Shown here piece after piece: positions 1-64,000 of a stretch of 64,000 nt of DNA (its first letter is position 1; the number at the start of each line of letters is the position of its first letter). The position numbers and the translations under genes were made by a program. The notes under the pieces were generated by a model that worked only from the letters and a program-made list of their open reading frames with translations, had not been told where the DNA came from and made no database searches. The stretch is taken from contig NC_049987.1 in NCBI RefSeq assembly GCF_000003815.2, positions 24,502,283-24,566,282 on the forward strand. The letters run 5' to 3'. The stretch is from Branchiostoma floridae (Eukaryota; Chordata; Leptocardii; Amphioxiformes; Branchiostomatidae).

Positions 1-100
1 CGGTACAGACAATTTAGGTCCAGGTACGGTCCAGGTCCAGGTACGGTCCAGGTCCAGGTACGGTCCAGGTCCAGAGGATCAGGTCCAGGTCCGGACCTGA
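1..100. repeat. GGTCCAG-rich tandem repeat at window edge
   Basis: A unit of about 18 bp built from GGTCCAGGTACGGTCCA repeats several times and runs off the left edge. Related GGTCCGGACC and CGGTACC-type words recur at 340-450 and at 48967-49045, next to an assembly gap, so this is probably part of a dispersed family and not a private satellite. Confidence 0.6.
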
Positions 101-1317
101 ACATGAACCAAATTGTTGGTGAATGGGCGATACTAAAAAAATGGTCCATTTTCTTACAAATGAATCTGTTTGGTAGAGTATCACGTAAACAACGCTAACT
201 ACCTTTGTGAATTTACACCAAGTTTGACTACATAGTAACATGGTAAAAATGACTATCCACTCTCCTATACTTCGCTATTGCTATTTCATTGGACCAAGAA
301 GCACGTGAACGCCTGGCGCCCTATTGCCGATATAATGTGTTCATTTCGAATCGGTCCAACATCCGCTCCACTGCATTTTTTCCGGTCTGTTTTTTCTGGT
401 CCGGTTCACCAGGAAAAACCGGTTTTCTATCGGTACGTCGTACCGTTACCAACCCTTAGTACGTAATATACATTATTATAGTAATGAAATGTTTGAGGTA
501 CTTGCTACGTTAAAGAGACACGGATACTTACAAGACACAATGTTTTTAGTTCGCATTCATTAATTTCTTCACACGACCCACGTATTCAGCGGGTAGATAA
601 GGTTAAATCTGTGTCATGTCGAAGTCATACGTGGGCTGTTCTGTACGTTGGTAGTACCCTTACCGAGTTTTCCATTGCAGTATGTGACTACAGTACAGTA
701 CTGTAAATGCAAAAGATCGCGGGATGGCTACCGCAAACTCAACACCTCCGCGAACACTCCATTTTCTCGCTACCGTGAAATTAAATCCTAACTATCACAA
801 CTTCGCGAGTTATATTGTTCACAATGACACAAAAATACAAAGCCCACTGCAGTACCGTAGGAAACTCCATGGAAATCATTTTCGAACATGACCTTTCTTC
901 ACACAAGCACTACACACCATGATATATTTACAACGTCTCAAGTTACTAGTATATGCACAGTAGACGGGGAGTTCGGAGTCATAACGAGTTGGTTACGGAA
1001 TGATTTTTGGATTTGGGGTTTTCACTTAAGATTTTTCCGGTGTCAGACCCGACACGAAACCAGAAATCAGGCTATTTGAATTGAGTCTACCCATCGTTTT
1101 CCTTGCAGTCGTCTGAATTTCGGGAATGTATCGGTTTTCCTGACAGGTCAGATGAGGTCGTGATAGTAGCGTTCTTGTGACCGATGCACTTCCGATGAAA
1201 GTCCAGCCCCCAGGCGACAACATATCCCGATACATTACTAGATAGTAGCAACGACGCATTCCCGATACCTTCCCAGTGTAATACCGACATCTACATGCAC
1301 TGTGATGTCAATGGAGT

Positions 1318-2148
1318 GGGCTTATACCCCCCTCACAATAGGCGCGATTCGATCGGAAGACTAGTTTACGAACTCTGAATGACATTTTCGTGAGTAAGAC
1401 GTCCGGTGTTCTCACGATCATCTTGCGATTTTTACGGATCGCCGGCAGTTTTCAGGAGTCTTACGACGGTCGCGGTGCAGCGAAACATGTTCTTAGCATA
1501 TGCGACTAGTCGAAGGAAATCTCCAAAATCGCACAGCTCGTTACCGAGTCGCAGATTGTGCGTACAAATCGTGCGTACATTGCAAGGGTATCGGTCAATA
1601 GTCTTGCGTCAATCCAACGATTGAAGACCGATAGGCGAGCAAAGACATAGTTATTAATCATCGAGCGCAAATCGGATGGCGAACGCCCGTCAGTTGGGCA
1701 ACGTTCGGGCGACGTTCGCCCGACTTCCGTTTGTTTACAAATATTGAATTTCTGGGAATGTGAGGGTAATTCTAAAATTGTGGCCGCTGTGGCAGTATGT
1801 AGGCTGGCTTTATGACACACTTTCTTTTCTTGCGTGATTTCTATTGTGCCCGCGCATTCCATTCATTGGTTAAAAAGATTCCGACAACAAAATAAGCAAC
1901 ATTTATTGATCTCTTGCCTTTTTTGAGGAACGTTTTGTGTTACCTTGTCCGCGTGCAAGAGGTCATGGGAGGTTTATTATCATAGATTTATTCACCGTCG
2001 ATCTCACGAGCCTCGCGTACATGTGAGGGGGACAGTTTTGAGGCGAAAAATACGCAAGACCATCTTAAGATCTTAAAATCAGCCGACCTTCCTGCGATCG
2101 CGAAGAACGTCCGAAGATCGTATATAATGTGAGGGGGGTATAAGGAGC
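1318..2148. mobile_element. Possible long inverted-repeat element (degenerate)
   Basis: CTTATACCCCCCTCACA at about 1320 is matched in inverted orientation by TGTGAGGGGGGTATAAG at about 2128. Similarity continues inward imperfectly: a CTTGCG-ATTTTT-CGCC pattern and a CGATC-TTCGGACG-like pattern occur on both arms. This suggests a fold-back or TIR element of about 830 bp with arms near 150 bp. No transposase reading frame is visible. The rest of 101-2390 shows no gene I can support. Confidence 0.4.
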
Positions 2149-2435
2149 GCTCCCGATGCCAGCCATATGGGCACGATAGGCCAGGCACGAGGGGCCGACT
2201 GTACCACTATACGTGTAGTACTATTTCCTAACTGGGAATAACAAATTTTCAATCAATTTTTTTTATGTTTCTATCGCTAGAGCACCCCTTCTTAATTCTC
2301 AATCATCAGTTTTTAACAAATGAGCTTAATTACTTTTTAGGTATATCTCATCATAGTCCCATACCTACGGTATGGTGGAATGAAATATAACAAGTTCCTC
2401 AACTGATATCGTTTCATCGTTTTTGGTTTATCATC

Positions 2436-5400
2436 TTGAAAGGGGTTTTGGAGGAGTTATGCTGCTCAAAGACAACAGAGACGTCCGTCATACCAAAAGG
2501 CGGTAAAGTGGAGATTCCCGGTTTTGTCAAGCTCGCTGTGCCACCTGGCGCCCTTCAAAGAGACACGACGGTTACCGTCTCCATAGTAGACATTCCCGGT
2601 ATCTTGAGGGGTCCTGAAGGCGTCAGTTGGACCTCCGGCTACCCCTGGTCCCTGGGTAAGAAGGCCTGTCCACGTGAGCTACTGGATCATGTGCTGTTCT
2701 CCCCAGCAGTCGGCGTCAACCTACATGGTGCGAAACTGAGTCGACCGATTGAGCTAGAGACTTGGCGGCCGCCTGGTTCTGAAGGAATGGAGTGTGTCGT
2801 GCTGAAGTATCATGCTGGCGAAGGCTGGAAAGATATCACAGCTTCAACCAAACTACAGAGATATCCGAATTCGGACAAAGTATCCATTTCTCTGCATACC
2901 TTTTGTCCGGTGACTCCGTTTTGGATCACCCCTGCTGCCACTGGGTCGTCCCTGAGGTCCCGGGATCCTAAAAGCACAGTGACAAACACAGTAATCCATG
3001 CACTGTCGTCAAATACTCTGGAATGTTGCTTTGCTGCTTATATCAAGCCCCTTTCTACAGCTGGCCGAATGCGATTCCACGTCGTCTGCAGAGAACGGAG
3101 TGTCCAAGCAGAAGAACACCAAGCAGGGTTCAAGTTGTGTGGATCCAATAAAGCCACTCGTCTTCTTTTCCATGGCGATGACATTGATGTTGCTGTAAGT
3201 TTAAATGGATCCCCATACCGGTCAAAGCAGGTGAATGTATGCGCCGGACAGTGCCGCGAACCAAGCGGTCAGCAAATACAAATGAACATTGTCAGACCAG
3301 AAGGAAGTCTCATCGCAGGCGAAGTGCAAGTCAGGAAAATTCAACAACTACCATGGCCGGTTGTATGTGAACTTGATTTTGATGAGGTAAAGATTAGCTG
3401 CTATTGCGTATCTGACTGTAAATTAATGTTTTTGTCTTTAAACTGTAAACAACATAGCTGTTTTCAGGTACACAAACCCGAAAATTCTACTCAGAGTAAT
3501 GGGCTTTTCAATAAAACTCACGTGTTGTGAATTTCTTTTTCAACGAAAATAATCAGTAAATAGTGACGTGCTGTGTTTTCTGTTTCAGGAAGGGGATGAT
3601 TCACCGAGTAAGTATATTTCATCGTACTGCAAATGTAAATCATTATTTCACGACCCCATTCCTTCGCCAAATGATTTTAAAGTGATAACTGATGTGTCAA
3701 TTGTGTTTGTCATTAATAATCCAGATACGGTCCTTATTTGCATAAAAAAGGTAATAAATCACCACCTCCCCAAATAAAAGACGTACACAATCTATGTTAA
3801 GAAAGAAGGGTTTAATCACATTTTCTGCTGATTTGTGCAAATGAGGTCCTCATTTACATAATAAACCTTCAATGATGTTTACCTCTACATAACTTCCTAA
3901 TGCCACAAGTAAGTAATTCCCGCCATTTACCACAATGAGGTTAGAGCATTTCTTATCAATTATGCAAATGATGTCTTCATTTGCATAATGCTTATCTATC
4001 AATATTCTTCTTTCTCATTTACCAATCCCACATGTTGCAATAGTAGACAGCGGGAGTGTTGTTAATCCTGCTAGCAGACATGTGCAGGCCGGCGGGCATG
4101 TTGTCGAGCCGACTGGAGCAGGTTTGGACAATTTTCTCATTAGATATTCAAATTAGATCCGGATTTCAAAGACCTAATCACATACCGAATATCAATACAA
4201 TGCATCCAGGCGTTCTTGAATTATGCTGGTCTTTTACAACACACACGCACAAAAAACACCACACAAAATATAACCTTCTTGGCGAAGGCAAAACTTGTTA
4301 ATGGGGTTATTAAAGCCCTGTATGGTATTCATCTCTTGAAGGAGTCAAAGGCATGATGACAAGTAGTAGAAATAAGCGGAAAAGTTGTCTCCTACAGTAG
4401 AAACATAAATCTATCATATCAGGACAAATACCATAACTTAGCATTCATTGTCAAAAACAGTTAATGTGTTCATTCTAGGTGGCTTTAATAAAAACGTCGT
4501 TGTGCACCAAATATGTGTACATGTTAAATATGACTGATTTTTCATGCTGAATACAACTTTAGATACATGTATATTGTTCATTATCTATAATTCTCTCATT
4601 ATATGTCAAATGAAGAAAGAGGTATACATATTTTAATTTCTAAGAAAATGATTTGTTACTTCAGCAAAATCAATATCAACGTCATTTAGAAACTGGTGGA
4701 TAAGACAAAAACAATTCCATAGCGAGCTAAAGCGCTTAATATTCCAATTATTGTGAAAGGCATCCTTACTGTTTCATTGTGATGCTAACATTACATTTCT
4801 CCATACAGGCAAAGATGGAAGTCGGCGCTCACGAATGCAGCCCGGCCACAAACCGTCTTCTCTTATGGTGTCGGCAAAGCAGATGACAGTGCACGAACGC
4901 CAATCGACAGACCATGGAGTAGGGCGTAGTAGGGCCAGAATGGGCTCGAATGCAAAAGGTGGAAACAACTGTTACATTTCTGTTATTTTTTCATTAAAAT
5001 GTATTATAAGAAATGAATTCTGAAACAATTCTGAAAAGAAGAAAACTTTCTGCGTTAAAGAACAACAGTTTGTTCATAAGTTAAGACTTTTTGATTACAT
5101 AATTTTGCTTACAGCATAAGAAGGTTAGACACCCAGGTAATAAGATACGGCAAATAGCAGTTACTCAAGCAACAGGATATGATTTTCAAACCGTCAGACG
5201 TTTCAGACAACTTCCGTTGTTGCTGGAGAGCAGTTTTTTATCCTCAGTAGGAATTGCTATGCATACGAGATGAAGCCAATTTTGATAGTCCAATTGGAAA
5301 AAAAAAACGTAAAGACAAGTTAAGACGAAGTTGATACAAATGACTAAACTAGCTCCTTAAGCTTCGTATAAGTTTAGACATCCAGGTAATGAGATTCGCC

Positions 5401-5562
5401 AAATAGCGGTAACTCAAGCAACTGGATATGACCCAGAAAACGCTCAGTCGTTTCATATAACATCCGTTATCATTCGTCAGTGTCAGCGTCGTATCCAATT
5501 GCTTGAGTAATTGCTATTTGGCGAATCTCTCTCTCTCTCTCTTTTTCTCTCTCTCTCTCTCT

Positions 5563-5630
<68 letters not shown>

Positions 5631-6501
5631 AAGAGGGGGGTAATTATGACACATGCCAAGCAGTAGGTCACCCTTGGACTCATACAGCTTTGATTCTTTA
5701 GCCCCAGTTCCAAAAGTCACCAAATACTTCCACTTCATCAAGGAAAGAGTAGCCGGGGAATGGAAGAACCTGGCTGACACATTAGGGTTTGAGTGGGAGG
5801 ACATTGAAAACATTGAGGGGAGAGAGATCGATGCCAAGAGTTGCTGCAGAAGAATGCTGAACGACTGGTATAAGAAGAACGGTAACGCCGCCACGATAGA
5901 GGTGTTGATGGGCGCCCTAGCTGGACGGAAGCTACAGTTCGTCGTGGATGCTCTACGCGATGCCAAAGAGTTTCCAGGCAAGACTTCTTCCTGTACTAAT
6001 GTAACCATGACCTTAAGGAAGTTAACAAATTCCCCCTTAAAAATGGATTGTCTTTGGTCCTCTTTCGTATACCCGATATATTCACATAACTTAGAAGACA
6101 TGGAAGAAGACATTGCTTACGTTATTCATGCCATGAAAAAGAAAATGAAAACCATCACATAATTTTCTTTTTTTTTCATTATTGTGTATCTGTTCATTAG
6201 AATGAAGACAAAGTAGGCAATCAAAAGCAACCGTCCAAAGAAAAGAAACTTGCATTGTGGGAGTTTTATAGTATACCTTGCATAGAGGTTTTATGACTCG
6301 TTATAAGGATGTGGATACCTATTAAAATAAATATGATGATGTTGTTACTTACTACGTTTAGTATCACTATGTGGTTTAATTAAACTATTTTCTTCCGTTT
6401 CAGAGCTACAAAACCGTGACCAGCGTCTTCCCGACATCAATACTTCCCCCATGTCACGTAACCTCGTGTACCCTCGCAGACCACGTGACGGTCACAATTG
6501 A
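2436..6501 (+). CDS. ZU5-UPA-death-domain protein (UNC5CL/PIDD-like), 5' end not found
   Basis: Joined exons: about 2443-3386, 3589-3607, 4809-4958, 5702-5977 and 6404-6501 (TGA). All phases agree and give roughly 495 residues. The large exon encodes a ZU5 domain (IPKGGKVEIPG, then LAVPPGAL) followed by a UPA-like region. Exons 3589-4958 form a basic linker. The 5702 exon is a death domain (core GEWKNLADTLGF, then WEDIENIEG). This order matches UNC5CL, PIDD and UNC5 tails, which act as cytoplasmic signalling adaptors through death-domain pairing. Reading is open from 2391 but begins without an ATG. A pyrimidine-rich acceptor ends at 2442, so upstream coding or leader exons are missing or unrecognised. 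The intron after 5977 starts with GC (CCAG then GCAAG) and 3589-3607 is a 19-nt microexon. The exact family member is uncertain. Confidence 0.75.
5111..5230 (+). mobile_element. MITE fragment, family B (ACTCAAGCAACTGGATATG)
   Basis: Contains the words CACCCAGGTAATAAGATACG, TTACTCAAGCAACAGGATATG (split here by comma only for reading) and GTCAGACGTTTCAGA that recur at 5372, 38816, 45505 and 53700. It lies in an intron of the ZU5/death gene. One arm only. Confidence 0.5.
5372..5528. mobile_element. Fold-back MITE, family B
   Basis: The left arm (GAGATTCGCCAAATAGCGG, then ACTCAAGCAACTGGATATGA) pairs with an inverted right arm ending TTGGCGAATCTC at 5528. This gives a stem of about 42 bp around a loop of about 55 bp. 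The right arm runs directly into the CT microsatellite. Confidence 0.65.
5527..5628. repeat. (CT)n followed by (AT)n microsatellite
   Basis: About 67 bp of nearly pure CT are followed by about 34 bp of AT. It lies just upstream of the death-domain exon of the ZU5 gene, within its intron. Confidence 0.95.
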
Positions 6502-6773
6502 CAAAGAATGGCGGATGCTCAAGCTCCCGTCTTTTGTCGTGAGCAAACACATGATGTTGACCTTCATATAGTCTAGCCTCACAAACTCTATTTGGTTATC
6601 CTTACTAAAACACATATTGTGACCAGCCCTTCCAGCTCTATCCTGCCACTTGCTACATAACGTAATCGAACACCACAAGGTGTCTGCTATTTACTTTACC
6701 AGTAATCATGGTGACAGCCGTCTGGTCCAGGTAATTTACAATGACATTAAAAAACTACACAGTAGCAGGGATT

Positions 6774-6998
6774 AATGTCCCTGTAGCTCAACTGGTAGCA
6801 GCCTCACAGTTGAGCTCCAGGTTTCAATTAGTTCTTAACTGGGAGTCCCACCGAGGTTCGATTCTGGGAAGAGCATCTCGGTTGGGGCTGCACCTGTCTT
6901 TTGGAAGGGACATTATTTGGGGTCCAATGTTTGAGGGGATGCTTCGAGTTTGTGAAATAGGAAGGGCAAACACCTTCTCCCCGTAAAAATATAGTGCA
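6774..6998 (+). mobile_element. tRNA-derived SINE, family A, copy 1
   Basis: The head carries an A-box-like TAGCTCAACTGGTAGCAG and a B-box-like GGTTCGATTCTGG. The shared body has TTGGGGCTGCACCTGTCTTTT and ends CTTCTCCCCGTAAAAA. The anticodon arm cannot form a functional tRNA. The rest of 6502-8285 is AT-rich intergenic DNA with no gene I can support. Confidence 0.75.
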
Positions 6999-8287
6999 AG
7001 CATTTCTTAATAAGATATCGCTATTGCTTTGACTAGAGCAGGTTTATAATGTTGTAGTTATATTTCAGCCATACCATAAGTATGGTGAAATATATTGAAA
7101 GTTTATTGCAAGCTCATGCTCATGGGGCTAATTGCAGGTGAACAAAATCAAATACATGAAGTGATTGAGAACACGTAAATGATCTAAATTCTAACATATG
7201 AAGACTAACTGATTGTAATGTACATACAGAATATAATGACCACTGTTGAATGCATTTTCTTTTACCATTTCAATGATCATGCGAAATACATTCAAATGAA
7301 ACAAGAGATTCTATGAATTGACAAGCATTTCAATGCCCAGAATCGTCAATTTTAACATTAGATTTTTTTCTATCACCCTGCTGTGTTATAATTGTATTAG
7401 GATGTTGATGTTTCTGTATGCAGATCGATGCGTCTTTGCCTTCGTTTTCAATATTAATAGTTCAGACCTTCACGAGGGCATAAATGTATGGAAATGAACA
7501 AAAAATAACATTCATTTGAATCATTGAACGTAATAAGTGTAAATATAGAATAGAATTAATTGTCATGGATGTAGATTTTAATTGATATTAGACCTGTGTA
7601 AATGTTTTATTGTAGTTTACATTTTGCATTTCTAACTTTGTAGTATCCCAGTCCAATCAAAAGGAGTAACGTTCGACGTTCAAACGTTTTATCTCTACTT
7701 TTTGTGCGCCTAGCCAGAGTAGGCGTCTTATCAGAGAAAACGTCAGACGGGTAAATATACAGAAGGCGCTTTGATTGGCGTTGTTTACCCAGAGAGCAAA
7801 AGTCAACTACGGCACGTGTTGTTTTTGTTAGGTCGCCATTACCAAGCCACAATGTACTGACTTCTCTCATCTCCTTAGCATTACGCGGGACCTTATGGCT
7901 TATGAATAAAGGAGTTGTCTAAATTTATCATTTGTATGTGATATTTGAAAAAGGCTATTTGTTACATAACAATATGATTAACTTGATATATCAAAAACTG
8001 TACTATGAGTCACTGAAATGCATGTGACCATATGCTAGTAAACCAATTACTATAGTACCTTAGGAAGAGTAGGGAGTACTTTCTTCTTTAACTTATATAA
8101 CAAGATAAATGTATGAACCCTACTTGTCGCTGGACAGTGATATATGGCATGCTCTACAATGCTGTGCGTGATGTGCATCTATTTGCAGTACTTTGTAGTA
8201 GGCGAACAAAAATCAAACGATGACACTTATTAAAACATCACAATACAAACATCTAATAGTTCTCATCGATGTAGAATCAGTTTACGG

Positions 8288-8348
8288 TTACAATAGTTTG
8301 ACGAATTTCTTAGTGATGAGACTATGGAGCTTCTTGTCGGTGCCATAG
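8288..8348 (-). repeat. Duplicate of the 3' end of the BHMT-like last exon
   Basis: About 60 bp (ACAATAGTTTGACGAATTTC through GTCGGTGCCATAG) repeat the segment at 8350-8409, which encodes the C terminus. The copy lies immediately downstream of the stop codon on the transcribed strand, with several substitutions. Confidence 0.85.
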
Positions 8349-11300
8349 TTACAATAGTTTAACGACTTTCTCAGTGTTGAGACTATGGAGCTTCTTGTCG
8401 GTACCATAGGCGAAGTGCTGGCTCATGTCGGGGGAGTACTTGCTGGCGGGCGGTGTGCGGCCCAGGGACTCGGCCAGGGTCCGGGTGAAGTGCGAGGCGT
8501 TCCCGCAGCACAGCCCAACGTACTGCAGCCCCAGCTGCCGGCACCGCTGCCCGAACTCTGCGATCATGCTGCGGCTGCACAGGAACGCGTCAAGGTCCGT
8601 GGGAAAAGCGCGCTCTCCTAGAAAAAAGGGCAATCAAGAAATGAAGCCTCAATACCCACCTGTGTCTGTCCCTGGAGCTATTGAAACAAAGATGAGCGCC
8701 AATGCTATATGTCGTAAGGAAAACATAAGTTTCACCTATCATATCTAATCACAACGAACAGCTCATGACCCAAATTAAAGAGCAGTTGCTTGATATGATT
8801 TTGAAAACGGTCAGTTGTTTCAGTCAGTAACCTTAATAGACGTAACAGCTCATGGGTCTAAGAATGTTCTTTCTATGAGGAACTACAATCGTGTGTTGTT
8901 AAGGATACACACCTTTATGGTTGACCAGAGACTGCATGGTCGGCCTCAGCTCGTCACAACGGAACGGCACGGGCAGGGCGGCAACAGGAACCTACAATCA
9001 CGCACAGGACTGCTATTTATCGGTATATCCAACGATACAGCGACATTAAAAGGCAAATAATCGGGCTAGATAATGGTTATCTCTGCGATTGCTATATGCC
9101 ACTTTACTACCGGCAGCATGGTAAAAGTGATTTTCAAAAGATTATCAAAGAGCCATTACGAAGATGTAACCATATACTTATAAACCTAAACTCTCATGAA
9201 AGATATACTTTTCTACCTGTAATATAAATTGTTATTTTGTTAAAAAATAAGTAAAATTCTATAGTCACTTTTTGCAGTTGTCTAAGTAACTTGAATCTTC
9301 CGTATTCTACACATTGAATTTTATTTGACCTTGATCTTGTCCTTTATCCTCTCCACCAGCGGCAGCATAGTGAAGGGCCCCCGCCCGCAGTTCAGCCCCA
9401 CCACGGCGGCTCCGGCCTCCTCCAGGGCCCGCATGGAGTCCAGCAGGGAGAGCCCGTCCACACTCCGGTCCGCGTCTTTGTGGAACGTCATGCACACAAC
9501 CGCCGGGAGACCTGGTCAAGCAACGAAACATCATCTTCATCATCACATCATCATCAACATCAGCATCGCAACATCACATATTCATCTTCATCATCACAAC
9601 ATCGTCATCAATATCAGCAAGCGTTAGTCCACACTCCGGTCCGCGTCTTTGTGTAACGTCATGCACACAACCGCCGGGAGACCTGGTCAAACAACGGCGC
9701 GGTTAACAGACACACAGCATTAGTTGATGCACTGTGCAAGTTACAACTAAATTTGGCAAATTTGTCTCAGTTTCAAAACGTATCAGAAGTACAACATATC
9801 ATAATATATAGCTAACAAAGGTGAAGACATGAAAAACGCTTTTTATGGTAGAGTATAGAACCAAACGTTTGACGACAACGCAAGCACGACGTTGCCAATA
9901 TAGAAACTCACCTTTGCTGTACTTGTTGATGCACTCCAGCGCCAGCTTGGCCTCAGCCACCATCCCGTACGTCTCTGCCACGATGAAGTCCGCCCCCTCC
10001 TCCACTGCCCACTCGATCTGTTCCTGCAATGGAGAATCGTGTCTTAGTCACTTAGTCGCATTTCAGCTTTTAAAGATTGGAGTGCCGAAGATGTTGAATC
10101 ATAAGGAGACATCTCCGACTCTCCTATTCACAACCGAATTGAAACTTCCAAAGTCGGTAAAGTCTTTGAAATCTAGTACTTTTAGACTATCTCTTTGGCA
10201 ATTCTCTACTACTTTTCTTCAGCCCGTAGAAGAGTCTGGTGAAGGCTAACTTTGTTCCGTGAGTCCCAACGATATCTTTCTATCGCAACGGGTCAAATGT
10301 GCCGGGTAGCCAATATCAGCCCCCGTCTCTGTTAAGGGATGGTCGGTGGGCTCAATTGTAGGTTACTGCATCATTGTTTATCTTACCTTGAATATAGTGA
10401 TACACTCCTCGTGTGTGGAGGGCACGTTGGGGTCGAACACGGTGGTGTTGCAGATGTTTCCCGCCATGAGGGTGCCGGTCTCGTCCGCCACCTCCCGGGC
10501 CAGCCTCAGGGCGGTCCGGTTCATGGGCTCCAGGTCAGCCTCGCGCCCGATAACCCGCAGCTTCTCACGGTGCCCGTAGTACTGGGTGGGAGATATATGT
10601 ATATGTTAGTGTTACTGATGTTTCCCGCCATGAGGGTGCCGGTCTCGTCCGCCACCTCCCGGGCCAGCCTCAGGGCGGTCCGGTTCATGGGCTCCAGGTC
10701 AGCCTCGCGCCCGATAACACGCAGTTTCTCACGGTGCCCGTAGTACTGGGTGGGGAAAAGGGGATCTTTGTTCAAGAAGATTTGCATCGTGCAATGGTTA
10801 GTGACCCTGCCTCTATGTGATTCGCTTGTCGAAAGTAGCCAGGGGTAGCCTGGGTACCATCCGGATAGTAGTTCGCTCCTATCTTCGCTTCCGCTATCAT
10901 GATACACAGAAACACAGAGAAGCGACTGTATATAGTGTATAATGAATGTCAGAGCTAATAGCGACTGTATATAGTGTATAATGAATGTCAGAGCTAATAG
11001 CGACTGTATATAGTGTATAATGAATGTCAGAGCTAATAGCGACTGTATATAGTGTATAATGAACGTCGGAGCGAACTACTTTCCGGCTGGTATCCAGGCT
11101 AAGCCAGGGGAGTTTGAACCTGTAAATACTGTACATATCGCTCGTCTTCTCTGTCACAAACAGTGATAAAATAGCTCTTCAGTCAGTTAATCCGATTGGA
11201 GAGGGCTTTTCGTTTTCGATGTTGTATGTTGTTGAGTTTGATCTGAATGAATGTAAAAATAAAGAAACGAAAATGGAAACAAACTACTAGTATCTGTAGA

Positions 11301-12227
11301 CAGTGTCCTAACGGCACGTCTAAATTTTTTGAGTGCTTTTTTCTTAGCCTTAAAGTAAGATAATGCAGTGAAGGTTAAGTTCACCGTGAATGCCAGCACT
11401 ACGTCACTTCCGGCGTGTACGAACTCCCGGTACAGCCCCTTCACCAGTTCCGGATGTTCCACCACCACTTCCGGTACGAACGCTCCGGCCTTCAGGTAGC
11501 CGCGTCGCTCGAACTCGAACAGATATCCCTCCGCCACGACAACGGTCTCCCCAGCTTTCAGGCGCTCAAGCAATCCTGTGACATAACGTTACATTTGGGA
11601 ATAAGAAATTAGTGAGTCCGCTAATGCGATTTAGAAGTAATCTTTACCAAACTATATGTTTCATACAAAGAACACTCGTATGTAATAATTTAATTTGGCC
11701 CGCGCCTGTGGCGTAGCCAAAAATCACTCCAATATTTGTGTTTCTCACAATGCACACTCTATGGGAATACTGCATTTTCCCCACAGTTACTCTATGCCAC
11801 TTCAGGCTGCATTCATCAGCTCGTTCGGCACCCATCAATATAAAGTCCTGCCCTTTGGCTTATGCAACGCGTCTTCTTCCTTTGTGGTGGAAGTAAATGT
11901 TCTGTTCTGCCATTTCGAGCCAGGCAACAAAACTATCCACATTGCGAGAGCATGTCAATAATCCGACATAAGGCCGATAGACCTTTGACCTGTTGAGCAG
12001 CCACACATCCCTGTATGTATGTCGTTTGAATGACACTGTACCCGGAGGGCGTTCTATGTTATACCCCGGTGATTAAGTGAAAACAGCGCAAGCTCTATAC
12101 TGCGAAAAACAACTGTGGCTTGTCACCAGTTGACACAAGGTTTAGACACTTATAATGAAATTTGTTAAAAGCAAAGTTAAAACAGTGGCTAAGAAAGAAG
12201 CAACGTACCTTTGGGTTTAGGCGGCAT
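8349..12227 (-). CDS. BHMT: Betaine-homocysteine S-methyltransferase-like protein
   Basis: Seven exons on the minus strand: 12227-12209, 11575-11385, 10581-10387, 10023-9912, 9511-9330, 8991-8913 and 8617-8349. They make 1,047 nt, or 348 residues with ATG (MPPKPKG) and stop; all phases fit. The family is a cytosolic zinc enzyme moving a methyl group from betaine to homocysteine to give methionine. The three zinc cysteines are present: VGLNCGRG in exon 5 and VGLCCGN in exon 7. [11 protein letters not shown] resembles the betaine-side loop, and [11 protein letters not shown] keeps the glutamate of human AEYFEHVEEA but replaces the next Tyr with Thr. Near the N terminus the family's GDGG motif is VAEG here, so the homocysteine pocket may differ. 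It is about 60 residues shorter than human BHMT, mainly at the C terminus. Partial exon copies lie at 8288, 9629 and 10612. Substrate is inferred from family only. Confidence 0.88.
9629..9690 (-). repeat. Non-functional partial copy of BHMT exon 5 with its acceptor
   Basis: It repeats the acceptor (CCAG) and first 48 or so nucleotides of the exon at 9511. It carries a Phe-to-Leu change and an in-frame TAA right after the duplicated part, and lacks a donor. It lies upstream of the true exon in the transcript. Confidence 0.85.
10612..10745 (-). repeat. Partial copy of BHMT exon 3 with its acceptor
   Basis: It repeats the acceptor CCCACCCAG and about 130 nt of the exon starting at 10581, with about two substitutions in the coding part. 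It diverges after GGGAAACATC and has no donor; reading through shifts into the wrong frame at the true exon. It is predicted to be skipped. Confidence 0.85.
10790..11165 (+). mobile_element. SINE family B split by a nested MITE
   Basis: The SINE body is recognisable by comparison with 39718-39960. GGTTAGTGACCCTGCCTCT and GCTTGTCGAAA lie left of the MITE, and GAACCTGTAAATACTGTACAT lies right of it. The MITE at 10845-11101 interrupts it. Confidence 0.6.
10845..11101. mobile_element. MITE family A, copy 1, with 8-bp target duplication
   Basis: Termini are TAGCCTGGGTACCATCCGGA and the inverted GGTATCCAGGCTA. AGCCAGGG flanks the element on both sides (10837-10844 and 11102-11109). Inside are four tandem 39-bp units containing GCGACTGTATATAGTGTATA (10922-11070). 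It lies in BHMT intron 2. The 8-bp duplication suggests a hAT-type mover, which is inference. Confidence 0.8.
11806..11890 (+). pseudogene. Relic of a Ty3/gypsy-type reverse transcriptase
   Basis: A plus-strand reading contains [18 protein letters not shown]. This matches the conserved gypsy reverse-transcriptase block (Y-x-V-M-P-F-G-L-x-N-A-P-x-T-F). Only this block is left; the flanks lose similarity. It lies in BHMT intron 1. Confidence 0.6.
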
Positions 12228-12725
12228 GGTTGGCTGTTTACTGATTCACACCAACTTCTTGTTGGCACTTTTGACCTTTCTTTGTCCTTGCTTTGAGCGA
12301 CGGCGCTCAGAGCGGGCAATTTGCAAACGAGGCAGGGAACAAATCTATCGTGTGGTGTTTTATATACGGATGTGAACGTTCAAATCAGCGGTAAAGAGTA
12401 ATACATTCCAACGATTTCTCCGAGGATCATAACAATGTTGGTATCATATGACTCGACTTAAGCTTGATATTATAAGATACACCTGCTACAGAGCAAGAAA
12501 ACGCACCTGTTTCTAAAATGGGCTGGGCGGCGATGTTCAGCTAAGGTACAAGGGTCAGGGCGAAAGGTTGGGTTTTCCTCCGGTAAGTTTGTCTCCAACT
12601 AAGGGCACGGACACTCACTCAGACCCCAACCGTCACAACTACAAATTTAACACCTGGTTATGTAAACAAAAACAAAGAAACAAAAGCACAGATTTAGAGA
12701 AAGCCTGGCGAATACTGGATCAATA

Positions 12726-13050
12726 GGCTGTCCGTGTAACTTAACTGCTAGAGCGCCACAGTTGAGCCCCTAGCTCCGATCAAGGGCGTTATATCACAAC
12801 GTCCTTGCTCCGATCAGTTGGTAACTGAGAGACTCCGGTTCAAATCCTGGGAAGGTCATCTTGGACGGGGTTGCACCCGTCATTTGGATAGACGTAAAAT
12901 GAGGGTTACATGTCGAGGAGGTGTCTGAAGCGCGCTAAAGGGGGAGGGGGGGTTATATCAACCCTTCCCTGTAAAAACATACCCTGCTACAGAAACAACA
13001 GGCAAACTTGCTGCACTATTTGCCACTAGGCACATGCCGAGTCTGAAGGA
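12726..13050 (+). mobile_element. tRNA-derived SINE, family A, copy 2
   Basis: Full-length-looking copy. It has a degenerate head (AACTTAACTGCTAGAGCG), GGTTCAAATCCTGGGAAGG, CATACCCTGCTACAGAAACA, and the 3' end TTGCCACTAGGCACATGCCG. It lies upstream of the BHMT start. Confidence 0.75.
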
Positions 13051-13239
13051 ATTTAGCAGTACCATGACACTAAATAATTACAGGGCATCAAAAGGGTCCA
13101 TATGAACGATTTGAAAGATGCAATGACTTGACAATATCACTTTTGTACGCATTCATTTTTATTCACAATTTAGTATGTACACTTAACCATTATTATTATT
13201 GGTTTTTGTCGAGTTGGGACTTTTATTTACACACTGTTA

Positions 13240-13650
13240 TGGTTGTTTACAATAACAGAGCTGTTGCACAGTTTTCTAAAACACAGAGTTTTTTTTTCTC
13301 TATTAAACCCTGTGATACAATGGGATTTACTGGGTTAAGCCCATAGCTTTCTTTGACTTTGAAATAAGAGAGCTGTGACCCATTGTTGTAAACCACAGTT
13401 TTTTTTCTAACCATATAACACAATAGAATCGACTCAGGACATTTAAAGATATTTTGAACTGTTTGAAACAATAAAAACTGTTGTACATTTTTGTAAACCT
13501 CATGTTTTTTTTCTATGTAATGCATTAGAGGCTATTGAGCTATGACTTTTATTTTATACTATCTACATGTTGTTATATCTCTTTAAAATAATAGAGCTGA
13601 CATACATTTTTTGTAATTCACGAGGTTTTTCCTTTGCTTTACTACCCACC
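13240..13650. repeat. Degenerate tandem repeat of about 120 bp
   Basis: Three to four diverged units share the order: an AATA(A)-AGAGCTG(T) word, TTGTAAAC/TTC, a poly-T run, CTA--A, and a GAG or GACT word. It lies downstream of the LAMP gene and may be part of its 3' UTR. Confidence 0.45.
13548..13553 (-). terminator. Candidate polyadenylation signal of the LAMP-like gene
   Basis: AATAAA on the minus strand about 165 nt past the LAMP stop codon. Sequence match only. Confidence 0.35.
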
Positions 13651-13719
13651 TAGATACTTCACTGAGAGACTTAACCCTCCCTTCCTCTGAAATTAAGATT
13701 CACGAAAGGAATCCAAAGA

Positions 13720-15804
13720 TCATTCGATGAAGTTTTTGAAGAGCGGTTCTTTTTCTGCCTCTGTTCGTCTCCTTCTTCTCCAGCAGATGCAGCTGATAGT
13801 GGCGATCACCAGCACGGTAGCAGGTAGGGTCGAAGCTAAGATTACAATGATTAAAATATAACCAGTTTGTGCACAGTCCTCCGCTGTGAAGAATTTACCC
13901 GACTTGTCGACGTGAAACGGCTGGAGTTGAACTTGACGCACCAGCATGGTGACTTCCTTGGTGACCGTGACGTTGACGTCTGCGAGGCACTTGTAAGATT
14001 TCCTTACGTCGGTGGAGAAGACGTTCAACGTCATGTTCTCCACGCGACGCTGTTGGTTCGGGGCTATCGTCTGTGGGAAGAACACCGGGAATTCCGTGTA
14101 GGACAGTTCCGCACTAGCTAGTCGGTACCTGCCGCTACGTCTGTCGATAGACTGGACAAAAGTAAATGTCACGCAGAACGTGGCGTTGTAGAACTCAAGG
14201 GTCAAGGAGGAAACGTTGTTTTGACACGCACCTGATACGGCGGCGGTGACTGGGACGTTAAAGACTCCCTGCCCAACTTCTGCATCCTGTTTGACGTACT
14301 CGACAATAAACTGTACCCCCATGTTGGCAAGTAAACAAACCTGTCCTGTGGAGTTTTTGACAACGTAGTGGCCTTGTAAGGGTTTTGTGGGCTTGCTTGG
14401 AGTAGGAGGCGGTGTGGTTGTGTAAGGGGGAGTGCTGTGGGGAGGTGATGAGGGGAGGATCGTTGTTGCAGGGGCAAGGGTGTCAGTCGCGTCGGTTGTT
14501 TGCATTGTCGTGGTCACTCTCGTCGGTACCGTCGTGGTGGCGTTCAGAACGGGGTACATCGTGGTACGCAGGTCCTGTGGACACCTCGCCGCGTCGCTGA
14601 ACCGGCCGCCCTCCACCCCGAACGGCTGCACCTGCATGTCGACGATTTCTAACGTCACGGTCTGTCCTACCGTGAAGTTCCGCTGGGAGTCGCACCTGTA
14701 CGATTTCCCCAGCTCGGTGTCCAACAGAGACAAGTCGTTCTCCAACTGGATGTCCGACGTGTTCGGGTCTTGGGCGTTCGGGAAAAACCGCGCGCTACGT
14801 TGGTACCCGACCACGAGGCTGTTCAGAACGTACCTTTTCCCGTCAGAGTAAAAGGATAAGCTAAGGTTAAAGGTGTCGGTGAACATCAAAGTCAAGGTCG
14901 CCTGGTCGTCCTCACATGACCCGCCCACACTGCTGTTCGCGGGAAGGACGTAGGTGGCGTTTCTGTTCTTCCCGCCATCCACGCGATACGCCACACGAAA
15001 CAAAACTCCCATGTTCGCCAACAAGCACACCTGTCCTTCAGAGTTATTCAGGGAAAAAGATCCAACGGGAAAAACTAGAGAGGGGGTGACTGGTTGGAAG
15101 GGGGTTGTGCTTGTTGCAGGGGGTTCCGTTGTTGGGACAAAATCTTGGGGACACTCCTGTGGAAGCGAGAACGTGCCTTGGGTGTCGACCTCGAACGGTT
15201 GGGCCTGGATGTTGTGAACAGTCAGATTGGCGCGCAGTGGGACATTCACATCTCTGGCTTGGCTTAGAGTCAACTCTTGTTCCCTCTTGCATAGGTATGA
15301 CTTGGGTGTTAAAGCAGTAGATTGTGTCTTGATCGCCTGAATGCCTGAGACCACAGACAAGAATGTCATGTTCGGGTGTAAGGCGTCTGGAAATAGAGAC
15401 GGAATCAGCTGGTAGTAGATGGAAACTTTGGAAAGCCAGAAATGCGTCATAACGGGTAAGTTCCTGGAAAAGGTCAAGTTCATGCCGAACTGTCCCATAT
15501 ATGTAGTGATGTCGTCAAAGCTGATGTTCATGACGGCCGTCTGCTCGTTGAGGAACCCGTGTGCACATGTTCCGCTGACGTAGCTGTTGTTGGGTAGAGG
15601 GTAGGCCACAGTGTCCGTAGTGTTGTCGGTCCTGAGGTACTCTACATGAAAGGTGGCCGAGATGTCCAACAGGAGGCATTTCTGTCCCCTTCCGTTTTCC
15701 ACATAGAAATGGCCGACAGGAGGTAGTGGGTCACTTGTAGCCTCACAGCTTGCAGTACCAATAGATCCCGCTAGTAGAACGAGCCTCGCCAACAGCCCCA
15801 GCAT
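13720..15804 (-). CDS. Three-domain LAMP-like lysosomal membrane protein, single exon
   Basis: 694 residues from the ATG at 15804; upstream in-frame codons lack an ATG. Residues 1-19 form a signal peptide (MLGLLARLVLLAGS). Three LAMP-type luminal domains follow, starting near residues 30, 250 and 474. Each has the cysteine plan GQ-x-C-LL, SG-x-C or GG-x-C, Y-x-C and a last Cys (ECPQD, RCPQD, DCAQT). Thr/Pro-rich hinges separate them and N-x-S/T sites are frequent. A final hydrophobic helix (about 649-675) and a 19-residue basic tail (RRRRR...) close the protein. The tail lacks the usual G-Y-x-x-hydrophobic signal; EKEPLF may act as an acidic dileucine-like signal. Vertebrate LAMP1/2 have two luminal domains and several introns, so the intronless triple layout is unusual. 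The family lines the lysosome; the specific role is unknown. Confidence 0.88.
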   Translation of the reverse strand: MLGLLARLVLLAGSIGTASCEATSDPLPPVGHFYVENGRGQKCLLLDISATFHVEYLRTDNTTDTVAYPLPNNSYVSGTCAHGFLNEQTAVMNISFDDITTYMGQFGMNLTFSRNLPVMTHFWLSKVSIYYQLIPSLFPDALHPNMTFLSVVSGIQAIKTQSTALTPKSYLCKREQELTLSQARDVNVPLRANLTVHNIQAQPFEVDTQGTFSLPQECPQDFVPTTEPPATSTTPFQPVTPSLVFPVGSFSLNNSEGQVCLLANMGVLFRVAYRVDGGKNRNATYVLPANSSVGGSCEDDQATLTLMFTDTFNLSLSFYSDGKRYVLNSLVVGYQRSARFFPNAQDPNTSDIQLENDLSLLDTELGKSYRCDSQRNFTVGQTVTLEIVDMQVQPFGVEGGRFSDAARCPQDLRTTMYPVLNATTTVPTRVTTTMQTTDATDTLAPATTILPSSPPHSTPPYTTTPPPTPSKPTKPLQGHYVVKNSTGQVCLLANMGVQFIVEYVKQDAEVGQGVFNVPVTAAVSGACQNNVSSLTLEFYNATFCVTFTFVQSIDRRSGRYRLASAELSYTEFPVFFPQTIAPNQQRRVENMTLNVFSTDVRKSYKCLADVNVTVTKEVTMLVRQVQLQPFHVDKSGKFFTAEDCAQTGYILIIVILASTLPATVLVIATISCICWRRRRRTEAEKEPLFKNFIE

Positions 15805-17384
15805 CTCAACAAAACGTTGAAGAGCAGATTTGAATAAAATCAAGAGCTGAATTTCTAGCAGACTTGCCCACTATTCTGTGGCAACTGGGTCTGCGAGCCC
15901 TCGTCACAATGTTGTGGCGGACCTAAGGACTTTGATCTGGCACGTGGGTAGCTTTGTGAGCTTTGTTGATTATACACAGTTGTTAATGATTGTCCCAGTG
16001 TACACATCCGTAACCCAATAGCAGTCGGTGGTTTTGGGGCGCAGCAATAACCCAGTGTCATTTATGGGCACGGGACAGGATGTAACTAGATATCAGGCAA
16101 TCAGACACTCTGGAATGGTCATGTGGGCTCTCCAAGCAGAGGTTAGGCTCTGGCTGGTTTTGGGTACTTTAGCCGTTTTATCGGGCTTTTTATTTCGTGA
16201 GGTATTCTCTTTGCTGTACGTCTGTCTGTCGATAAAAGAAAACCTGTCAAAATGGAATGTCCGATTAAAAAGTCTAAAAAGACGTCAAAAACACATCGGA
16301 GTTCAACTCCTGCTCGGAGAGTAGTAGTACGATCTCACGCAATAAGCGTTTCGGTAATTGTTTTATGTGGGTGGAAGTTGTTTACTTGTAAGAGGGGTGT
16401 GTTTGACAACAATGTTTACTTGTGATACAGGTATATTGTAAAACAAGGAGGTTCAATAAAGGAACACAGGTGTGAAAACATGTCTTTACTTCCAGGTTAT
16501 TTATCAATGTTCTTGCAAATGCCACTTTGTCCAGAAAAAAAACCCTCATAAATAAAGGCTCAAACAACAAACTTTTCCAGATACCAGGTTCGAGTATGTC
16601 AAGAAAATGGTCTAAATGATATCTGTGAAATAGATATAATATATACAATTCAAACAGCATCGCCACTGTGGACTGAAAATTATGGTGAATGGAAAGACCT
16701 TGACATTATCATGGGTTAAAAATAACAACACAATACAGGAGGACTTTGCTCTACTCCAGACAATACAAGTAAACATTCTATCAATCTATACTCCTCTCTT
16801 AAATGTTTCTATGGCAGGCCCTGGCTAGAAACATTCATGAAACATGTCCTAAAAACATATTATATATTATCAATCTTGAAGAGCAAATATATGAATAAAA
16901 AAACACTTGAAATACACTTTTACCTCTTTCTGATAGTAGAGGTACTAAGTTTAGAACACAAAAGTAGAGGAATACTCTAATCACAAGTTCTCTTTGATGA
17001 GTCCATTGAAATCATTCCAGCCTTAGGCATACAGTACATGTCAATATCAAAAGCAATTAAGGGTCTCCTGATTAGCAAAACTTCAAAACTTCACATCAAG
17101 CCAAATTGGCACTATGCAGTTTCCTGGCTACATGATAAAAACTGAAATGAAAGCGAGTCACTGATTGTATTCAACATCATAAAAACATGAAAGATTATCA
17201 AAAGTTCAGAAGTCACCTAGCTAGTTGCTATATTAGCACTAGTAGTAGTAATAGTCTTTTTTTTTAATTCAAATAAAAGTCTTTAATCAAAAGTTTTTGA
17301 TTATACTGCTGCTGGGGTCCCTGACACAGGGGTAGGCAGCAGTTGGCTAGTCTTCACACCGCACTTCCAGGCAGCCCCACTAAT
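15805..17384. other. Intergenic interval, no gene seen
   Basis: Separates the LAMP-like gene from the PIGM repeat array. AT-rich with short open frames only. A minus-strand open frame at 16382-16666 has no recognisable domain and I do not call it. Confidence 0.5.
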
Positions 17385-19329
17385 TCTTCATATTCAAATT
17401 TACCAGTTTTCCGTTAGAAAACATTGGGTGATGTACATATGCTCGACAGTTTACCAAAACCTAAAAATACTCACATCACTAACACACACTTAGGCCACAG
17501 CAAGTAAATTTTATGCATGACATCCACGCACGCATTAATTTTTGCCTGATTTCAGAATTAAAAAAAAGACTATTTTTTCCTTTGGAGATGGTCAACATGA
17601 CGAGAAAGTACCAAAATGGGCAAATATGTTGTGTTGTAGGCTAATGGTTGTACTTGTAGAAGTGACACTAGCCAGGTAGTCATGGATGTAGTTATAGAAG
17701 TGAAACTAAAAGTTTAGTTAGATAGTTGTAAAAGTGGCCCCAATATGGAAGCCATGAGTGTTGTTGCCATGTTGGTAAGTGATACCAGTCTACCACACTA
17801 ATGTCACCATTGCTACACTAGTTCACGTCTTGAATACAGAAATGAATGCCTGGCTTGTAGGCTGTGATACCATGTTTCGTCGCTTCGATTCTTTTTTTAC
17901 ATTTGGTGCGTACATTTAGAAAATTTAGCCATCTTGTTTTTTTTTAACCCATCGTTGTTTTTTTTGCCCTATCTCACTATTTTTGCCATCTGCAGACGAT
18001 GTCATCCATAAAATTTAATTGCTGTGGCCTTAGTGTACGATCTGGTTTATCCTCTTTTTGTTCACCGCCTATTGAAAGTTAAACATCAAGTTAGTGATCC
18101 TTCATATTCAATTTGACCAGTTTCCCATTAGAAAATAAGGGCTGGTGTACATGTGCATTCAGCAGTTTAACGAGAATCAACACATTGATGCCAAAGAACA
18201 GAATCCCTGCCACCCATATGTACAAGAAGTGTTCTGTCCTTGGAACATCTTCATCAAGCTAGTTACTGATCCTTCATGTTCAACTTGACCAGTTTCCCAT
18301 TGTAAAACAAGGGCTGATGCACGTGTGCATTCAGTAGTTTAACCAGAATCCACACATTGATGCCAAAGAACAGAATCCCTGCAGCCCATATGTACAGGAT
18401 TACAGGAAGGTGTTCTGTCCCTGGAACTTCTACTACATCAATTCAGCTATTGACCCTTCTTATTCAACTTGACCAGTTTCCCATTGTAAAACATAGGCTG
18501 GTGTACGTGTGCATTCAGCAGCTTAACCAGAATCCACAGATTAATACCAAAGAATAAAACTCCTGCCACCTAGCTACTAGTAGTACATGTACAGGAAGGT
18601 AAGTATTGTCACATCAAACCAGTTACTGACCCTTCATATTCAACTTCGCCAGTTTCCCATTAGAAAACATGGGCTGGTGCATATGTGCATTCAGCACTTC
18701 AACCAGAATCCACACATTGATACCAAAGAACAGAATCCCCGCAGCCCATATGGACAGGAAGGTGTTCTGACCTTGGAACATCTTCATCACGTCAGTTATT
18801 GATCCTTCTTGACATTCAACTTGACCAGTTTTCCATTGTAAAACATGGGCTGGTGTACATGTGCATTCAGCAGCTTGATCAGAATCCACACATTGATACC
18901 AAAGAACAGAATCCCTGCCACCCACATGTACAAGAAAGTGTTCAGTCCTTAGAACATCTTCATCAAGTCAGTTATTGATCCTTCATATTCAACTTGACCA
19001 GTTTCCCATTAGAAAACATGGGCTGGTGTACATGTCCATTCAGCAGCTTAACCAGAATCCACAGATTGATACCAAAGAATAAAACTCCTGCCAACCATAT
19101 GTACAGGAAAGTGTTCTGTCCCTGGAACTTCTACTTCATCAAGTCAGTTATTGATCCTTCTTGACATTCAACTTGACCAGTTTCCCATTAGAGAACATGG
19201 GCTGGTGCATATGTGCATTCAGCACTTCAACCAGAATCCACACATTAATACCAAAGAATAAAATCCCTGCCACCCATATTTACAGGAAAGTGTTCTGTCC
19301 CTGGAACTTCTACTTCAACAAGTCAGTTA
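17385..19329 (-). repeat. Tandem array of PIGM terminal-exon copies
   Basis: Units of about 175 bp start near 18095, 18262, 18446, 18626, 18800, 18976 and 19150, with a decayed one at 17385-17465. Each repeats the last 150 or so coding nucleotides of PIGM on the minus strand (FQGQNTFL, then GILFFGINVWIL, then HQPMF-NGKL-KLN) plus stop and short 3' UTR. They follow the functional stop and so would be transcribed, if at all, as 3' UTR. Units differ by substitutions and small indels, and some are still nearly open. Confidence 0.9.
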
Positions 19330-21127
19330 TTAATCCTTCTTGACATTCAACAATTTCAACTTGACCAGTTTTCCATTGTAAAACATGGGCTGGTGTACGT
19401 GTGCATCTTGCAGTTTGACCAGAATCCACACATTAATGCCAAAGAACAGAACCCCTGCCACCCATATGTACAGGAAGGTGTTGTGCCCCTGGAACTCCAG
19501 GTAGTAGGCAGGCATCAGCCACAGGGCCTGTCCCAGGAACCACAGGGTTGCCATGGTAACGACATGGTGTGTCCGCAGCCTCAGGGTGGGCAGGACGACA
19601 GGAAGTAGGCTCAGGTACCACAGGAAGTACTGGGCATGATGGGAAATAAAGGCAACAACATGAGTCATTCTATATAGTATACACAACATTCATATAGTCC
19701 TTCTGTAAGTAACATTTGTACTTGCGCATAGGTTAATTCATTTGTATTAGCTATATCTACTTGTTTGTTTGTAGATGATCTTAAGAAATTTGCTTTACTG
19801 TGTACATTTCATAGGATTCCTGTCATGCAGTTTGATGTAATTTTTGTAATGATGTATCTTATGATGATACAAATGTACATATGCCCTTTTATGTAATCAC
19901 ATGTATCTAAAACAGCCTTGCATTGTAAAAGTAGTTACACTTACAGTGGATTAGTTAAACTATACTGATTTTTGTGAGGCGTAGCTTTTATGAATGTTCA
20001 AGTCAAGAAAAGCTTGAAATATAGTCATGTGCTCTCTCTGCATAATGTGACAGAAGCAAAAGCAGTAGCTTCCTCTTTCCTTGAAAAAAACAGAGTTGGT
20101 CTGTAAAAAATCTGAGAAAGTCCAATTTTTTGTGCTGAAAATTAGTTAAACTTTGATCCAAGTTTCAAATCTTGCCCACCTGTGATGTACAGACTTTGTT
20201 GAAGGTAACAAACAGGAACGTCTGCACGAAACAGCAGAACGGCAGGTCCCTGTACAACCAACACGACACCGCAACCAACAGGACAACCTGCGGCAGGAAC
20301 GTCACGATCCCCACCGCGAGGGACCACTCGCTCTCCGACGACAGGTACAACATGTAGAAGTACACGGAGAAGTTGTGTCTGATGTCTCTCCTAGTCAGGT
20401 GGTACAGATACGTCTCCTCAACAAACTCCTGTCCGTACATGACAAAACACAACCCTGTCAGCAGGGTGAACGTCACAACTGATGTGAGTACAAGCTGAAC
20501 TCTAGACGGGTTCACTAAAGACCTGACAAAGTCTAGCATCGTTTTGGTGGCTTGCTTGTGTCCTGTGTAGTCCTCGCCTAAGAGAAGGAACAGTGGAAGA
20601 GCGTACGTCGCGGGATAGATCCTGAAGTGGACGGCAGCTGCATACAGGATGGCGGCAGTCTTTGTGCATTTCTTCATGATAAAATACAACGTTCCCAGGA
20701 CTAACATGATGGTGAGAGCCTCCGCATTACCTCTACTGGATACTCCCATAGGCAGGGGGTTGAAGAGCCACACCGATGCACATGTCTTACTCGTGTTAGC
20801 ATCCACTCCCCTTAGCAGGAGAATCTGGTGCATAAAGTACCCCGCTATCACGTCACTCAGAACAAAGAGCAGCTTGCCGAACACTGGAGTGAGGTAGATG
20901 TTGGGAGTCAACATTAATGCCAGTAGGGGGGTGTATCGGTAGGTGGCCCGGTTGTAAGGGGACTGTCCGTTAGTGATGTACTGTGCAGCGTCGGAGAAGA
21001 CGTAGTAGTCCACGTCGGTGTACTTGACCAGCATGGTGCGGTCCTGCCATTCTCCGTACGCTATCAGTGCGAGACGCGCCCCCAAGGCGAGGAGACAGAG
21101 GCACTCGATGGTCAGGGTCTGAATCAT
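19330..21127 (-). CDS. PIGM: GPI mannosyltransferase 1 (PIG-M)
   Basis: Two coding exons, 21127-20180 (316 codons) and 19629-19330 (99 codons plus TAA), give 415 residues, close to human PIG-M (about 423). PIG-M is the ER multi-spanning enzyme that adds the first mannose to GPI precursors from dolichol-phosphate-mannose. The N-terminal helix is followed by a luminal loop with the D-x-D motif (YTDVDYYVFSDAAQYI) and QSPYNRATYRYTPLLA. NKVCTSQ joins YFLWYLSLLP across the intron as in the vertebrate protein. Alternating hydrophobic helices continue to the end. The reading frame is open upstream of the ATG but has no other ATG; a CAG acceptor near 21205 suggests a 5' UTR intron. A tandem array of copies of its final segment follows. 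Confidence 0.93.
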
Positions 21128-21967
21128 GGTGACTGCTGCGATCACACGTACAGTGCAGATGAGTATGGCAAGTTCGTCACTTTTTATTTGTGCTTTCACT
21201 TATCTGAAAGGTAATAGGTAACGCATATAACGTTACATGAAATGAAAAATACAGTTACTAGTACATGGTTAGCAGTAGTAGACAAGTAGCCTTGTGTGTA
21301 CAAGGCTTGCCTGACGTATAAAACACACTTTTAGCGACCGTTCCACTGGTAAGGACCCTACAACGGTGTGGGAGCGATCTAACAGCGAGAGATTGTGTTG
21401 TCAAGCAGATTAAAACATATTGGAGCAATGTCGCAGTCACTAAAGCTAAATTAGGTTGCTTGATTTTTGTCAACACAACAGCACACGAGTCATCATCATG
21501 GATTTCACTCACACATACCTGTAAAATACGTACCCAATTCGCCGCTTTTGTTGCAAAAATAGAATCCTGCGGATGCTATGTTTGTGTATTAAAACATTTC
21601 AGTCTGTATCATCCCATGTACCTTCCAAAATAAAGAGCTACTGCAAAGAAACGCGAGGAAAACACTACATTTTTGCAAATTTCCGCCATTTTGGATTTGG
21701 CGCTGGCGCGTTGCATTGTGGGAACTATCCTTTGGATCCTATAATTACTTGGCGATGGTAGGGGTGCAAGAAAAATAAAATATTTTTAATCCAGTCATTT
21801 TAAACACCATTTGCATATTAAAAAGAAATGACATCAACTATATAATGTTTTGTCTATATGCTGAAGTGTTATATGCGTTCTAATTTTACTATCATTTAAT
21901 TCATCGAATCTCTTACCCCTTTTTCATATATGGTATGATCCACGGATTCTATGGCGACCAAACAAAT
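21128..21967. promoter_or_regulatory. Head-to-head (bidirectional) promoter interval, PIGM and AK9
   Basis: PIGM (-) and AK9 (+) start codons are 840 bp apart. Around 21680-21730 lies a compact GC-richer block with TTTCCGCCATTTTGGATTTG (E2F- and YY1-like words) and GCATTGTGGGAACTA. A minus-strand CAG/GTATGT donor at about 21515 fits a PIGM leader exon. No TATA box is evident for either gene. Shared control is inferred from layout. Confidence 0.55.
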
Positions 21968-21980
21968 ATGGCGGACGTAG
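21951..21980 (+). other. Upstream ORF overlapping the AK9 start
   Basis: ATG at 21951 opens nine codons and stops at TAG 21978-21980. It overlaps the AK9 ATG at 21968 in another frame. It could reduce AK9 translation if the transcript starts upstream of 21951, which is not known. Confidence 0.5.
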
Positions 21981-23145
21981 AACAGGTGAGACTTTGATTT
22001 GAATTTTTTGCTAATTATCTATCCCGTTTCGAAACTTTACAACAACTTATCGACGTTTTTGACAGAATAAAACGATGGTTCATCTCCCTTGTGAATATAG
22101 TTTCTGTACATGCCCGTACAGCGGAGTTATCTCGGTTGAAATCATTGCGTGATGTTGTGGTTTTAGGTTCAGAATCCGTTGAGTGAGTTAGACAGCATAC
22201 AAAACATCAGGTCACTTGTTGATTCCAAGTCTTATCGTTTGTAGCATCCGATTCATTCAAAGTTTTACGTACCATATACATACTTGGGATTAAAAAGAAA
22301 CAGCTAACAATGAATTCAAAAGTTACCAACTCTTGAGAGAAGACAATTTTGTCTTGTGGCTTTTGACAACAGGACTGACCATGATAATCGTTGTATCAAA
22401 TTGGTTCATTTATTCCCGCTACTACATACGAGTATATCACTGCTGTCAGATAGTGTCGATCCAACGTATACATAAAGTGTCTCTACTACTTATGAATTAC
22501 CTAGGATAGATAATGAAAGACTCATTTTATATGACACCAATTACAATGTCAGACTTAAATTTATATAAACAGCATACGGTTACCGTACTATTTTGCTGGT
22601 CAACTTTGTGAAAGTTTCAGAACATCTTTGTGTCTTTCCAGTTCTGCCTCAAGTCAATCGGGACAACTGGGAAAATGAATTGGGTTATGGTTTAATTTTA
22701 GGGTTAGAACTAAGGTTGGGTTTAGGTTAGTGTTAAAGTAAGTCTTTTTCTTGATGACAAGACATCTAGCTCTAGGGACCATCCAAGTCATGGTTTCGTG
22801 TTGTCTTACATTTGTTTGTGAACTTTGAATGATCCTGTAGGCATCTGTTGATGAGGGAGGGGGGAGCATTGGACCAGGGATCAGTGTCATGAGTCTGAGC
22901 GACCTGCCCGAGGAACTGAAACCTCTGGAGGGAGACCCTTACAGTGAAGATGAGGTATGGCATAAGTTTTGCTTCTTCCGAAAGTTTTGCTTCTGTTATC
23001 AGAAACAAATATTTACAAGTAAAGCTTCCTCACCTTTTTAAGACCAACTTACATAAAGTAAAACCAAATATCATCACAATCCATTCAGAGGCATTTCAGA
23101 CTTTCTTAAGTTATGCTCACCACAAATATGCTGAAACGTAGACAG

Positions 23146-23201
<56 letters not shown>

Positions 23202-26200
23202 TGCATACACATACATGAACACACTCACACATAAGCACACAATACAATACTAAACCTGTAATTTTGTGGAAATAATTTCCATCGGGTTGCTTCTGAAATT
23301 ATAACTGTTTATTTCATCACATACTAGTAATGTATGTATAGATCTTTTATCGATGCATGATATGCTGAAAGAGAACAGCATCATTTTCTGTTTTTTCTTC
23401 ATTTCAGACGGAACTGAGAGCCCTGTTGTCCAAACCGACATGTTTCATCGTGATTGGGAAGCCGGGGTCCGGCAGAACTATGCTGGCACAGAAACTAGCC
23501 ATGACATGGAAGGCACAGCTGGTCAATCGTAAGTACTTACTTCAATGTCTTCAAAACTTTTATTGAAGTTTTTAACTGTCATTCAACACAAGAATTTTCT
23601 CACCTCAAATTTTCGGTCGCACATCCGTCGACCTTCGTAAGGAGTGGTGATTCAATTACTCTGAGCACGTGACCTAGGGACGCATGACTCAAGTAAAGAA
23701 TCATAAGCGGGGGCCAATATACAGCTGACAGAATGAGCTTTCATGCTTTTTTGTTTGTTCACCCTTTCCAAGTACATGCATTTTGTGTTCTTTCAGCTAA
23801 ATTTTCTCTTGTTAAACATGACAAAATGTTTGTATTAGAAGCAAGGATATATTCAGCTTCATATCTAGACCATATTATAGCATTATGATTACACCTTTAT
23901 TTTGTCATCTGTTTTGATCATTTTCAGATCATATTTAAACCAAATCTAATCTAGTTAGTTCATATGAACTTAAGGGTTAACTACATTAAAATCTCATATC
24001 CTGTGACTTCAAAAACATCAAAATGGTCCCCCTTTCTTTGTTCAAAAAACTAACTGCGCAATAACATTCAATTCTTCTTTCCCTTCAGCCACGGACATCA
24101 TCAATCAGAACATAGAACTGCAGACAGAGATGGGGATAAAGGTGGGTCATGCATCAACTTCATTTTTCCTGATTAATTTTAATTTATTATTACACTAATT
24201 ATACAAGCAGTATATAAATAGTCAGTATCTGAAACAGGGTCCTGAACAGTGTGGTCAGAGATGTTGCTATGACAGGCCTCAAATATCTTAAGACTCGTGT
24301 CCATTACTACCTTCTAAAGAAACAAGACCATTTGGCAGCTGAGAACACTTGTTTAGTCTCTGAACAGGGGAACTAGTCTAATAGCTCTTTCAACAGTAGT
24401 CATCTTCATATCTGTGGCTATTGTCCAGCACAGCAGATTACAAAAGAATAGGGTAGCACTGATAAAGATATATGGAGAAAATCAATCTTTATTTCTTATT
24501 CCTATTTCAGTGCCAAGAAATCCTGCTGCGAGGAGAGGCCATCCCAGAGGAGATGGTGGCTAAGATGGTTCAGGATAAAATCAACTCTTCTGAGGTCACA
24601 CATCACGGTAAGGGGGCTGTTACTGCCTGATGTTCTGTGGACTGTTCCATTTTAAACTTTCTCAAAGTTTCTGCAGGGTACAGTGCAGAATCCTATTTCA
24701 TCCCCCTGGCCCATTTCATCATAATGACTTCCTGTAGTAGTATCCGTATGACACTACTAGTAGTGTCCATTTACAGTACATCCATCAAATTTTAAGTGAT
24801 CTTGCCTCCAAACCAGGACTGTCTGTAGCTTTAATTATTTTTCCATCTCACTCATTGCTTGAGAGCCCATGCTGTTACTTTTCATTGTTCAATCTGTCAT
24901 TTTAAGCTTACAAAAATGCATTTTCTTCATTTTCTTCATTTTCTCAACAAGCAAATTTACATCATGCGATAGCCCTGCTCCTGCTCTTTTGACTTTTCTT
25001 ACCACTAGATATCTTTTTTTAAACGGAACATGTGTTTTGCTCAGGCTATGTGCTGGACGGGTTCCCCTGTATGGATGAGAGCTACATGAACATCCCAGAG
25101 CAGCTCGAGCTGGTCAAGAACTGGAAACTAAAACCTGACTTCATCGTCAACCTCAAAGTAAGTGTAGTGTAGTTTACATTAGTTTGTTTCTTTGTTTGTT
25201 TGTTTGTATTTCATACCTGGTAAACTGCCTCTTGGTGTAACACACCAGGTTTGTACTGAACAACAATAAACAACAATAAACAACAACAAGTTGCATATCC
25301 ACTCACTCTGGAAAAGTTCCCTACTTATTTTAATAAGTGTAGTGGGTCCCATAATGTGCTCCAAATGCACAGAGAGTTAGATGGCTGAGGGCATCAAAAA
25401 CAGTAGCGGAGTCAGCACTGTGTGGCTAAGCTTGTGGTCACGGGATCTAGAGGTCATGGGTTTGATTCCCGGCATTCCAGGCTAGACATTGTGTCCATGG
25501 GAAAGGCACTTTACACGACTTTCCTCACTCCACCCAGGTGTAAAAATGGGTATCTGACTTAGGTTGGGGAGGTAAAAGGCAGTGGAAGGAGAGGGTTGGG
25601 CTTCATCTTCCGATACTGTGCCCTAGACACAGTGGATAACAGCCCACTGCATCTACCATCTCAGAAAGGCTACAGGACTAACTGTACCTAACTATCTTTT
25701 ACTGGTACTTTCCTTTTTTTTTTTCAATCTTTATCAATCAAACCAACATACCTTGAGGATACCTTGAGGATACTTCGTTGTAGTAAGGCTCCCGCCTGTT
25801 GGCACAACCTCTAGATCTTCATTCCTTGTATCTCTTATGCTCCCAGAACTTGTCCAGCATTGTTTTAAAAGCGTTCACACTGTTTGCTGTTACCACTTCC
25901 TCGGGCAAAGAATTCCACAATCGAACTGTCCTTGTGGAGAACGACTGGCGTCGCACATTAGATCTGGCTAGTGGCACTTTAATCTTGAAGCAGTGACCCC
26001 TTGTTTTGTCGAGGTTTCCTAGCTCAAAGAAGCTCTCGGGATCGATTCGCTCTTTTTTGGTCATGATCTTATAGAGCTGAATCATATCGCCCCTTTCTCT
26101 TCTGTACTTGAGAGTTGGTAGTTTTAACTTTCTGAGTCTGGAACTATACGGCATCCCTTTCAGCGAGGGAACCAGTCTTGTTGCCCTATGCTGGACTCTC

Positions 26201-29200
26201 TCTATAATCTTTTGGTCAGTACTAAAATGGGGACCCCAGACCACATTTGCATATTCCAGGTGTGGCCTGACCATACATTTATACAAAATGGGTACTGAAC
26301 TTTCATCTAAATTGGTAAACGCTCTCTTCACTAGCCCTAAAACCTGGTTACCCTTCAGAGCTGCTGCTGCAGTATTAACATGAAACTTAAGCTGATCATC
26401 CACTGCCAAACCTAGATCTTTCTCAACTCTAGTTTGCTCTAGCTCATGACCACCTAGTGTGTACTTAGCCCTCTGGTTCTTACTTCCAAGATGTAGAATC
26501 TTACACTTGCCAGCGTTAAAGGGTAACTGCCAGATTTCTGACCAGTGCTCCACCGCACATAAGTCACGCTGTAAAGCCACCTGGTCAGCATGTGAACAGA
26601 TGGGTCGGTAAATTTTACTATCATCTGCAAAAATCTTAACTGTGCTTGTTATCACATCGGGTAAGTCATTTATATAGACAACAAATAGAGTCGGCCCAAG
26701 TACACTACCCTGCGGAATGCCACTTGTAACTTCACACCAAGGAGACTGTGAACCATTTATCACAACCCTCTGTCTTCTTTGGTGTAAGAAGTCTCGCATC
26801 CATGTAAGAAGTGTACCATCAATTCCATATGCTTTAAGCTTCACTAATAACCTCTGGTGGGGCACAGAATCAAAGGCCTTCTTAAAGTCCAAATATACAG
26901 AGTCGACTGATTCACCCCTCTCCAGGCTTAGGGACCAATCATTCATGACATCTAATAGTTGGGTTGTACATGATCTTTTAGGGACGAAACCGTGCTGTGA
27001 GTCAGTGAAAAGATTGTTAACCATAAAATGATCCACCAAAATGTCTCGAATGATTGATTCCAACACCTTCCCAACCACGGACGTCAAACTGACTGGCCTG
27101 TAGTTACCAGGCTCAGTCCTGCTGCCCTTCTTGTGTATGGGTGTTACATGTGCCTCTTTCCAATTTCTAGGTAGTTTCCCAACACTTAGTGATTTATTGA
27201 ATATTTGTGTAAGCGGGTAAGCTAACTGGTCAGCTAGTTCCTTCAAAAGACTTGGGTGCAAATCATCTGGACCCGCCGACTTGGCAGGGTTTAAGTTGGC
27301 AAGTTTATCCCTAACTATTTCCTGACTGGTCATAATCCTATCAAGGGTTTGAACTCCTGGTTTGGTACTCATACTGGGAATATTGGCCATGTCCTCATTA
27401 GTGAACACACTGGCAAAGTATTTATTTAATACATCTGCTTTGTCGTAGTCTGACTCTGCTATATTGCCATCAGGCTGAACAAGACTAGCTATCTTGGGTC
27501 TGGTACTCATACGAGATTTTGCATACCGCCAGAACACTTTGGGATTACTTTTCAAATCCTTAACTAGCTTTCGTTCGTACGAACTACATAGTTGTCTTGT
27601 CAAAGACCTCAAATAGTTCCTTGCCTTAGCATACCTCACGTAGTCATAAACTTTACCAGACTTTGCCCACTTAGACCATGCCCTACTTTTTTTCTTTCTA
27701 GCCCTCATTGCCTGTCTATTCATGTACAGCTTGTTTGGTTTCTGTTTGGGTTTCGTCAAAGGTATGCAGTCATCTACAACCTTCCCAACGATACCACAGA
27801 ACTGAGACCATGCTCCTGTCACATCCAGATCCCCCAGCATTTCGTCCCAATCTACTTTGCTGAGGTCCTCCTTAGCCTTCCCATAGTTGCCTTTCCCAAA
27901 GTTTCGTCTTGGCAAAGACTCTGTGGTTTTGTCAAACACACAGTCTATGGAAAAAGTTAAGCAGCAATGATCCCCTCTCCCCAGCCCGGGTGCATACTGA
28001 AGATTACCTATAGTCATGACTTCATTTGTAATTACCAGGTCTAAGACTGAAGGTTGCTGGTTTAGCCTGTGTCTAGTGGGTTCCATGACATGTTGTGTGA
28101 GGAAGTTGTCATTCAGACAATCCAATAGCAACTGACCATGGTGACCTGTACCCACTGTCGACATCCCACTACACCAATCAATCTCCTTTATGTTAAAATC
28201 CCCAGTAATAACAACATGCTTGGCGTTCTCCTTACACACCCTAGACAGTAAGTTGCAGAGTTTGGTAGTGCTATCTACTGGCTCAGAGGATGGGCTCCTA
28301 TACACACATCCTACAATTAAGGAGACCTGATTTCCCAACCCAAAGTTCAGAAATAACTGTTCATGGAATCCCACAGAGCCATAGTCGAGTACCCGCACCT
28401 GTAAGCTGAGTGATTTCTTGAAATATATAGCTATGCCCCTGGTCCCACTGGGTCCAAGATTTAGCTCGTCAGGATCAAAATTTGTGTAAATCTCGTACCC
28501 ATCCAGAGCTATTGTACACATTCTGAGTGGGTTAACTTGAGCCTTCGGAATTACTTCAGTCAAAACAATCAAATCTGGTGGGTCATTTGCTATAGAAAAC
28601 ATCAATTCCTCCCGCTTGTTGGGAAATTGGTCAGAGTTTGTGTATAATACTGACAATGGCCTGTCATTACAATAGAAGGGTTCCCCCCCATCCTGTGTAG
28701 TGTTGTGCCCATCCTCGTCTGCCTGTCATATTCTATTTCTATTGTTCTCCCCCACCAAACCACACTGGCGCTTTTCCTCACGCTGCCTACGGCTGATTTC
28801 CCTTTCCTTCCTAGTCAAGTCTGGTGCAATGAAAATGTTCTTAAAGCTACTGCTGTTGTTAAGCAGCTTGGCCCCTTTCAACAAGTGGTATCTGTCAGAT
28901 GGATCGTTTAGAGATACAAGCAACAGCCGGTTTTTGCCGGGAGTTACCTTACCTAATCTCGTGGTTTTCTGGATCAACAAGTTTTCAATACCCAGTTCCC
29001 TAGCCACATTCTGAGTAAAGACTGTGTCGTGGTCGTCAGTCGACGACTCAGGAACATTGTGTAAGATTATGTTGTTTTTTCTACGTACTGTTTCAATGTA
29101 ATCCTCTACTGTAACTATACTTTCGTCCCTCCTTCCACCGTTATGACTTGCCACACTGGCTTCCCTCCTAACATTACTGATGTAGTCTCCTACCATGGTA

Positions 29201-32200
29201 GCTACTGCATCCTCTTCTGTCGTCGTGTTGACATTTGAGGACACAGTACCCTCATCCCTCCCAACCTCTACTTCAGGTTCTGTAGTGACATCCCCCAACA
29301 GCTCGTCTAACTTCTTAGTGACATCCCTTAAGGTGCCTACTACCGACTCCACTATGCGATCCTTGTTTACATCCCTTTTGTTTCTTACTTTTGCATCCAT
29401 ATCACCCATAATACACGCTGCACAAGTGAAATCTAGACTATTTTTGGCAAGAAAGGAAACAGTGCTATCTGACAATTTAGCACAAGAACTGTGCCACCAG
29501 AAACTACACGAATCACAGTAAATCCACTGCCCTCCTTCTATATGCTCGCTACCACAGAAACATGAATCACTGGCATTATTTGCTTCCTCTGTCTCAATTT
29601 CCGGAACCTCAGGTAAGGGAACTCGCTTACCTTGTTTCCGTTCTGACAATTTGCCATGGTTACCACATATAATACCCGCTTGACTCTTTTGCACGTCAAC
29701 CACTGCTTCCTGCCTACTCTGGTAGGTTTTGTGCTCTACATTTTCTTTAGGCTGTGCTACTCTTTTCTTATTTCTTTGACGGCTAGTGAGGCTTGTTGAC
29801 GCCTCCGACGACCCGTTTGCGGCCGTGCGGTCGGAAGCCGACCTCTTTCCCTGGAGCCTCGTTGTTGGCATCCTTTACTCGGCTTTTCCCGCCGCGGAAC
29901 ACCGGTACACGACGTTGCCCTCCGGAAGACAGCGACACTGTGGCACACGGCGGTTCCTGCCGGGGAAGCTGTTCTCCTGACGCTCGTTGTGACTCGCCGG
30001 GGAGGGGGTACGAGTCCCCACCGCGGTTCCCGGTGCCTCCTACGTGGAACTGGGACTCGTCAACCGCGAAATCCTGACTCAATGCCGGGCCTACTCGTTT
30101 AGTCCGAAAAACTGCTAGTTCACCCCGTCAAGAGACAATAGCACTGACACTAGAGTGGAGAAAGGCTCGACGACTAAAATTTTTCAATATGGCGCCGAAC
30201 AGGACACCACGCGGTCTCCTCTAAAATTCCTCAAAAATGCGCCTGGAGCCCTAAAAAAAAATCTGCTAAAAACTACTCCAGAGACGAACTAACTCTTTAC
30301 ACAGCTAAAAACTAAATAGCCACGAGCTAAAAACACATAGAACTAAAGTTAAAAACCAGTATTGACTGGATTGGGAACGGGAGCAAGTTGAGACATGTCT
30401 TCTCTCTTCACGCATGCGCATATCATCCATTGCAGAGTACACTCAACAGTAGCGCTACTGAATATTATTGGACTAGTTAAACTGTCCAACATAAAAATTG
30501 GACTCACCCAAATTTTTGACTGAACAGCACCAGTCTTTGTAAAGGAATGAACAGTCCACTGCTGTCGGGACGTCACGTTACGCAGATAGAGCACATGACT
30601 CAGTGAGCAGTGGATCAATTGTTTCTTGTTGTCCTCAGATTCCCGACAAGGACCTGGAGAGACGGAGACTGGGACAGAGAGTGGACCCCCTTACTAACGA
30701 ACTCTACCCAGAGGACATCTGGAACCCAGAGAAGCCAGAACCCAAGGCACAGAAGGGGGAGGGTGAGGAGGAGGAGGAGGAAGAGGAAGAAGAGGAGGAA
30801 GAAGGGGAGGGAGAAGAGGTGAGAAGGATGGTCTATTTGTTAGGATGGTTTGTTTGTGCTTCAAACTCTAAAATATAACACTTATAGAAAATATGCTGAA
30901 CAAACAGTTTCATGCTTTGATGCTTTTATTAGTCCATAATCATATACTTAATTATGACAAAGATTTGAAGTAAAATGTTTTCATCTGTAAATCCATGAGC
31001 TTTTTGGAAGGAAAGGACAGTAAAAATGTTGAACACAATTGCTCCATTGTTGTATTGTAGCTATAAAGGGCGAGCTTGTCAGATTATTCAACTATGCTGG
31101 ATACCAAATTTTCATATGGCAGGGACAGATGAATGGTAATGGTTATCATGTTTAACACCTATGTTACTTATACAGCTACAGTTAAAGAACAATCCTAACT
31201 TGTGCTACCAACACATATGCCCGGACATTGAATTCCTGTCCTTGGTACTGACTGGATGTGCTTGTTTGATATGTGCCAATAAAAGAGTCCAGGCCTTGGT
31301 GCTGAATTCCTGTTTGTTAAATGACCAGCAGATGAAGGGATGTCTGCATTTGTTTATTTATTTGTTTGTTTGTTTCATTAGGGGGATGAAGGGATGCCCC
31401 CAGAGCTGGACCCAGAGATTCTGGCCCGACTGGTGAAGAGAGTAGAAGACCTGCCAGAGTACATCACACACAACATTCAGGAGTACAAGGACAACATGCT
31501 CAGGACACTAGAGGTAACTTCTCATCACCTAACCCCTAACCGTAACCCTTACCCCTAACCCTAACCCTAACCCTACATCACACACAACATACAGGAGTAT
31601 AAGGACAACATGCTCAGGACACTAGAGGTAACTTCTCATCACCTAACCCCTAACCCTAACCCTTACCCCTAACCCTACATCACACACAACATACAGGAGT
31701 ACAAGGACAACATGCTCAGGACACTAGAGGTAACTACTCATCACCTAACCCCTAACCCTTAACCCTAACCCCTAACCCTACATCACACACAACATACAGG
31801 AGTACAAGGACAACATGCTCAGGACACTAGAGGTAACTACTCATCACCTAACCCCTAACCCTTAACCCTAACCCCTAACCCTACATCACACACAACATAC
31901 AGGAGTACAAGGACAACATGCTCAGGACACTAGAGCTATGTTCAAGTCACATCCTCCAATTTTCACACTTGTGTTCCTTGAGGACGATCTCTCCATTCAA
32001 ATAAGTATCTCTTACTCTAGCTGGCCTCTGACTGAAACATCTTTAAGTTTTTAACCCTGCCATTGACCTGTCAGAAAAGAATACTTTTGTATGAGCCTTT
32101 TTCCCATTTTTCTAATGAATTCAGGTTCTCTCTATTTAAACCAATGTCTACCTTCCTGACCATCAAAAGAAACCTCATGTTGCAAAGCCTGTCTGTCTAT

Positions 32201-35200
32201 ATGTCTGTCTGTCTGTCTGCCTGTGAGACTACCAAGTTTTTAGTCAAAAACTGAAGTAGTAGTTGTTTTTCTAAAACACTACTTTCCGTTCTCCCCCAGG
32301 ACTACATGGCAGACCATGACCAGCAGTACCTGATCGAGCTGGACGCCAACAGCAACCATCGCCTCCTCTTCTCCCAGCTCATGACCAAACTGGACACATT
32401 CATCCTGCGCCGTGCCGCTGTGCCCATCAGACTCCACGACCAGGTGAAACATTGTCTCTTCTTACTAACTTATTGGTGTCTTTATCTCGATTTGGGCCCC
32501 TATGCTGTTATTTTGGCCCCTATGCTGTTATTTGGGCCCCTATGCTGTGATTAGGGCCCCTATGCTGTTATTTGGGCTCCTATGCTGTGATTTGGGCCCC
32601 TATGCTGTGATTTGGGCCCCTATGCTGTGATTTGGGCCCCTATGTTGTGATTGGATCCACTATGCTGTGATTTTGGCCCCTATGCTGTTATTTGGGCTCC
32701 TACGCTGTTACTTGGGCCCCTACGCTGTGATTTGGGCCCCTATGCTGTGATTTGGACCCCTGTGCTGTTTTAACCTAGCCTGGGTACCATCCGGATAATA
32801 GTTCGATCCTACGTTCGCTTCTGCTATCCGTCTGGAGATGTGCCCATTCAAACCGTTTGGCGGTAATGTCAGTAAATGAGCGAATCTAGGAATAGGTTCT
32901 AGAGCGCTTGTTCGATGACAACAGGCCTCCCACGAGCGGGCGGAGGGCTTGTCCAGTGTTGGAACGTCTGATCGAACGAGCTCTTGAGTCCATTCCATAT
33001 TTCGCTCATGTGTAGGGACCAATCAGCGCCTGCTTCCAAAATTTGGACGATTCCAGACGTAAAGATGGTCCGCGTTCCCAGACGGAAGCACAGAGAAGCG
33101 ACTGTATGTAGTGCATAATGAATGTCAGAGCTAGAAGCGACTGTTTATAGTATATAATGAACGCCGGAGCAAACTTCTTTCCGGATGGTACCCAGGCTAG
33201 TTTTAACCAGTGTAGGGGGCTTTTCTGTTGTTATATAACAAAGGTAACAGATGTTGGCTCTATGGCACTAAATGCGGCCATCAAAATGCACCAGAAATAC
33301 CTGCACAGCTCCAATTTTACCTGCACTAACACACAGGTGGTATTTCGAGCCCTGCATGTGACGTTGACACACACTAAGATGCCCCTATGCTGTGAAATAT
33401 TCATGGTGAGAACACAGAGTTGGTTTCTAACAAATTGAACCATAACTTATGCCCCAGGAGGAGGAGGAGCTCCCAGAGGACATGGAGACAGAGGAGCTGC
33501 TCCGGACGCTCGCGAGTAAGGAGACCGTCGCGCCACGATTCCGCTGGAGACGTAGCCGTTGGTTACGGGTGTGTCCCGTCGCCATGTCGGAGGGAAACCT
33601 GGTCCAGGGGAAACCAGAATTCGCTGTCAGGTAGGACAGATTATAACAGATTCTACATTTATAAAGGTTGGACATCCAGGTAAACAAGCATGTTAGATGT
33701 ACTTGTATTGAATTGTTTCTGCCAGTTCATTCTAGTGATGCTGAAGAAAATTGATGGATGTTACTCTTAACATCTGGAAGTAAATCTCCGTTTTTATCCA
33801 GTTCCAGAGATTTAATTGTATTTGATTTTGAAAGATTCTGTGTCCCTATGTAGTGCAACTGGTAGCAGACTCACAGTTGAGCTCATGGTTCAAATTAGTT
33901 GGTAACTGGGAGAGCTCAGTTCAAATCCTAGGTTGGGCATTTTGGTTGGGGATAGGGAATTTCGGTTGAGGTTGTACCAGTCTTTTGGATGGGATGTAAA
34001 ATGTGGGGTCCCATGTTTGAGGATATGCCTCGAGCATGTTAAAGGGGAAGGGATAGCAACCCTCCCTGTAAAACATACCCTGTCAAAAGAGCAAAGAAAC
34101 TTGCTACACTGTGTGCCACTAGGCACTACAAGAGTCTGAATAAACAAATGATGTTAGATATATGTCAGCTTGCAGTGCAGTGGAAAATTTGCCCAAGGTT
34201 ATGGAGGATAGGAAAGGATGGAGAGATAGAGTAATGTTCATCCGTGCAACCAGCCCAACCGGATGATGATGATGATGATATGTCAATAATGCCTACCTCT
34301 ACCTTTGATCAAAGTGACACCATCTTGGTTTTGTTCCTGCAGTTTCCTGGACAAGATCTACGTGCTGTCTTCACCAGAGGCCATGGAGAAGTTCTTGAAG
34401 AACCCCCGGCCCTACTTACTACCCCCCCTGCCCAGGCCCCCCTGTAAGCTAGTGGTGACTGGACCTCCCACCTCGGGCAAGACTTCCCTGTGTCACCTAC
34501 TGGCTCAGAAGTACAATGCTGTGGTAAGTTTGGTTTCTTTCTTATAATCTTTTGTTTGATTTTAGGAATATGATAGTTAATCGGCAAATGTAATCAATCA
34601 TATGCTGTAAGAGTGTTGTCTCTATGTCTCAACTGTTAGCAACCTCACAGTTCTAGGTAGTTGGTAACTGGGAGGCACTGGTTCAATCCTGGGTAGGATA
34701 TTTCAGTTGGGGCTTCACCTGTCTTTTATGAGGGATGCAAAACAGGGTTTCAGGGTGCCTTGAGTATGTTCAAGTAATATATATCCTGCTACTGAAACAC
34801 ATGGAAATTTGCTGCCCTATGTCCCACTATAGGCACTACCGTTAGTGAACAATAACAACAATACCTACATTGAAATCAGCTAGAAGAAAGGGTATGTCAC
34901 CCCGTAAGAGCTGGTATAACCTCAACAGTCTGATATAACACTGTATGTCTCAAACACTACTACCGTAACTGTAACAGTAACTACTACCTTGAAGAAAGAC
35001 TAGAAGATATGCTTGCTATGTTTTTATGTTAAAAATCCGAGAACCAAGGAAATTAGTTGGTGTGCCCTTGGTAGCTGGAAGACCCCAGTTCAATCCTGGG
35101 TAGGGAATCTCAGTTGGGACTGCATTTGTTTTTCAGAATGGGCGCAAAATGGGGTTTCATTGTTCGAGTATGTACCACAAAGGGATCAATTATAAACAAT

Positions 35201-38200
35201 TACCTACCTTGAAGAAAGACTGACAGGTGTGTCGTCTTGCTGCAGGTGTTGAGCATGCAGGAGCTGATCAAGCCTCGTATAGAGATGGAGAAGGAGAAGA
35301 TGGTCCAGAAGGTTCGGGAGGAGACTTTGGAGTCCTCCATCAACCTGGTGAAGATGAGGCTGGAGCAGGAGGCTGCGGAGAAGGAGGATAGTAAGTACAG
35401 ATGCGAAATACACCTGTTAGGGACTTGAACCCTTAACTTTTTGATCCTAGGTCGACAACCCCAAGACCACCTTGCCACTTTATAATGAATGAATAAATGA
35501 AGACCTTTATTGCACATTTTTGCCGAACTGGGTACAGGTCACATGGTAACAATCATATAAATTTATATGTACATATGAATCTCTAATCTACTCCAGTATA
35601 TTTGACTTTCTCTCACTTGGTAAATGCATAAATGTAGCTAGCTGTATGGTTGGGTAAGATTTATTTTATTTCCTGTTTATTCCCAGCTGTGTCCGAAAAG
35701 GGAGATGTTGCAGAGACAGACGAACCCACAGAGGAGGCTGCTAAGGACTCAGAAGGGGAGGGCGGCGAGGAAGGTACCTCATACTCAACTTCTCTTTTCT
35801 CACAGGCAGACAGAAACCCTAGTCAGGCAGACAGACAGACAGACAGGCAGGTTTAGAAACAACATGTTTCTGTTGACAGTCAGAGAGGTACCTCATACAC
35901 AAGTTTTCTTTATGGCAGGCAGATACACAGGCAGGCTTAAAAATTAAAGATGTTACCGTTGACAGTCAGAGAGTACCTCATACACAAGTTTTCATTCTCA
36001 CAGGCAGACAGGCAGGCTTAAAAATTGAAGATGTTACCATTGACAGTCAGAGAGGTACCTCATACACAAGTTTTCTTTATGGCAGGCAGATACACAGGCA
36101 GGCTTAAAAATTAAAGATGTTACCGTTGACAGTCAGAGAGTACCTCATACACAAGTTTTCATTCTCACAGGCAGACAGGCAGGCTGAAAAATTAAAGATG
36201 TTACCGTTGACAGTCAAAGAGGTACCTCTTATGCATGTTTTCTTTCTGGCAGGCAGACAGGTAGACAGGCTTAGAAAGAAGAAGATGTGACAATCAGTGA
36301 GGTAGTTAGCCTAGGAGAAATAAACACTGATTTAAATATAGACAGAACTTTAATTCTTAAGACAGAACAAAGCTCATACACAATTTTTTGAAGTTGTTGT
36401 CACAGGTAGACAGACAGACAGGCTTAGATGTCTATATGTTGACAGTTAGAGAGCTAGTCAATGTAGAAGACATTTTTTGAGCAGAGAGAAGTTGAAGTCC
36501 TTAGAAAGAGATTAAAAAGCTCATACACAGATTTTCTCATTTGCAGACAGGTAGTCAGTTTGAAAATTTCTCCATTTAGTGTTACATATATTATATGTAA
36601 GACAGCAGCTATACTTTCAATACTTTTTTTCCTTCTAACCAGTTAGAGATGTCAGCTGATAGAATTAAAGCTCATTCCATGCAAAAATAACTTCCCTGTT
36701 ATTGTTAGTCAGCAGAGCTTTCCTTTTGCTAGAATGGCAGACTTTTAGGGAGTGCTTCATGTAGTTACATTTAGAGGCCTTGCATGCTTTAGGAGAGGAA
36801 AAACCTGCAGAAGAACAAGAGGAGAAAACTGAGGAGGGAGAGAAGGAAGAAGGAGAGAAAGAAGGAGAGAAAGAGGATCAGGAGGGGGAGGGAGACCAAC
36901 CAGCGGAAGAGCCAATGGAAGAGACCACCGGTGAGGGAGGGGTGGTACCCAGGCTGTGCTTCCCGCTATTGCTAGCACCCCCTCTGCATGCAATAACCCC
37001 CTTCTGCATATGATAAGTCTTTATTGTCTTTAATGTTCACACTTTTCCATCCCACCTCACCAGTGTGCTATTTTTTCACCAGGGTTGTTTTAAGAGTACG
37101 AATGTCTTCTTCCTGTCATCACCAAGTCTTCTGATGTGATAAAATTACTGTAATTTCACCAGAATGATGACCAACACTAGGCTATACAATAGCTAACCCT
37201 TATATGTTAATCCCTTTCTTTCTCACCCACCTCACCAGTGTGCTATTTTTCATCAGGGTTGTTTTAAGAGTACAGCTTTCTTCTCCTGTCATCACCAAGT
37301 CTTCTGCTTTGATAACTTACCATACTTTCACCACAGTGGTGACAATACTAGGCTATACAATAGCTAACTCTTATGTTAATAACCTTTTCTCTCTCACCCC
37401 ATCTCACTTTCCATCAGGGCCATACGAGCAGTACCAGTAGTATTTTCTTTCTTTTCTATTTCCCTTTCCTGTAAGGAGCTTGTACCTACAGAACCATTAT
37501 GTCTTCCTAACCTGCCTTTTCTTTTACAGAGAGCAAAGAAGAGCCACCACCAAAACCTGAGCCCATCGTTGGTAAGGCTCCCTTGTTTTATCCTAAAGCT
37601 CAAAGTTCCAAAATAAAATGATGAAGTTCAAACTGTGCCATATTGATTGTACATTGAGTCATCCACCAAAACATTGGTACCAAAAGATTAGTATCAAGGC
37701 TAATAAGAAAAATCTGTACAAAATATATCATGTTTTACTCCGTAGATAGACAATTTTTCCCGTTGACATTAGCATTAAGAACACTTATAATGACCACATG
37801 TAAAAGACTGGATTTCATTGATCTCTCAAATATTCTTCTTTCAATGGGCAGTTTTACTGTGTATCAAGATGTTGAAGATGGTGGAAAATATGTTTACCCC
37901 ACAGATAGATATTTTTCCCATAGACCACAAAGACAGTGACTACCTGTCTACAAAGACCAGATTTTATTGGTCCCCCAACTGGTCTTGTTGGGCAGTTTCA
38001 ACCCACTATCAGTACATTTTTAAAAAACTGTTTCCTTGTCTCCCAGTTGATGCTAACCACCCTGAGGTGCAGAAGATGGTGGAAGATGCAGTGAAGGAGG
38101 CGGAGAAGCAGACCATCACCATCCCGCCTGATGTGTATGTGGAAGTCATGGAGGAGAAGATCAAGGAAGTGGAGAATAACCTCCGCATGAAGAACCCAGA

Positions 38201-41200
38201 GGGGCCCTTGTGAGTTTCTGTCTCAAGTTTGTTTGTTCTACATCACTGGTAAACCATTTTGGGTTATAAGACACCAGCTTTGTACAGTACGTATCTGTCT
38301 CTGTTCTATATAGATGGTATAACTGTCGTTCGGGGTAACACACCAGCTTTGCAGGCACGCGGCGCGGCAGCAGCTGGTTATATTACACCAAACAAGCCAT
38401 CACACCTTACTTTTGCACATCTATCTGCAAGCGTTCTTTAAAACTACCCAAAGAAGAGGCCCCTACTGTACTTGGTGATAACAAATTCCTCTCTACAATA
38501 GTTCTGGGAAAGTACAAATTTTTGAACACATCAATTCTAGGTTGGTAACTCTACGTATATATGCTTTGTAAAAACAGGGTGATATGTTTAAGCCAAAAAG
38601 CAGTTACTCAAGCAACTGTTTAATGATTTTAAAAACATTCAGCAATTGTTAAAAAGTTTATAATGCCCACTGTCTCTCTTCAGTGATGACTGGAGTACCC
38701 TGATGTAAATGGCCTCCTTTATACCTCTTACAAATTAGTCCTGTTCAGTGTCCAGTTTCTGACTGGCCCCACGATTCAATGTGAATTGTTGAGAGTTTAT
38801 GATTTATTTTGAATGACTTAGTTCTGTACACTAATAAGTAGTTACTCAAGCAACTGGATATGGTTTTGGAAATGCTCAGACATTTTGACTGCTATCCAGT
38901 AGTTTTTGTCAGTGAGGGTTTATATATCCTAGCTGTGAATTGAAGATCTACTTGAAGAACAGGTTTATCCTAACTATGAATCAATAATGAAAAGTGGGTG
39001 GAAGACAATTTTTAAAGGCCCAAAAGCTACATTAGCTATAAACCCTCTCCAACAAGATATCTTCAGCGTCACTGACGAAAACTACTGGATAGTAGTTGAA
39101 ATGTCTGACCGTTTCCAAAACCATATCTTGTTGCTTGAGTGACTACTTTTTGGCATATCTTATTACCTGGATGTCTAAGCTACATCAACGTATTTCTCTC
39201 CAGCTTTGGTGGGTGGATCCTGGACAACTTCCCAAACAACCGTGACCAATGGGCGGCCATGGTGGACAAGAACATCTGCCCTGACGACGTCGTCTGTCTG
39301 CGGGACGGCAGCGAGAACGGCGCGTACCTGCTGAAGCGCTGGTACAAGGTCAACCAGGAGGAGGTCGACGAGAAGGTCAGAGCCAGGAGGGTGGAAGAGG
39401 CGGCAGCAGAGGCGAAGGCTGCCGAGGAGGCCAGGTGGGTTAGCATCCCTTTGTTTAGACCCTTGTAGTGCCCAGTGACCTGGAGAGGAGATAGGCGCCG
39501 CTAGGGGACTAAAATGCCTATTGATACAGCACAACATGTTGTGCTGCCCCTACGGCTAATTAATCAGCCTACGGCTGATTAAAAGGCTATGGGACGAATG
39601 AAAGTGCCTAGTGGCATATGGGTCAGCAAGTTTCCTTGCTGTTTCTGTAGCAGGGTATATGTTTTTACAGTGAGGGGTTGCTAGCCCAGGTGAGTTAGCG
39701 TTTGTTTGTACATGTAGGTAGCATGCGTAATCAAGTGGTTAGTGGCCCTCTCTCTGGAACTAGGAGCCGTGAGTTCGATTCTGGCTGTTTTGCTCACCCA
39801 ACATGCAAGCTACCGGAAAGGGTTGCAGTTCTTAAGAAGGGACGTGGTTCACTGTTCATAGTGCTTGTCGAAAACAGCGAGGGGAATTTCCCCGGTACAA
39901 TGAACCTGTAAATACTGTACATAGCATCTGTCCTCTCTGTCACGACCAGTGGAAGACTAACTCTTAAGTGAGGAGGCCAGGTGAGTTTCCTTTGTTTGTT
40001 TGCACCCTTGTAAAGCCCAGTGGCACATATAGCAGAACGTTTCCTTGTTTCAGTAGCAGGGTATATTTTTATAGGGATGGGTTGCTAGCCCCTCCCCTTA
40101 ACATGCTTGAGGCACCTCCCCGAACACTGGACCCCTTCTGAAAGTCGGGTCATAGGATTTCAGCGCCTCGGACAGAACCATTTCCTTTGCATGGACAATA
40201 ACCCTTTATTATCATAAGACATACATCACTTTTACCAATCAAACAAGACCATAGCTCCCAAATATTGGACCCCCATTTTAAGTCCATTCCGAAAGACACT
40301 GCAACCCCAACTGAGATGCCCTTCCCAGGATTGAATCGGGATCTCCCAGTTACCAACTAACAAAAAACATGGTAAAAGTAGCGTTTTGGAGGCCATAGGG
40401 ACAGTGGGTTGTTATATACAATGTCTTGGGCATGGTACTGCTAGGCAAAACTCATCCCTCTCCTTCTACCGCCTTTTACCTTCCCAACCAAAGTCAGGTG
40501 CCCATTTTCACACATGGGTGGAGTGAGGAAAGTGTTCTGAAGTGCCTCCCAAGGGAACAAGGCCCCTTAATCTTGTGTCAGCTAACCAAACCACTTAGAT
40601 GCCATGTCATAAATTACGTGTAGGAACTTCTTATTGCAACTCAAGTGTTACAGCAATCATAGTTAGTGAAATTTTCCTTGTGAATTGCTTAGCACAAACT
40701 AATGTAAAAGTTTACAATGTAGCCATTTTCACACCTAGTTGGAGTGAGGAAAGTGGTGTAAATTGCCTTTACCAAGGGCACAACATTGGTGGTATGCCAA
40801 GTATCGAACTTGGGACCTCTGGGATCTGGACCAAACACCCTAACTGTTATGCCAACATGACACCAACAATACACCAACATCTTGCAACACCATTGTAAAA
40901 CATGGCCCATATGTTGCACCATACAGACTAGAGGAAGAGCAGAGGCATCCAACATCCATGGTGCAATGTTTTTTTTTATAATTTTGAGTTAAAATTGTGC
41001 ATTCTTAGGTTATAATCCTGAGGGGCAAAAATGCTGTTAAAGAGGTGACAGTAGAAGGCTGTCATCCCTGGTTTTCATCAGAATTTCATGCTTGTCAGAG
41101 GATCTGCTCTGGGCGTTTAGTGCGTCAAATTTCTTGTTAGTGTAAGATTAGGGTGTCCAAATAATGCCATGATGTGTGCCTGGCTAAAAGCCTGTTTTAA

Positions 41201-44200
41201 CACCATTGTAAAACATGACCCCTGTCTTGTACCATACAGACTAGAAGAGGAGCGTGTAAGGAAACACACCCTAACTGTTATGCCAACATGACACCAACAT
41301 GACACCAACATATTGTGACACATTGTAATTTGAATAACCCCTGTCTTGTACCTTCCAGACTGGAGGAAGAACGTGCCAGGAAGGAAGAAGAGGAACGAGA
41401 GAGACAGGCAGCGGAGGAGGAAAGACGCAGGAAGATCGAGGCGGGAGAACTCAGCGATGGTGAGACACCTGTCGTCCATTTTATTGAAGAAATTGAGAAA
41501 GACAAAAAGACCCTGAAACTGCCCTAGGTTCAGCCCAGTTAATACTCTTAGTGCCAGGCTTTGACCACTGACTTCAGAACCCGTGAACAAGGCTCATCAT
41601 CATCATTGGTCGACATGCTTACACGCAACAGGGTTATATCGCCCCTTATAGGGTGACATACCTTTTCGTATGGCTAACACGACTGACGCCCTTAACTTCC
41701 GTGTTTCCCTTGCTACATGGCGGGTCACTTAAAACAAAGTTATCATCATGATATCCATATCACCTCTCATCATTTTTCATGTGTTGCATGATTTTAACTA
41801 TTAATGGCATGTGTTTCATCAATAATGGCACAGGCATGTGTGTTGGGAATGGACTAATGCTCATATGAAATTGCATGATCATGTAATAATCATGTCTGTT
41901 TTCATGCATGTGACATTGTCTAATTGTGCATGTGAAATTTTCTAATTTTTCTATAAAGGTTTATATGTGACGCTATTTCAGTTCACTATGTTAAGGGCTT
42001 ACCAACAAGCTGTCAGTCAGTCCTCTCACCCTCGTCAAGTTGGAATGACCAAAAGCTTGGTTGGCAAGCGCTTTAACTTGTGCACGAAAATACATGAAAC
42101 ATACAAATATTTTTACCAATTCCTAATTTTCAATGTCTAAATTAATTGGTTTTGTTCGTTCTAATCACGTCGTCGTCGCACCTAACCTCACCACCATCAC
42201 CCATAATGCACCACTAATGTCACAACCAATCAGAGGAGGATGGCGAGAAGGCTGCGCCCGCAGAAGGCGAGGTTCCGGTCGAACCTCCGTCCGAAGCCTT
42301 CCCCGGGGAGGTCGTTCCCCCCACCCCCCAGGGGGAGGAGGCTCCCCAGGGGGAGGGGGAGAAGGTGGAGGGAGAGGAGGGGACGAAAGGTACCCAGTGT
42401 GGCGTGGACGGTCGGGGTAAACCCTCGGCCGGCTAACTGTTGTGACTGTCCCTACTGGCATCTCGCTGTGTGGCTAAGGCCATGTTGGTTTGGTTATATG
42501 GATGACATCCTTACATGCATCAATTTTTATCCATTTCAACAGAAGAAGTTTTGGAGCACACTGTAAATCATACAGAGCAGCTGCAAAATGAGGAAATACA
42601 TGATTGTATATGTCGTGAATTTAAAAAAATGGAATACTAATGTTGTAGAGTGCCTAAGTCAAAGAAGGAGATGTACCAGAACAAAAGTGAAGAATCTATT
42701 GTTTGGATTACCATTGTCTTTGTGTCTGATCATTTGCTCAACCTTCCTGATCATGAAGAATTTCATAAGCAAGGCAACGTTTTAGCCACACTTACACCAG
42801 TTTTGTCATTCCCAGAGAATGTGCCCATTTAATTGAATCAACAAAGCCTGGCCTTGGTAACCTACTGTAACTTCCACAGGAACGCTGAATACCTCGCTGC
42901 ACTAAACATCTTCCTGTCTCTCTATAACTGTTGCTGTAACATTCACAGGAGCGCTGACCTGTAAAGCATTGTTGTGAAGTTTTGCTGTCGTGTTGTGCCA
43001 ATTCTGTGGTCTTTGCCTGTGTATTTTCTTTCAGCCAAAACACACACGCACAAGCCTCTCATACTGTCATTGATACTTACATATAAAAGTGCTATCTCAG
43101 CATTTCTACACAAACAGACTCTACTGACTGCAGTAAATGTGATGTAAAAAAACTTTCTGTTATCTGCATGTCTGATCAGTCTACTGATCATATAAGACTG
43201 CCTTCTTTAAAACTTAACACTTAACTGTAATGGAGGATACCAGTATAATGTAACAACCCTGTAAAATAAAACCGTCACTTCTCAACTAACTCTGTCACCC
43301 CCAAAAATCTTAACTTCTTGGAGCTGAATTCCTGAAACAAAACCGCTACCAACCTATGACTCAACCTTAACCCAACCCAACCCAACCCAACCCAACCCAA
43401 TACACCCTTTCAATTGAAACCTTCTCTTGAAATACAACCTAAAACCAAACCGTTCCAAGCTACATTGTAATCAAAGAATGCACTGCTTGCCTTGTTTGTC
43501 ATGTGCGTCTGCTGAGTGCTGTAAAAATTAAAGACTGTCTTTTGTATAACAAAACTTTATGTAAAAGAAGAAAGAAATGTAAGAGCAAGCTTTAACATCA
43601 CATTTAAACACTTCACAAAGTCACACTACCTCATCTTTACGTCATACAATGTTCCTTTTCAAAAATAACAAAAGATGAGGATGAAGAGAAAGAGAAAGAG
43701 AAAGAGGAGGAGAAAAGCCAGATCGACGAGGAGGTCGAAGAGGAAGAGCTGAAGGAGGAAGGAGAAGAGGCAGAGGCCGGCTCCCCGAAGCCCGAGGCAG
43801 AACCCGAGGCCGCGCCGCCTGAAGCGCCTGTGGTCGAGGAAGAAGGTAGAACGCAAACCTGCGTGGTGGCAGAGTGGAGTGGCTGTGGGGTGCAAATCAG
43901 CGCTGTGCCGTGGAGACTGTCGCTAACCTGCCTGTGCTAATCTTCTAATGGGGATTAAGGTTAATTCATGGGATTAAGGCATAAATCCATAAAACAAGCA
44001 ACTTTAATAATGTGATGTGGTTTGACTGTCGCTAATCTCTCTGTGCTGTGTGTAATCTGGATTAACTGGATTAAGACTGGGATTAAGGCTAATTCATAGA
44101 TCCATAAAACAAACAAGTTTAATACATATCCTCCACGTGTCTTCTATCAATTAACTCAAGGCAAACAATAATTGCATGCCAAGTACCAACAGTGATGTGG

Positions 44201-47200
44201 GTCAACTGTCGCTTATCTTTCTGTGCTTCCTCTAATCTGGATTAATGGGATAAAGACTAATCCATGAAACAAGCAACTTTAATGTATCCTTATATTGTCT
44301 ATCAATTAAACAAACTTAAGGCAAATATTTGCAAAGTACATGTATTGACAGTGATGTGTTTCTTCTGCAATACTATACTTATAATATTCAATTTGATAAT
44401 CTTTGTATTATTAAATGCCTACTGATGTAATGCTTCTATAATGCCTAACCATGACAAATTTATTGCTGATTGTGACTTAACCTCCAAACCCTGCTATAAT
44501 TATAACAATGTGCACAATGTTACCTGCTAGTTTAAGTGCTTCATTCCAGGTTAATGATATACTCCTTTCAGCTGAATTGAAAGATATGATGATTTTGCTC
44601 TCATGAATGAATGATGCTCTGGATTACTGTAACAATGTTGTAAAATAGTCTTGTCTTTGTACAAAGACATTTCCCTGTAACTAACTCTTTCCCCTTCTTG
44701 AAGCAAACATGCCACTTTTTTAATAACATTATATATCACCTGTAAATATTGGATTAAGCAATATACAACAACACGACTAAAGACATAATGAACATTCCTT
44801 CTCCAACTACATATTGAGAGAATCCTCCTGTATGTGCTGTGTCTTGTTTTAACAGTCACTTCCTCCTCCCTAACCTAACAGTCCTTCCCTTACAGAAACC
44901 CTTCAATACATACGTATAAAGCATTCAGGAATGCATGAAGGAAATGCAGGACAGAGTTTTCACCCTTGATACAATGTCTGACATTTTTTTTCCATTTTTC
45001 CCTGCTCTACAGTTCCACCGGAACCCACCCCACCACCAGTGGTGAGTCACTTATCTTCTTTCTCTTTGAAACAAACCAAAGAAAAAAAAGATGTAAAATA
45101 TGTAGAAAAATAATAACAATGCAAGCAACTTGTTTCATTGTGATATCTAACATGGGTAGTATGTGTTTAAATGATGTAGGGTTCTCATGCATCAGTTGCA
45201 TTTGTTACTGTCGAAATAACTTAGAACGTTAAAGCAGCAATTTTGGACACGTGTAGATCATGTATTTTGGCTTTTCAAGCTAAATTTACATCTTTGAATC
45301 AAAGTACACCAAAACAAAATTTAGCATTTCTTTTACATACAAAAGCTTGTTTTAGAAGTTCAAAATGTCTTTTTGGGTGTTTGGGGGCAACATTTGAGTT
45401 TAAATTCCATAGTTTTTTGCTGCCAGATTTGTATCACTATGATACAAGATAGCCCCTTCATCTTTGATTTTGTAGAAGCACGCAGATCAAATAAAAGATG
45501 CACCAAACAGCACTTACTCAAGCAACTGGACATGATTTTGGTAACGGTCAGACGTTTCAGGCAGCATCCACTACCTTTCATCAGTGACAGTTGCTTGCTA
45601 TTTAGAGTATCTTGATAGCTGGATGTCTAATCTATATCATCGTAACAAGTAAACAAATGACTTCAAAAGAATTGCTGACAACAATTTCCTCTTGAACCCC
45701 CCTGCCAGTCCCCAGTACCCCCTGAGGGCCCGGAGGTGGAGCAGTGGCGCCAGGAGAGGGGGGACTTCGAGCGGGAGTGGGCCTCGCTCAAGGCTGTCAT
45801 CTCAGGAACATCGCTAACCATTATTTCCTCTTGAAACCCCCCTGACCATTATTTCCTCTTGACCCCCCTGCCAGTCCCCAGTACCCCCCGAGGGCCCTGA
45901 GGTTGAACAGTGGCGCCAGGAGAGGGGGGACTTCGAGCGGGAGTGGGCCTCGCTCAAGGCTGTCATCTCAGGAACATTGCTAACCATTATTTCCTCTTGA
46001 ACCCCCCCTGACCATTATTTCCTCTTGACCCCCCCCCTGCCAGTCCCCAGTACCCCCCGAGGGCCCAGAGGTTGAACAGTGGCGCCAGGAGAGGGGGGAC
46101 TTCGAGCGGGAGTGGGCCTCGCTGAAGGCTGTGATCTCAGGAACCTCCTCGCTATCGCCCATCGACATAGAGGTGGAGGGGAAGACTGAGGATAAACAGC
46201 TGGAGGATGCCATCCACAGGATAGAGAGTAAGTTCTTTGATTCGTTTAGACCCTTCTAGTGCCTAGTGGCACATAGGACAGCAAGCTTCCTTGCTTTTTC
46301 TGTAGGAGGTGGTTGCTAGCCCTTCAACGTTGCAACATGCTCAAGACACCTCCTCAAATAAGGTTCCCCATTTTACATCCCTTCCAAAAGACGGGTGCAA
46401 CCCCAACTGAGATGCGATTCCCAGGATTTGAAACGTGTTTCTAGTTACAATACTGCAGGGGGATTACACTTCCTCACACAGGGATGGAGATGGATGAGGA
46501 TGGGATTTGATTGACAGGAGGATGTGTTTGATTGACAGGAGGATGAATATGATTGACAGGAGGCCAAGTTTTGATTGACAGAAAGGATGAGTTTTGATTG
46601 ACAGGAGGATGAATATGATTGACAGGAGGATGAGTTTGATTGACAAGTTTGATTGACATGTGTTACAGTGACGTACCAGTACCGATTGACAGGATGATAA
46701 AATTGATTGACAGTTGGATGAGTTTTGATTGACAGGATGATAAATATGATTGACAGGAGGATGAGTTTGATTGACGGGAGGATGGGTTTTGTTTAACAGG
46801 AGGATGAGTTTGATTGACGGGAGGATGACTTTGATTGACAGGAGGATGAATATGATTGACAGGAGGATGAGTTTGATAGGCGGATGGGTTTTGATTGACA
46901 CATGTCCCATGCATTTCAACAGTGACGTACCAGTACAGAGGATGGGAGTACACAGGGATGGACATGGATGAGGATGAGGAGGATGCTGCAGGAGGGGAGG
47001 AGGAGGAGGAAGAGGAAGGGGAGGAAGAGGAGGTAAGCCAGATATTCTCTCCTTTCAAAATCCAAAGTCATCATCATCAAACACTGCATGTAACATGTCT
47101 TGTTCTCTATGTACCAGCCCCCTTGGAAATCAACTTGAAGGGACACCTCTGTTGTCTTGATAGGGATTGCATACTAGTCTAAGATATACTTGTTCTGGTT

Positions 47201-50200
47201 GTGGCCTTTGTAACTTGCCTTCCTTTTCAGCTACATTGTTGCAAAGTTGTCCCTTATGTGTAAGATTTTATAAAAGAATGGAATGAGCACTTTCCTGGTG
47301 CAAAACACATTGTCACTATGACAGCGCATTATCATACACTAACTCTTGTCAGTGGACCTTAGGATCAACCAAAATCACATCTATTTTCATCTTAGTATTG
47401 AACAATGCCACAGCTTACTGCTTGACACAATTAAACACACAATTTGATAAGCTACAGTTGCCCACATTGGTTCCTACGTCTTGGCACAATATTGAGAGTT
47501 ACCCACACAAGGACACTGCTGTCAGCTGTACATGCTTAACACATATTATATGGCAACATAATTGTTCACAGGACACAGTATACATAACACTAGTTCACCT
47601 CTTTCCGCGGGGTAGCCTATATCCGTTTTTAAAACAGGGTATTTAAGGATATCAAGTCAACGGACGTTGGTTTCAAATTGCAATATTTGCAAAGTATTGC
47701 TGTCTCAAACCACCATCTGTTGACTTGATATCTCTAATTACCCTGATTTTAGATAGAACGGCTTTAGGCTATCCCACGGATAAAGGTGAACTAGCGTTAA
47801 TTGTGTAATAATAAATGGCACTTGTACTGGTTAATGTAACCCACCTGTTTGCATCCCTGCTGGCTGTAGTCGTTGCTTCGCTACTATTTTGTGAGGAGAA
47901 AGAAGGGAAAGGTGATGAAGACGAGAGTGATAGATGTTCAAGTCTTTCCGTCTGCACTGTCTTCTTCTTTTGTTTGTGCCTTGAATGTCATTTCTTGTGT
48001 AACTGTAATCATCTGTGTAACTGTAATCATCTAGATGATGGAATAACGGGAGGTATGGACCTTAGGAATGGAAGAGTAAATGTTAAATATGAAAAAGATT
48101 GTACGGTGAAAGTTCTTGCATGCTTCTGTCCTTCCTGTCTTGCATGACAACAGTGGAACTAGGGTGTTATATTAAGTTCAACTTGGTGATCTTCACATCT
48201 TTGTTGATGGATTCTAAGAGTGCACTGTATCTATAGACAGACAACTAAGTCTTTACAATGCACATGTGGCCCCTATTGTATTCCCCCCATGTTTGTTGTA
48301 AGGTGTAAGTTCTGTCAAAAGTTGTCTCTGTACCTCTCTTTATCGAAAGGAAAAGAAAATCTGAAGGATTGTAGGAAATAGATGCAATGTTACATTTTAT
48401 GGAAAGTTTGCAACAAATAGTACAGATTTTAAAGATAAGGATAGATCCGTTATGGTCAAACCTCTCACACAGACTTCTGTCCTCTTTTTGTTCAATTGTA
48501 CGCTTCATTGTATCCAGTGGAAAGAACTAGAGAGGTACAAACCAAAAAAACCCAAACCCAAAAAGGTAACATTTCACGTCCTCATCAGCACTTCAACATT
48601 TTATTTGCCACAATCTTTTCCACTTTAGTATCTTTTGTCACTTAAGTTGTGACATTTGCATTTTTGTCACAATGATAAACGTTTGTTTATCATTTTGTGT
48701 CCAGTGGAATTTTAAATGTTTAACTTGTACCATTTTTGCTCGTTGTGCATTTAGTACATGTGTTTACCGTTCACCATCTTTTTTAAAAGCAAGTAATGCT
48801 GATTCACCTTAATCTGTGGGGTAACCTAGATTCATTGTTATAAAAAACTGGGTATTTAGAGATTTCNNNNNNNNNNNNNNNNNNNNNNNNNNNNNNNNNN
48901 NNNNNNNNNNNNNNNNNNNNNNNNNNNNNNNNNNNNNNNNNNNNNNNNNNNNNNNNNNNNNNNNNNAGGTCCGGACCGATATCTGATCTTCTGGACCTGA
49001 ACCGGACCTGTCCCTGAATATTCTGTACCGGTACCCACCCCTAGTGACACCACAGATGTCCCTTTTTTACTTGTATATGTGTATTCAACTATCACTGACA
49101 CAACACACTTGTTGGTTTCTGATTTTTAGGATGATGAAATCTGTAAGAGCAAGAGAAAGAGGTTTGGTGACACGAAGCACTACAACACAGTCGCACTGAA
49201 ACAGAAGCTACATGCATCAGATAAACATTACAGACTTTAAAATAGTCTCCTTATAAGCAGTAACAATGTATACATTAACTAATTTAATGGTTTCTGATGT
49301 CTAGGATGATGAGATCCGTAAGAGCAAGCGGAAAATGTTTGGCGACACGAAGCACTACGACCCTGTGGCCCTGAAGCAGAAGTTTGTGCTGTGGCCTGGG
49401 CTGGCCGAGCTGGCAGCCAGGTACAGGGAGAGGACGTACTACTTCGCTAACCCTGAGAACAGGGAGACCTTCCTGGAGGCACCTACAGACTTCCTGTCCA
49501 AGAACGGACCACTTAAGGTTTGTATCAAACTACTTGTGTGTCTTCTATGACAATGGCACCTTGTTCTTTAATACCGTTTGTACCTTAATGACCCTACCCC
49601 TGGACCAAGAAGCCATTTGTACAAATCCGGGCTGTGTCTCGACTTTGCAGACTGGGCCCCAGTTTAACCCCAAAAGCCGTTACGGTAGCATGGGTAGTCC
49701 AATGGTTAGCGACCCTGCCTCTTTACCAAGAAGTTTTGAGTTCGATTCCTGCTGTTATCGTTCACCGGACATGCACGCTACCAGAAAGGGTCACCATCCT
49801 TACGACAGGACGTTAAGTCAGGACATTAAATGAAGGTCCCGTGTTTGAGGAGATCCACACCTCCAGCATGTTCAAGAACCCACAATTCAATATAGTATGA
49901 TTTCGATACATGGTATATTACACATTTACGTTAAGTTTTGACTCCCCATATTTCCCTCAGCCACCACCCCTGAAGCTGGTGATGCTCCAGGGGGTGGGGA
50001 AGTCCCTCCACGCACACAGCTGCTATATTACACATTTACGTAAAGTTCTAAATCTTTGTATTACATAGTATCAACATATGCTATATTACACATTTATATT
50101 AAGTTTTGACTCCCTATATTCCCCTGCAGCCCCCACCCCTGAGACTTGTGATGTTGGGTGCCCGGGGGGCGGGGAAGTCTCTCCATGCTCACAGCTGCTA

Positions 50201-53200
50201 TATTACACATTTACGTTAAGTTTTGACTCCCTATATTCCCCTGCAGCCCCCACCCCTGAGACTTGTGATGTTGGGTGCCCGGGGGGCGGGGAAGTCCCTC
50301 CATGCTCACAGCTGCTATATTACACATTTACGCTAAGTTTTGACTCCCTATATTCCCCTGCAGCCCCCACCCCTGAGACTTGTGATGCTCGGAGCCCGGG
50401 GGGCGGGGAAGTCCCTCCACTCCCGCGAGCTGGCCAAGAACCTCGGCATCTTCCACATCTCCTTTAAGGAACGGCTGCTGGAGCTGATCATCGCCAAGAC
50501 ACGGAAGAAGATCGGGCCGTCCTATCCTGAGGACGAGGAGGAGCCAGAATTCGTGAGTGTTATTTTTAGATGAGATGATTAAAGATAATGATAAGATTGG
50601 CAGCAATGTAGCAATTTCTATTTATATATACCTCTGCTTCAATGTTTACAACTTTCACCAGGCTTGTGGTGGAAATCTTAAATCAAAATTCGTGAGTCTG
50701 TCTTTTAGATGGAGAAAAGTAAAGATGAGATGATACAAGTGGCAACAAGTTTTTACTAGGCTTACTTTTACTAGGATTGAGGAAATTATTCATGAAAAGA
50801 ATGACATCTGTATTCTACCATGTCTCAGACAATGTAGCAAATTTTTAAAAAATGTAGAATTATCTGTACTGCTGCTTGAATGATGTTTACAACTTATACT
50901 AGGCTTGCAGTGTAAATGTTAAATCAAATGAAAGACTTTTGAATTCTACCATTTTTTGCATGTTAATAGCTATTCTATCTACTTTTAATCATAATTTTGA
51001 ATCATCATCACTTTGAGAAATCACTAAAACTGTATTTCAATTTGAATGCTTTGTGTTATTGTATAATCACTTGTTTTAAGTGCTGTCCTTGGTGCTGAAA
51101 ATACAGCAGTATGAAGGGAAGCTTTCATCACTAAATGTGTTTATATTCGCTATCAGACCAGCATTCTGCAGTATGCATTTCTGGAGTGCTTGGTTCAATA
51201 TTGAATATGACATCAACTCTCATGAGAAAAAAGACTGGAATTTGAAGTTTTTTAAAGAGATGTACCAATGCAACATGAGCAATCCAGACTTATATACACC
51301 TCAGATATTTAGGTATTGAAGAAGGCCTTTATAATGATGTTTTCTTGATGTGACGGCATTATAGCACTTGATGGAATTATGAGAGTTGATGCTAAATTCA
51401 TACCTTTCTACAATGCAAATAAATTTTTGACACTGTTGCAGAGTCCAGAGGAGATTGCTGCAATGGCCGCCATCACAGGACCGGACGGTCAGCCGGTCAC
51501 CAGCACCGGACTGACCGACTCAGCTGCAACGGAACCATCTGAAGCTGAGGGTCAGTACACCATAAGAACATACCAAATTTCTAATTTAGCCCTAATAGAA
51601 TTCTCCTACACGGAACCTTGTCTGCAGCCTACAAATAAATAGTATACAGTTCAATATATCTGTATCTTAGTGAGGCTCTGCCAAACTGGGCTCAGGTTTC
51701 TAATGTCTCTATGTTTGTGAGCATGGCCTGATGGACTATTCTTCCTCTTTTTTTTTCAGAATCGGCCACAGAGGACAAAGAAGGAGAGGAAGGGCAGAAA
51801 GAGGTCAGGAAATATACTGAATTAACTCTGGAAGACTTGTTTGAAATTACTCTTAAAATGTACATTTTGTAACCTTTCCACCTTTCTAGATCTTTTTGCA
51901 TTTTTTTCTTTTAAGTAGCCGTTGATATGTTTCTCTAAAGTAGCCATTGATATGTTTATCTTAACTCATTACCTTATTCATAGTAGTTTATAGTTTACTC
52001 ATCCAGTTAACTCATTAACTCATCTAGTTAACTCATCCAGTTAGCTCATTCACAAATCTAGTTAACTCATCCAGTTAGCTCATTCACAAATCTAGTTAAC
52101 TCACTCAGTTAACTCATTAACTCATCTAGTTAACTAATCCAGTTAACTCTTTAACTAATCTAGTTAACTCATCCAGTTAACTCATTGACTCACTCAATTA
52201 ACTCACTGACTCATCCAATCAACTCATTCAATCAACTTAGTAACTCATTCAATCAACTTAGTAACTCATCCAATCAACTTACGTACTTATCTAGTTATCT
52301 CATTAACCTACCCCTTTGAACCCCAACAGGGGGAGACTGAGGAGGAGATACCGCTGACAGAGGATGAGGAGGCCATCAAGAACAACCTGGAGTCAGAAGA
52401 TGCACTCCCGCCCGACGTCTTAGACAAGATCGTACCGGAGTGGTGGAACAAGGAGCCTTTCAAGTAAGTAACTGTAATGAGAATGTGTGACGCTCACTAT
52501 CTGGTGTATTGTCTGTTGTTCCCCATCAGGTGAGGGTTAGTCATGCTTGCATGTAGATGTAGACGCTTGATTGCAGATCACATGCAGCCTCTGGGTTGTT
52601 ACTGTGTAGGTTGAGAAGGTGAAGATCTCCTATAATGTTGTCTGTCCATCTCTTTTGTGGTTGTCCACGTGGGTTTGTCACTTCCACAGTCACAGTGGTG
52701 ATCTTTCTGGAATACCACTCATACAGATTGTTATATTGAACTATTGCTGAGTTGAATGGAATAGGGGCCTCGTTATTATAATTCAAGAACGCTTCGTGCC
52801 AAATCTGAAGGGTCCAGATAGTCTAGATAGAACAAGTTAGTTAGTGCCTGCAAACTGTTGTGTTATGCCAAATACAGATGAATAGAAGGTTACTCTTTGG
52901 AAACTAGGCTAGCTCAACCCCAGGCCTGATAATGTACTTTCATGTGATGGCATGCTACAAAGTCTTTCTTGACTTTACAGGTCCACAGGTTTTGTCCTGG
53001 AGGGTTTCCCGCGAACCCCAGACGAGGCGCGGTACATGTCGGAGCAGGGACTGTTCCCGGACGGAGCCGTGCTGCTATTGGTCGAGGACACTGACATCAT
53101 TGACAGGCTGCTGCCTCCGCGCCTCGCCAAGTGGCGCATCAACAGGAACAGGAGGATCGGCAAGAAGGAGAGGGCCAAGGCCAAGAAGAAGAAAGAGAGG

Positions 53201-56200
53201 GTGAGTGTGAGAATAGTCCCTCTTCAAGGAATTACTAATTACCTTTGCCAAGAAGGTTAAGTTATGTTTTGGGATGAGTATGTCCCTGTGTGCGTTTGTG
53301 TTTGTCTGTAAATACTATAATTCAAGAATGTCTACATGGACTGTCTTAAGGAAGGAGAGGGCCAAGGTCAAGAAAAAGAAAGAGAGGGTGAGTATGGGAA
53401 TAAATATACCCGGAGTTCACTTTGTCTTCTCGGTACCAAACTTTCACGATCTGAGAAACTTGTTCTCGGACTAATTAATGGAAGTGGAGTCCCGTTCTGA
53501 TATCTCATGCTGTNNNNNNNNNNNNNNNNNNNNNNNNNNNNNNNNNNNNNNNNNNNNNNNNNNNNNNNNNNNNNNNNNNNNNNNNNNNNNNNNNNNNNNN
53601 NNNNNNNNNNNNNAGGAGAACCGAGCTGGAAGCTGAGAAGGCAAAGCCGCTAAAGTATTTGCAGTAACACTGACAATAGTCGTGGATTCTGCCTGAAATC
53701 TCTGTTTCCAAAATCATACCAAGTTGCTAGAGTAACTGCTGTTTGGCATATCGCAGCCTATAGGCTGAATTGTTTGATTGTTTTTAACAGGACGACCTGA
53801 TTGCTAAGAGGAGAACCGACCTGGAGGCTGAGAAGGCAAAGCTGAAGGAAGAGCGCAGACTGGAGAGGGAGGCGCAGAGACAGGCGGCCAGAGAGAGCGG
53901 TGCTGAGGAGTCTGGAGCAGAGGAGGAGGAGGAGGAGGAAGAAGAGGAGGAAGATGAAGATGACTTCAACATAGATGAGAAACTGGCAGAGGAGTTCGAG
54001 GTAAGCACAAAATTAAAGCCTGTCTTTTTCATGTTAGATGTTAGATGTTGGGTGTTAGATGTTAGGTGTTAGGTGTTAGCTGTTAGATGTTAGGTGTTAG
54101 ATGTTAGGAAGAAGAGGAGGAAGATGAAGATGACTTCAACATAGATGAGAAGCTGGCAGAGGAGCTTGAGGTAAGTATTTACGTTAAATAGTCTGTCTTT
54201 TGCATGTTAGATGTGTAAATTGTATAACAGCCCCTGTTAGAAGGATTAGCCTAAGTGAAAACCTCTAGCATCTCTTCCACTGCTCAGGTCCCTAGACCTT
54301 TGATGGCCAACACCTTTTAGTCAGGAGGATTAGGGATAATCTAATCCTGTGGATTCATGCACCTGTGCATTTGTGCTGACATGGGCCAATTACTGTCAGA
54401 TTGAGACCTGTCTGTCACTGGTTTCCACGGTGAATGACAGTCCTGCAGTCCCATTTCACGGATTTTTATAGTGACAAAGAATGCTGAGCTCCTATTGGTG
54501 ACTCCGGGAAAGGGCAGGGATAAACAAGTCCATTAGCCCGATTGTCTGGGACAAGTAAAAGTGCTGTTCGGGCAAGCAGAAGTGCTTCCCCACTTGCCCG
54601 ATGGGCAAGTAAAAATTTCCAGATGTGACCCGCTCAAATTACCACTGAGTGTGACAGCACATGGGGCTGAATGCCTGCCTATATTGACCATGCCAGTAGA
54701 GACATGGATTTTGTTGTTGTTGTTGTCCTCGTTTAACGTCTATTATTTTGCTACACGTGGTCTCTTAAGAAAAGTGAAAATTTATGAAAGGGAAAACACA
54801 TAGAAAAATGTAATTAAAATTTCGGGCAAGTGAAAATTTGGTTCAGGCAAGTAAATTTTTAATGAACTTGCCCGATAGGACAAGTGAATTTTTGAAAACT
54901 TGTCTAACCCTGGAAAGGGAATGGTTCTCTGTAGTTAGAGGTGCAAGCAGTCAGGAAACAAGCAGTCAGGAAGGGGCCCTATGAGGTCCTGACAGCGAGA
55001 GATTGCGTAATGCAGGCTATGGTGATGATGGTTCTGTTGATGTACAAACCATCGCTATGGTGATAATGGTTCTCTGAATGTCTAAACCATCTCTTTTTCA
55101 GGAAGAGGAGGAAGAAGAAGAGGAGGAGGAGGAAGAGGAGCAGGATGCTGTGGACAGGATGAAGAACGAGCTCAGCGAACAGTTTGATGATGACAACACC
55201 AAGATGGCATCAGTTCAGGTCAGGCTCTTTGTTGGTGTACAAAAAGTTTAAGACATTACGTTTGTAGTATACCTGTAGCTGTCACTACTTACTTTAGCAA
55301 CAAAACTTGAAAAAGAGTAAATGGAAAAGAGTATGGGTCCTTTCTGGTGTGATGGGATCAACTGAATCTGTCTGGTCTGGATATGCAGGTTGTACTGTCT
55401 GTTACAAACCTGATGTCTTACACCATGAAGCCATTTACTGGATATGCAATACAAACAAACAAACAAATACTTTTAATTAGTGCCTTTTTGTACAAAGACT
55501 TGAAGGCTTCAAGCATGATTTGAAATAGCCATGATGAGTTGATTTGTATGCCAAAATTTTGGCTAGAATATGAGAACAGCAGTGCTCAGTTACTGAAGGA
55601 TCCTTGTAGAAGAAAACAGAAATATATCAATAAATAAATAGTAAGTAATGACTTTTCATCTTCTTTCATCTTCCAGGAAACCCTAGAGGAGATTTTCGTC
55701 CCCCGTATGGAGCTCCAGGCCACTAAGAAGCCCCACATTGTCCGCTACACCCTCTACAACAAGCTCAAGCCCCTCATCGACTTCAGAGACAGCATGTTCG
55801 AGCGTGTCTACCCGCTTAGCGAGAAGCTGGCCAGGAAGATGCTGGATGTCGGGTACAAGCAGCCATCTTGTTTCGGCATGTGGGATCCCGTCAAGGTCAG
55901 TTAGCAATGCTCAAGGTCATTTGTTAATTCTTGATTGCAAAATCTGAAGAAAAAATGCACTCTTACCTTTTTGAAGACAGGTTTTTGTATGATGATCCAA
56001 TATCTCATTTTTCAATAATTATTATTTTCACCCTACTTCCAGGAGATGGTTTTTTTTTCTCTTAAATTTTTACTTTTTAACAGTATTTCAGGTGAATACT
56101 TTGTCTAAAACTTCATTGCAATGGATGCTTCATATTATGAGAAATCTATTTGGTTAACCAACTTCGGTTAATAAGTGAAGACCTTCACGGTGCCAACCCA

Positions 56201-59200
56201 AAAGATAGGACAGTGGCAACTGGCATCTACGTGCCAGCAGGTCTAACCCTCATATTGTGGGGAACAACAAAAGATAAAACAGTGAATGAGCGTAACATGA
56301 TAAGTTTGTTTTTACTTCTAGATGTTGGAGGATGGAGATGTGATCCAGCCGCTGCAGGGCCCCAACAACCCGACCTTCCCCGTCATGTACCGCCAGCACA
56401 TCTACTTCTTCTGCTCCATCCCCACACGCGAGAAGTTCATCAGGCACCCGCTCATGTACATCAGACAGCCCCCTGCCATGCCTGTGGTCCCCATCAGGAT
56501 GGCAATCATCGGGCCGCCCAAGTCTGGGAAAACTGCATGTAAGTACTAAAGAGAATAAGATTTAGTAAAAGGTTTTCACGGTTAAACAATTCCGTAGTAC
56601 AGTGGTAATGTATCAGAAAGACATATGAGAGATCAGTACAAAAAGTTTATCAGGCACCCGCTCATGTACATCAGACAGCCTCCAGCCATGCCTGTGGTCC
56701 CCATCAGGATGGCTATCATCGGGCCGCCCAAGTCTGGGAAAACTGCGTGTAAGTTTGAAACATTCTCCTATAATATTTGAATCCATGGGGTTATAATTTC
56801 GCTGTACAGAACAAAATGCAGTAATTTTTTGTGGAAAACATTACAGAATAAGAAAATGCATGGTATCAAGTACTACTTGCCTTTTATTTTTAAGCTGGTG
56901 TGTTACGCCGAAGGGCGGTTATACCAGCTATTTATTTATTTGTTTATTAATCTTTCAGGGTAGTCCCTACAGTTTTGATAAAACTGAGTTCCAAGGGAGC
57001 CCAAATCAACATAATGAACATAAACATAAACATAATAATAATCGTATAACATAAAACGTGACTAATCAAAAATAAGGAGGCCATCAGGAATGTGCTATAT
57101 TGATACAGATACAGATTTTCTTGCAAGTATTTATGCAATTTCTTCCAATGTTTTCCAGTGGCAAACCGGTTTGTGCAAGAGTTTGGCGTGATGCGGATCT
57201 CGATTGGTGAGGCCATCAGGAATGTGCTGACCAATCAGAAGAAGTCAGACCTGGCCAAGCTGATCAACGTACAGCTACGGAAGGGCCTGACTGTTCCCGA
57301 TGAGCTGGCTGTACAGGCACTGGAGGTATCGCTCATGGATATGGTACCCCAGACTAGAGGGTAAGGGAGTATGTGTGTGTGTGTGTGTGACCTTAAGTAG
57401 GACTCCCTTTGTATCTAGAAAAGCATGTTCAGCACCAGGGACAGCACCCTTGTTAGAGAAGGGTCTGATTGTTCCCGATGAGCTGGCTGTACAGGCACTG
57501 GAGGTGTCCCTTATGGACATGGTGCCACAGACTAGAGGGTAGGGGTTATACATGTATGTATTAGTAATGTTCAGCACTAGGGACAGCACTAGAGGGTAGG
57601 GGTTATACATGTGTGTATTAGTAATGTTCAGCACTAGGGACAGCACCCTTGTTAGAGAAGGGCCTGACTGTTCCCAATGAGCTGGCTGTACAGGCACTGG
57701 AGGTGTCAATCATGGACATGGTGCCTCAGACTAGAGGGTAGGACTTTAAGTAGGACTCCCTTTGTATCTAGAATAGCATATTCAGCACCAGGGACAGCAC
57801 CCATGTCACAGAAGGGCCTCACTGTGCCTTGTAAGCTGGTTATACAGTTGTCAGTTGAGCTACAGGGACATCATACATGTAAAAAAACCCATATCTCCTC
57901 TTCATTTCATGCCCGAAAACCAGATACATTGATTTACTATGTACTGTCCTTGGCACTTAAATTACAGCAATGCCCTAATTTTGTGTTTTCTTAACTGTTT
58001 CCTCTCCCACTTAGAAGAGCAAACTGCGTGCAGAACTGTCGGAATGCTGATATTGAACATTAATGCTGCCGTGCTGGGGTATGATATAAAACAGGATATG
58101 TCCTATGGGGTTTCCATATAACCAAGCAGCATGATTGTGGGGAAAAAAGTGAACAAAAGTGAAAACAAGGCATTTCACCCTGCAGCTTCACGGAGATTAC
58201 CACAACAAACTTTTAGTATCTTTTCATAACTCCTTTGTCTCTTTCTTCTCCCACCAGATATGTGCTGGATGGTTTCCCTGCAATATGTCCTAAATAGAAA
58301 CTCACTGTATATTTTGCATAACACTTTTGTCTCTTTCTTGATTGATTGATGATGACTGGTTTATTCAAACACATATAATATACATGACCCAGATAGCAGC
58401 CCTAAGGCTGAATTGATAGGCACATTTACATTTACAATTGCAATAAAATACATATTGTCATCATTAAAAACAGGCATTCTACCGACTAACACCATTAAGC
58501 AATCTAAAAACTATTCACACAGAGTCATCGTTTAGCAGGGAAACCATATAGTTAATCGGGCTTCTCTTGAAACGAGTAGTGTTCGCTTTCAGAGTCTGGA
58601 GCCTGTTACTAGACCGAGTCTCTCTACCTGAGATCTCCCCACAGCATGGTGGGAGCCAGTTTCTGTAGATCGGGGATCTCCAGATGGAACTAGCATACGT
58701 TCTGCACAGTTCCTCTCGTCTCTGAGACAGTGGTGTGAGAGAGAGTTCAGTGAGTGCAGAGCCGTAGCAGGTGTAGTTCTGTCCAAGGATTATCTTACAT
58801 GCTCTCTTCTGTACTCTCTCTATTGACCTAGATTCAGCAACGGTCAAACCTGGATGCCATACTTGGCATACGTATTCTAAAACTGGGCGAACAAAACCAA
58901 TGTAGACAAGAACAAGGTCACAGGTAGTCAGGCAATACTTGGACAGTGTTCTTAACATGTACAGTCTTCTGCTTCCCTTCCCTACAATCCCTTCAACATG
59001 TTTCGTCCACCTGAGGTTGCTTTGCAATGTAAGACCTAAAATACGTGCAAACTCGACGACCTCCAGCTGTGTAGGACCAACTGTGATCACAGGTAGGGGT
59101 GGGGGGTGCTTCATGAAACAGAACACGAGGACTTTACATTTCAGCGGATTTAATGTCATGTGGTTGTCATCAGTCCAACGGGCTAGGCCGTCAATGTCAT

Positions 59201-62200
59201 CTTGGATGGTTGGCGCACTGAGCATGTGTCGTGGCTCCAACAACGACAGGTCGTCGACATACTTGAAAGTGTCTGCTGTAGATTGATCGGCAGGAACCGC
59301 GTCATTCACAAGTACCAAGAAGATCAATGGCCCTAGCTTGGTACCTTGATCTACTCCACATGTTAATGTCTGCCATTCGGAAACTTCACCTTGGTACTTG
59401 ACGCGCTGGCGCCGTTCGGTGAGAAAACTGATGATCCACGGAACGACAGACGGGCGCACTCCGAGCTCGATCATTTTGTTGACGGCAGTTTGGTGATGGA
59501 CAGAGTCAAAGGCGCGTGTGAAATCCGTGAGCACTAGTGTTGACACATGGCTTCGTTTGTCGGCTGTTTCCAGCAGCTTGTGTGTCAGGAGCGTAAGGTA
59601 GTGTGTGGTCGACCGGCCACGCAGGGATCCATACTGGCGCGGGTCTACACTAGGAAGTATGTCCTTGAGACACCAGTCCGTAATGATGCCTTCGCACACC
59701 TTGGCAAACAGTGATGTCAGTGAGATGGGTCTTAACTTTGACAGACTAGGCGGCATTTCCTTCGGGACCGGTATGACGTCCGCGTCTCTCCAAGCCTCAG
59801 GAACAACACCCTGACAGAGCGATGTGTTTATAATATCACACAGTGGTTGGCTCAGCTCAAACGCGAACTCCCGCTGACAATTCTGGGGGAAATGTTGTCG
59901 CTGCCAGTAGCCTTACCGAGCTTTACCTGCTTAAGCCTGTGCCACATATCCCAGAAAGAGACAGTGGGTGGTGGGGCTGGGGCAGGCAGGTACGCTGGAG
60001 ATCCCTGAAGCTGCAGAGGGGGCTGTTGTTGTGATGCCGCTTCCAGGTGCACGTTGATGGCGTTCGCTACAGACTGGGGCGATGAAGACGGGACGCTGGC
60101 CACTTCAACACGAAGCTTTCTTCTCCCACCAGATATGTGCTGGACGGTTTCCCGGTGATATGTCCTAAGAGGAAACTTCTAGTATCTTTTCATAACTCTT
60201 TTTTTTCTTCCTCTCCATTAGATATGTCCTGGACGGTTTCCCTGCAATATGTCATAAAAAGAAACTCACTGTATATTTGCATAACACTTTTGTCTCCTCC
60301 TTCTCCCACCAGATATGTCATGAACAGTTTCCCTGCCATATTTCCTAGAAAGAAACTGTTGATATCTTGTCAAAACTCCTTTGTGAACCGTTTCCCTGTG
60401 ATATGTCCTAAGAGGAAACTTCTAGTACAGTAGAAGCTGCTTAATTGCACGGCCTATTTGCCGGTGACTTTCGTGCAATTATCCAGCTGGTGCAATAATG
60501 CAAAGCTATCCAGCTGGACCGCACCAGTTTGGGATTTGGGGACTAACAGAGATGTTAGCAAAAGTGTGCGGTAATCCGTTGTGCAATTATCTGGCTTCTA
60601 CTGTATCTTTGCATAACTCCTTTGTCTCTTCCTCCTCCCACCAGATATGTGCTGGACGGTTTCCCGGTGACGAAGCGACAGGTTGACCTGATGACCCAGC
60701 GCGCGATCATTCCCGTCGTCGTGCTCGAGCTGCAGGTGTCTGGCAAGGAGGTCATCGTGCGAGCCGGCAAGGACAGGTCATCGCCAAACAGGTACATGTC
60801 AATCATAGTTTTTATTTCGCATTTTCAGATCAACATTTGTTCAGAAAAGTTGTTCACTCACTATCCAGTTTATTGTCTGTTGTTCCCTATCAACCAAGGG
60901 TTAGATGCGCTTGCACAAAAAAACATTCAATTTGTAATTGGTGCATGGGTAAAACATGTATGATTTCAAAAATCAAAGTTAAAATACCATGTTCTCATAC
61001 AAGATTAGTTTGCTATTGAACAAATTAAACATTATATTGTAAGCTTTTGCAGAGTATTGACAGCTTTTGCTGCTTCCTTGTGATCAGTGTGCTTCTATGC
61101 AATTTTAGATAATAAAAAGATAACACTATTTGAGAAAGCAAGGAAAGAAGTAGTCTGTACTTCTTAAATCATGTTGTTTTTCTAGCTTACAACTCTTGTT
61201 TTTTTCTCTCCGAAGAACCCTTCCCCTGCACAACAGCCCCAGATCATGGCCATCAATCAGCCATGATAAAAGAATAACACTGGTAGAAAAGGCAGGCAAG
61301 AAGGTAGTCTATATTTCCCAGACGTTTTTTTTCTTGCTTACAACAATTCTTTTTTTCTTCTCCGAAGAACCCTGCCCCTCCACAACAGCCCCCAGATCAT
61401 GGCCATCAAGTAGCCATGATAAAAGAGTAACACTGGTAGAAAAGGCAGGCAAGAAGGTAGTCTATATTTCCTAGATGTTGGTTTACAACTTTTTTTTTCT
61501 CTTCAAAGAACCCTGCCCCTGCACGACAGCCCCCAGATCATGGCGATAAAGCTTGCAGCCTGGCAGGAGCAGGTGGGAGGGGTGCGGAAGTGGTACCAGA
61601 GCGAGCACCGCAACTGGCTGGGCGTCGACGGCGAGCGCTCCAAGTGGTGGGTCTGGAACACGGCGAAGACTGAGTCCCAGAAGAGCGTGCAGCAAATACA
61701 GACTTACCTGAAGAGCGTCGGGCAAGGTAGGCACAAAATCTTCTACTAGTTAAGGATCTCATTACCTATTTAGAGTAAGGACCCTAAAAAGTCCTGTTTG
61801 AATGACATTACATGATGAACTTTCAATGTCCACATTTGATTTTTACCAATTTAATTTGTTGGTTCATGGATTATCGCTCAACTGCAAAATCATGATGAAA
61901 ACAAATGTGGAAAAAAATGTCAAGAAGTGTTCATCTTTTTCTTAAACTGTACATATGTACTAAATTCTTGTACAAGATTTTCACAGATAAAGAAACAGTA
62001 ACTGTTGTTGCTCCAAAAATTATGCGAGGGTCAAAGGATGGGCACTTTGTAAGTTTATTTTGATTTCATTTTATTTTCATAACTGTCCCCAGGGAAGGCA
62101 GCGTCAATCGCGGACATGTGCGTTACTCCATCGGAGTTGAAAATTTGATCCGTGTATACTTTTGTGTTGGAAGAAAGTTTAGCATCGTACTATGATTACT

Positions 62201-63838
62201 ACCAGCACAGATGAGAGTACCATGTCATTTTCCTACCTGTTCTTTGGGAAGGCAACATCAGTCGCGGACATGTGCGTAACTCCATCGGAGTTGAAAATTT
62301 GATCCGTGTATACCTTTGCATTGGAAGAAAGTTTAACACTATGATTACTAGCTCCATGACATTTTTTCTGATTGTTTCCAGGGAAGGCAGCGTCGATCGC
62401 GGACATGTGCGTAACTCCCTCCGAGTGTAAGGCTCGTTTGGGAGACTTCGGCGAATACTGTCCCGTCAGCCTGGCGATAACAGGAGAACTGGTGGACTGT
62501 TCCACCAACCCTTCTCTGGAGTTCACAGCAGAGTTCAGGGGACACTACTACAAGGTACGGACACCTCTCTTTATCTCAGACTTATTACTTAGTAGATGAG
62601 AGGGTGGAGAAGGACGTGCACACCCCTTCTTCACCTTAGAAAGTCACGTGCAGGCCAGGTTACTCACCGTCTGCCTACCATTGTCTTCCGAGACAGATGG
62701 ATGCCAGCACACACATGTACATATACATGTACTTTGCTTTGATGCACAGGGTTCGATGAGAAGCAACGGCCACAGTCATATTTCATCATGGAAGATCTTA
62801 AACAACGGAACATGTGCTTTATCTCCTAAGAAAAATTAAGCACTCCCTTTTTTTGATGAGCCAGATGATTTGAAAAAAAATCGCGAAATTGTCTTCCCTG
62901 TGCAATCATCAGTGCATGTTATACTCGTAGATGTACTAATATTAACATGCATTGCTCAGCTGGTAGAAGTTTAAGACTTATTTTGTACCTTTATTTTATG
63001 GTTTGTAGTTAGCTGTACAAAAGTCACCGTTGATATAGCTTCATTGTATACATGAACATCCCACCTTGTACTCCTTGACGCTTTCATATAACACATAATG
63101 ATTAAACAAGTTCTTTAGGCTAACTTAAACGTCCCTTCTTTGCACTTCCTCAGATGGCTGGTAAGACAGAGCTTGAGAAGTTCCTGGCCAACCCTGAGCA
63201 GTTCACCCCTCCGCTGGCGCCACGGAAACTGCCGCCGCCCGAACTGCTGCCCCAGCGCAGAACGTCCGACGAGGTGCGGCTCATGTTCCCCAAGCAGATC
63301 GAGTTACAGGGCTACTGTCCCGTCACCTTCCTCGATGGGAAACTCAGGTGGGTGTTTCATTCTTTGCATTTATTTCTCCCACTCAACGTCGAAGCATTGC
63401 TTTTCAGAGGAACTTGAAATTGGATAGGCTATAGCCTGGTTTAATTACTACTGTCCCAGTATCATCTTCTTTTATAATAGATGTGAAAAACTATATGACA
63501 AGAAAAGATTTCTTGACTTTTTTACCATACAACTGTACGGTAATACAGCCAATAGTGAGGGCAAGTAAACATTATCATGAGGATAATTATCATTTTACTT
63601 CTGCCTAGGACGGTAATGGTGCAACAGATCTCTCACTTATGTTCATCATCATCATCTTTGCCGCATGTCACTTATGTTAGATGACTAACTTAATGTTATC
63701 AATTTTTCAAAATCTGTTTCTTATGACCATTTACAGATACGAGGCGATTGTACCCAGGGAACAATGGAGCATTGTGGTAGAGTACAAGAGTAAGCTGTAT
63801 GTGTTTGAGACTGAAGAGAAGCTACAGAAGTTCATGAG
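21968..63838 (+). CDS. AK9: Adenylate kinase 9, exons 1-40 (3' end beyond window)
   Basis: Exons: 21968-21985, 22841-22954, 23408-23528, 24089-24141, 24511-24607, 25045-25157, 30639-30818, 31382-31513, 32300-32443, 33458-33630, 34343-34523, 35246-35390, 35687-35773, 36793-36930, 37530-37571, 38047-38209, 39204-39434, 41359-41459, 42234-42389, 43675-43845, 45013-45041, 46044-46227, 46923-47032, 48518-48565, 49305-49517, 50364-50552, 51442-51550, 51760-51803, 52330-52463, 52981-53200, 53791-54000, 55102-55218, 55677-55895, 56322-56538, 57159-57360, 60645-60791, 61509-61726, 62382-62554, 63154-63347, 63737-63838. Phases agree throughout. Four P-loops, Glu-rich linkers and human-like order identify AK9, a nucleoside mono/diphosphate kinase of about 1,900 residues. 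The start is MADVEQ. The exons with the weakest support are 14, 15, 19-21 and 28, which are acidic low-complexity or very short. Confidence 0.92.
22841..32443 (+). CDS. AK9: AK9 exons 2-9: kinase domain 1 with altered P-loop
   Basis: Exon 3 encodes IVIGKPGSGRTMLAQKLA. The Walker A lysine (GxxGxGKT) is Arg, at about residue 67, so this domain may bind nucleotide poorly. Exon 6 has GYVLDGFP, the NMP-binding/core motif of adenylate kinases, and PDFIVNLK. Exon 7 has an RRLGQRVDP lid-like segment and a run of Glu. Exons 8-9 (PEYITHNIQEYK, YLIELDAN) resemble the AK9 region that follows domain 1 in vertebrates. The intron between exons 6 and 7 holds a complete antisense LINE. Confidence 0.88.
23148..23200. 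repeat. (CA)n microsatellite
   Basis: About 26 CA units in AK9 intron 2. Confidence 0.95.
25415..25690 (+). mobile_element. SINE family C
   Basis: tRNA-like head with GGGTTTGATTCCCGG (B-box-like), then GGGAAAGGCACTTTACACGA, TCCACCCAGGTGTAAAAATG and GGTAAAAGGCAGTGGAAGGA. Inverted relatives occur at 40425-40870. It lies in AK9 intron 6. Confidence 0.7.
25819..28725 (-). CDS. LINE ORF2: endonuclease-reverse transcriptase
   Basis: Open from the codon after the ORF1 stop to 25819. APE-type endonuclease: SVLYTNSDQFPNK, LIVLTEV, GCVYRSPSS, VVITGDFNIKEIDW. Reverse transcriptase: NYRPVSLTSVVGKVLE, LDFKKAFDSVPHQ, SGIPQGSVLGPTLF and catalytic FADD in VKIFADDSKIY. CR1/jockey-type C terminus (RPHLEYANVVWGPH). 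The first in-frame ATG is 28602, which would cut off the first endonuclease strand, so ORF2 probably starts by another route. Nearest relatives are CR1-like by pattern; the clade was not tested. Confidence 0.9.
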   Translation of the reverse strand, partial: QADEDGHNTTQDGGEPFYCNDRPLSVLYTNSDQFPNKREELMFSIANDPPDLIVLTEVIPKAQVNPLRMCTIALDGYEIYTNFDPDELNLGPSGTRGIAIYFKKSLSLQVRVLDYGSVGFHEQLFLNFGLGNQVSLIVGCVYRSPSSEPVDSTTKLCNLLSRVCKENAKHVVITGDFNIKEIDWCSGMSTVGTGHHGQLLLDCLNDNFLTQHVMEPTRHRLNQQPSVLDLVITNEVMTIGNLQYAPGLGRGDHCCLTFSIDCVFDKTTESLPRRNFGKGNYGKAKEDLSKVDWDEMLGDLDVTGAWSQFCGIVGKVVDDCIPLTKPKQKPNKLYMNRQAMRARKKKSRAWSKWAKSGKVYDYVRYAKARNYLRSLTRQLCSSYERKLVKDLKSNPKVFWRYAKSRMSTRPKIASLVQPDGNIAESDYDKADVLNKYFASVFTNEDMANIPSMSTKPGVQTLDRIMTSQEIVRDKLANLNPAKSAGPDDLHPSLLKELADQLAYPLTQIFNKSLSVGKLPRNWKEAHVTPIHKKGSRTEPGNYRPVSLTSVVGKVLESIIRDILVDHFMVNNLFTDSQHGFVPKRSCTTQLLDVMNDWSLSLERGESVDSVYLDFKKAFDSVPHQRLLVKLKAYGIDGTLLTWMRDFLHQRRQRVVINGSQSPWCEVTSGIPQGSVLGPTLFVVYINDLPDVITSTVKIFADDSKIYRPICSHADQVALQRDLCAVEHWSEIWQLPFNAGKCKILHLGSKNQRAKYTLGGHELEQTRVEKDLGLAVDDQLKFHVNTAAAALKGNQVLGLVKRAFTNLDESSVPILYKCMVRPHLEYANVVWGPHFSTDQKIIERVQHRATRLVPSLKGMPYSSRLRKLKLPTLKYRRERGDMIQLYKIMTKKERIDPESFFELGNLDKTRGHCFKIKVPLARSNVRRQSFSTRTVRLWNSLPEEVVTANSVNAFKTMLDKFWEHKRYKE
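28726..29871 (-). CDS. LINE ORF1 with PHD-type zinc finger
   Basis: 381 residues from ATG 29871. A basic Ser/Thr-rich N terminus is followed by a PHD-like finger (CFCGSEHIEGG, then WIYCDSCSFWWHSSCAKL, then FTCAACI). A charged middle leads to a C-terminal nucleic-acid-binding region (KNNIILHNVPES, then KTTRLGK, then NRLLLVSL, then FIAPDLTRKERE) of the type found in CR1 and L1-like ORF1 proteins. It ends ENNRNRI with TGA, and the next codon continues in frame into ORF2. Confidence 0.85.
   Translation of the reverse strand: MPTTRLQGKRSASDRTAANGSSEASTSLTSRQRNKKRVAQPKENVEHKTYQSRQEAVVDVQKSQAGIICGNHGKLSERKQGKRVPLPEVPEIETEEANNASDSCFCGSEHIEGGQWIYCDSCSFWWHSSCAKLSDSTVSFLAKNSLDFTCAACIMGDMDAKVRNKRDVNKDRIVESVVGTLRDVTKKLDELLGDVTTEPEVEVGRDEGTVSSNVNTTTEEDAVATMVGDYISNVRREASVASHNGGRRDESIVTVEDYIETVRRKNNIILHNVPESSTDDHDTVFTQNVARELGIENLLIQKTTRLGKVTPGKNRLLLVSLNDPSDRYHLLKGAKLLNNSSSFKNIFIAPDLTRKEREISRRQREEKRQCGLVGENNRNRI
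31459..31937 (+). repeat. Tandem array of AK9 exon 8 3' end with donor
   Basis: The native exon end is followed by four copies about 103-114 bp apart. Each has CACAACATACAG, then 33 nt ending ACACTAGAG, then GTAACT and a stretch of CCCTAA-type repeats. The last copy has lost the donor (GAGCTATG). Each internal copy has both an AG acceptor and a GT donor around 33 nt. Confidence 0.92.
32485..32772. repeat. 20-bp minisatellite
   Basis: About 14 units of TTTGGGCCCCTATGCTGTGA with small variants, in AK9 intron 9, ending at the MITE that follows. Confidence 0.95.
32775..33199. mobile_element. MITE family A, copy 2, with 8-bp target duplication
   Basis: Termini CTAGCCTGGGTACCATCCGG and inverted GGATGGTACCCAGGCTA. 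GTTTTAAC flanks both sides (32767-32774, 33200-33207). It shares the GCGACTGTAT-TAGT-TATAATGAA units with copy 1, and has extra internal sequence not seen there. Confidence 0.85.
33458..39434 (+). CDS. AK9: AK9 exons 10-17: CPV/YHS-like module and kinase domain 2
   Basis: Exon 10 gives PRFRWRRSRW and a CPV box. Exon 11 gives a YHS-like IYVLSSPEAMEKFLKNPRPY and an intact P-loop, VVTGPPTSGKTSLCHLLA (Lys near residue 428). Exon 12 is a coiled, charged helix. Exons 13-15 are acidic, low-complexity linker. Exons 16-17 resume the kinase core with FGGWILDNFP, where Asn replaces Gly of the DGFP motif, followed by DDVVCLRDG and a Lys/Glu/Ala-rich helix. Confidence 0.85.
33840..34147 (+). mobile_element. 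tRNA-derived SINE, family A, copy 3
   Basis: CTATGTAGTGCAACTGGTAGC head, GGTTGAGGTTGTACCAGTCT body, and TGCCACTAGGCAC end. AK9 intron 10. Confidence 0.75.
34616..34855 (+). mobile_element. tRNA-derived SINE, family A, copy 4
   Basis: TCTCAACTGTTAGCAACCTC head, GGTTCAATCCTGGGTAGG box, GGGGCTTCACCTGTCTTTT body. AK9 intron 11. Confidence 0.7.
35050..35195 (+). mobile_element. SINE family A fragment
   Basis: CAGTTCAATCCTGGGTAGGG and GTTGGGACTGCATTTGTTTT match the family body; head and tail are missing. AK9 intron 11. Confidence 0.55.
35774..36300 (+). repeat. Tandem array at AK9 exon 13 donor
   Basis: The sequence that begins at the exon 13 donor (GGTACCTCATACACAAGTTT, then GGCAGGCAGA, then TTAAAGATGTTACCGTTGAC) recurs about five to six times. 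Each unit carries a copy of the donor-side GTACCTCATA. Confidence 0.8.
37020..37430. repeat. Two-copy repeat in AK9 intron 14
   Basis: A segment of about 170 bp with CACCTCACCAGTGTGCTATT, GGGTTGTTTTAAGAGTAC and TAGGCTATACAATAGCTAAC occurs twice, near 37060 and 37230, with a third remnant at about 37400. Confidence 0.7.
37725..37995. repeat. Diverged two-copy repeat in AK9 intron 15
   Basis: The words GATAGA-ATTTTTCCC, AGACTGGATTTCATTGAT or AGACCAGATTTTATTGGT, and TGGGCAGTTT appear twice in the same order, just before exon 16. Confidence 0.5.
38816..39190. mobile_element. MITE family B, full inverted-repeat copy
   Basis: The left arm (AGTTACTCAAGCAACTGGAT, then GTTTTGGAAATGCTCAGACA, then CAGTAGTTTTTGTCAGTGA) pairs with the right arm (TCACTGACGAAAACTACTGG through TTGCTTGAGTGACTACT, ending CTGGATGTCTAAGC). 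It ends about 15 bp before the exon 17 acceptor, close enough to supply its upstream context. Confidence 0.7.
39595..39690 (-). mobile_element. SINE family A fragment, inverted
   Basis: GTGCCTAGTGGCATATG and TTTCTGTAGCAGGGTATATG are the reverse of the family 3' end. It adjoins a family B SINE. Confidence 0.6.
39718..39960 (+). mobile_element. SINE family B
   Basis: tRNA-like head GTAATCAAGTGGTTAGTGGC with GAGTTCGATTCTGGC, then CTACCGGAAAGGGTTGCAGT, GCTTGTCGAAAACAGCGAGG and CCTGTAAATACTGTACATAG. Relatives at 49684 and, split, at 10790. Confidence 0.7.
40009..40350 (-). mobile_element. SINE family A, inverted, with an internal insertion
   Basis: Family A body in reverse, interrupted at about 40145-40262 by some 118 bp unrelated to other copies (starting GTCATAGGATTTCAGCGCC). 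The family resumes at ACCCCCATTTTAAGTCC and ends with GGATTGAATCGGGATCTCC. Confidence 0.65.
40425..40870 (-). mobile_element. SINE family C, two inverted copies
   Basis: CTACCGCCTTTTACCTTCCC and GGTGGAGTGAGGAAAGTG (first copy, to about 40600), then GTTGGAGTGAGGAAAGTGG and GTATCGAACTTGGGACCTC (second, to 40870). Reverse of the unit at 25415. Confidence 0.65.
40905..41265 (+). repeat. Two partial copies of AK9 exon 18 with acceptor
   Basis: TTGCACCATACAG followed by ACTAGAGGAAGAGC (exon-like from 40927), and TTGTACCATACAG followed by ACTAGAAGAGGAGCGTG (from 41240). The true exon starts at 41359 with ACTGGAGGAAGAACGTG. Neither copy keeps a donor. Confidence 0.8.
41359..48565 (+). CDS. AK9: AK9 exons 18-24: acidic linker
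   Basis: Seven exons encode an Arg/Glu coiled coil (exon 18), Pro/Glu/Gly and Glu-rich stretches (19-21), a structured patch with VEQWRQERGDFEREW (22), YQYRGWEY followed by an acidic run (23), and a short Lys/Pro exon (24, WKELERYKPKKPK). This matches the long acidic region between kinase domains 2 and 3 in AK9. Exons 19, 20 and 21 are supported by splice sites, phase and composition only. Confidence 0.75.
43371..43400. repeat. (CCCAA)n microsatellite
   Basis: Six CCCAA units in AK9 intron 19. Confidence 0.9.
43915..44345. repeat. Three-copy repeat in AK9 intron 20
   Basis: Units share ACTGTCGCTAA(T), CTGTGCT, TAATCTGGATTAA, GGATTAAG-CTAATTCAT and CATAAAACAAGCAACTTTAA. Period is about 110-190 bp with indels. 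Confidence 0.7.
45505..45640. mobile_element. MITE family B fragment
   Basis: CTTACTCAAGCAACTGGACA, GTAACGGTCAGACGTTTCAG, TTTCATCAGTGACAG and GCTGGATGTCTAATC. AK9 intron 21. Confidence 0.65.
45710..46043 (+). repeat. Two partial copies of AK9 exon 22 with acceptor
   Basis: CCCCTGCCAG followed by about 100 nt nearly identical to the start of exon 22 occurs at 45710 and 45884, ahead of the full exon at 46044. Each copy ends at TCAGGAACAT(C/T)GCTAACC and then repeats the intron segment CATTATTTCCTCTTGA. No donor is present in the copies. Confidence 0.92.
46240..46460 (-). mobile_element. SINE family A, inverted, copy 8
   Basis: CTAGTGCCTAGTGGCACATA, TTGCTAGCCCTTCAAC, CGGGTGCAACCCCAACTGAG and CCCAGGATTTGAAACG, in reverse of the family. 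It begins about 10 bp past the exon 22 donor. Confidence 0.7.
46495..46890. repeat. 22-bp minisatellite in AK9 intron 22
   Basis: About 16 units of GATTGACAGGAGGATGAGTTT. One interruption (46668-46692) is a copy of the exon 23 acceptor and start (TTACAGTGACGTACCAGTAC). Confidence 0.9.
47590..47798. mobile_element. Palindromic MITE, family C
   Basis: CTAGTTCACCTCTTTCCG, GGGGTAGCCTATATCCG and GATATCAAGTCAAC on the left are mirrored by GTTGACTTGATATC, AGGCTATCCCACGGAT and AAGGTGAACTAG on the right. Arms are about 80 bp around a 50-bp centre. AK9 intron 23. Confidence 0.8.
48790..48866 (+). mobile_element. Left arm of MITE family C, cut by assembly gap
   Basis: GATTCACCTTAATCTGTGGG, GTAACCTAGATTC and CTGGGTATTTAGAGAT match the left arm at 47590. 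The sequence stops at the N run. Confidence 0.6.
48867..48966. other. Assembly gap (100 N)
   Basis: A run of exactly 100 Ns, the usual placeholder for unknown size. It lies in AK9 intron 24, between a palindromic MITE arm and a GGTCCGGACC repeat. Confidence 0.99.
49129..49218 (+). repeat. Partial copy of AK9 exon 25 with acceptor
   Basis: TTTTTAG then GATGATGAAATCTGTAAGAG, running through ACGAAGCACTACAAC to AAACAGAAGC. It is diverged from the true exon at 49305 and lacks a donor. Confidence 0.88.
49305..55218 (+). CDS. AK9: AK9 exons 25-32: kinase domain 3
   Basis: Exon 25: GDTKHYDPVALKQ and YHS-like TYYFANPENRETFLEAP. Exon 26: intact P-loop VMLGARGAGKSLHSREL (Lys near residue 1064), then FHISFKERLLELI. 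Exons 29-30: PEWWNKEPFKSTGFVLEGFP, an E-G-F-P version of the core motif, then ILLV-like strand and DRLLPPRLAKWR. Exons 31-32: Arg/Lys helix, long Glu run and AVDRMKNELSEQFDDD. An assembly gap (53514-53613) lies in the intron between exons 30 and 31. Confidence 0.88.
49684..49880 (+). mobile_element. SINE family B
   Basis: GGGTAGTCCAATGGTTAGCG head, GAGTTCGATTCCTGC box, GCTACCAGAAAGGGTCACC body. AK9 intron 25. Confidence 0.7.
49962..50345 (+). repeat. Three partial copies of the AK9 P-loop exon 26
   Basis: Copies at about 49962 (diverged), 50130 and 50247 precede the full exon at 50364. Each has the acceptor (CCCTGCAG in the last two), about 60 nt covering PPPLRLVMLGARGAGKSLH, then the intron segment GCTGCTATATTACACATTTA. 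None has a donor. Confidence 0.93.
51985..52310. repeat. Degenerate TTAACTCATC(C/T)AG repeat
   Basis: More than 15 irregular units of about 17-20 bp (CATCTAGTTAACTCATCCAG and variants) in AK9 intron 28, ending just before exon 29. Confidence 0.9.
53348..53391 (+). repeat. Copy of AK9 exon 30 3' end with donor
   Basis: AAGGAAGGAGAGGGCCAAGG then AAGAAAGAGAGG/GTGAGT repeats the exon end at 53160-53206. Confidence 0.85.
53514..53613. other. Assembly gap (100 N)
   Basis: Exactly 100 Ns in AK9 intron 30, inside a cluster of exon-end copies. Confidence 0.99.
53614..53655 (+). repeat. Fragment copy of AK9 exon 31
   Basis: AGGAGAACCGAGCTGGAAGC then AAGGCAAAGC matches exon 31 from 53808. The gap hides whatever precedes it. 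Confidence 0.8.
54108..54177 (+). repeat. Copy of AK9 exon 31 3' end with donor
   Basis: GAAGAAGAGGAGGAAGATGA through GCTGGCAGAGGAGCTTGAG/GTAAGT repeats the last 60 or so nt of exon 31. It follows a short GTTAGATGTTAGGT microsatellite (54038-54107). Confidence 0.9.
54515..54912. mobile_element. hAT-like MITE
   Basis: Starts CAGGGATAAACAAGTCC and ends ACTTGTCTAACCCTG, inverted matches of each other. GAAAGGG flanks both ends (7 bp, possibly 8). Inside is a near-palindrome ACTTGCCCGATGGGCAAGT. AK9 intron 31. Confidence 0.65.
55677..61726 (+). CDS. AK9: AK9 exons 33-37: kinase domain 4
   Basis: Exon 33 carries KKPHIVRYTLYNKLKPLID. Exon 34 has YHS-like HIYFFCSIPTREKFIRHP and the intact P-loop AIIGPPKSGKTA (Lys near residue 1532). 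Exon 35 gives FGVMRISIGEAIRNVL and KGLTVPDELAVQALE, the NMP-binding part. Exon 36 gives YVLDGFPVTKRQVDLM. Exon 37 gives LPLHDSPQIM and RSKWWVWN. The exon 35-36 intron is swollen by exon copies, a truncated LINE and a MITE. Confidence 0.9.
56640..56755 (+). repeat. Copy of AK9 exon 34 3' end with donor
   Basis: About 105 nt from GTTTATCAGGCACCCGCTCA to GGGAAAACTGCGT/GTAAGT duplicate the exon end, including the whole P-loop (GPPKSGKTA). It lies 100 bp downstream of the true exon. Confidence 0.93.
57415..57835 (+). repeat. Copies of AK9 exon 35 3' end with donor
   Basis: Copies end at 57540 and 57738 (CAGACTAGAGG/GTAGG), with a short remnant at 57575-57600 and a decayed one at 57790-57830. Each full copy repeats about 85 nt (GATGAGCTGGCTGTACAGGC onward). 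Confidence 0.92.
58228..60425 (+). repeat. Array of AK9 exon 36 5' ends with acceptor, interrupted by a LINE
   Basis: Acceptor plus TATGTGCTGGA-GGTTTCCC copies occur at about 58258, 60133, 60220 and 60312, with a partial one at 60380, before the true exon at 60645. After TTTCCC each departs from the exon (GCAATATGTCCTAA and variants) and returns to intron. The LINE at 58340-60115 sits inside one unit. Confidence 0.9.
58340..60115 (-). mobile_element. 5'-truncated LINE with reverse transcriptase, target duplication CTTTCTT
   Basis: The minus-strand reading 59756-58515 (413 codons) carries RT motifs LTDFTRAFDSVHHQ, GVDQGTKLGPLIF and YVDD in FKYVDDLSLLE, then a typical LINE C terminus (RPVLEYVCQVWHPG). 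The frame continues upstream to about 59880, where a small indel shifts it. Another frame (60103-59885) holds VKLGKATGSDNISPRI. No endonuclease remains. The 3' end has ATCAATCAATC. CTTTCTT flanks both sides (58333-58339, 60116-60122). It is dead by truncation and frameshift. Confidence 0.88.
60428..60603. mobile_element. pogo/Tigger-like MITE with TA target duplication
   Basis: 176 bp with termini CAGTAGAAGCTGCTTAATTG and inverted CAATTATCTGGCTTCTACTG. TA flanks both sides. It splits an intron segment of the exon 36 array (CTTCTAGTA / TATCTTTGCATAACTCC). Confidence 0.8.
61195..61425 (+). repeat. Two partial copies of AK9 exon 37 with acceptor
   Basis: TCTCCGAAG then AACCCTTCCCCTGCACAACA (61217) and AACCCTGCCCCTCCACAACA (61368), each continuing through CAGATCATGGCCATCAA. 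The true exon starts at 61509. Copies alternate with AAAAGGCAGGCAAGAAGGTA intron repeats. Confidence 0.92.
62090..62330 (+). repeat. Two partial copies of AK9 exon 38 with acceptor-side sequence
   Basis: GGAAGGCAGCGTCAATCGCG (62094) and GGAAGGCAACATCAGTCGCG (62249), each followed by GGACATGTGCGT(T/A)ACTCCATCGG and then GTTGAAAATTTGATCCGTGT. The true exon is at 62382. The second copy lacks the AG just before it. Confidence 0.9.
62382..63838 (+). CDS. AK9: AK9 exons 38-40: tandem CPV/YHS-like modules
   Basis: Exon 38: ADMCVTPSECKARLGDF, EYCPVSL, FRGHYYK. Exon 39: ELEKFLANPEQFTPPLAP and GYCPVTFLDGKLR. Exon 40: KLYVFETEEKLQKFM. Two successive CPV...Y-x-F...KF modules are visible. The donor after 63838 is intact and the reading continues beyond the window. 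Confidence 0.88.
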
Positions 63839-64000
63839 GTGAGGAGGACGTTTCTTCGTCTGTGTGTGTGTTTGTTTGTGTGTTTGCAAGTTACGACGGT
63901 GTACAAAGAGGGATCAGTGTAGAGTCGACATGCAGCAGCAGCATGCACAGCAATGCTCATCACGACAATAGTTTTTTTCTCTTTTTTTTTTTTTCTTTTT

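Follow-up and report, generated by a model that had tools for sequence, protein, structure and literature searches.

Tandem copies of exon edges are over-represented in AK9- and BHMT-type genes of Branchiostoma floridae and differ from their exons in a coding-like manner

Why do short tandem duplications in amphioxus DNA lie so often across the ends of exons, and what becomes of the exon pieces that they carry? The question is raised by a window of 64,000 nucleotides from Branchiostoma floridae (contig NC_049987.1, positions 24,502,283 to 24,566,282 of the forward strand; coordinates below are window positions unless a sampled stretch is named), in which a sequence-only reading had listed at least 17 duplications of a splice site with part of its exon, spread over three genes. 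Gene models were obtained from the sequence alone with a self-trained exon-chain model, which may miss small exons. On the + strand, they comprise a multi-adenylate-kinase gene of AK9 type (22841..63842), with 36 exons kept from the model and Pfam ADK matched in both pieces scanned; that the gene is AK9, and not a different adenylate kinase, is presumed, the name being that of the earlier reading. The - strand carries a BHMT-type gene (8349..11575, our own gene model; Pfam S-methyl_trans, E 7.6e-38) with exons at 11385-11575, 10387-10581, 9912-10023, 9330-9511 and 8913-8991 and a last exon, ending in TAA, at 8349-8617, where the model exon was lengthened by eye; the exon-chain model found no first BHMT exon in the window. 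A PIGM gene (Pfam Mannosyl_trans (PIG-M), E 3.9e-90) and a LAMP-like luminal-domain gene (13899-15770; Pfam Lamp2-like_luminal) lie on the same strand. These models agree, in order, with the exons listed previously. Left out of the counts were predicted exons that are themselves repeat copies, on the + strand at 45716, 45875, 49961, 56686 and 61368 and on the - strand at 10656-10745, 18999-19130 and 18631-18766, as well as weak + strand exons at the front of the model, ahead of 22841, and - strand exons that belong to none of the named genes.

The repeats are real: a comparison of the window with itself yields 29 local duplication clusters, made of direct repeats at offsets of 35-1000 bp, and all 17 places listed are tandem or local repeats. 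They concern the AK9 exons starting at 31382, 35687, 41359, 46051, 46923, 49305, 50364, 52981, 53791, 56322, 57159, 60645, 61509 and 62382, the BHMT exons 10387-10581 and 9330-9511, and the ends of BHMT and PIGM. Fourteen of them (12 in AK9 and two in BHMT) can be accepted as spanning a splice site, but the other places cannot. Each accepted array concerns one exon edge, nine being of the acceptor type (seven in AK9, two in BHMT) and five of the donor type. No cluster of the self-comparison overlaps the LAMP-like gene. The largest AK9 intron (25158-30638, 5.5 kb) holds no local duplication cluster either, and the following 32 kb hold 23.

The acceptor arrays of AK9, all on the + strand, precede exons 41359-41459 (40835..41382), 46051-46227 (45675..46147; two copies of a ~166-bp unit), 49305-49517 (49113..49382; one copy), 50364-50552 (49910..50420; three copies, the farthest being the most decayed), 60645-60791 (60116..60670; four copies in the comparison, plus another match at 58207-58339), 61509-61726 (61109..61551; two copies of a ~153-bp unit) and 62382-62554 (62067..62426; two copies, one without AG). 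Regarding donors, also on the + strand, exon 31382-31513 has its final 54 bp present in four copies at 31460..31938, together with CCCTAA-rich intron; the copies can be read as in-frame stretches of 33 bp between AG and GT, the last one having no donor. The intronic part of this array consists of telomere-like CCCTAA tracts (31517-31900), a possible source of branch points for the 33-bp copy cassettes. Single copies are found at exons 52981-53200 (53164..53402), 53791-54000 (53936..54214, with an ATGTTAG microsatellite at the junction) and 56322-56538 (56433..56754, 106 exonic and 6 intronic bp), and exon 57159-57360 has two (57280..57847). The copy of exon 56322-56538 has five exonic differences, all synonymous by eye, four of which enter the formal count. 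At 56680-56700, CCCCCTG has become CCTCCAG in this copy by changes that are synonymous in the frame of the exon, and this forms a new AG before an in-frame stretch of 63 bp. The intron downstream harbors a ~145-bp interspersed repeat (56921-57078), for which 39 of the 42 matches listed come from other places in the genome and are 77-97% identical.

Other AK9 places on the list are of a different nature. After exon 35687-35773, the donor is indeed copied along with intron (35774..36304, + strand), but the exonic part amounts to only ~2 bases. Upstream of exon 46923-47032, a 21-bp minisatellite (46496..46900, + strand) ends ~20 bp short of the acceptor. The donor array of exon 53791-54000 is sound, but the 34 bp copied from the 5' portion of this exon (53614..53842, + strand) adjoin a run of N, begin inside the exon and lack the acceptor.

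In BHMT, one acceptor array (10445..10754, - strand) holds 137 exonic and 9 intronic bp in a single copy, 164 bp upstream and 97% identical, and the other (9456..9696, - strand) 56 exonic and 14 intronic bp, likewise in one copy, with a TGATGA-type microsatellite between copy and exon. The splice-site copy formerly assigned to BHMT exon 7 does not stand: in an alignment judged by eye, the frame runs past the predicted donor for 18 more codons to TAA, and a paralogue in another stretch of the assembly (L033) continues likewise. The 61-bp duplication at 8288..8409 (- strand, frame by eye) therefore spans the stop codon and no donor, as does the array at the end of PIGM. The latter (17383..19500, - strand) repeats the end of the last exon with 3' flank: besides the working copy (19330-19500), seven copies extend down to 18107 at ~176-bp spacing, and one remote relic lies at 17383-17468. 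The PIGM copies lie beyond the stop codon, and simple read-through would not translate them there.

With regard to anatomy, the accepted copies consist of one exon end, mostly with its splice dinucleotide, and the extra copies lie on the intron or 3'/UTR side, both as the sequence-only reading had it. No exon is duplicated whole with both splice sites; each copy is part of an exon and has a single original edge. Repeat units in the tests, including those of the sampled stretches described below, measure 34-181 bp (roughly 30-180), with one outlier of 562 bp in stretch L034. AG or GT is kept in 22 of the 23 copies examined, and the 22 scored copies reach a mean splice-site score of 5.8 versus 6.3 for the working sites (Wilcoxon p 0.028). 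The offsets of the copied sites fall 10:6:7 modulo 3, with no clear frame selection. In five arrays, copying stopped 6-17 bp inside the intron. In nine arrays, neither the spacers nor the outer flanks have similarity above that of shuffled sequences (highest z 1.1), so that these are not simple old tandem duplications in which all parts have decayed equally. Microsatellite expansion accounts for two of the spacers, but not for that of 98 bp at 56545-56642. At exon 50364, the farthest copy is the most decayed; the other arrays have no clear gradient of decay.

Do these arrays occur at exon edges more often than chance would place them there? A cluster was taken to span an edge if it covered at least 6 exonic and at least 2 intronic bp, and in a strict null, units were placed at random with only harmless outcomes allowed, i.e., wholly intronic or spanning one edge. 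By this rule, 14 of the 23 AK9 clusters span a splice site, or 12 once two weak ones (39424-40091 and 46476-46976) are discounted. From the assembly used for matches and samples (513 Mb, 431 contigs), four 10-kb stretches with PF02574 matches (L031-L034; exon score limit 14) gave 19 clusters, nine of them at an edge, for 57 edges; of these clusters, 15 fall within the gene spans that entered the strict null, and the four stretches are not fully independent, L033 and L034 carrying related tandem genes. In L034, the start of a BHMT-type exon recurs several times upstream of that exon (3040-4464 of that stretch), and four of the copies were called as exons by the gene model; these predicted exons, at 3532-4330, were left out. 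For AK9, the window BHMT gene and these stretches together, 25 of 42 clusters are at an edge versus 7.3±2.4 under the null, a count reached in none of 2000 draws; at E 1e-8, the figures are 23 of 38 and 6.8±2.3. After the discounts, 23 of 42 remain (P 5e-8), and P is 6e-4 if edge arrays are granted a doubled detectable lifetime. A rotation null for AK9 gives 10.8±2.2 edge-covering arrays versus 16 seen (P 0.009), in a looser count that includes the unaccepted clusters 33882-35173, 39424-40091, 46476-46976 and 53614-53842. Counted against randomised positions, edge arrays are thus over-represented in AK9 and in the pooled AK9 and BHMT-type genes. Tolerance near splice sites, earlier put forward as one possible cause, is insufficient by itself, since the null restricted to harmless positions falls far below the observed edge count.

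The excess has limits. That nearly every copy lies at an exon boundary holds for the listed sites, but not for all repeats: nine of the 23 AK9 clusters are away from edges by the fixed rule (~0.25 per intronic kb) and 11 after the discounts (~0.31), seven (0.20) being non-edge in the looser count. A random genome sample has 0.15 clusters per kb (27 in 182 kb). Most of the AK9 excess is at edges, while the introns may be somewhat rich in repeats too. The median repeat period is 164 in the window versus 113 in the random sample, whose 20 stretches contain 11 exon calls, too few for an edge test. Two of these calls, both in stretch L007, overlap repeat clusters (95-214 and 263-812 of that stretch, offsets 90 and 123), which may be coding repeats or mirages; the other nine are touched by no cluster. 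Accepted arrays are found at 23 of 140 edges in AK9, the window BHMT gene and the PF02574 stretches, versus one of 45 in two stretches with PF00063 (myosin) matches (L035 and L036; exon score limit 12), which have a single cluster, at an edge. Arrays do occur in several genes, but their density differs so strongly between genes that the 'general process' proposed in the sequence-only reading is too strong a term.

In their exonic parts, the copies depart from the working exons mainly at third codon positions and seldom by indels, although neutral divergence amounts to 12-21%. The comparison rests on 23 copies of the 14 accepted window arrays rather than on every copy (e.g., two of four at exon 31382 and three of four at exon 60645). 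Differences are found at 18 of 447 first, 7 of 453 second and 69 of 450 third positions, at 50 of 223 4-fold sites and at 135 of 1132 intronic sites; gaps number 3 per 1350 exonic bp and 31 per 1132 intronic bp. Copies in L031-L034 differ at 1/91, 2/94 and 12/97 of first to third positions, at 8/47 4-fold sites and at 64/478 intronic sites. Pooled, the rates are 3.5% (19/538), 1.6% (9/547) and 14.8% (81/547) over the three positions, 21.5% (58/270) at 4-fold sites and 12.4% (199/1610) in introns. The second-position rate compares with 6.2% expected for a neutral copy (P 2e-7), a P value that, like the others here, is optimistic because sites and copies were treated as independent and copies within an array are related. 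Counted by eye, third-position changes exceed all others in 12 of the 14 arrays, with one tie and one array against (12 of 13, P 5e-4). Taking the longest copy of each array, 44 synonymous and 16 nonsynonymous codon changes are seen over 293 codons, versus 22.5±3.7 synonymous changes (maximum 34 in 1000 runs) in simulations where the exon takes synonymous changes only and the copy drifts freely. The two copies of exon 46051-46227 have synonymous to nonsynonymous changes of 3:0 and 7:0.

Two copies depart from this pattern. The farthest copy of exon 50364, with two synonymous and five nonsynonymous changes and two gaps, looks dead, as does one copy of exon 60645 with a ratio of 1:3. The single myosin array differs at 1/13, 0/13 and 1/13 over the three codon positions. 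Eight PIGM copies, relic included, compared with one another have a third-position excess (150:73:276 by codon position) even though they lie beyond the stop codon; stops and frame breaks are present, and about half of the codon changes relative to the working copy are synonymous. PIGM alone is a weaker case for coding-like copies. Among its units there is a mosaic signal (PHI p 0.019, in the one array tested).

The best explanation, which we hold with moderate confidence, is that these are mirage minisatellites whose arrays turn over by unequal exchange with the working exon. Short duplications spanning an exon edge make up the minisatellite, and unequal exchange between homologues would then turn the array over. 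On contraction, pieces of a copy would often become working exon, and on expansion, the exon would often be copied anew; each copy might thus have escaped selection for just a short time, despite an old split between copy and exon. Splicing would use the site attached to the remainder of the exon. For 2Ng of 100-300, forward simulations of unequal crossover between homologues, with two to five units and arrays kept at at least two, give a synonymous divergence of 0.09-0.13 and a nonsynonymous to synonymous ratio of 0.14-0.27. With 2Ng lowered to 30, the synonymous divergence rises to 0.20-0.22 but the ratio to 0.33-0.35, and slow exchange gives ratios of 0.53-0.67. With arrays fixed at exactly two units the ratio is 0.51-0.78, so that two-copy arrays would fit only if their length varies. 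In the runs that fit well, divergence is 9-13%, less than the 21.5% observed at 4-fold sites. Among the models simulated, unequal crossing-over comes nearest, imperfectly, as no run fits divergence and ratio together; a conversion-only model reached ratios of at most 0.22 only at divergences of at most 0.09, and missed the two together. For B. floridae, an Ne of ~1.7 million and a mutation rate of 5.89e-9 are given (PMC12862219). Over 3.4 million chromosomes, a 2Ng of 100-300 corresponds to ~1.5e-5 to 4.4e-5 events in each array every generation. Such rates are ordinary for minisatellites. Two-way exchange between copies and working exons would leave the edge excess itself unexplained, and the stops and frame breaks of PIGM, the 5:2 nonsynonymous to synonymous changes in the farthest copy of exon 50364 and the 1/45 edges in myosin count against it.

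Alternatively, the copies could be dead debris of random tandem duplications, with an edge bias arising from harmless survival and from easier recognition beside a conserved exon, which can double the detectable age. The position of accepted copies on the intron or UTR side is what survival demands, and the decaying copies of PIGM and of exon 50364 and the few arrays in the two myosin stretches are also in line with this. The selection-filtered null of 7.3 of 42 clusters, however, is well below the 23 that persist in significance with a doubled lifetime, and by our own estimate a neutral copy would take differences of ~1:1:1.7 over codon positions, unlike the codon-position pattern and the scarce exonic indels found here. 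We regard this account as unlikely.

A distinctly unlikely account is that the copies are translated as alternative exons or splice ends and kept coding-like by selection. The near-universal retention of AG or GT, with site scores close to those of working sites, would suit it, and in a permissive, frame-imposing model the donor-type copies at 31595-31832, 53355-53387, 54108-54170 and 56686-56748 can be read as in-frame cassettes. Acceptor-type copies, however, lack the original donor and the donors modelled for them are weak, the offsets modulo 3 argue for no clear frame selection, and the PIGM copies lie beyond the stop codon.

It is very improbable that two haplotypes of a highly polymorphic animal were placed in tandem by the assembly: allelic exon differences would likewise be mostly synonymous, one copy adjoins a run of N and the BHMT copies are 97% identical, but such an artefact predicts ~4% neutral difference (synonymous diversity in B. 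floridae is 0.0397; PMC12862219) where 0.215 at 4-fold sites and 0.124 in introns are seen, the four and seven extra copies in some arrays are more than two haplotypes could supply, and RT-PCR, two-haplotype and re-sequencing evidence has been presented for arrays at other loci (PMC3087553; PMC3902484). Among the matches listed in the assembly for AK9 55600-57500, neither a second allele nor a paralogue appears, only the interspersed repeat.

Returning to mirage minisatellites, the class itself is already known in amphioxus, and the label given in the sequence-only reading agrees with the anatomy described in the published accounts (PMC3087553; PMC3902484). Mirages are reported in the globin genes BflGb6 and BflGb9, with Adh3 cited (PMC3087553). 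As here, they are tandem repeats across exon-intron boundaries, at either boundary, with units of up to ~160 bp and AG or GT in many copies; the inner globin copies are described as alike (PMC3087553). Compared with that account, the present case has many arrays in one gene, an edge excess tested against nulls and a measured codon pattern. In lancelet PGBD5, imperfect tandem repeats of 60 and 108 bp overlap 5' and 3' splice sites or coincide with them, as in the window, and repeats in Adh and troponin C are also cited (PMC3902484); the passage on PGBD5 deals with one gene and contains no substitution analysis. Splice signals are likewise duplicated where introns are gained through tandem duplication of AG/GT sites (cited in PMC3087553), whereas here the copies lie in existing introns or 3' flank and no exon was seen to have acquired a new intron. 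The coding-like pattern of changes in mirage copies, absent from the earlier reading, looks new. Neither it nor the edge excess has a prior report in the literature titles and abstract openings covered, largely of non-subscription papers, which makes for a weak absence.

While the class is known, splice sites copied at nearly the strength of the real ones offer a natural test of how the spliceosome chooses its site. If copies and exons do swap, gene ends would partly evolve by recombination with their own spare copies, which would bear on models of intron gain, on estimates of exon diversity and on the annotation of amphioxus genes. It is conceivable, though we would sooner doubt than assert it, that edge minisatellites act as two-way reservoirs, in which copies in introns or 3' flanks repeatedly become exon ends and are re-made from them. 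Were this so, exon ends in amphioxus would evolve in concert with shadow copies richer in synonymous diversity than ordinary alleles.
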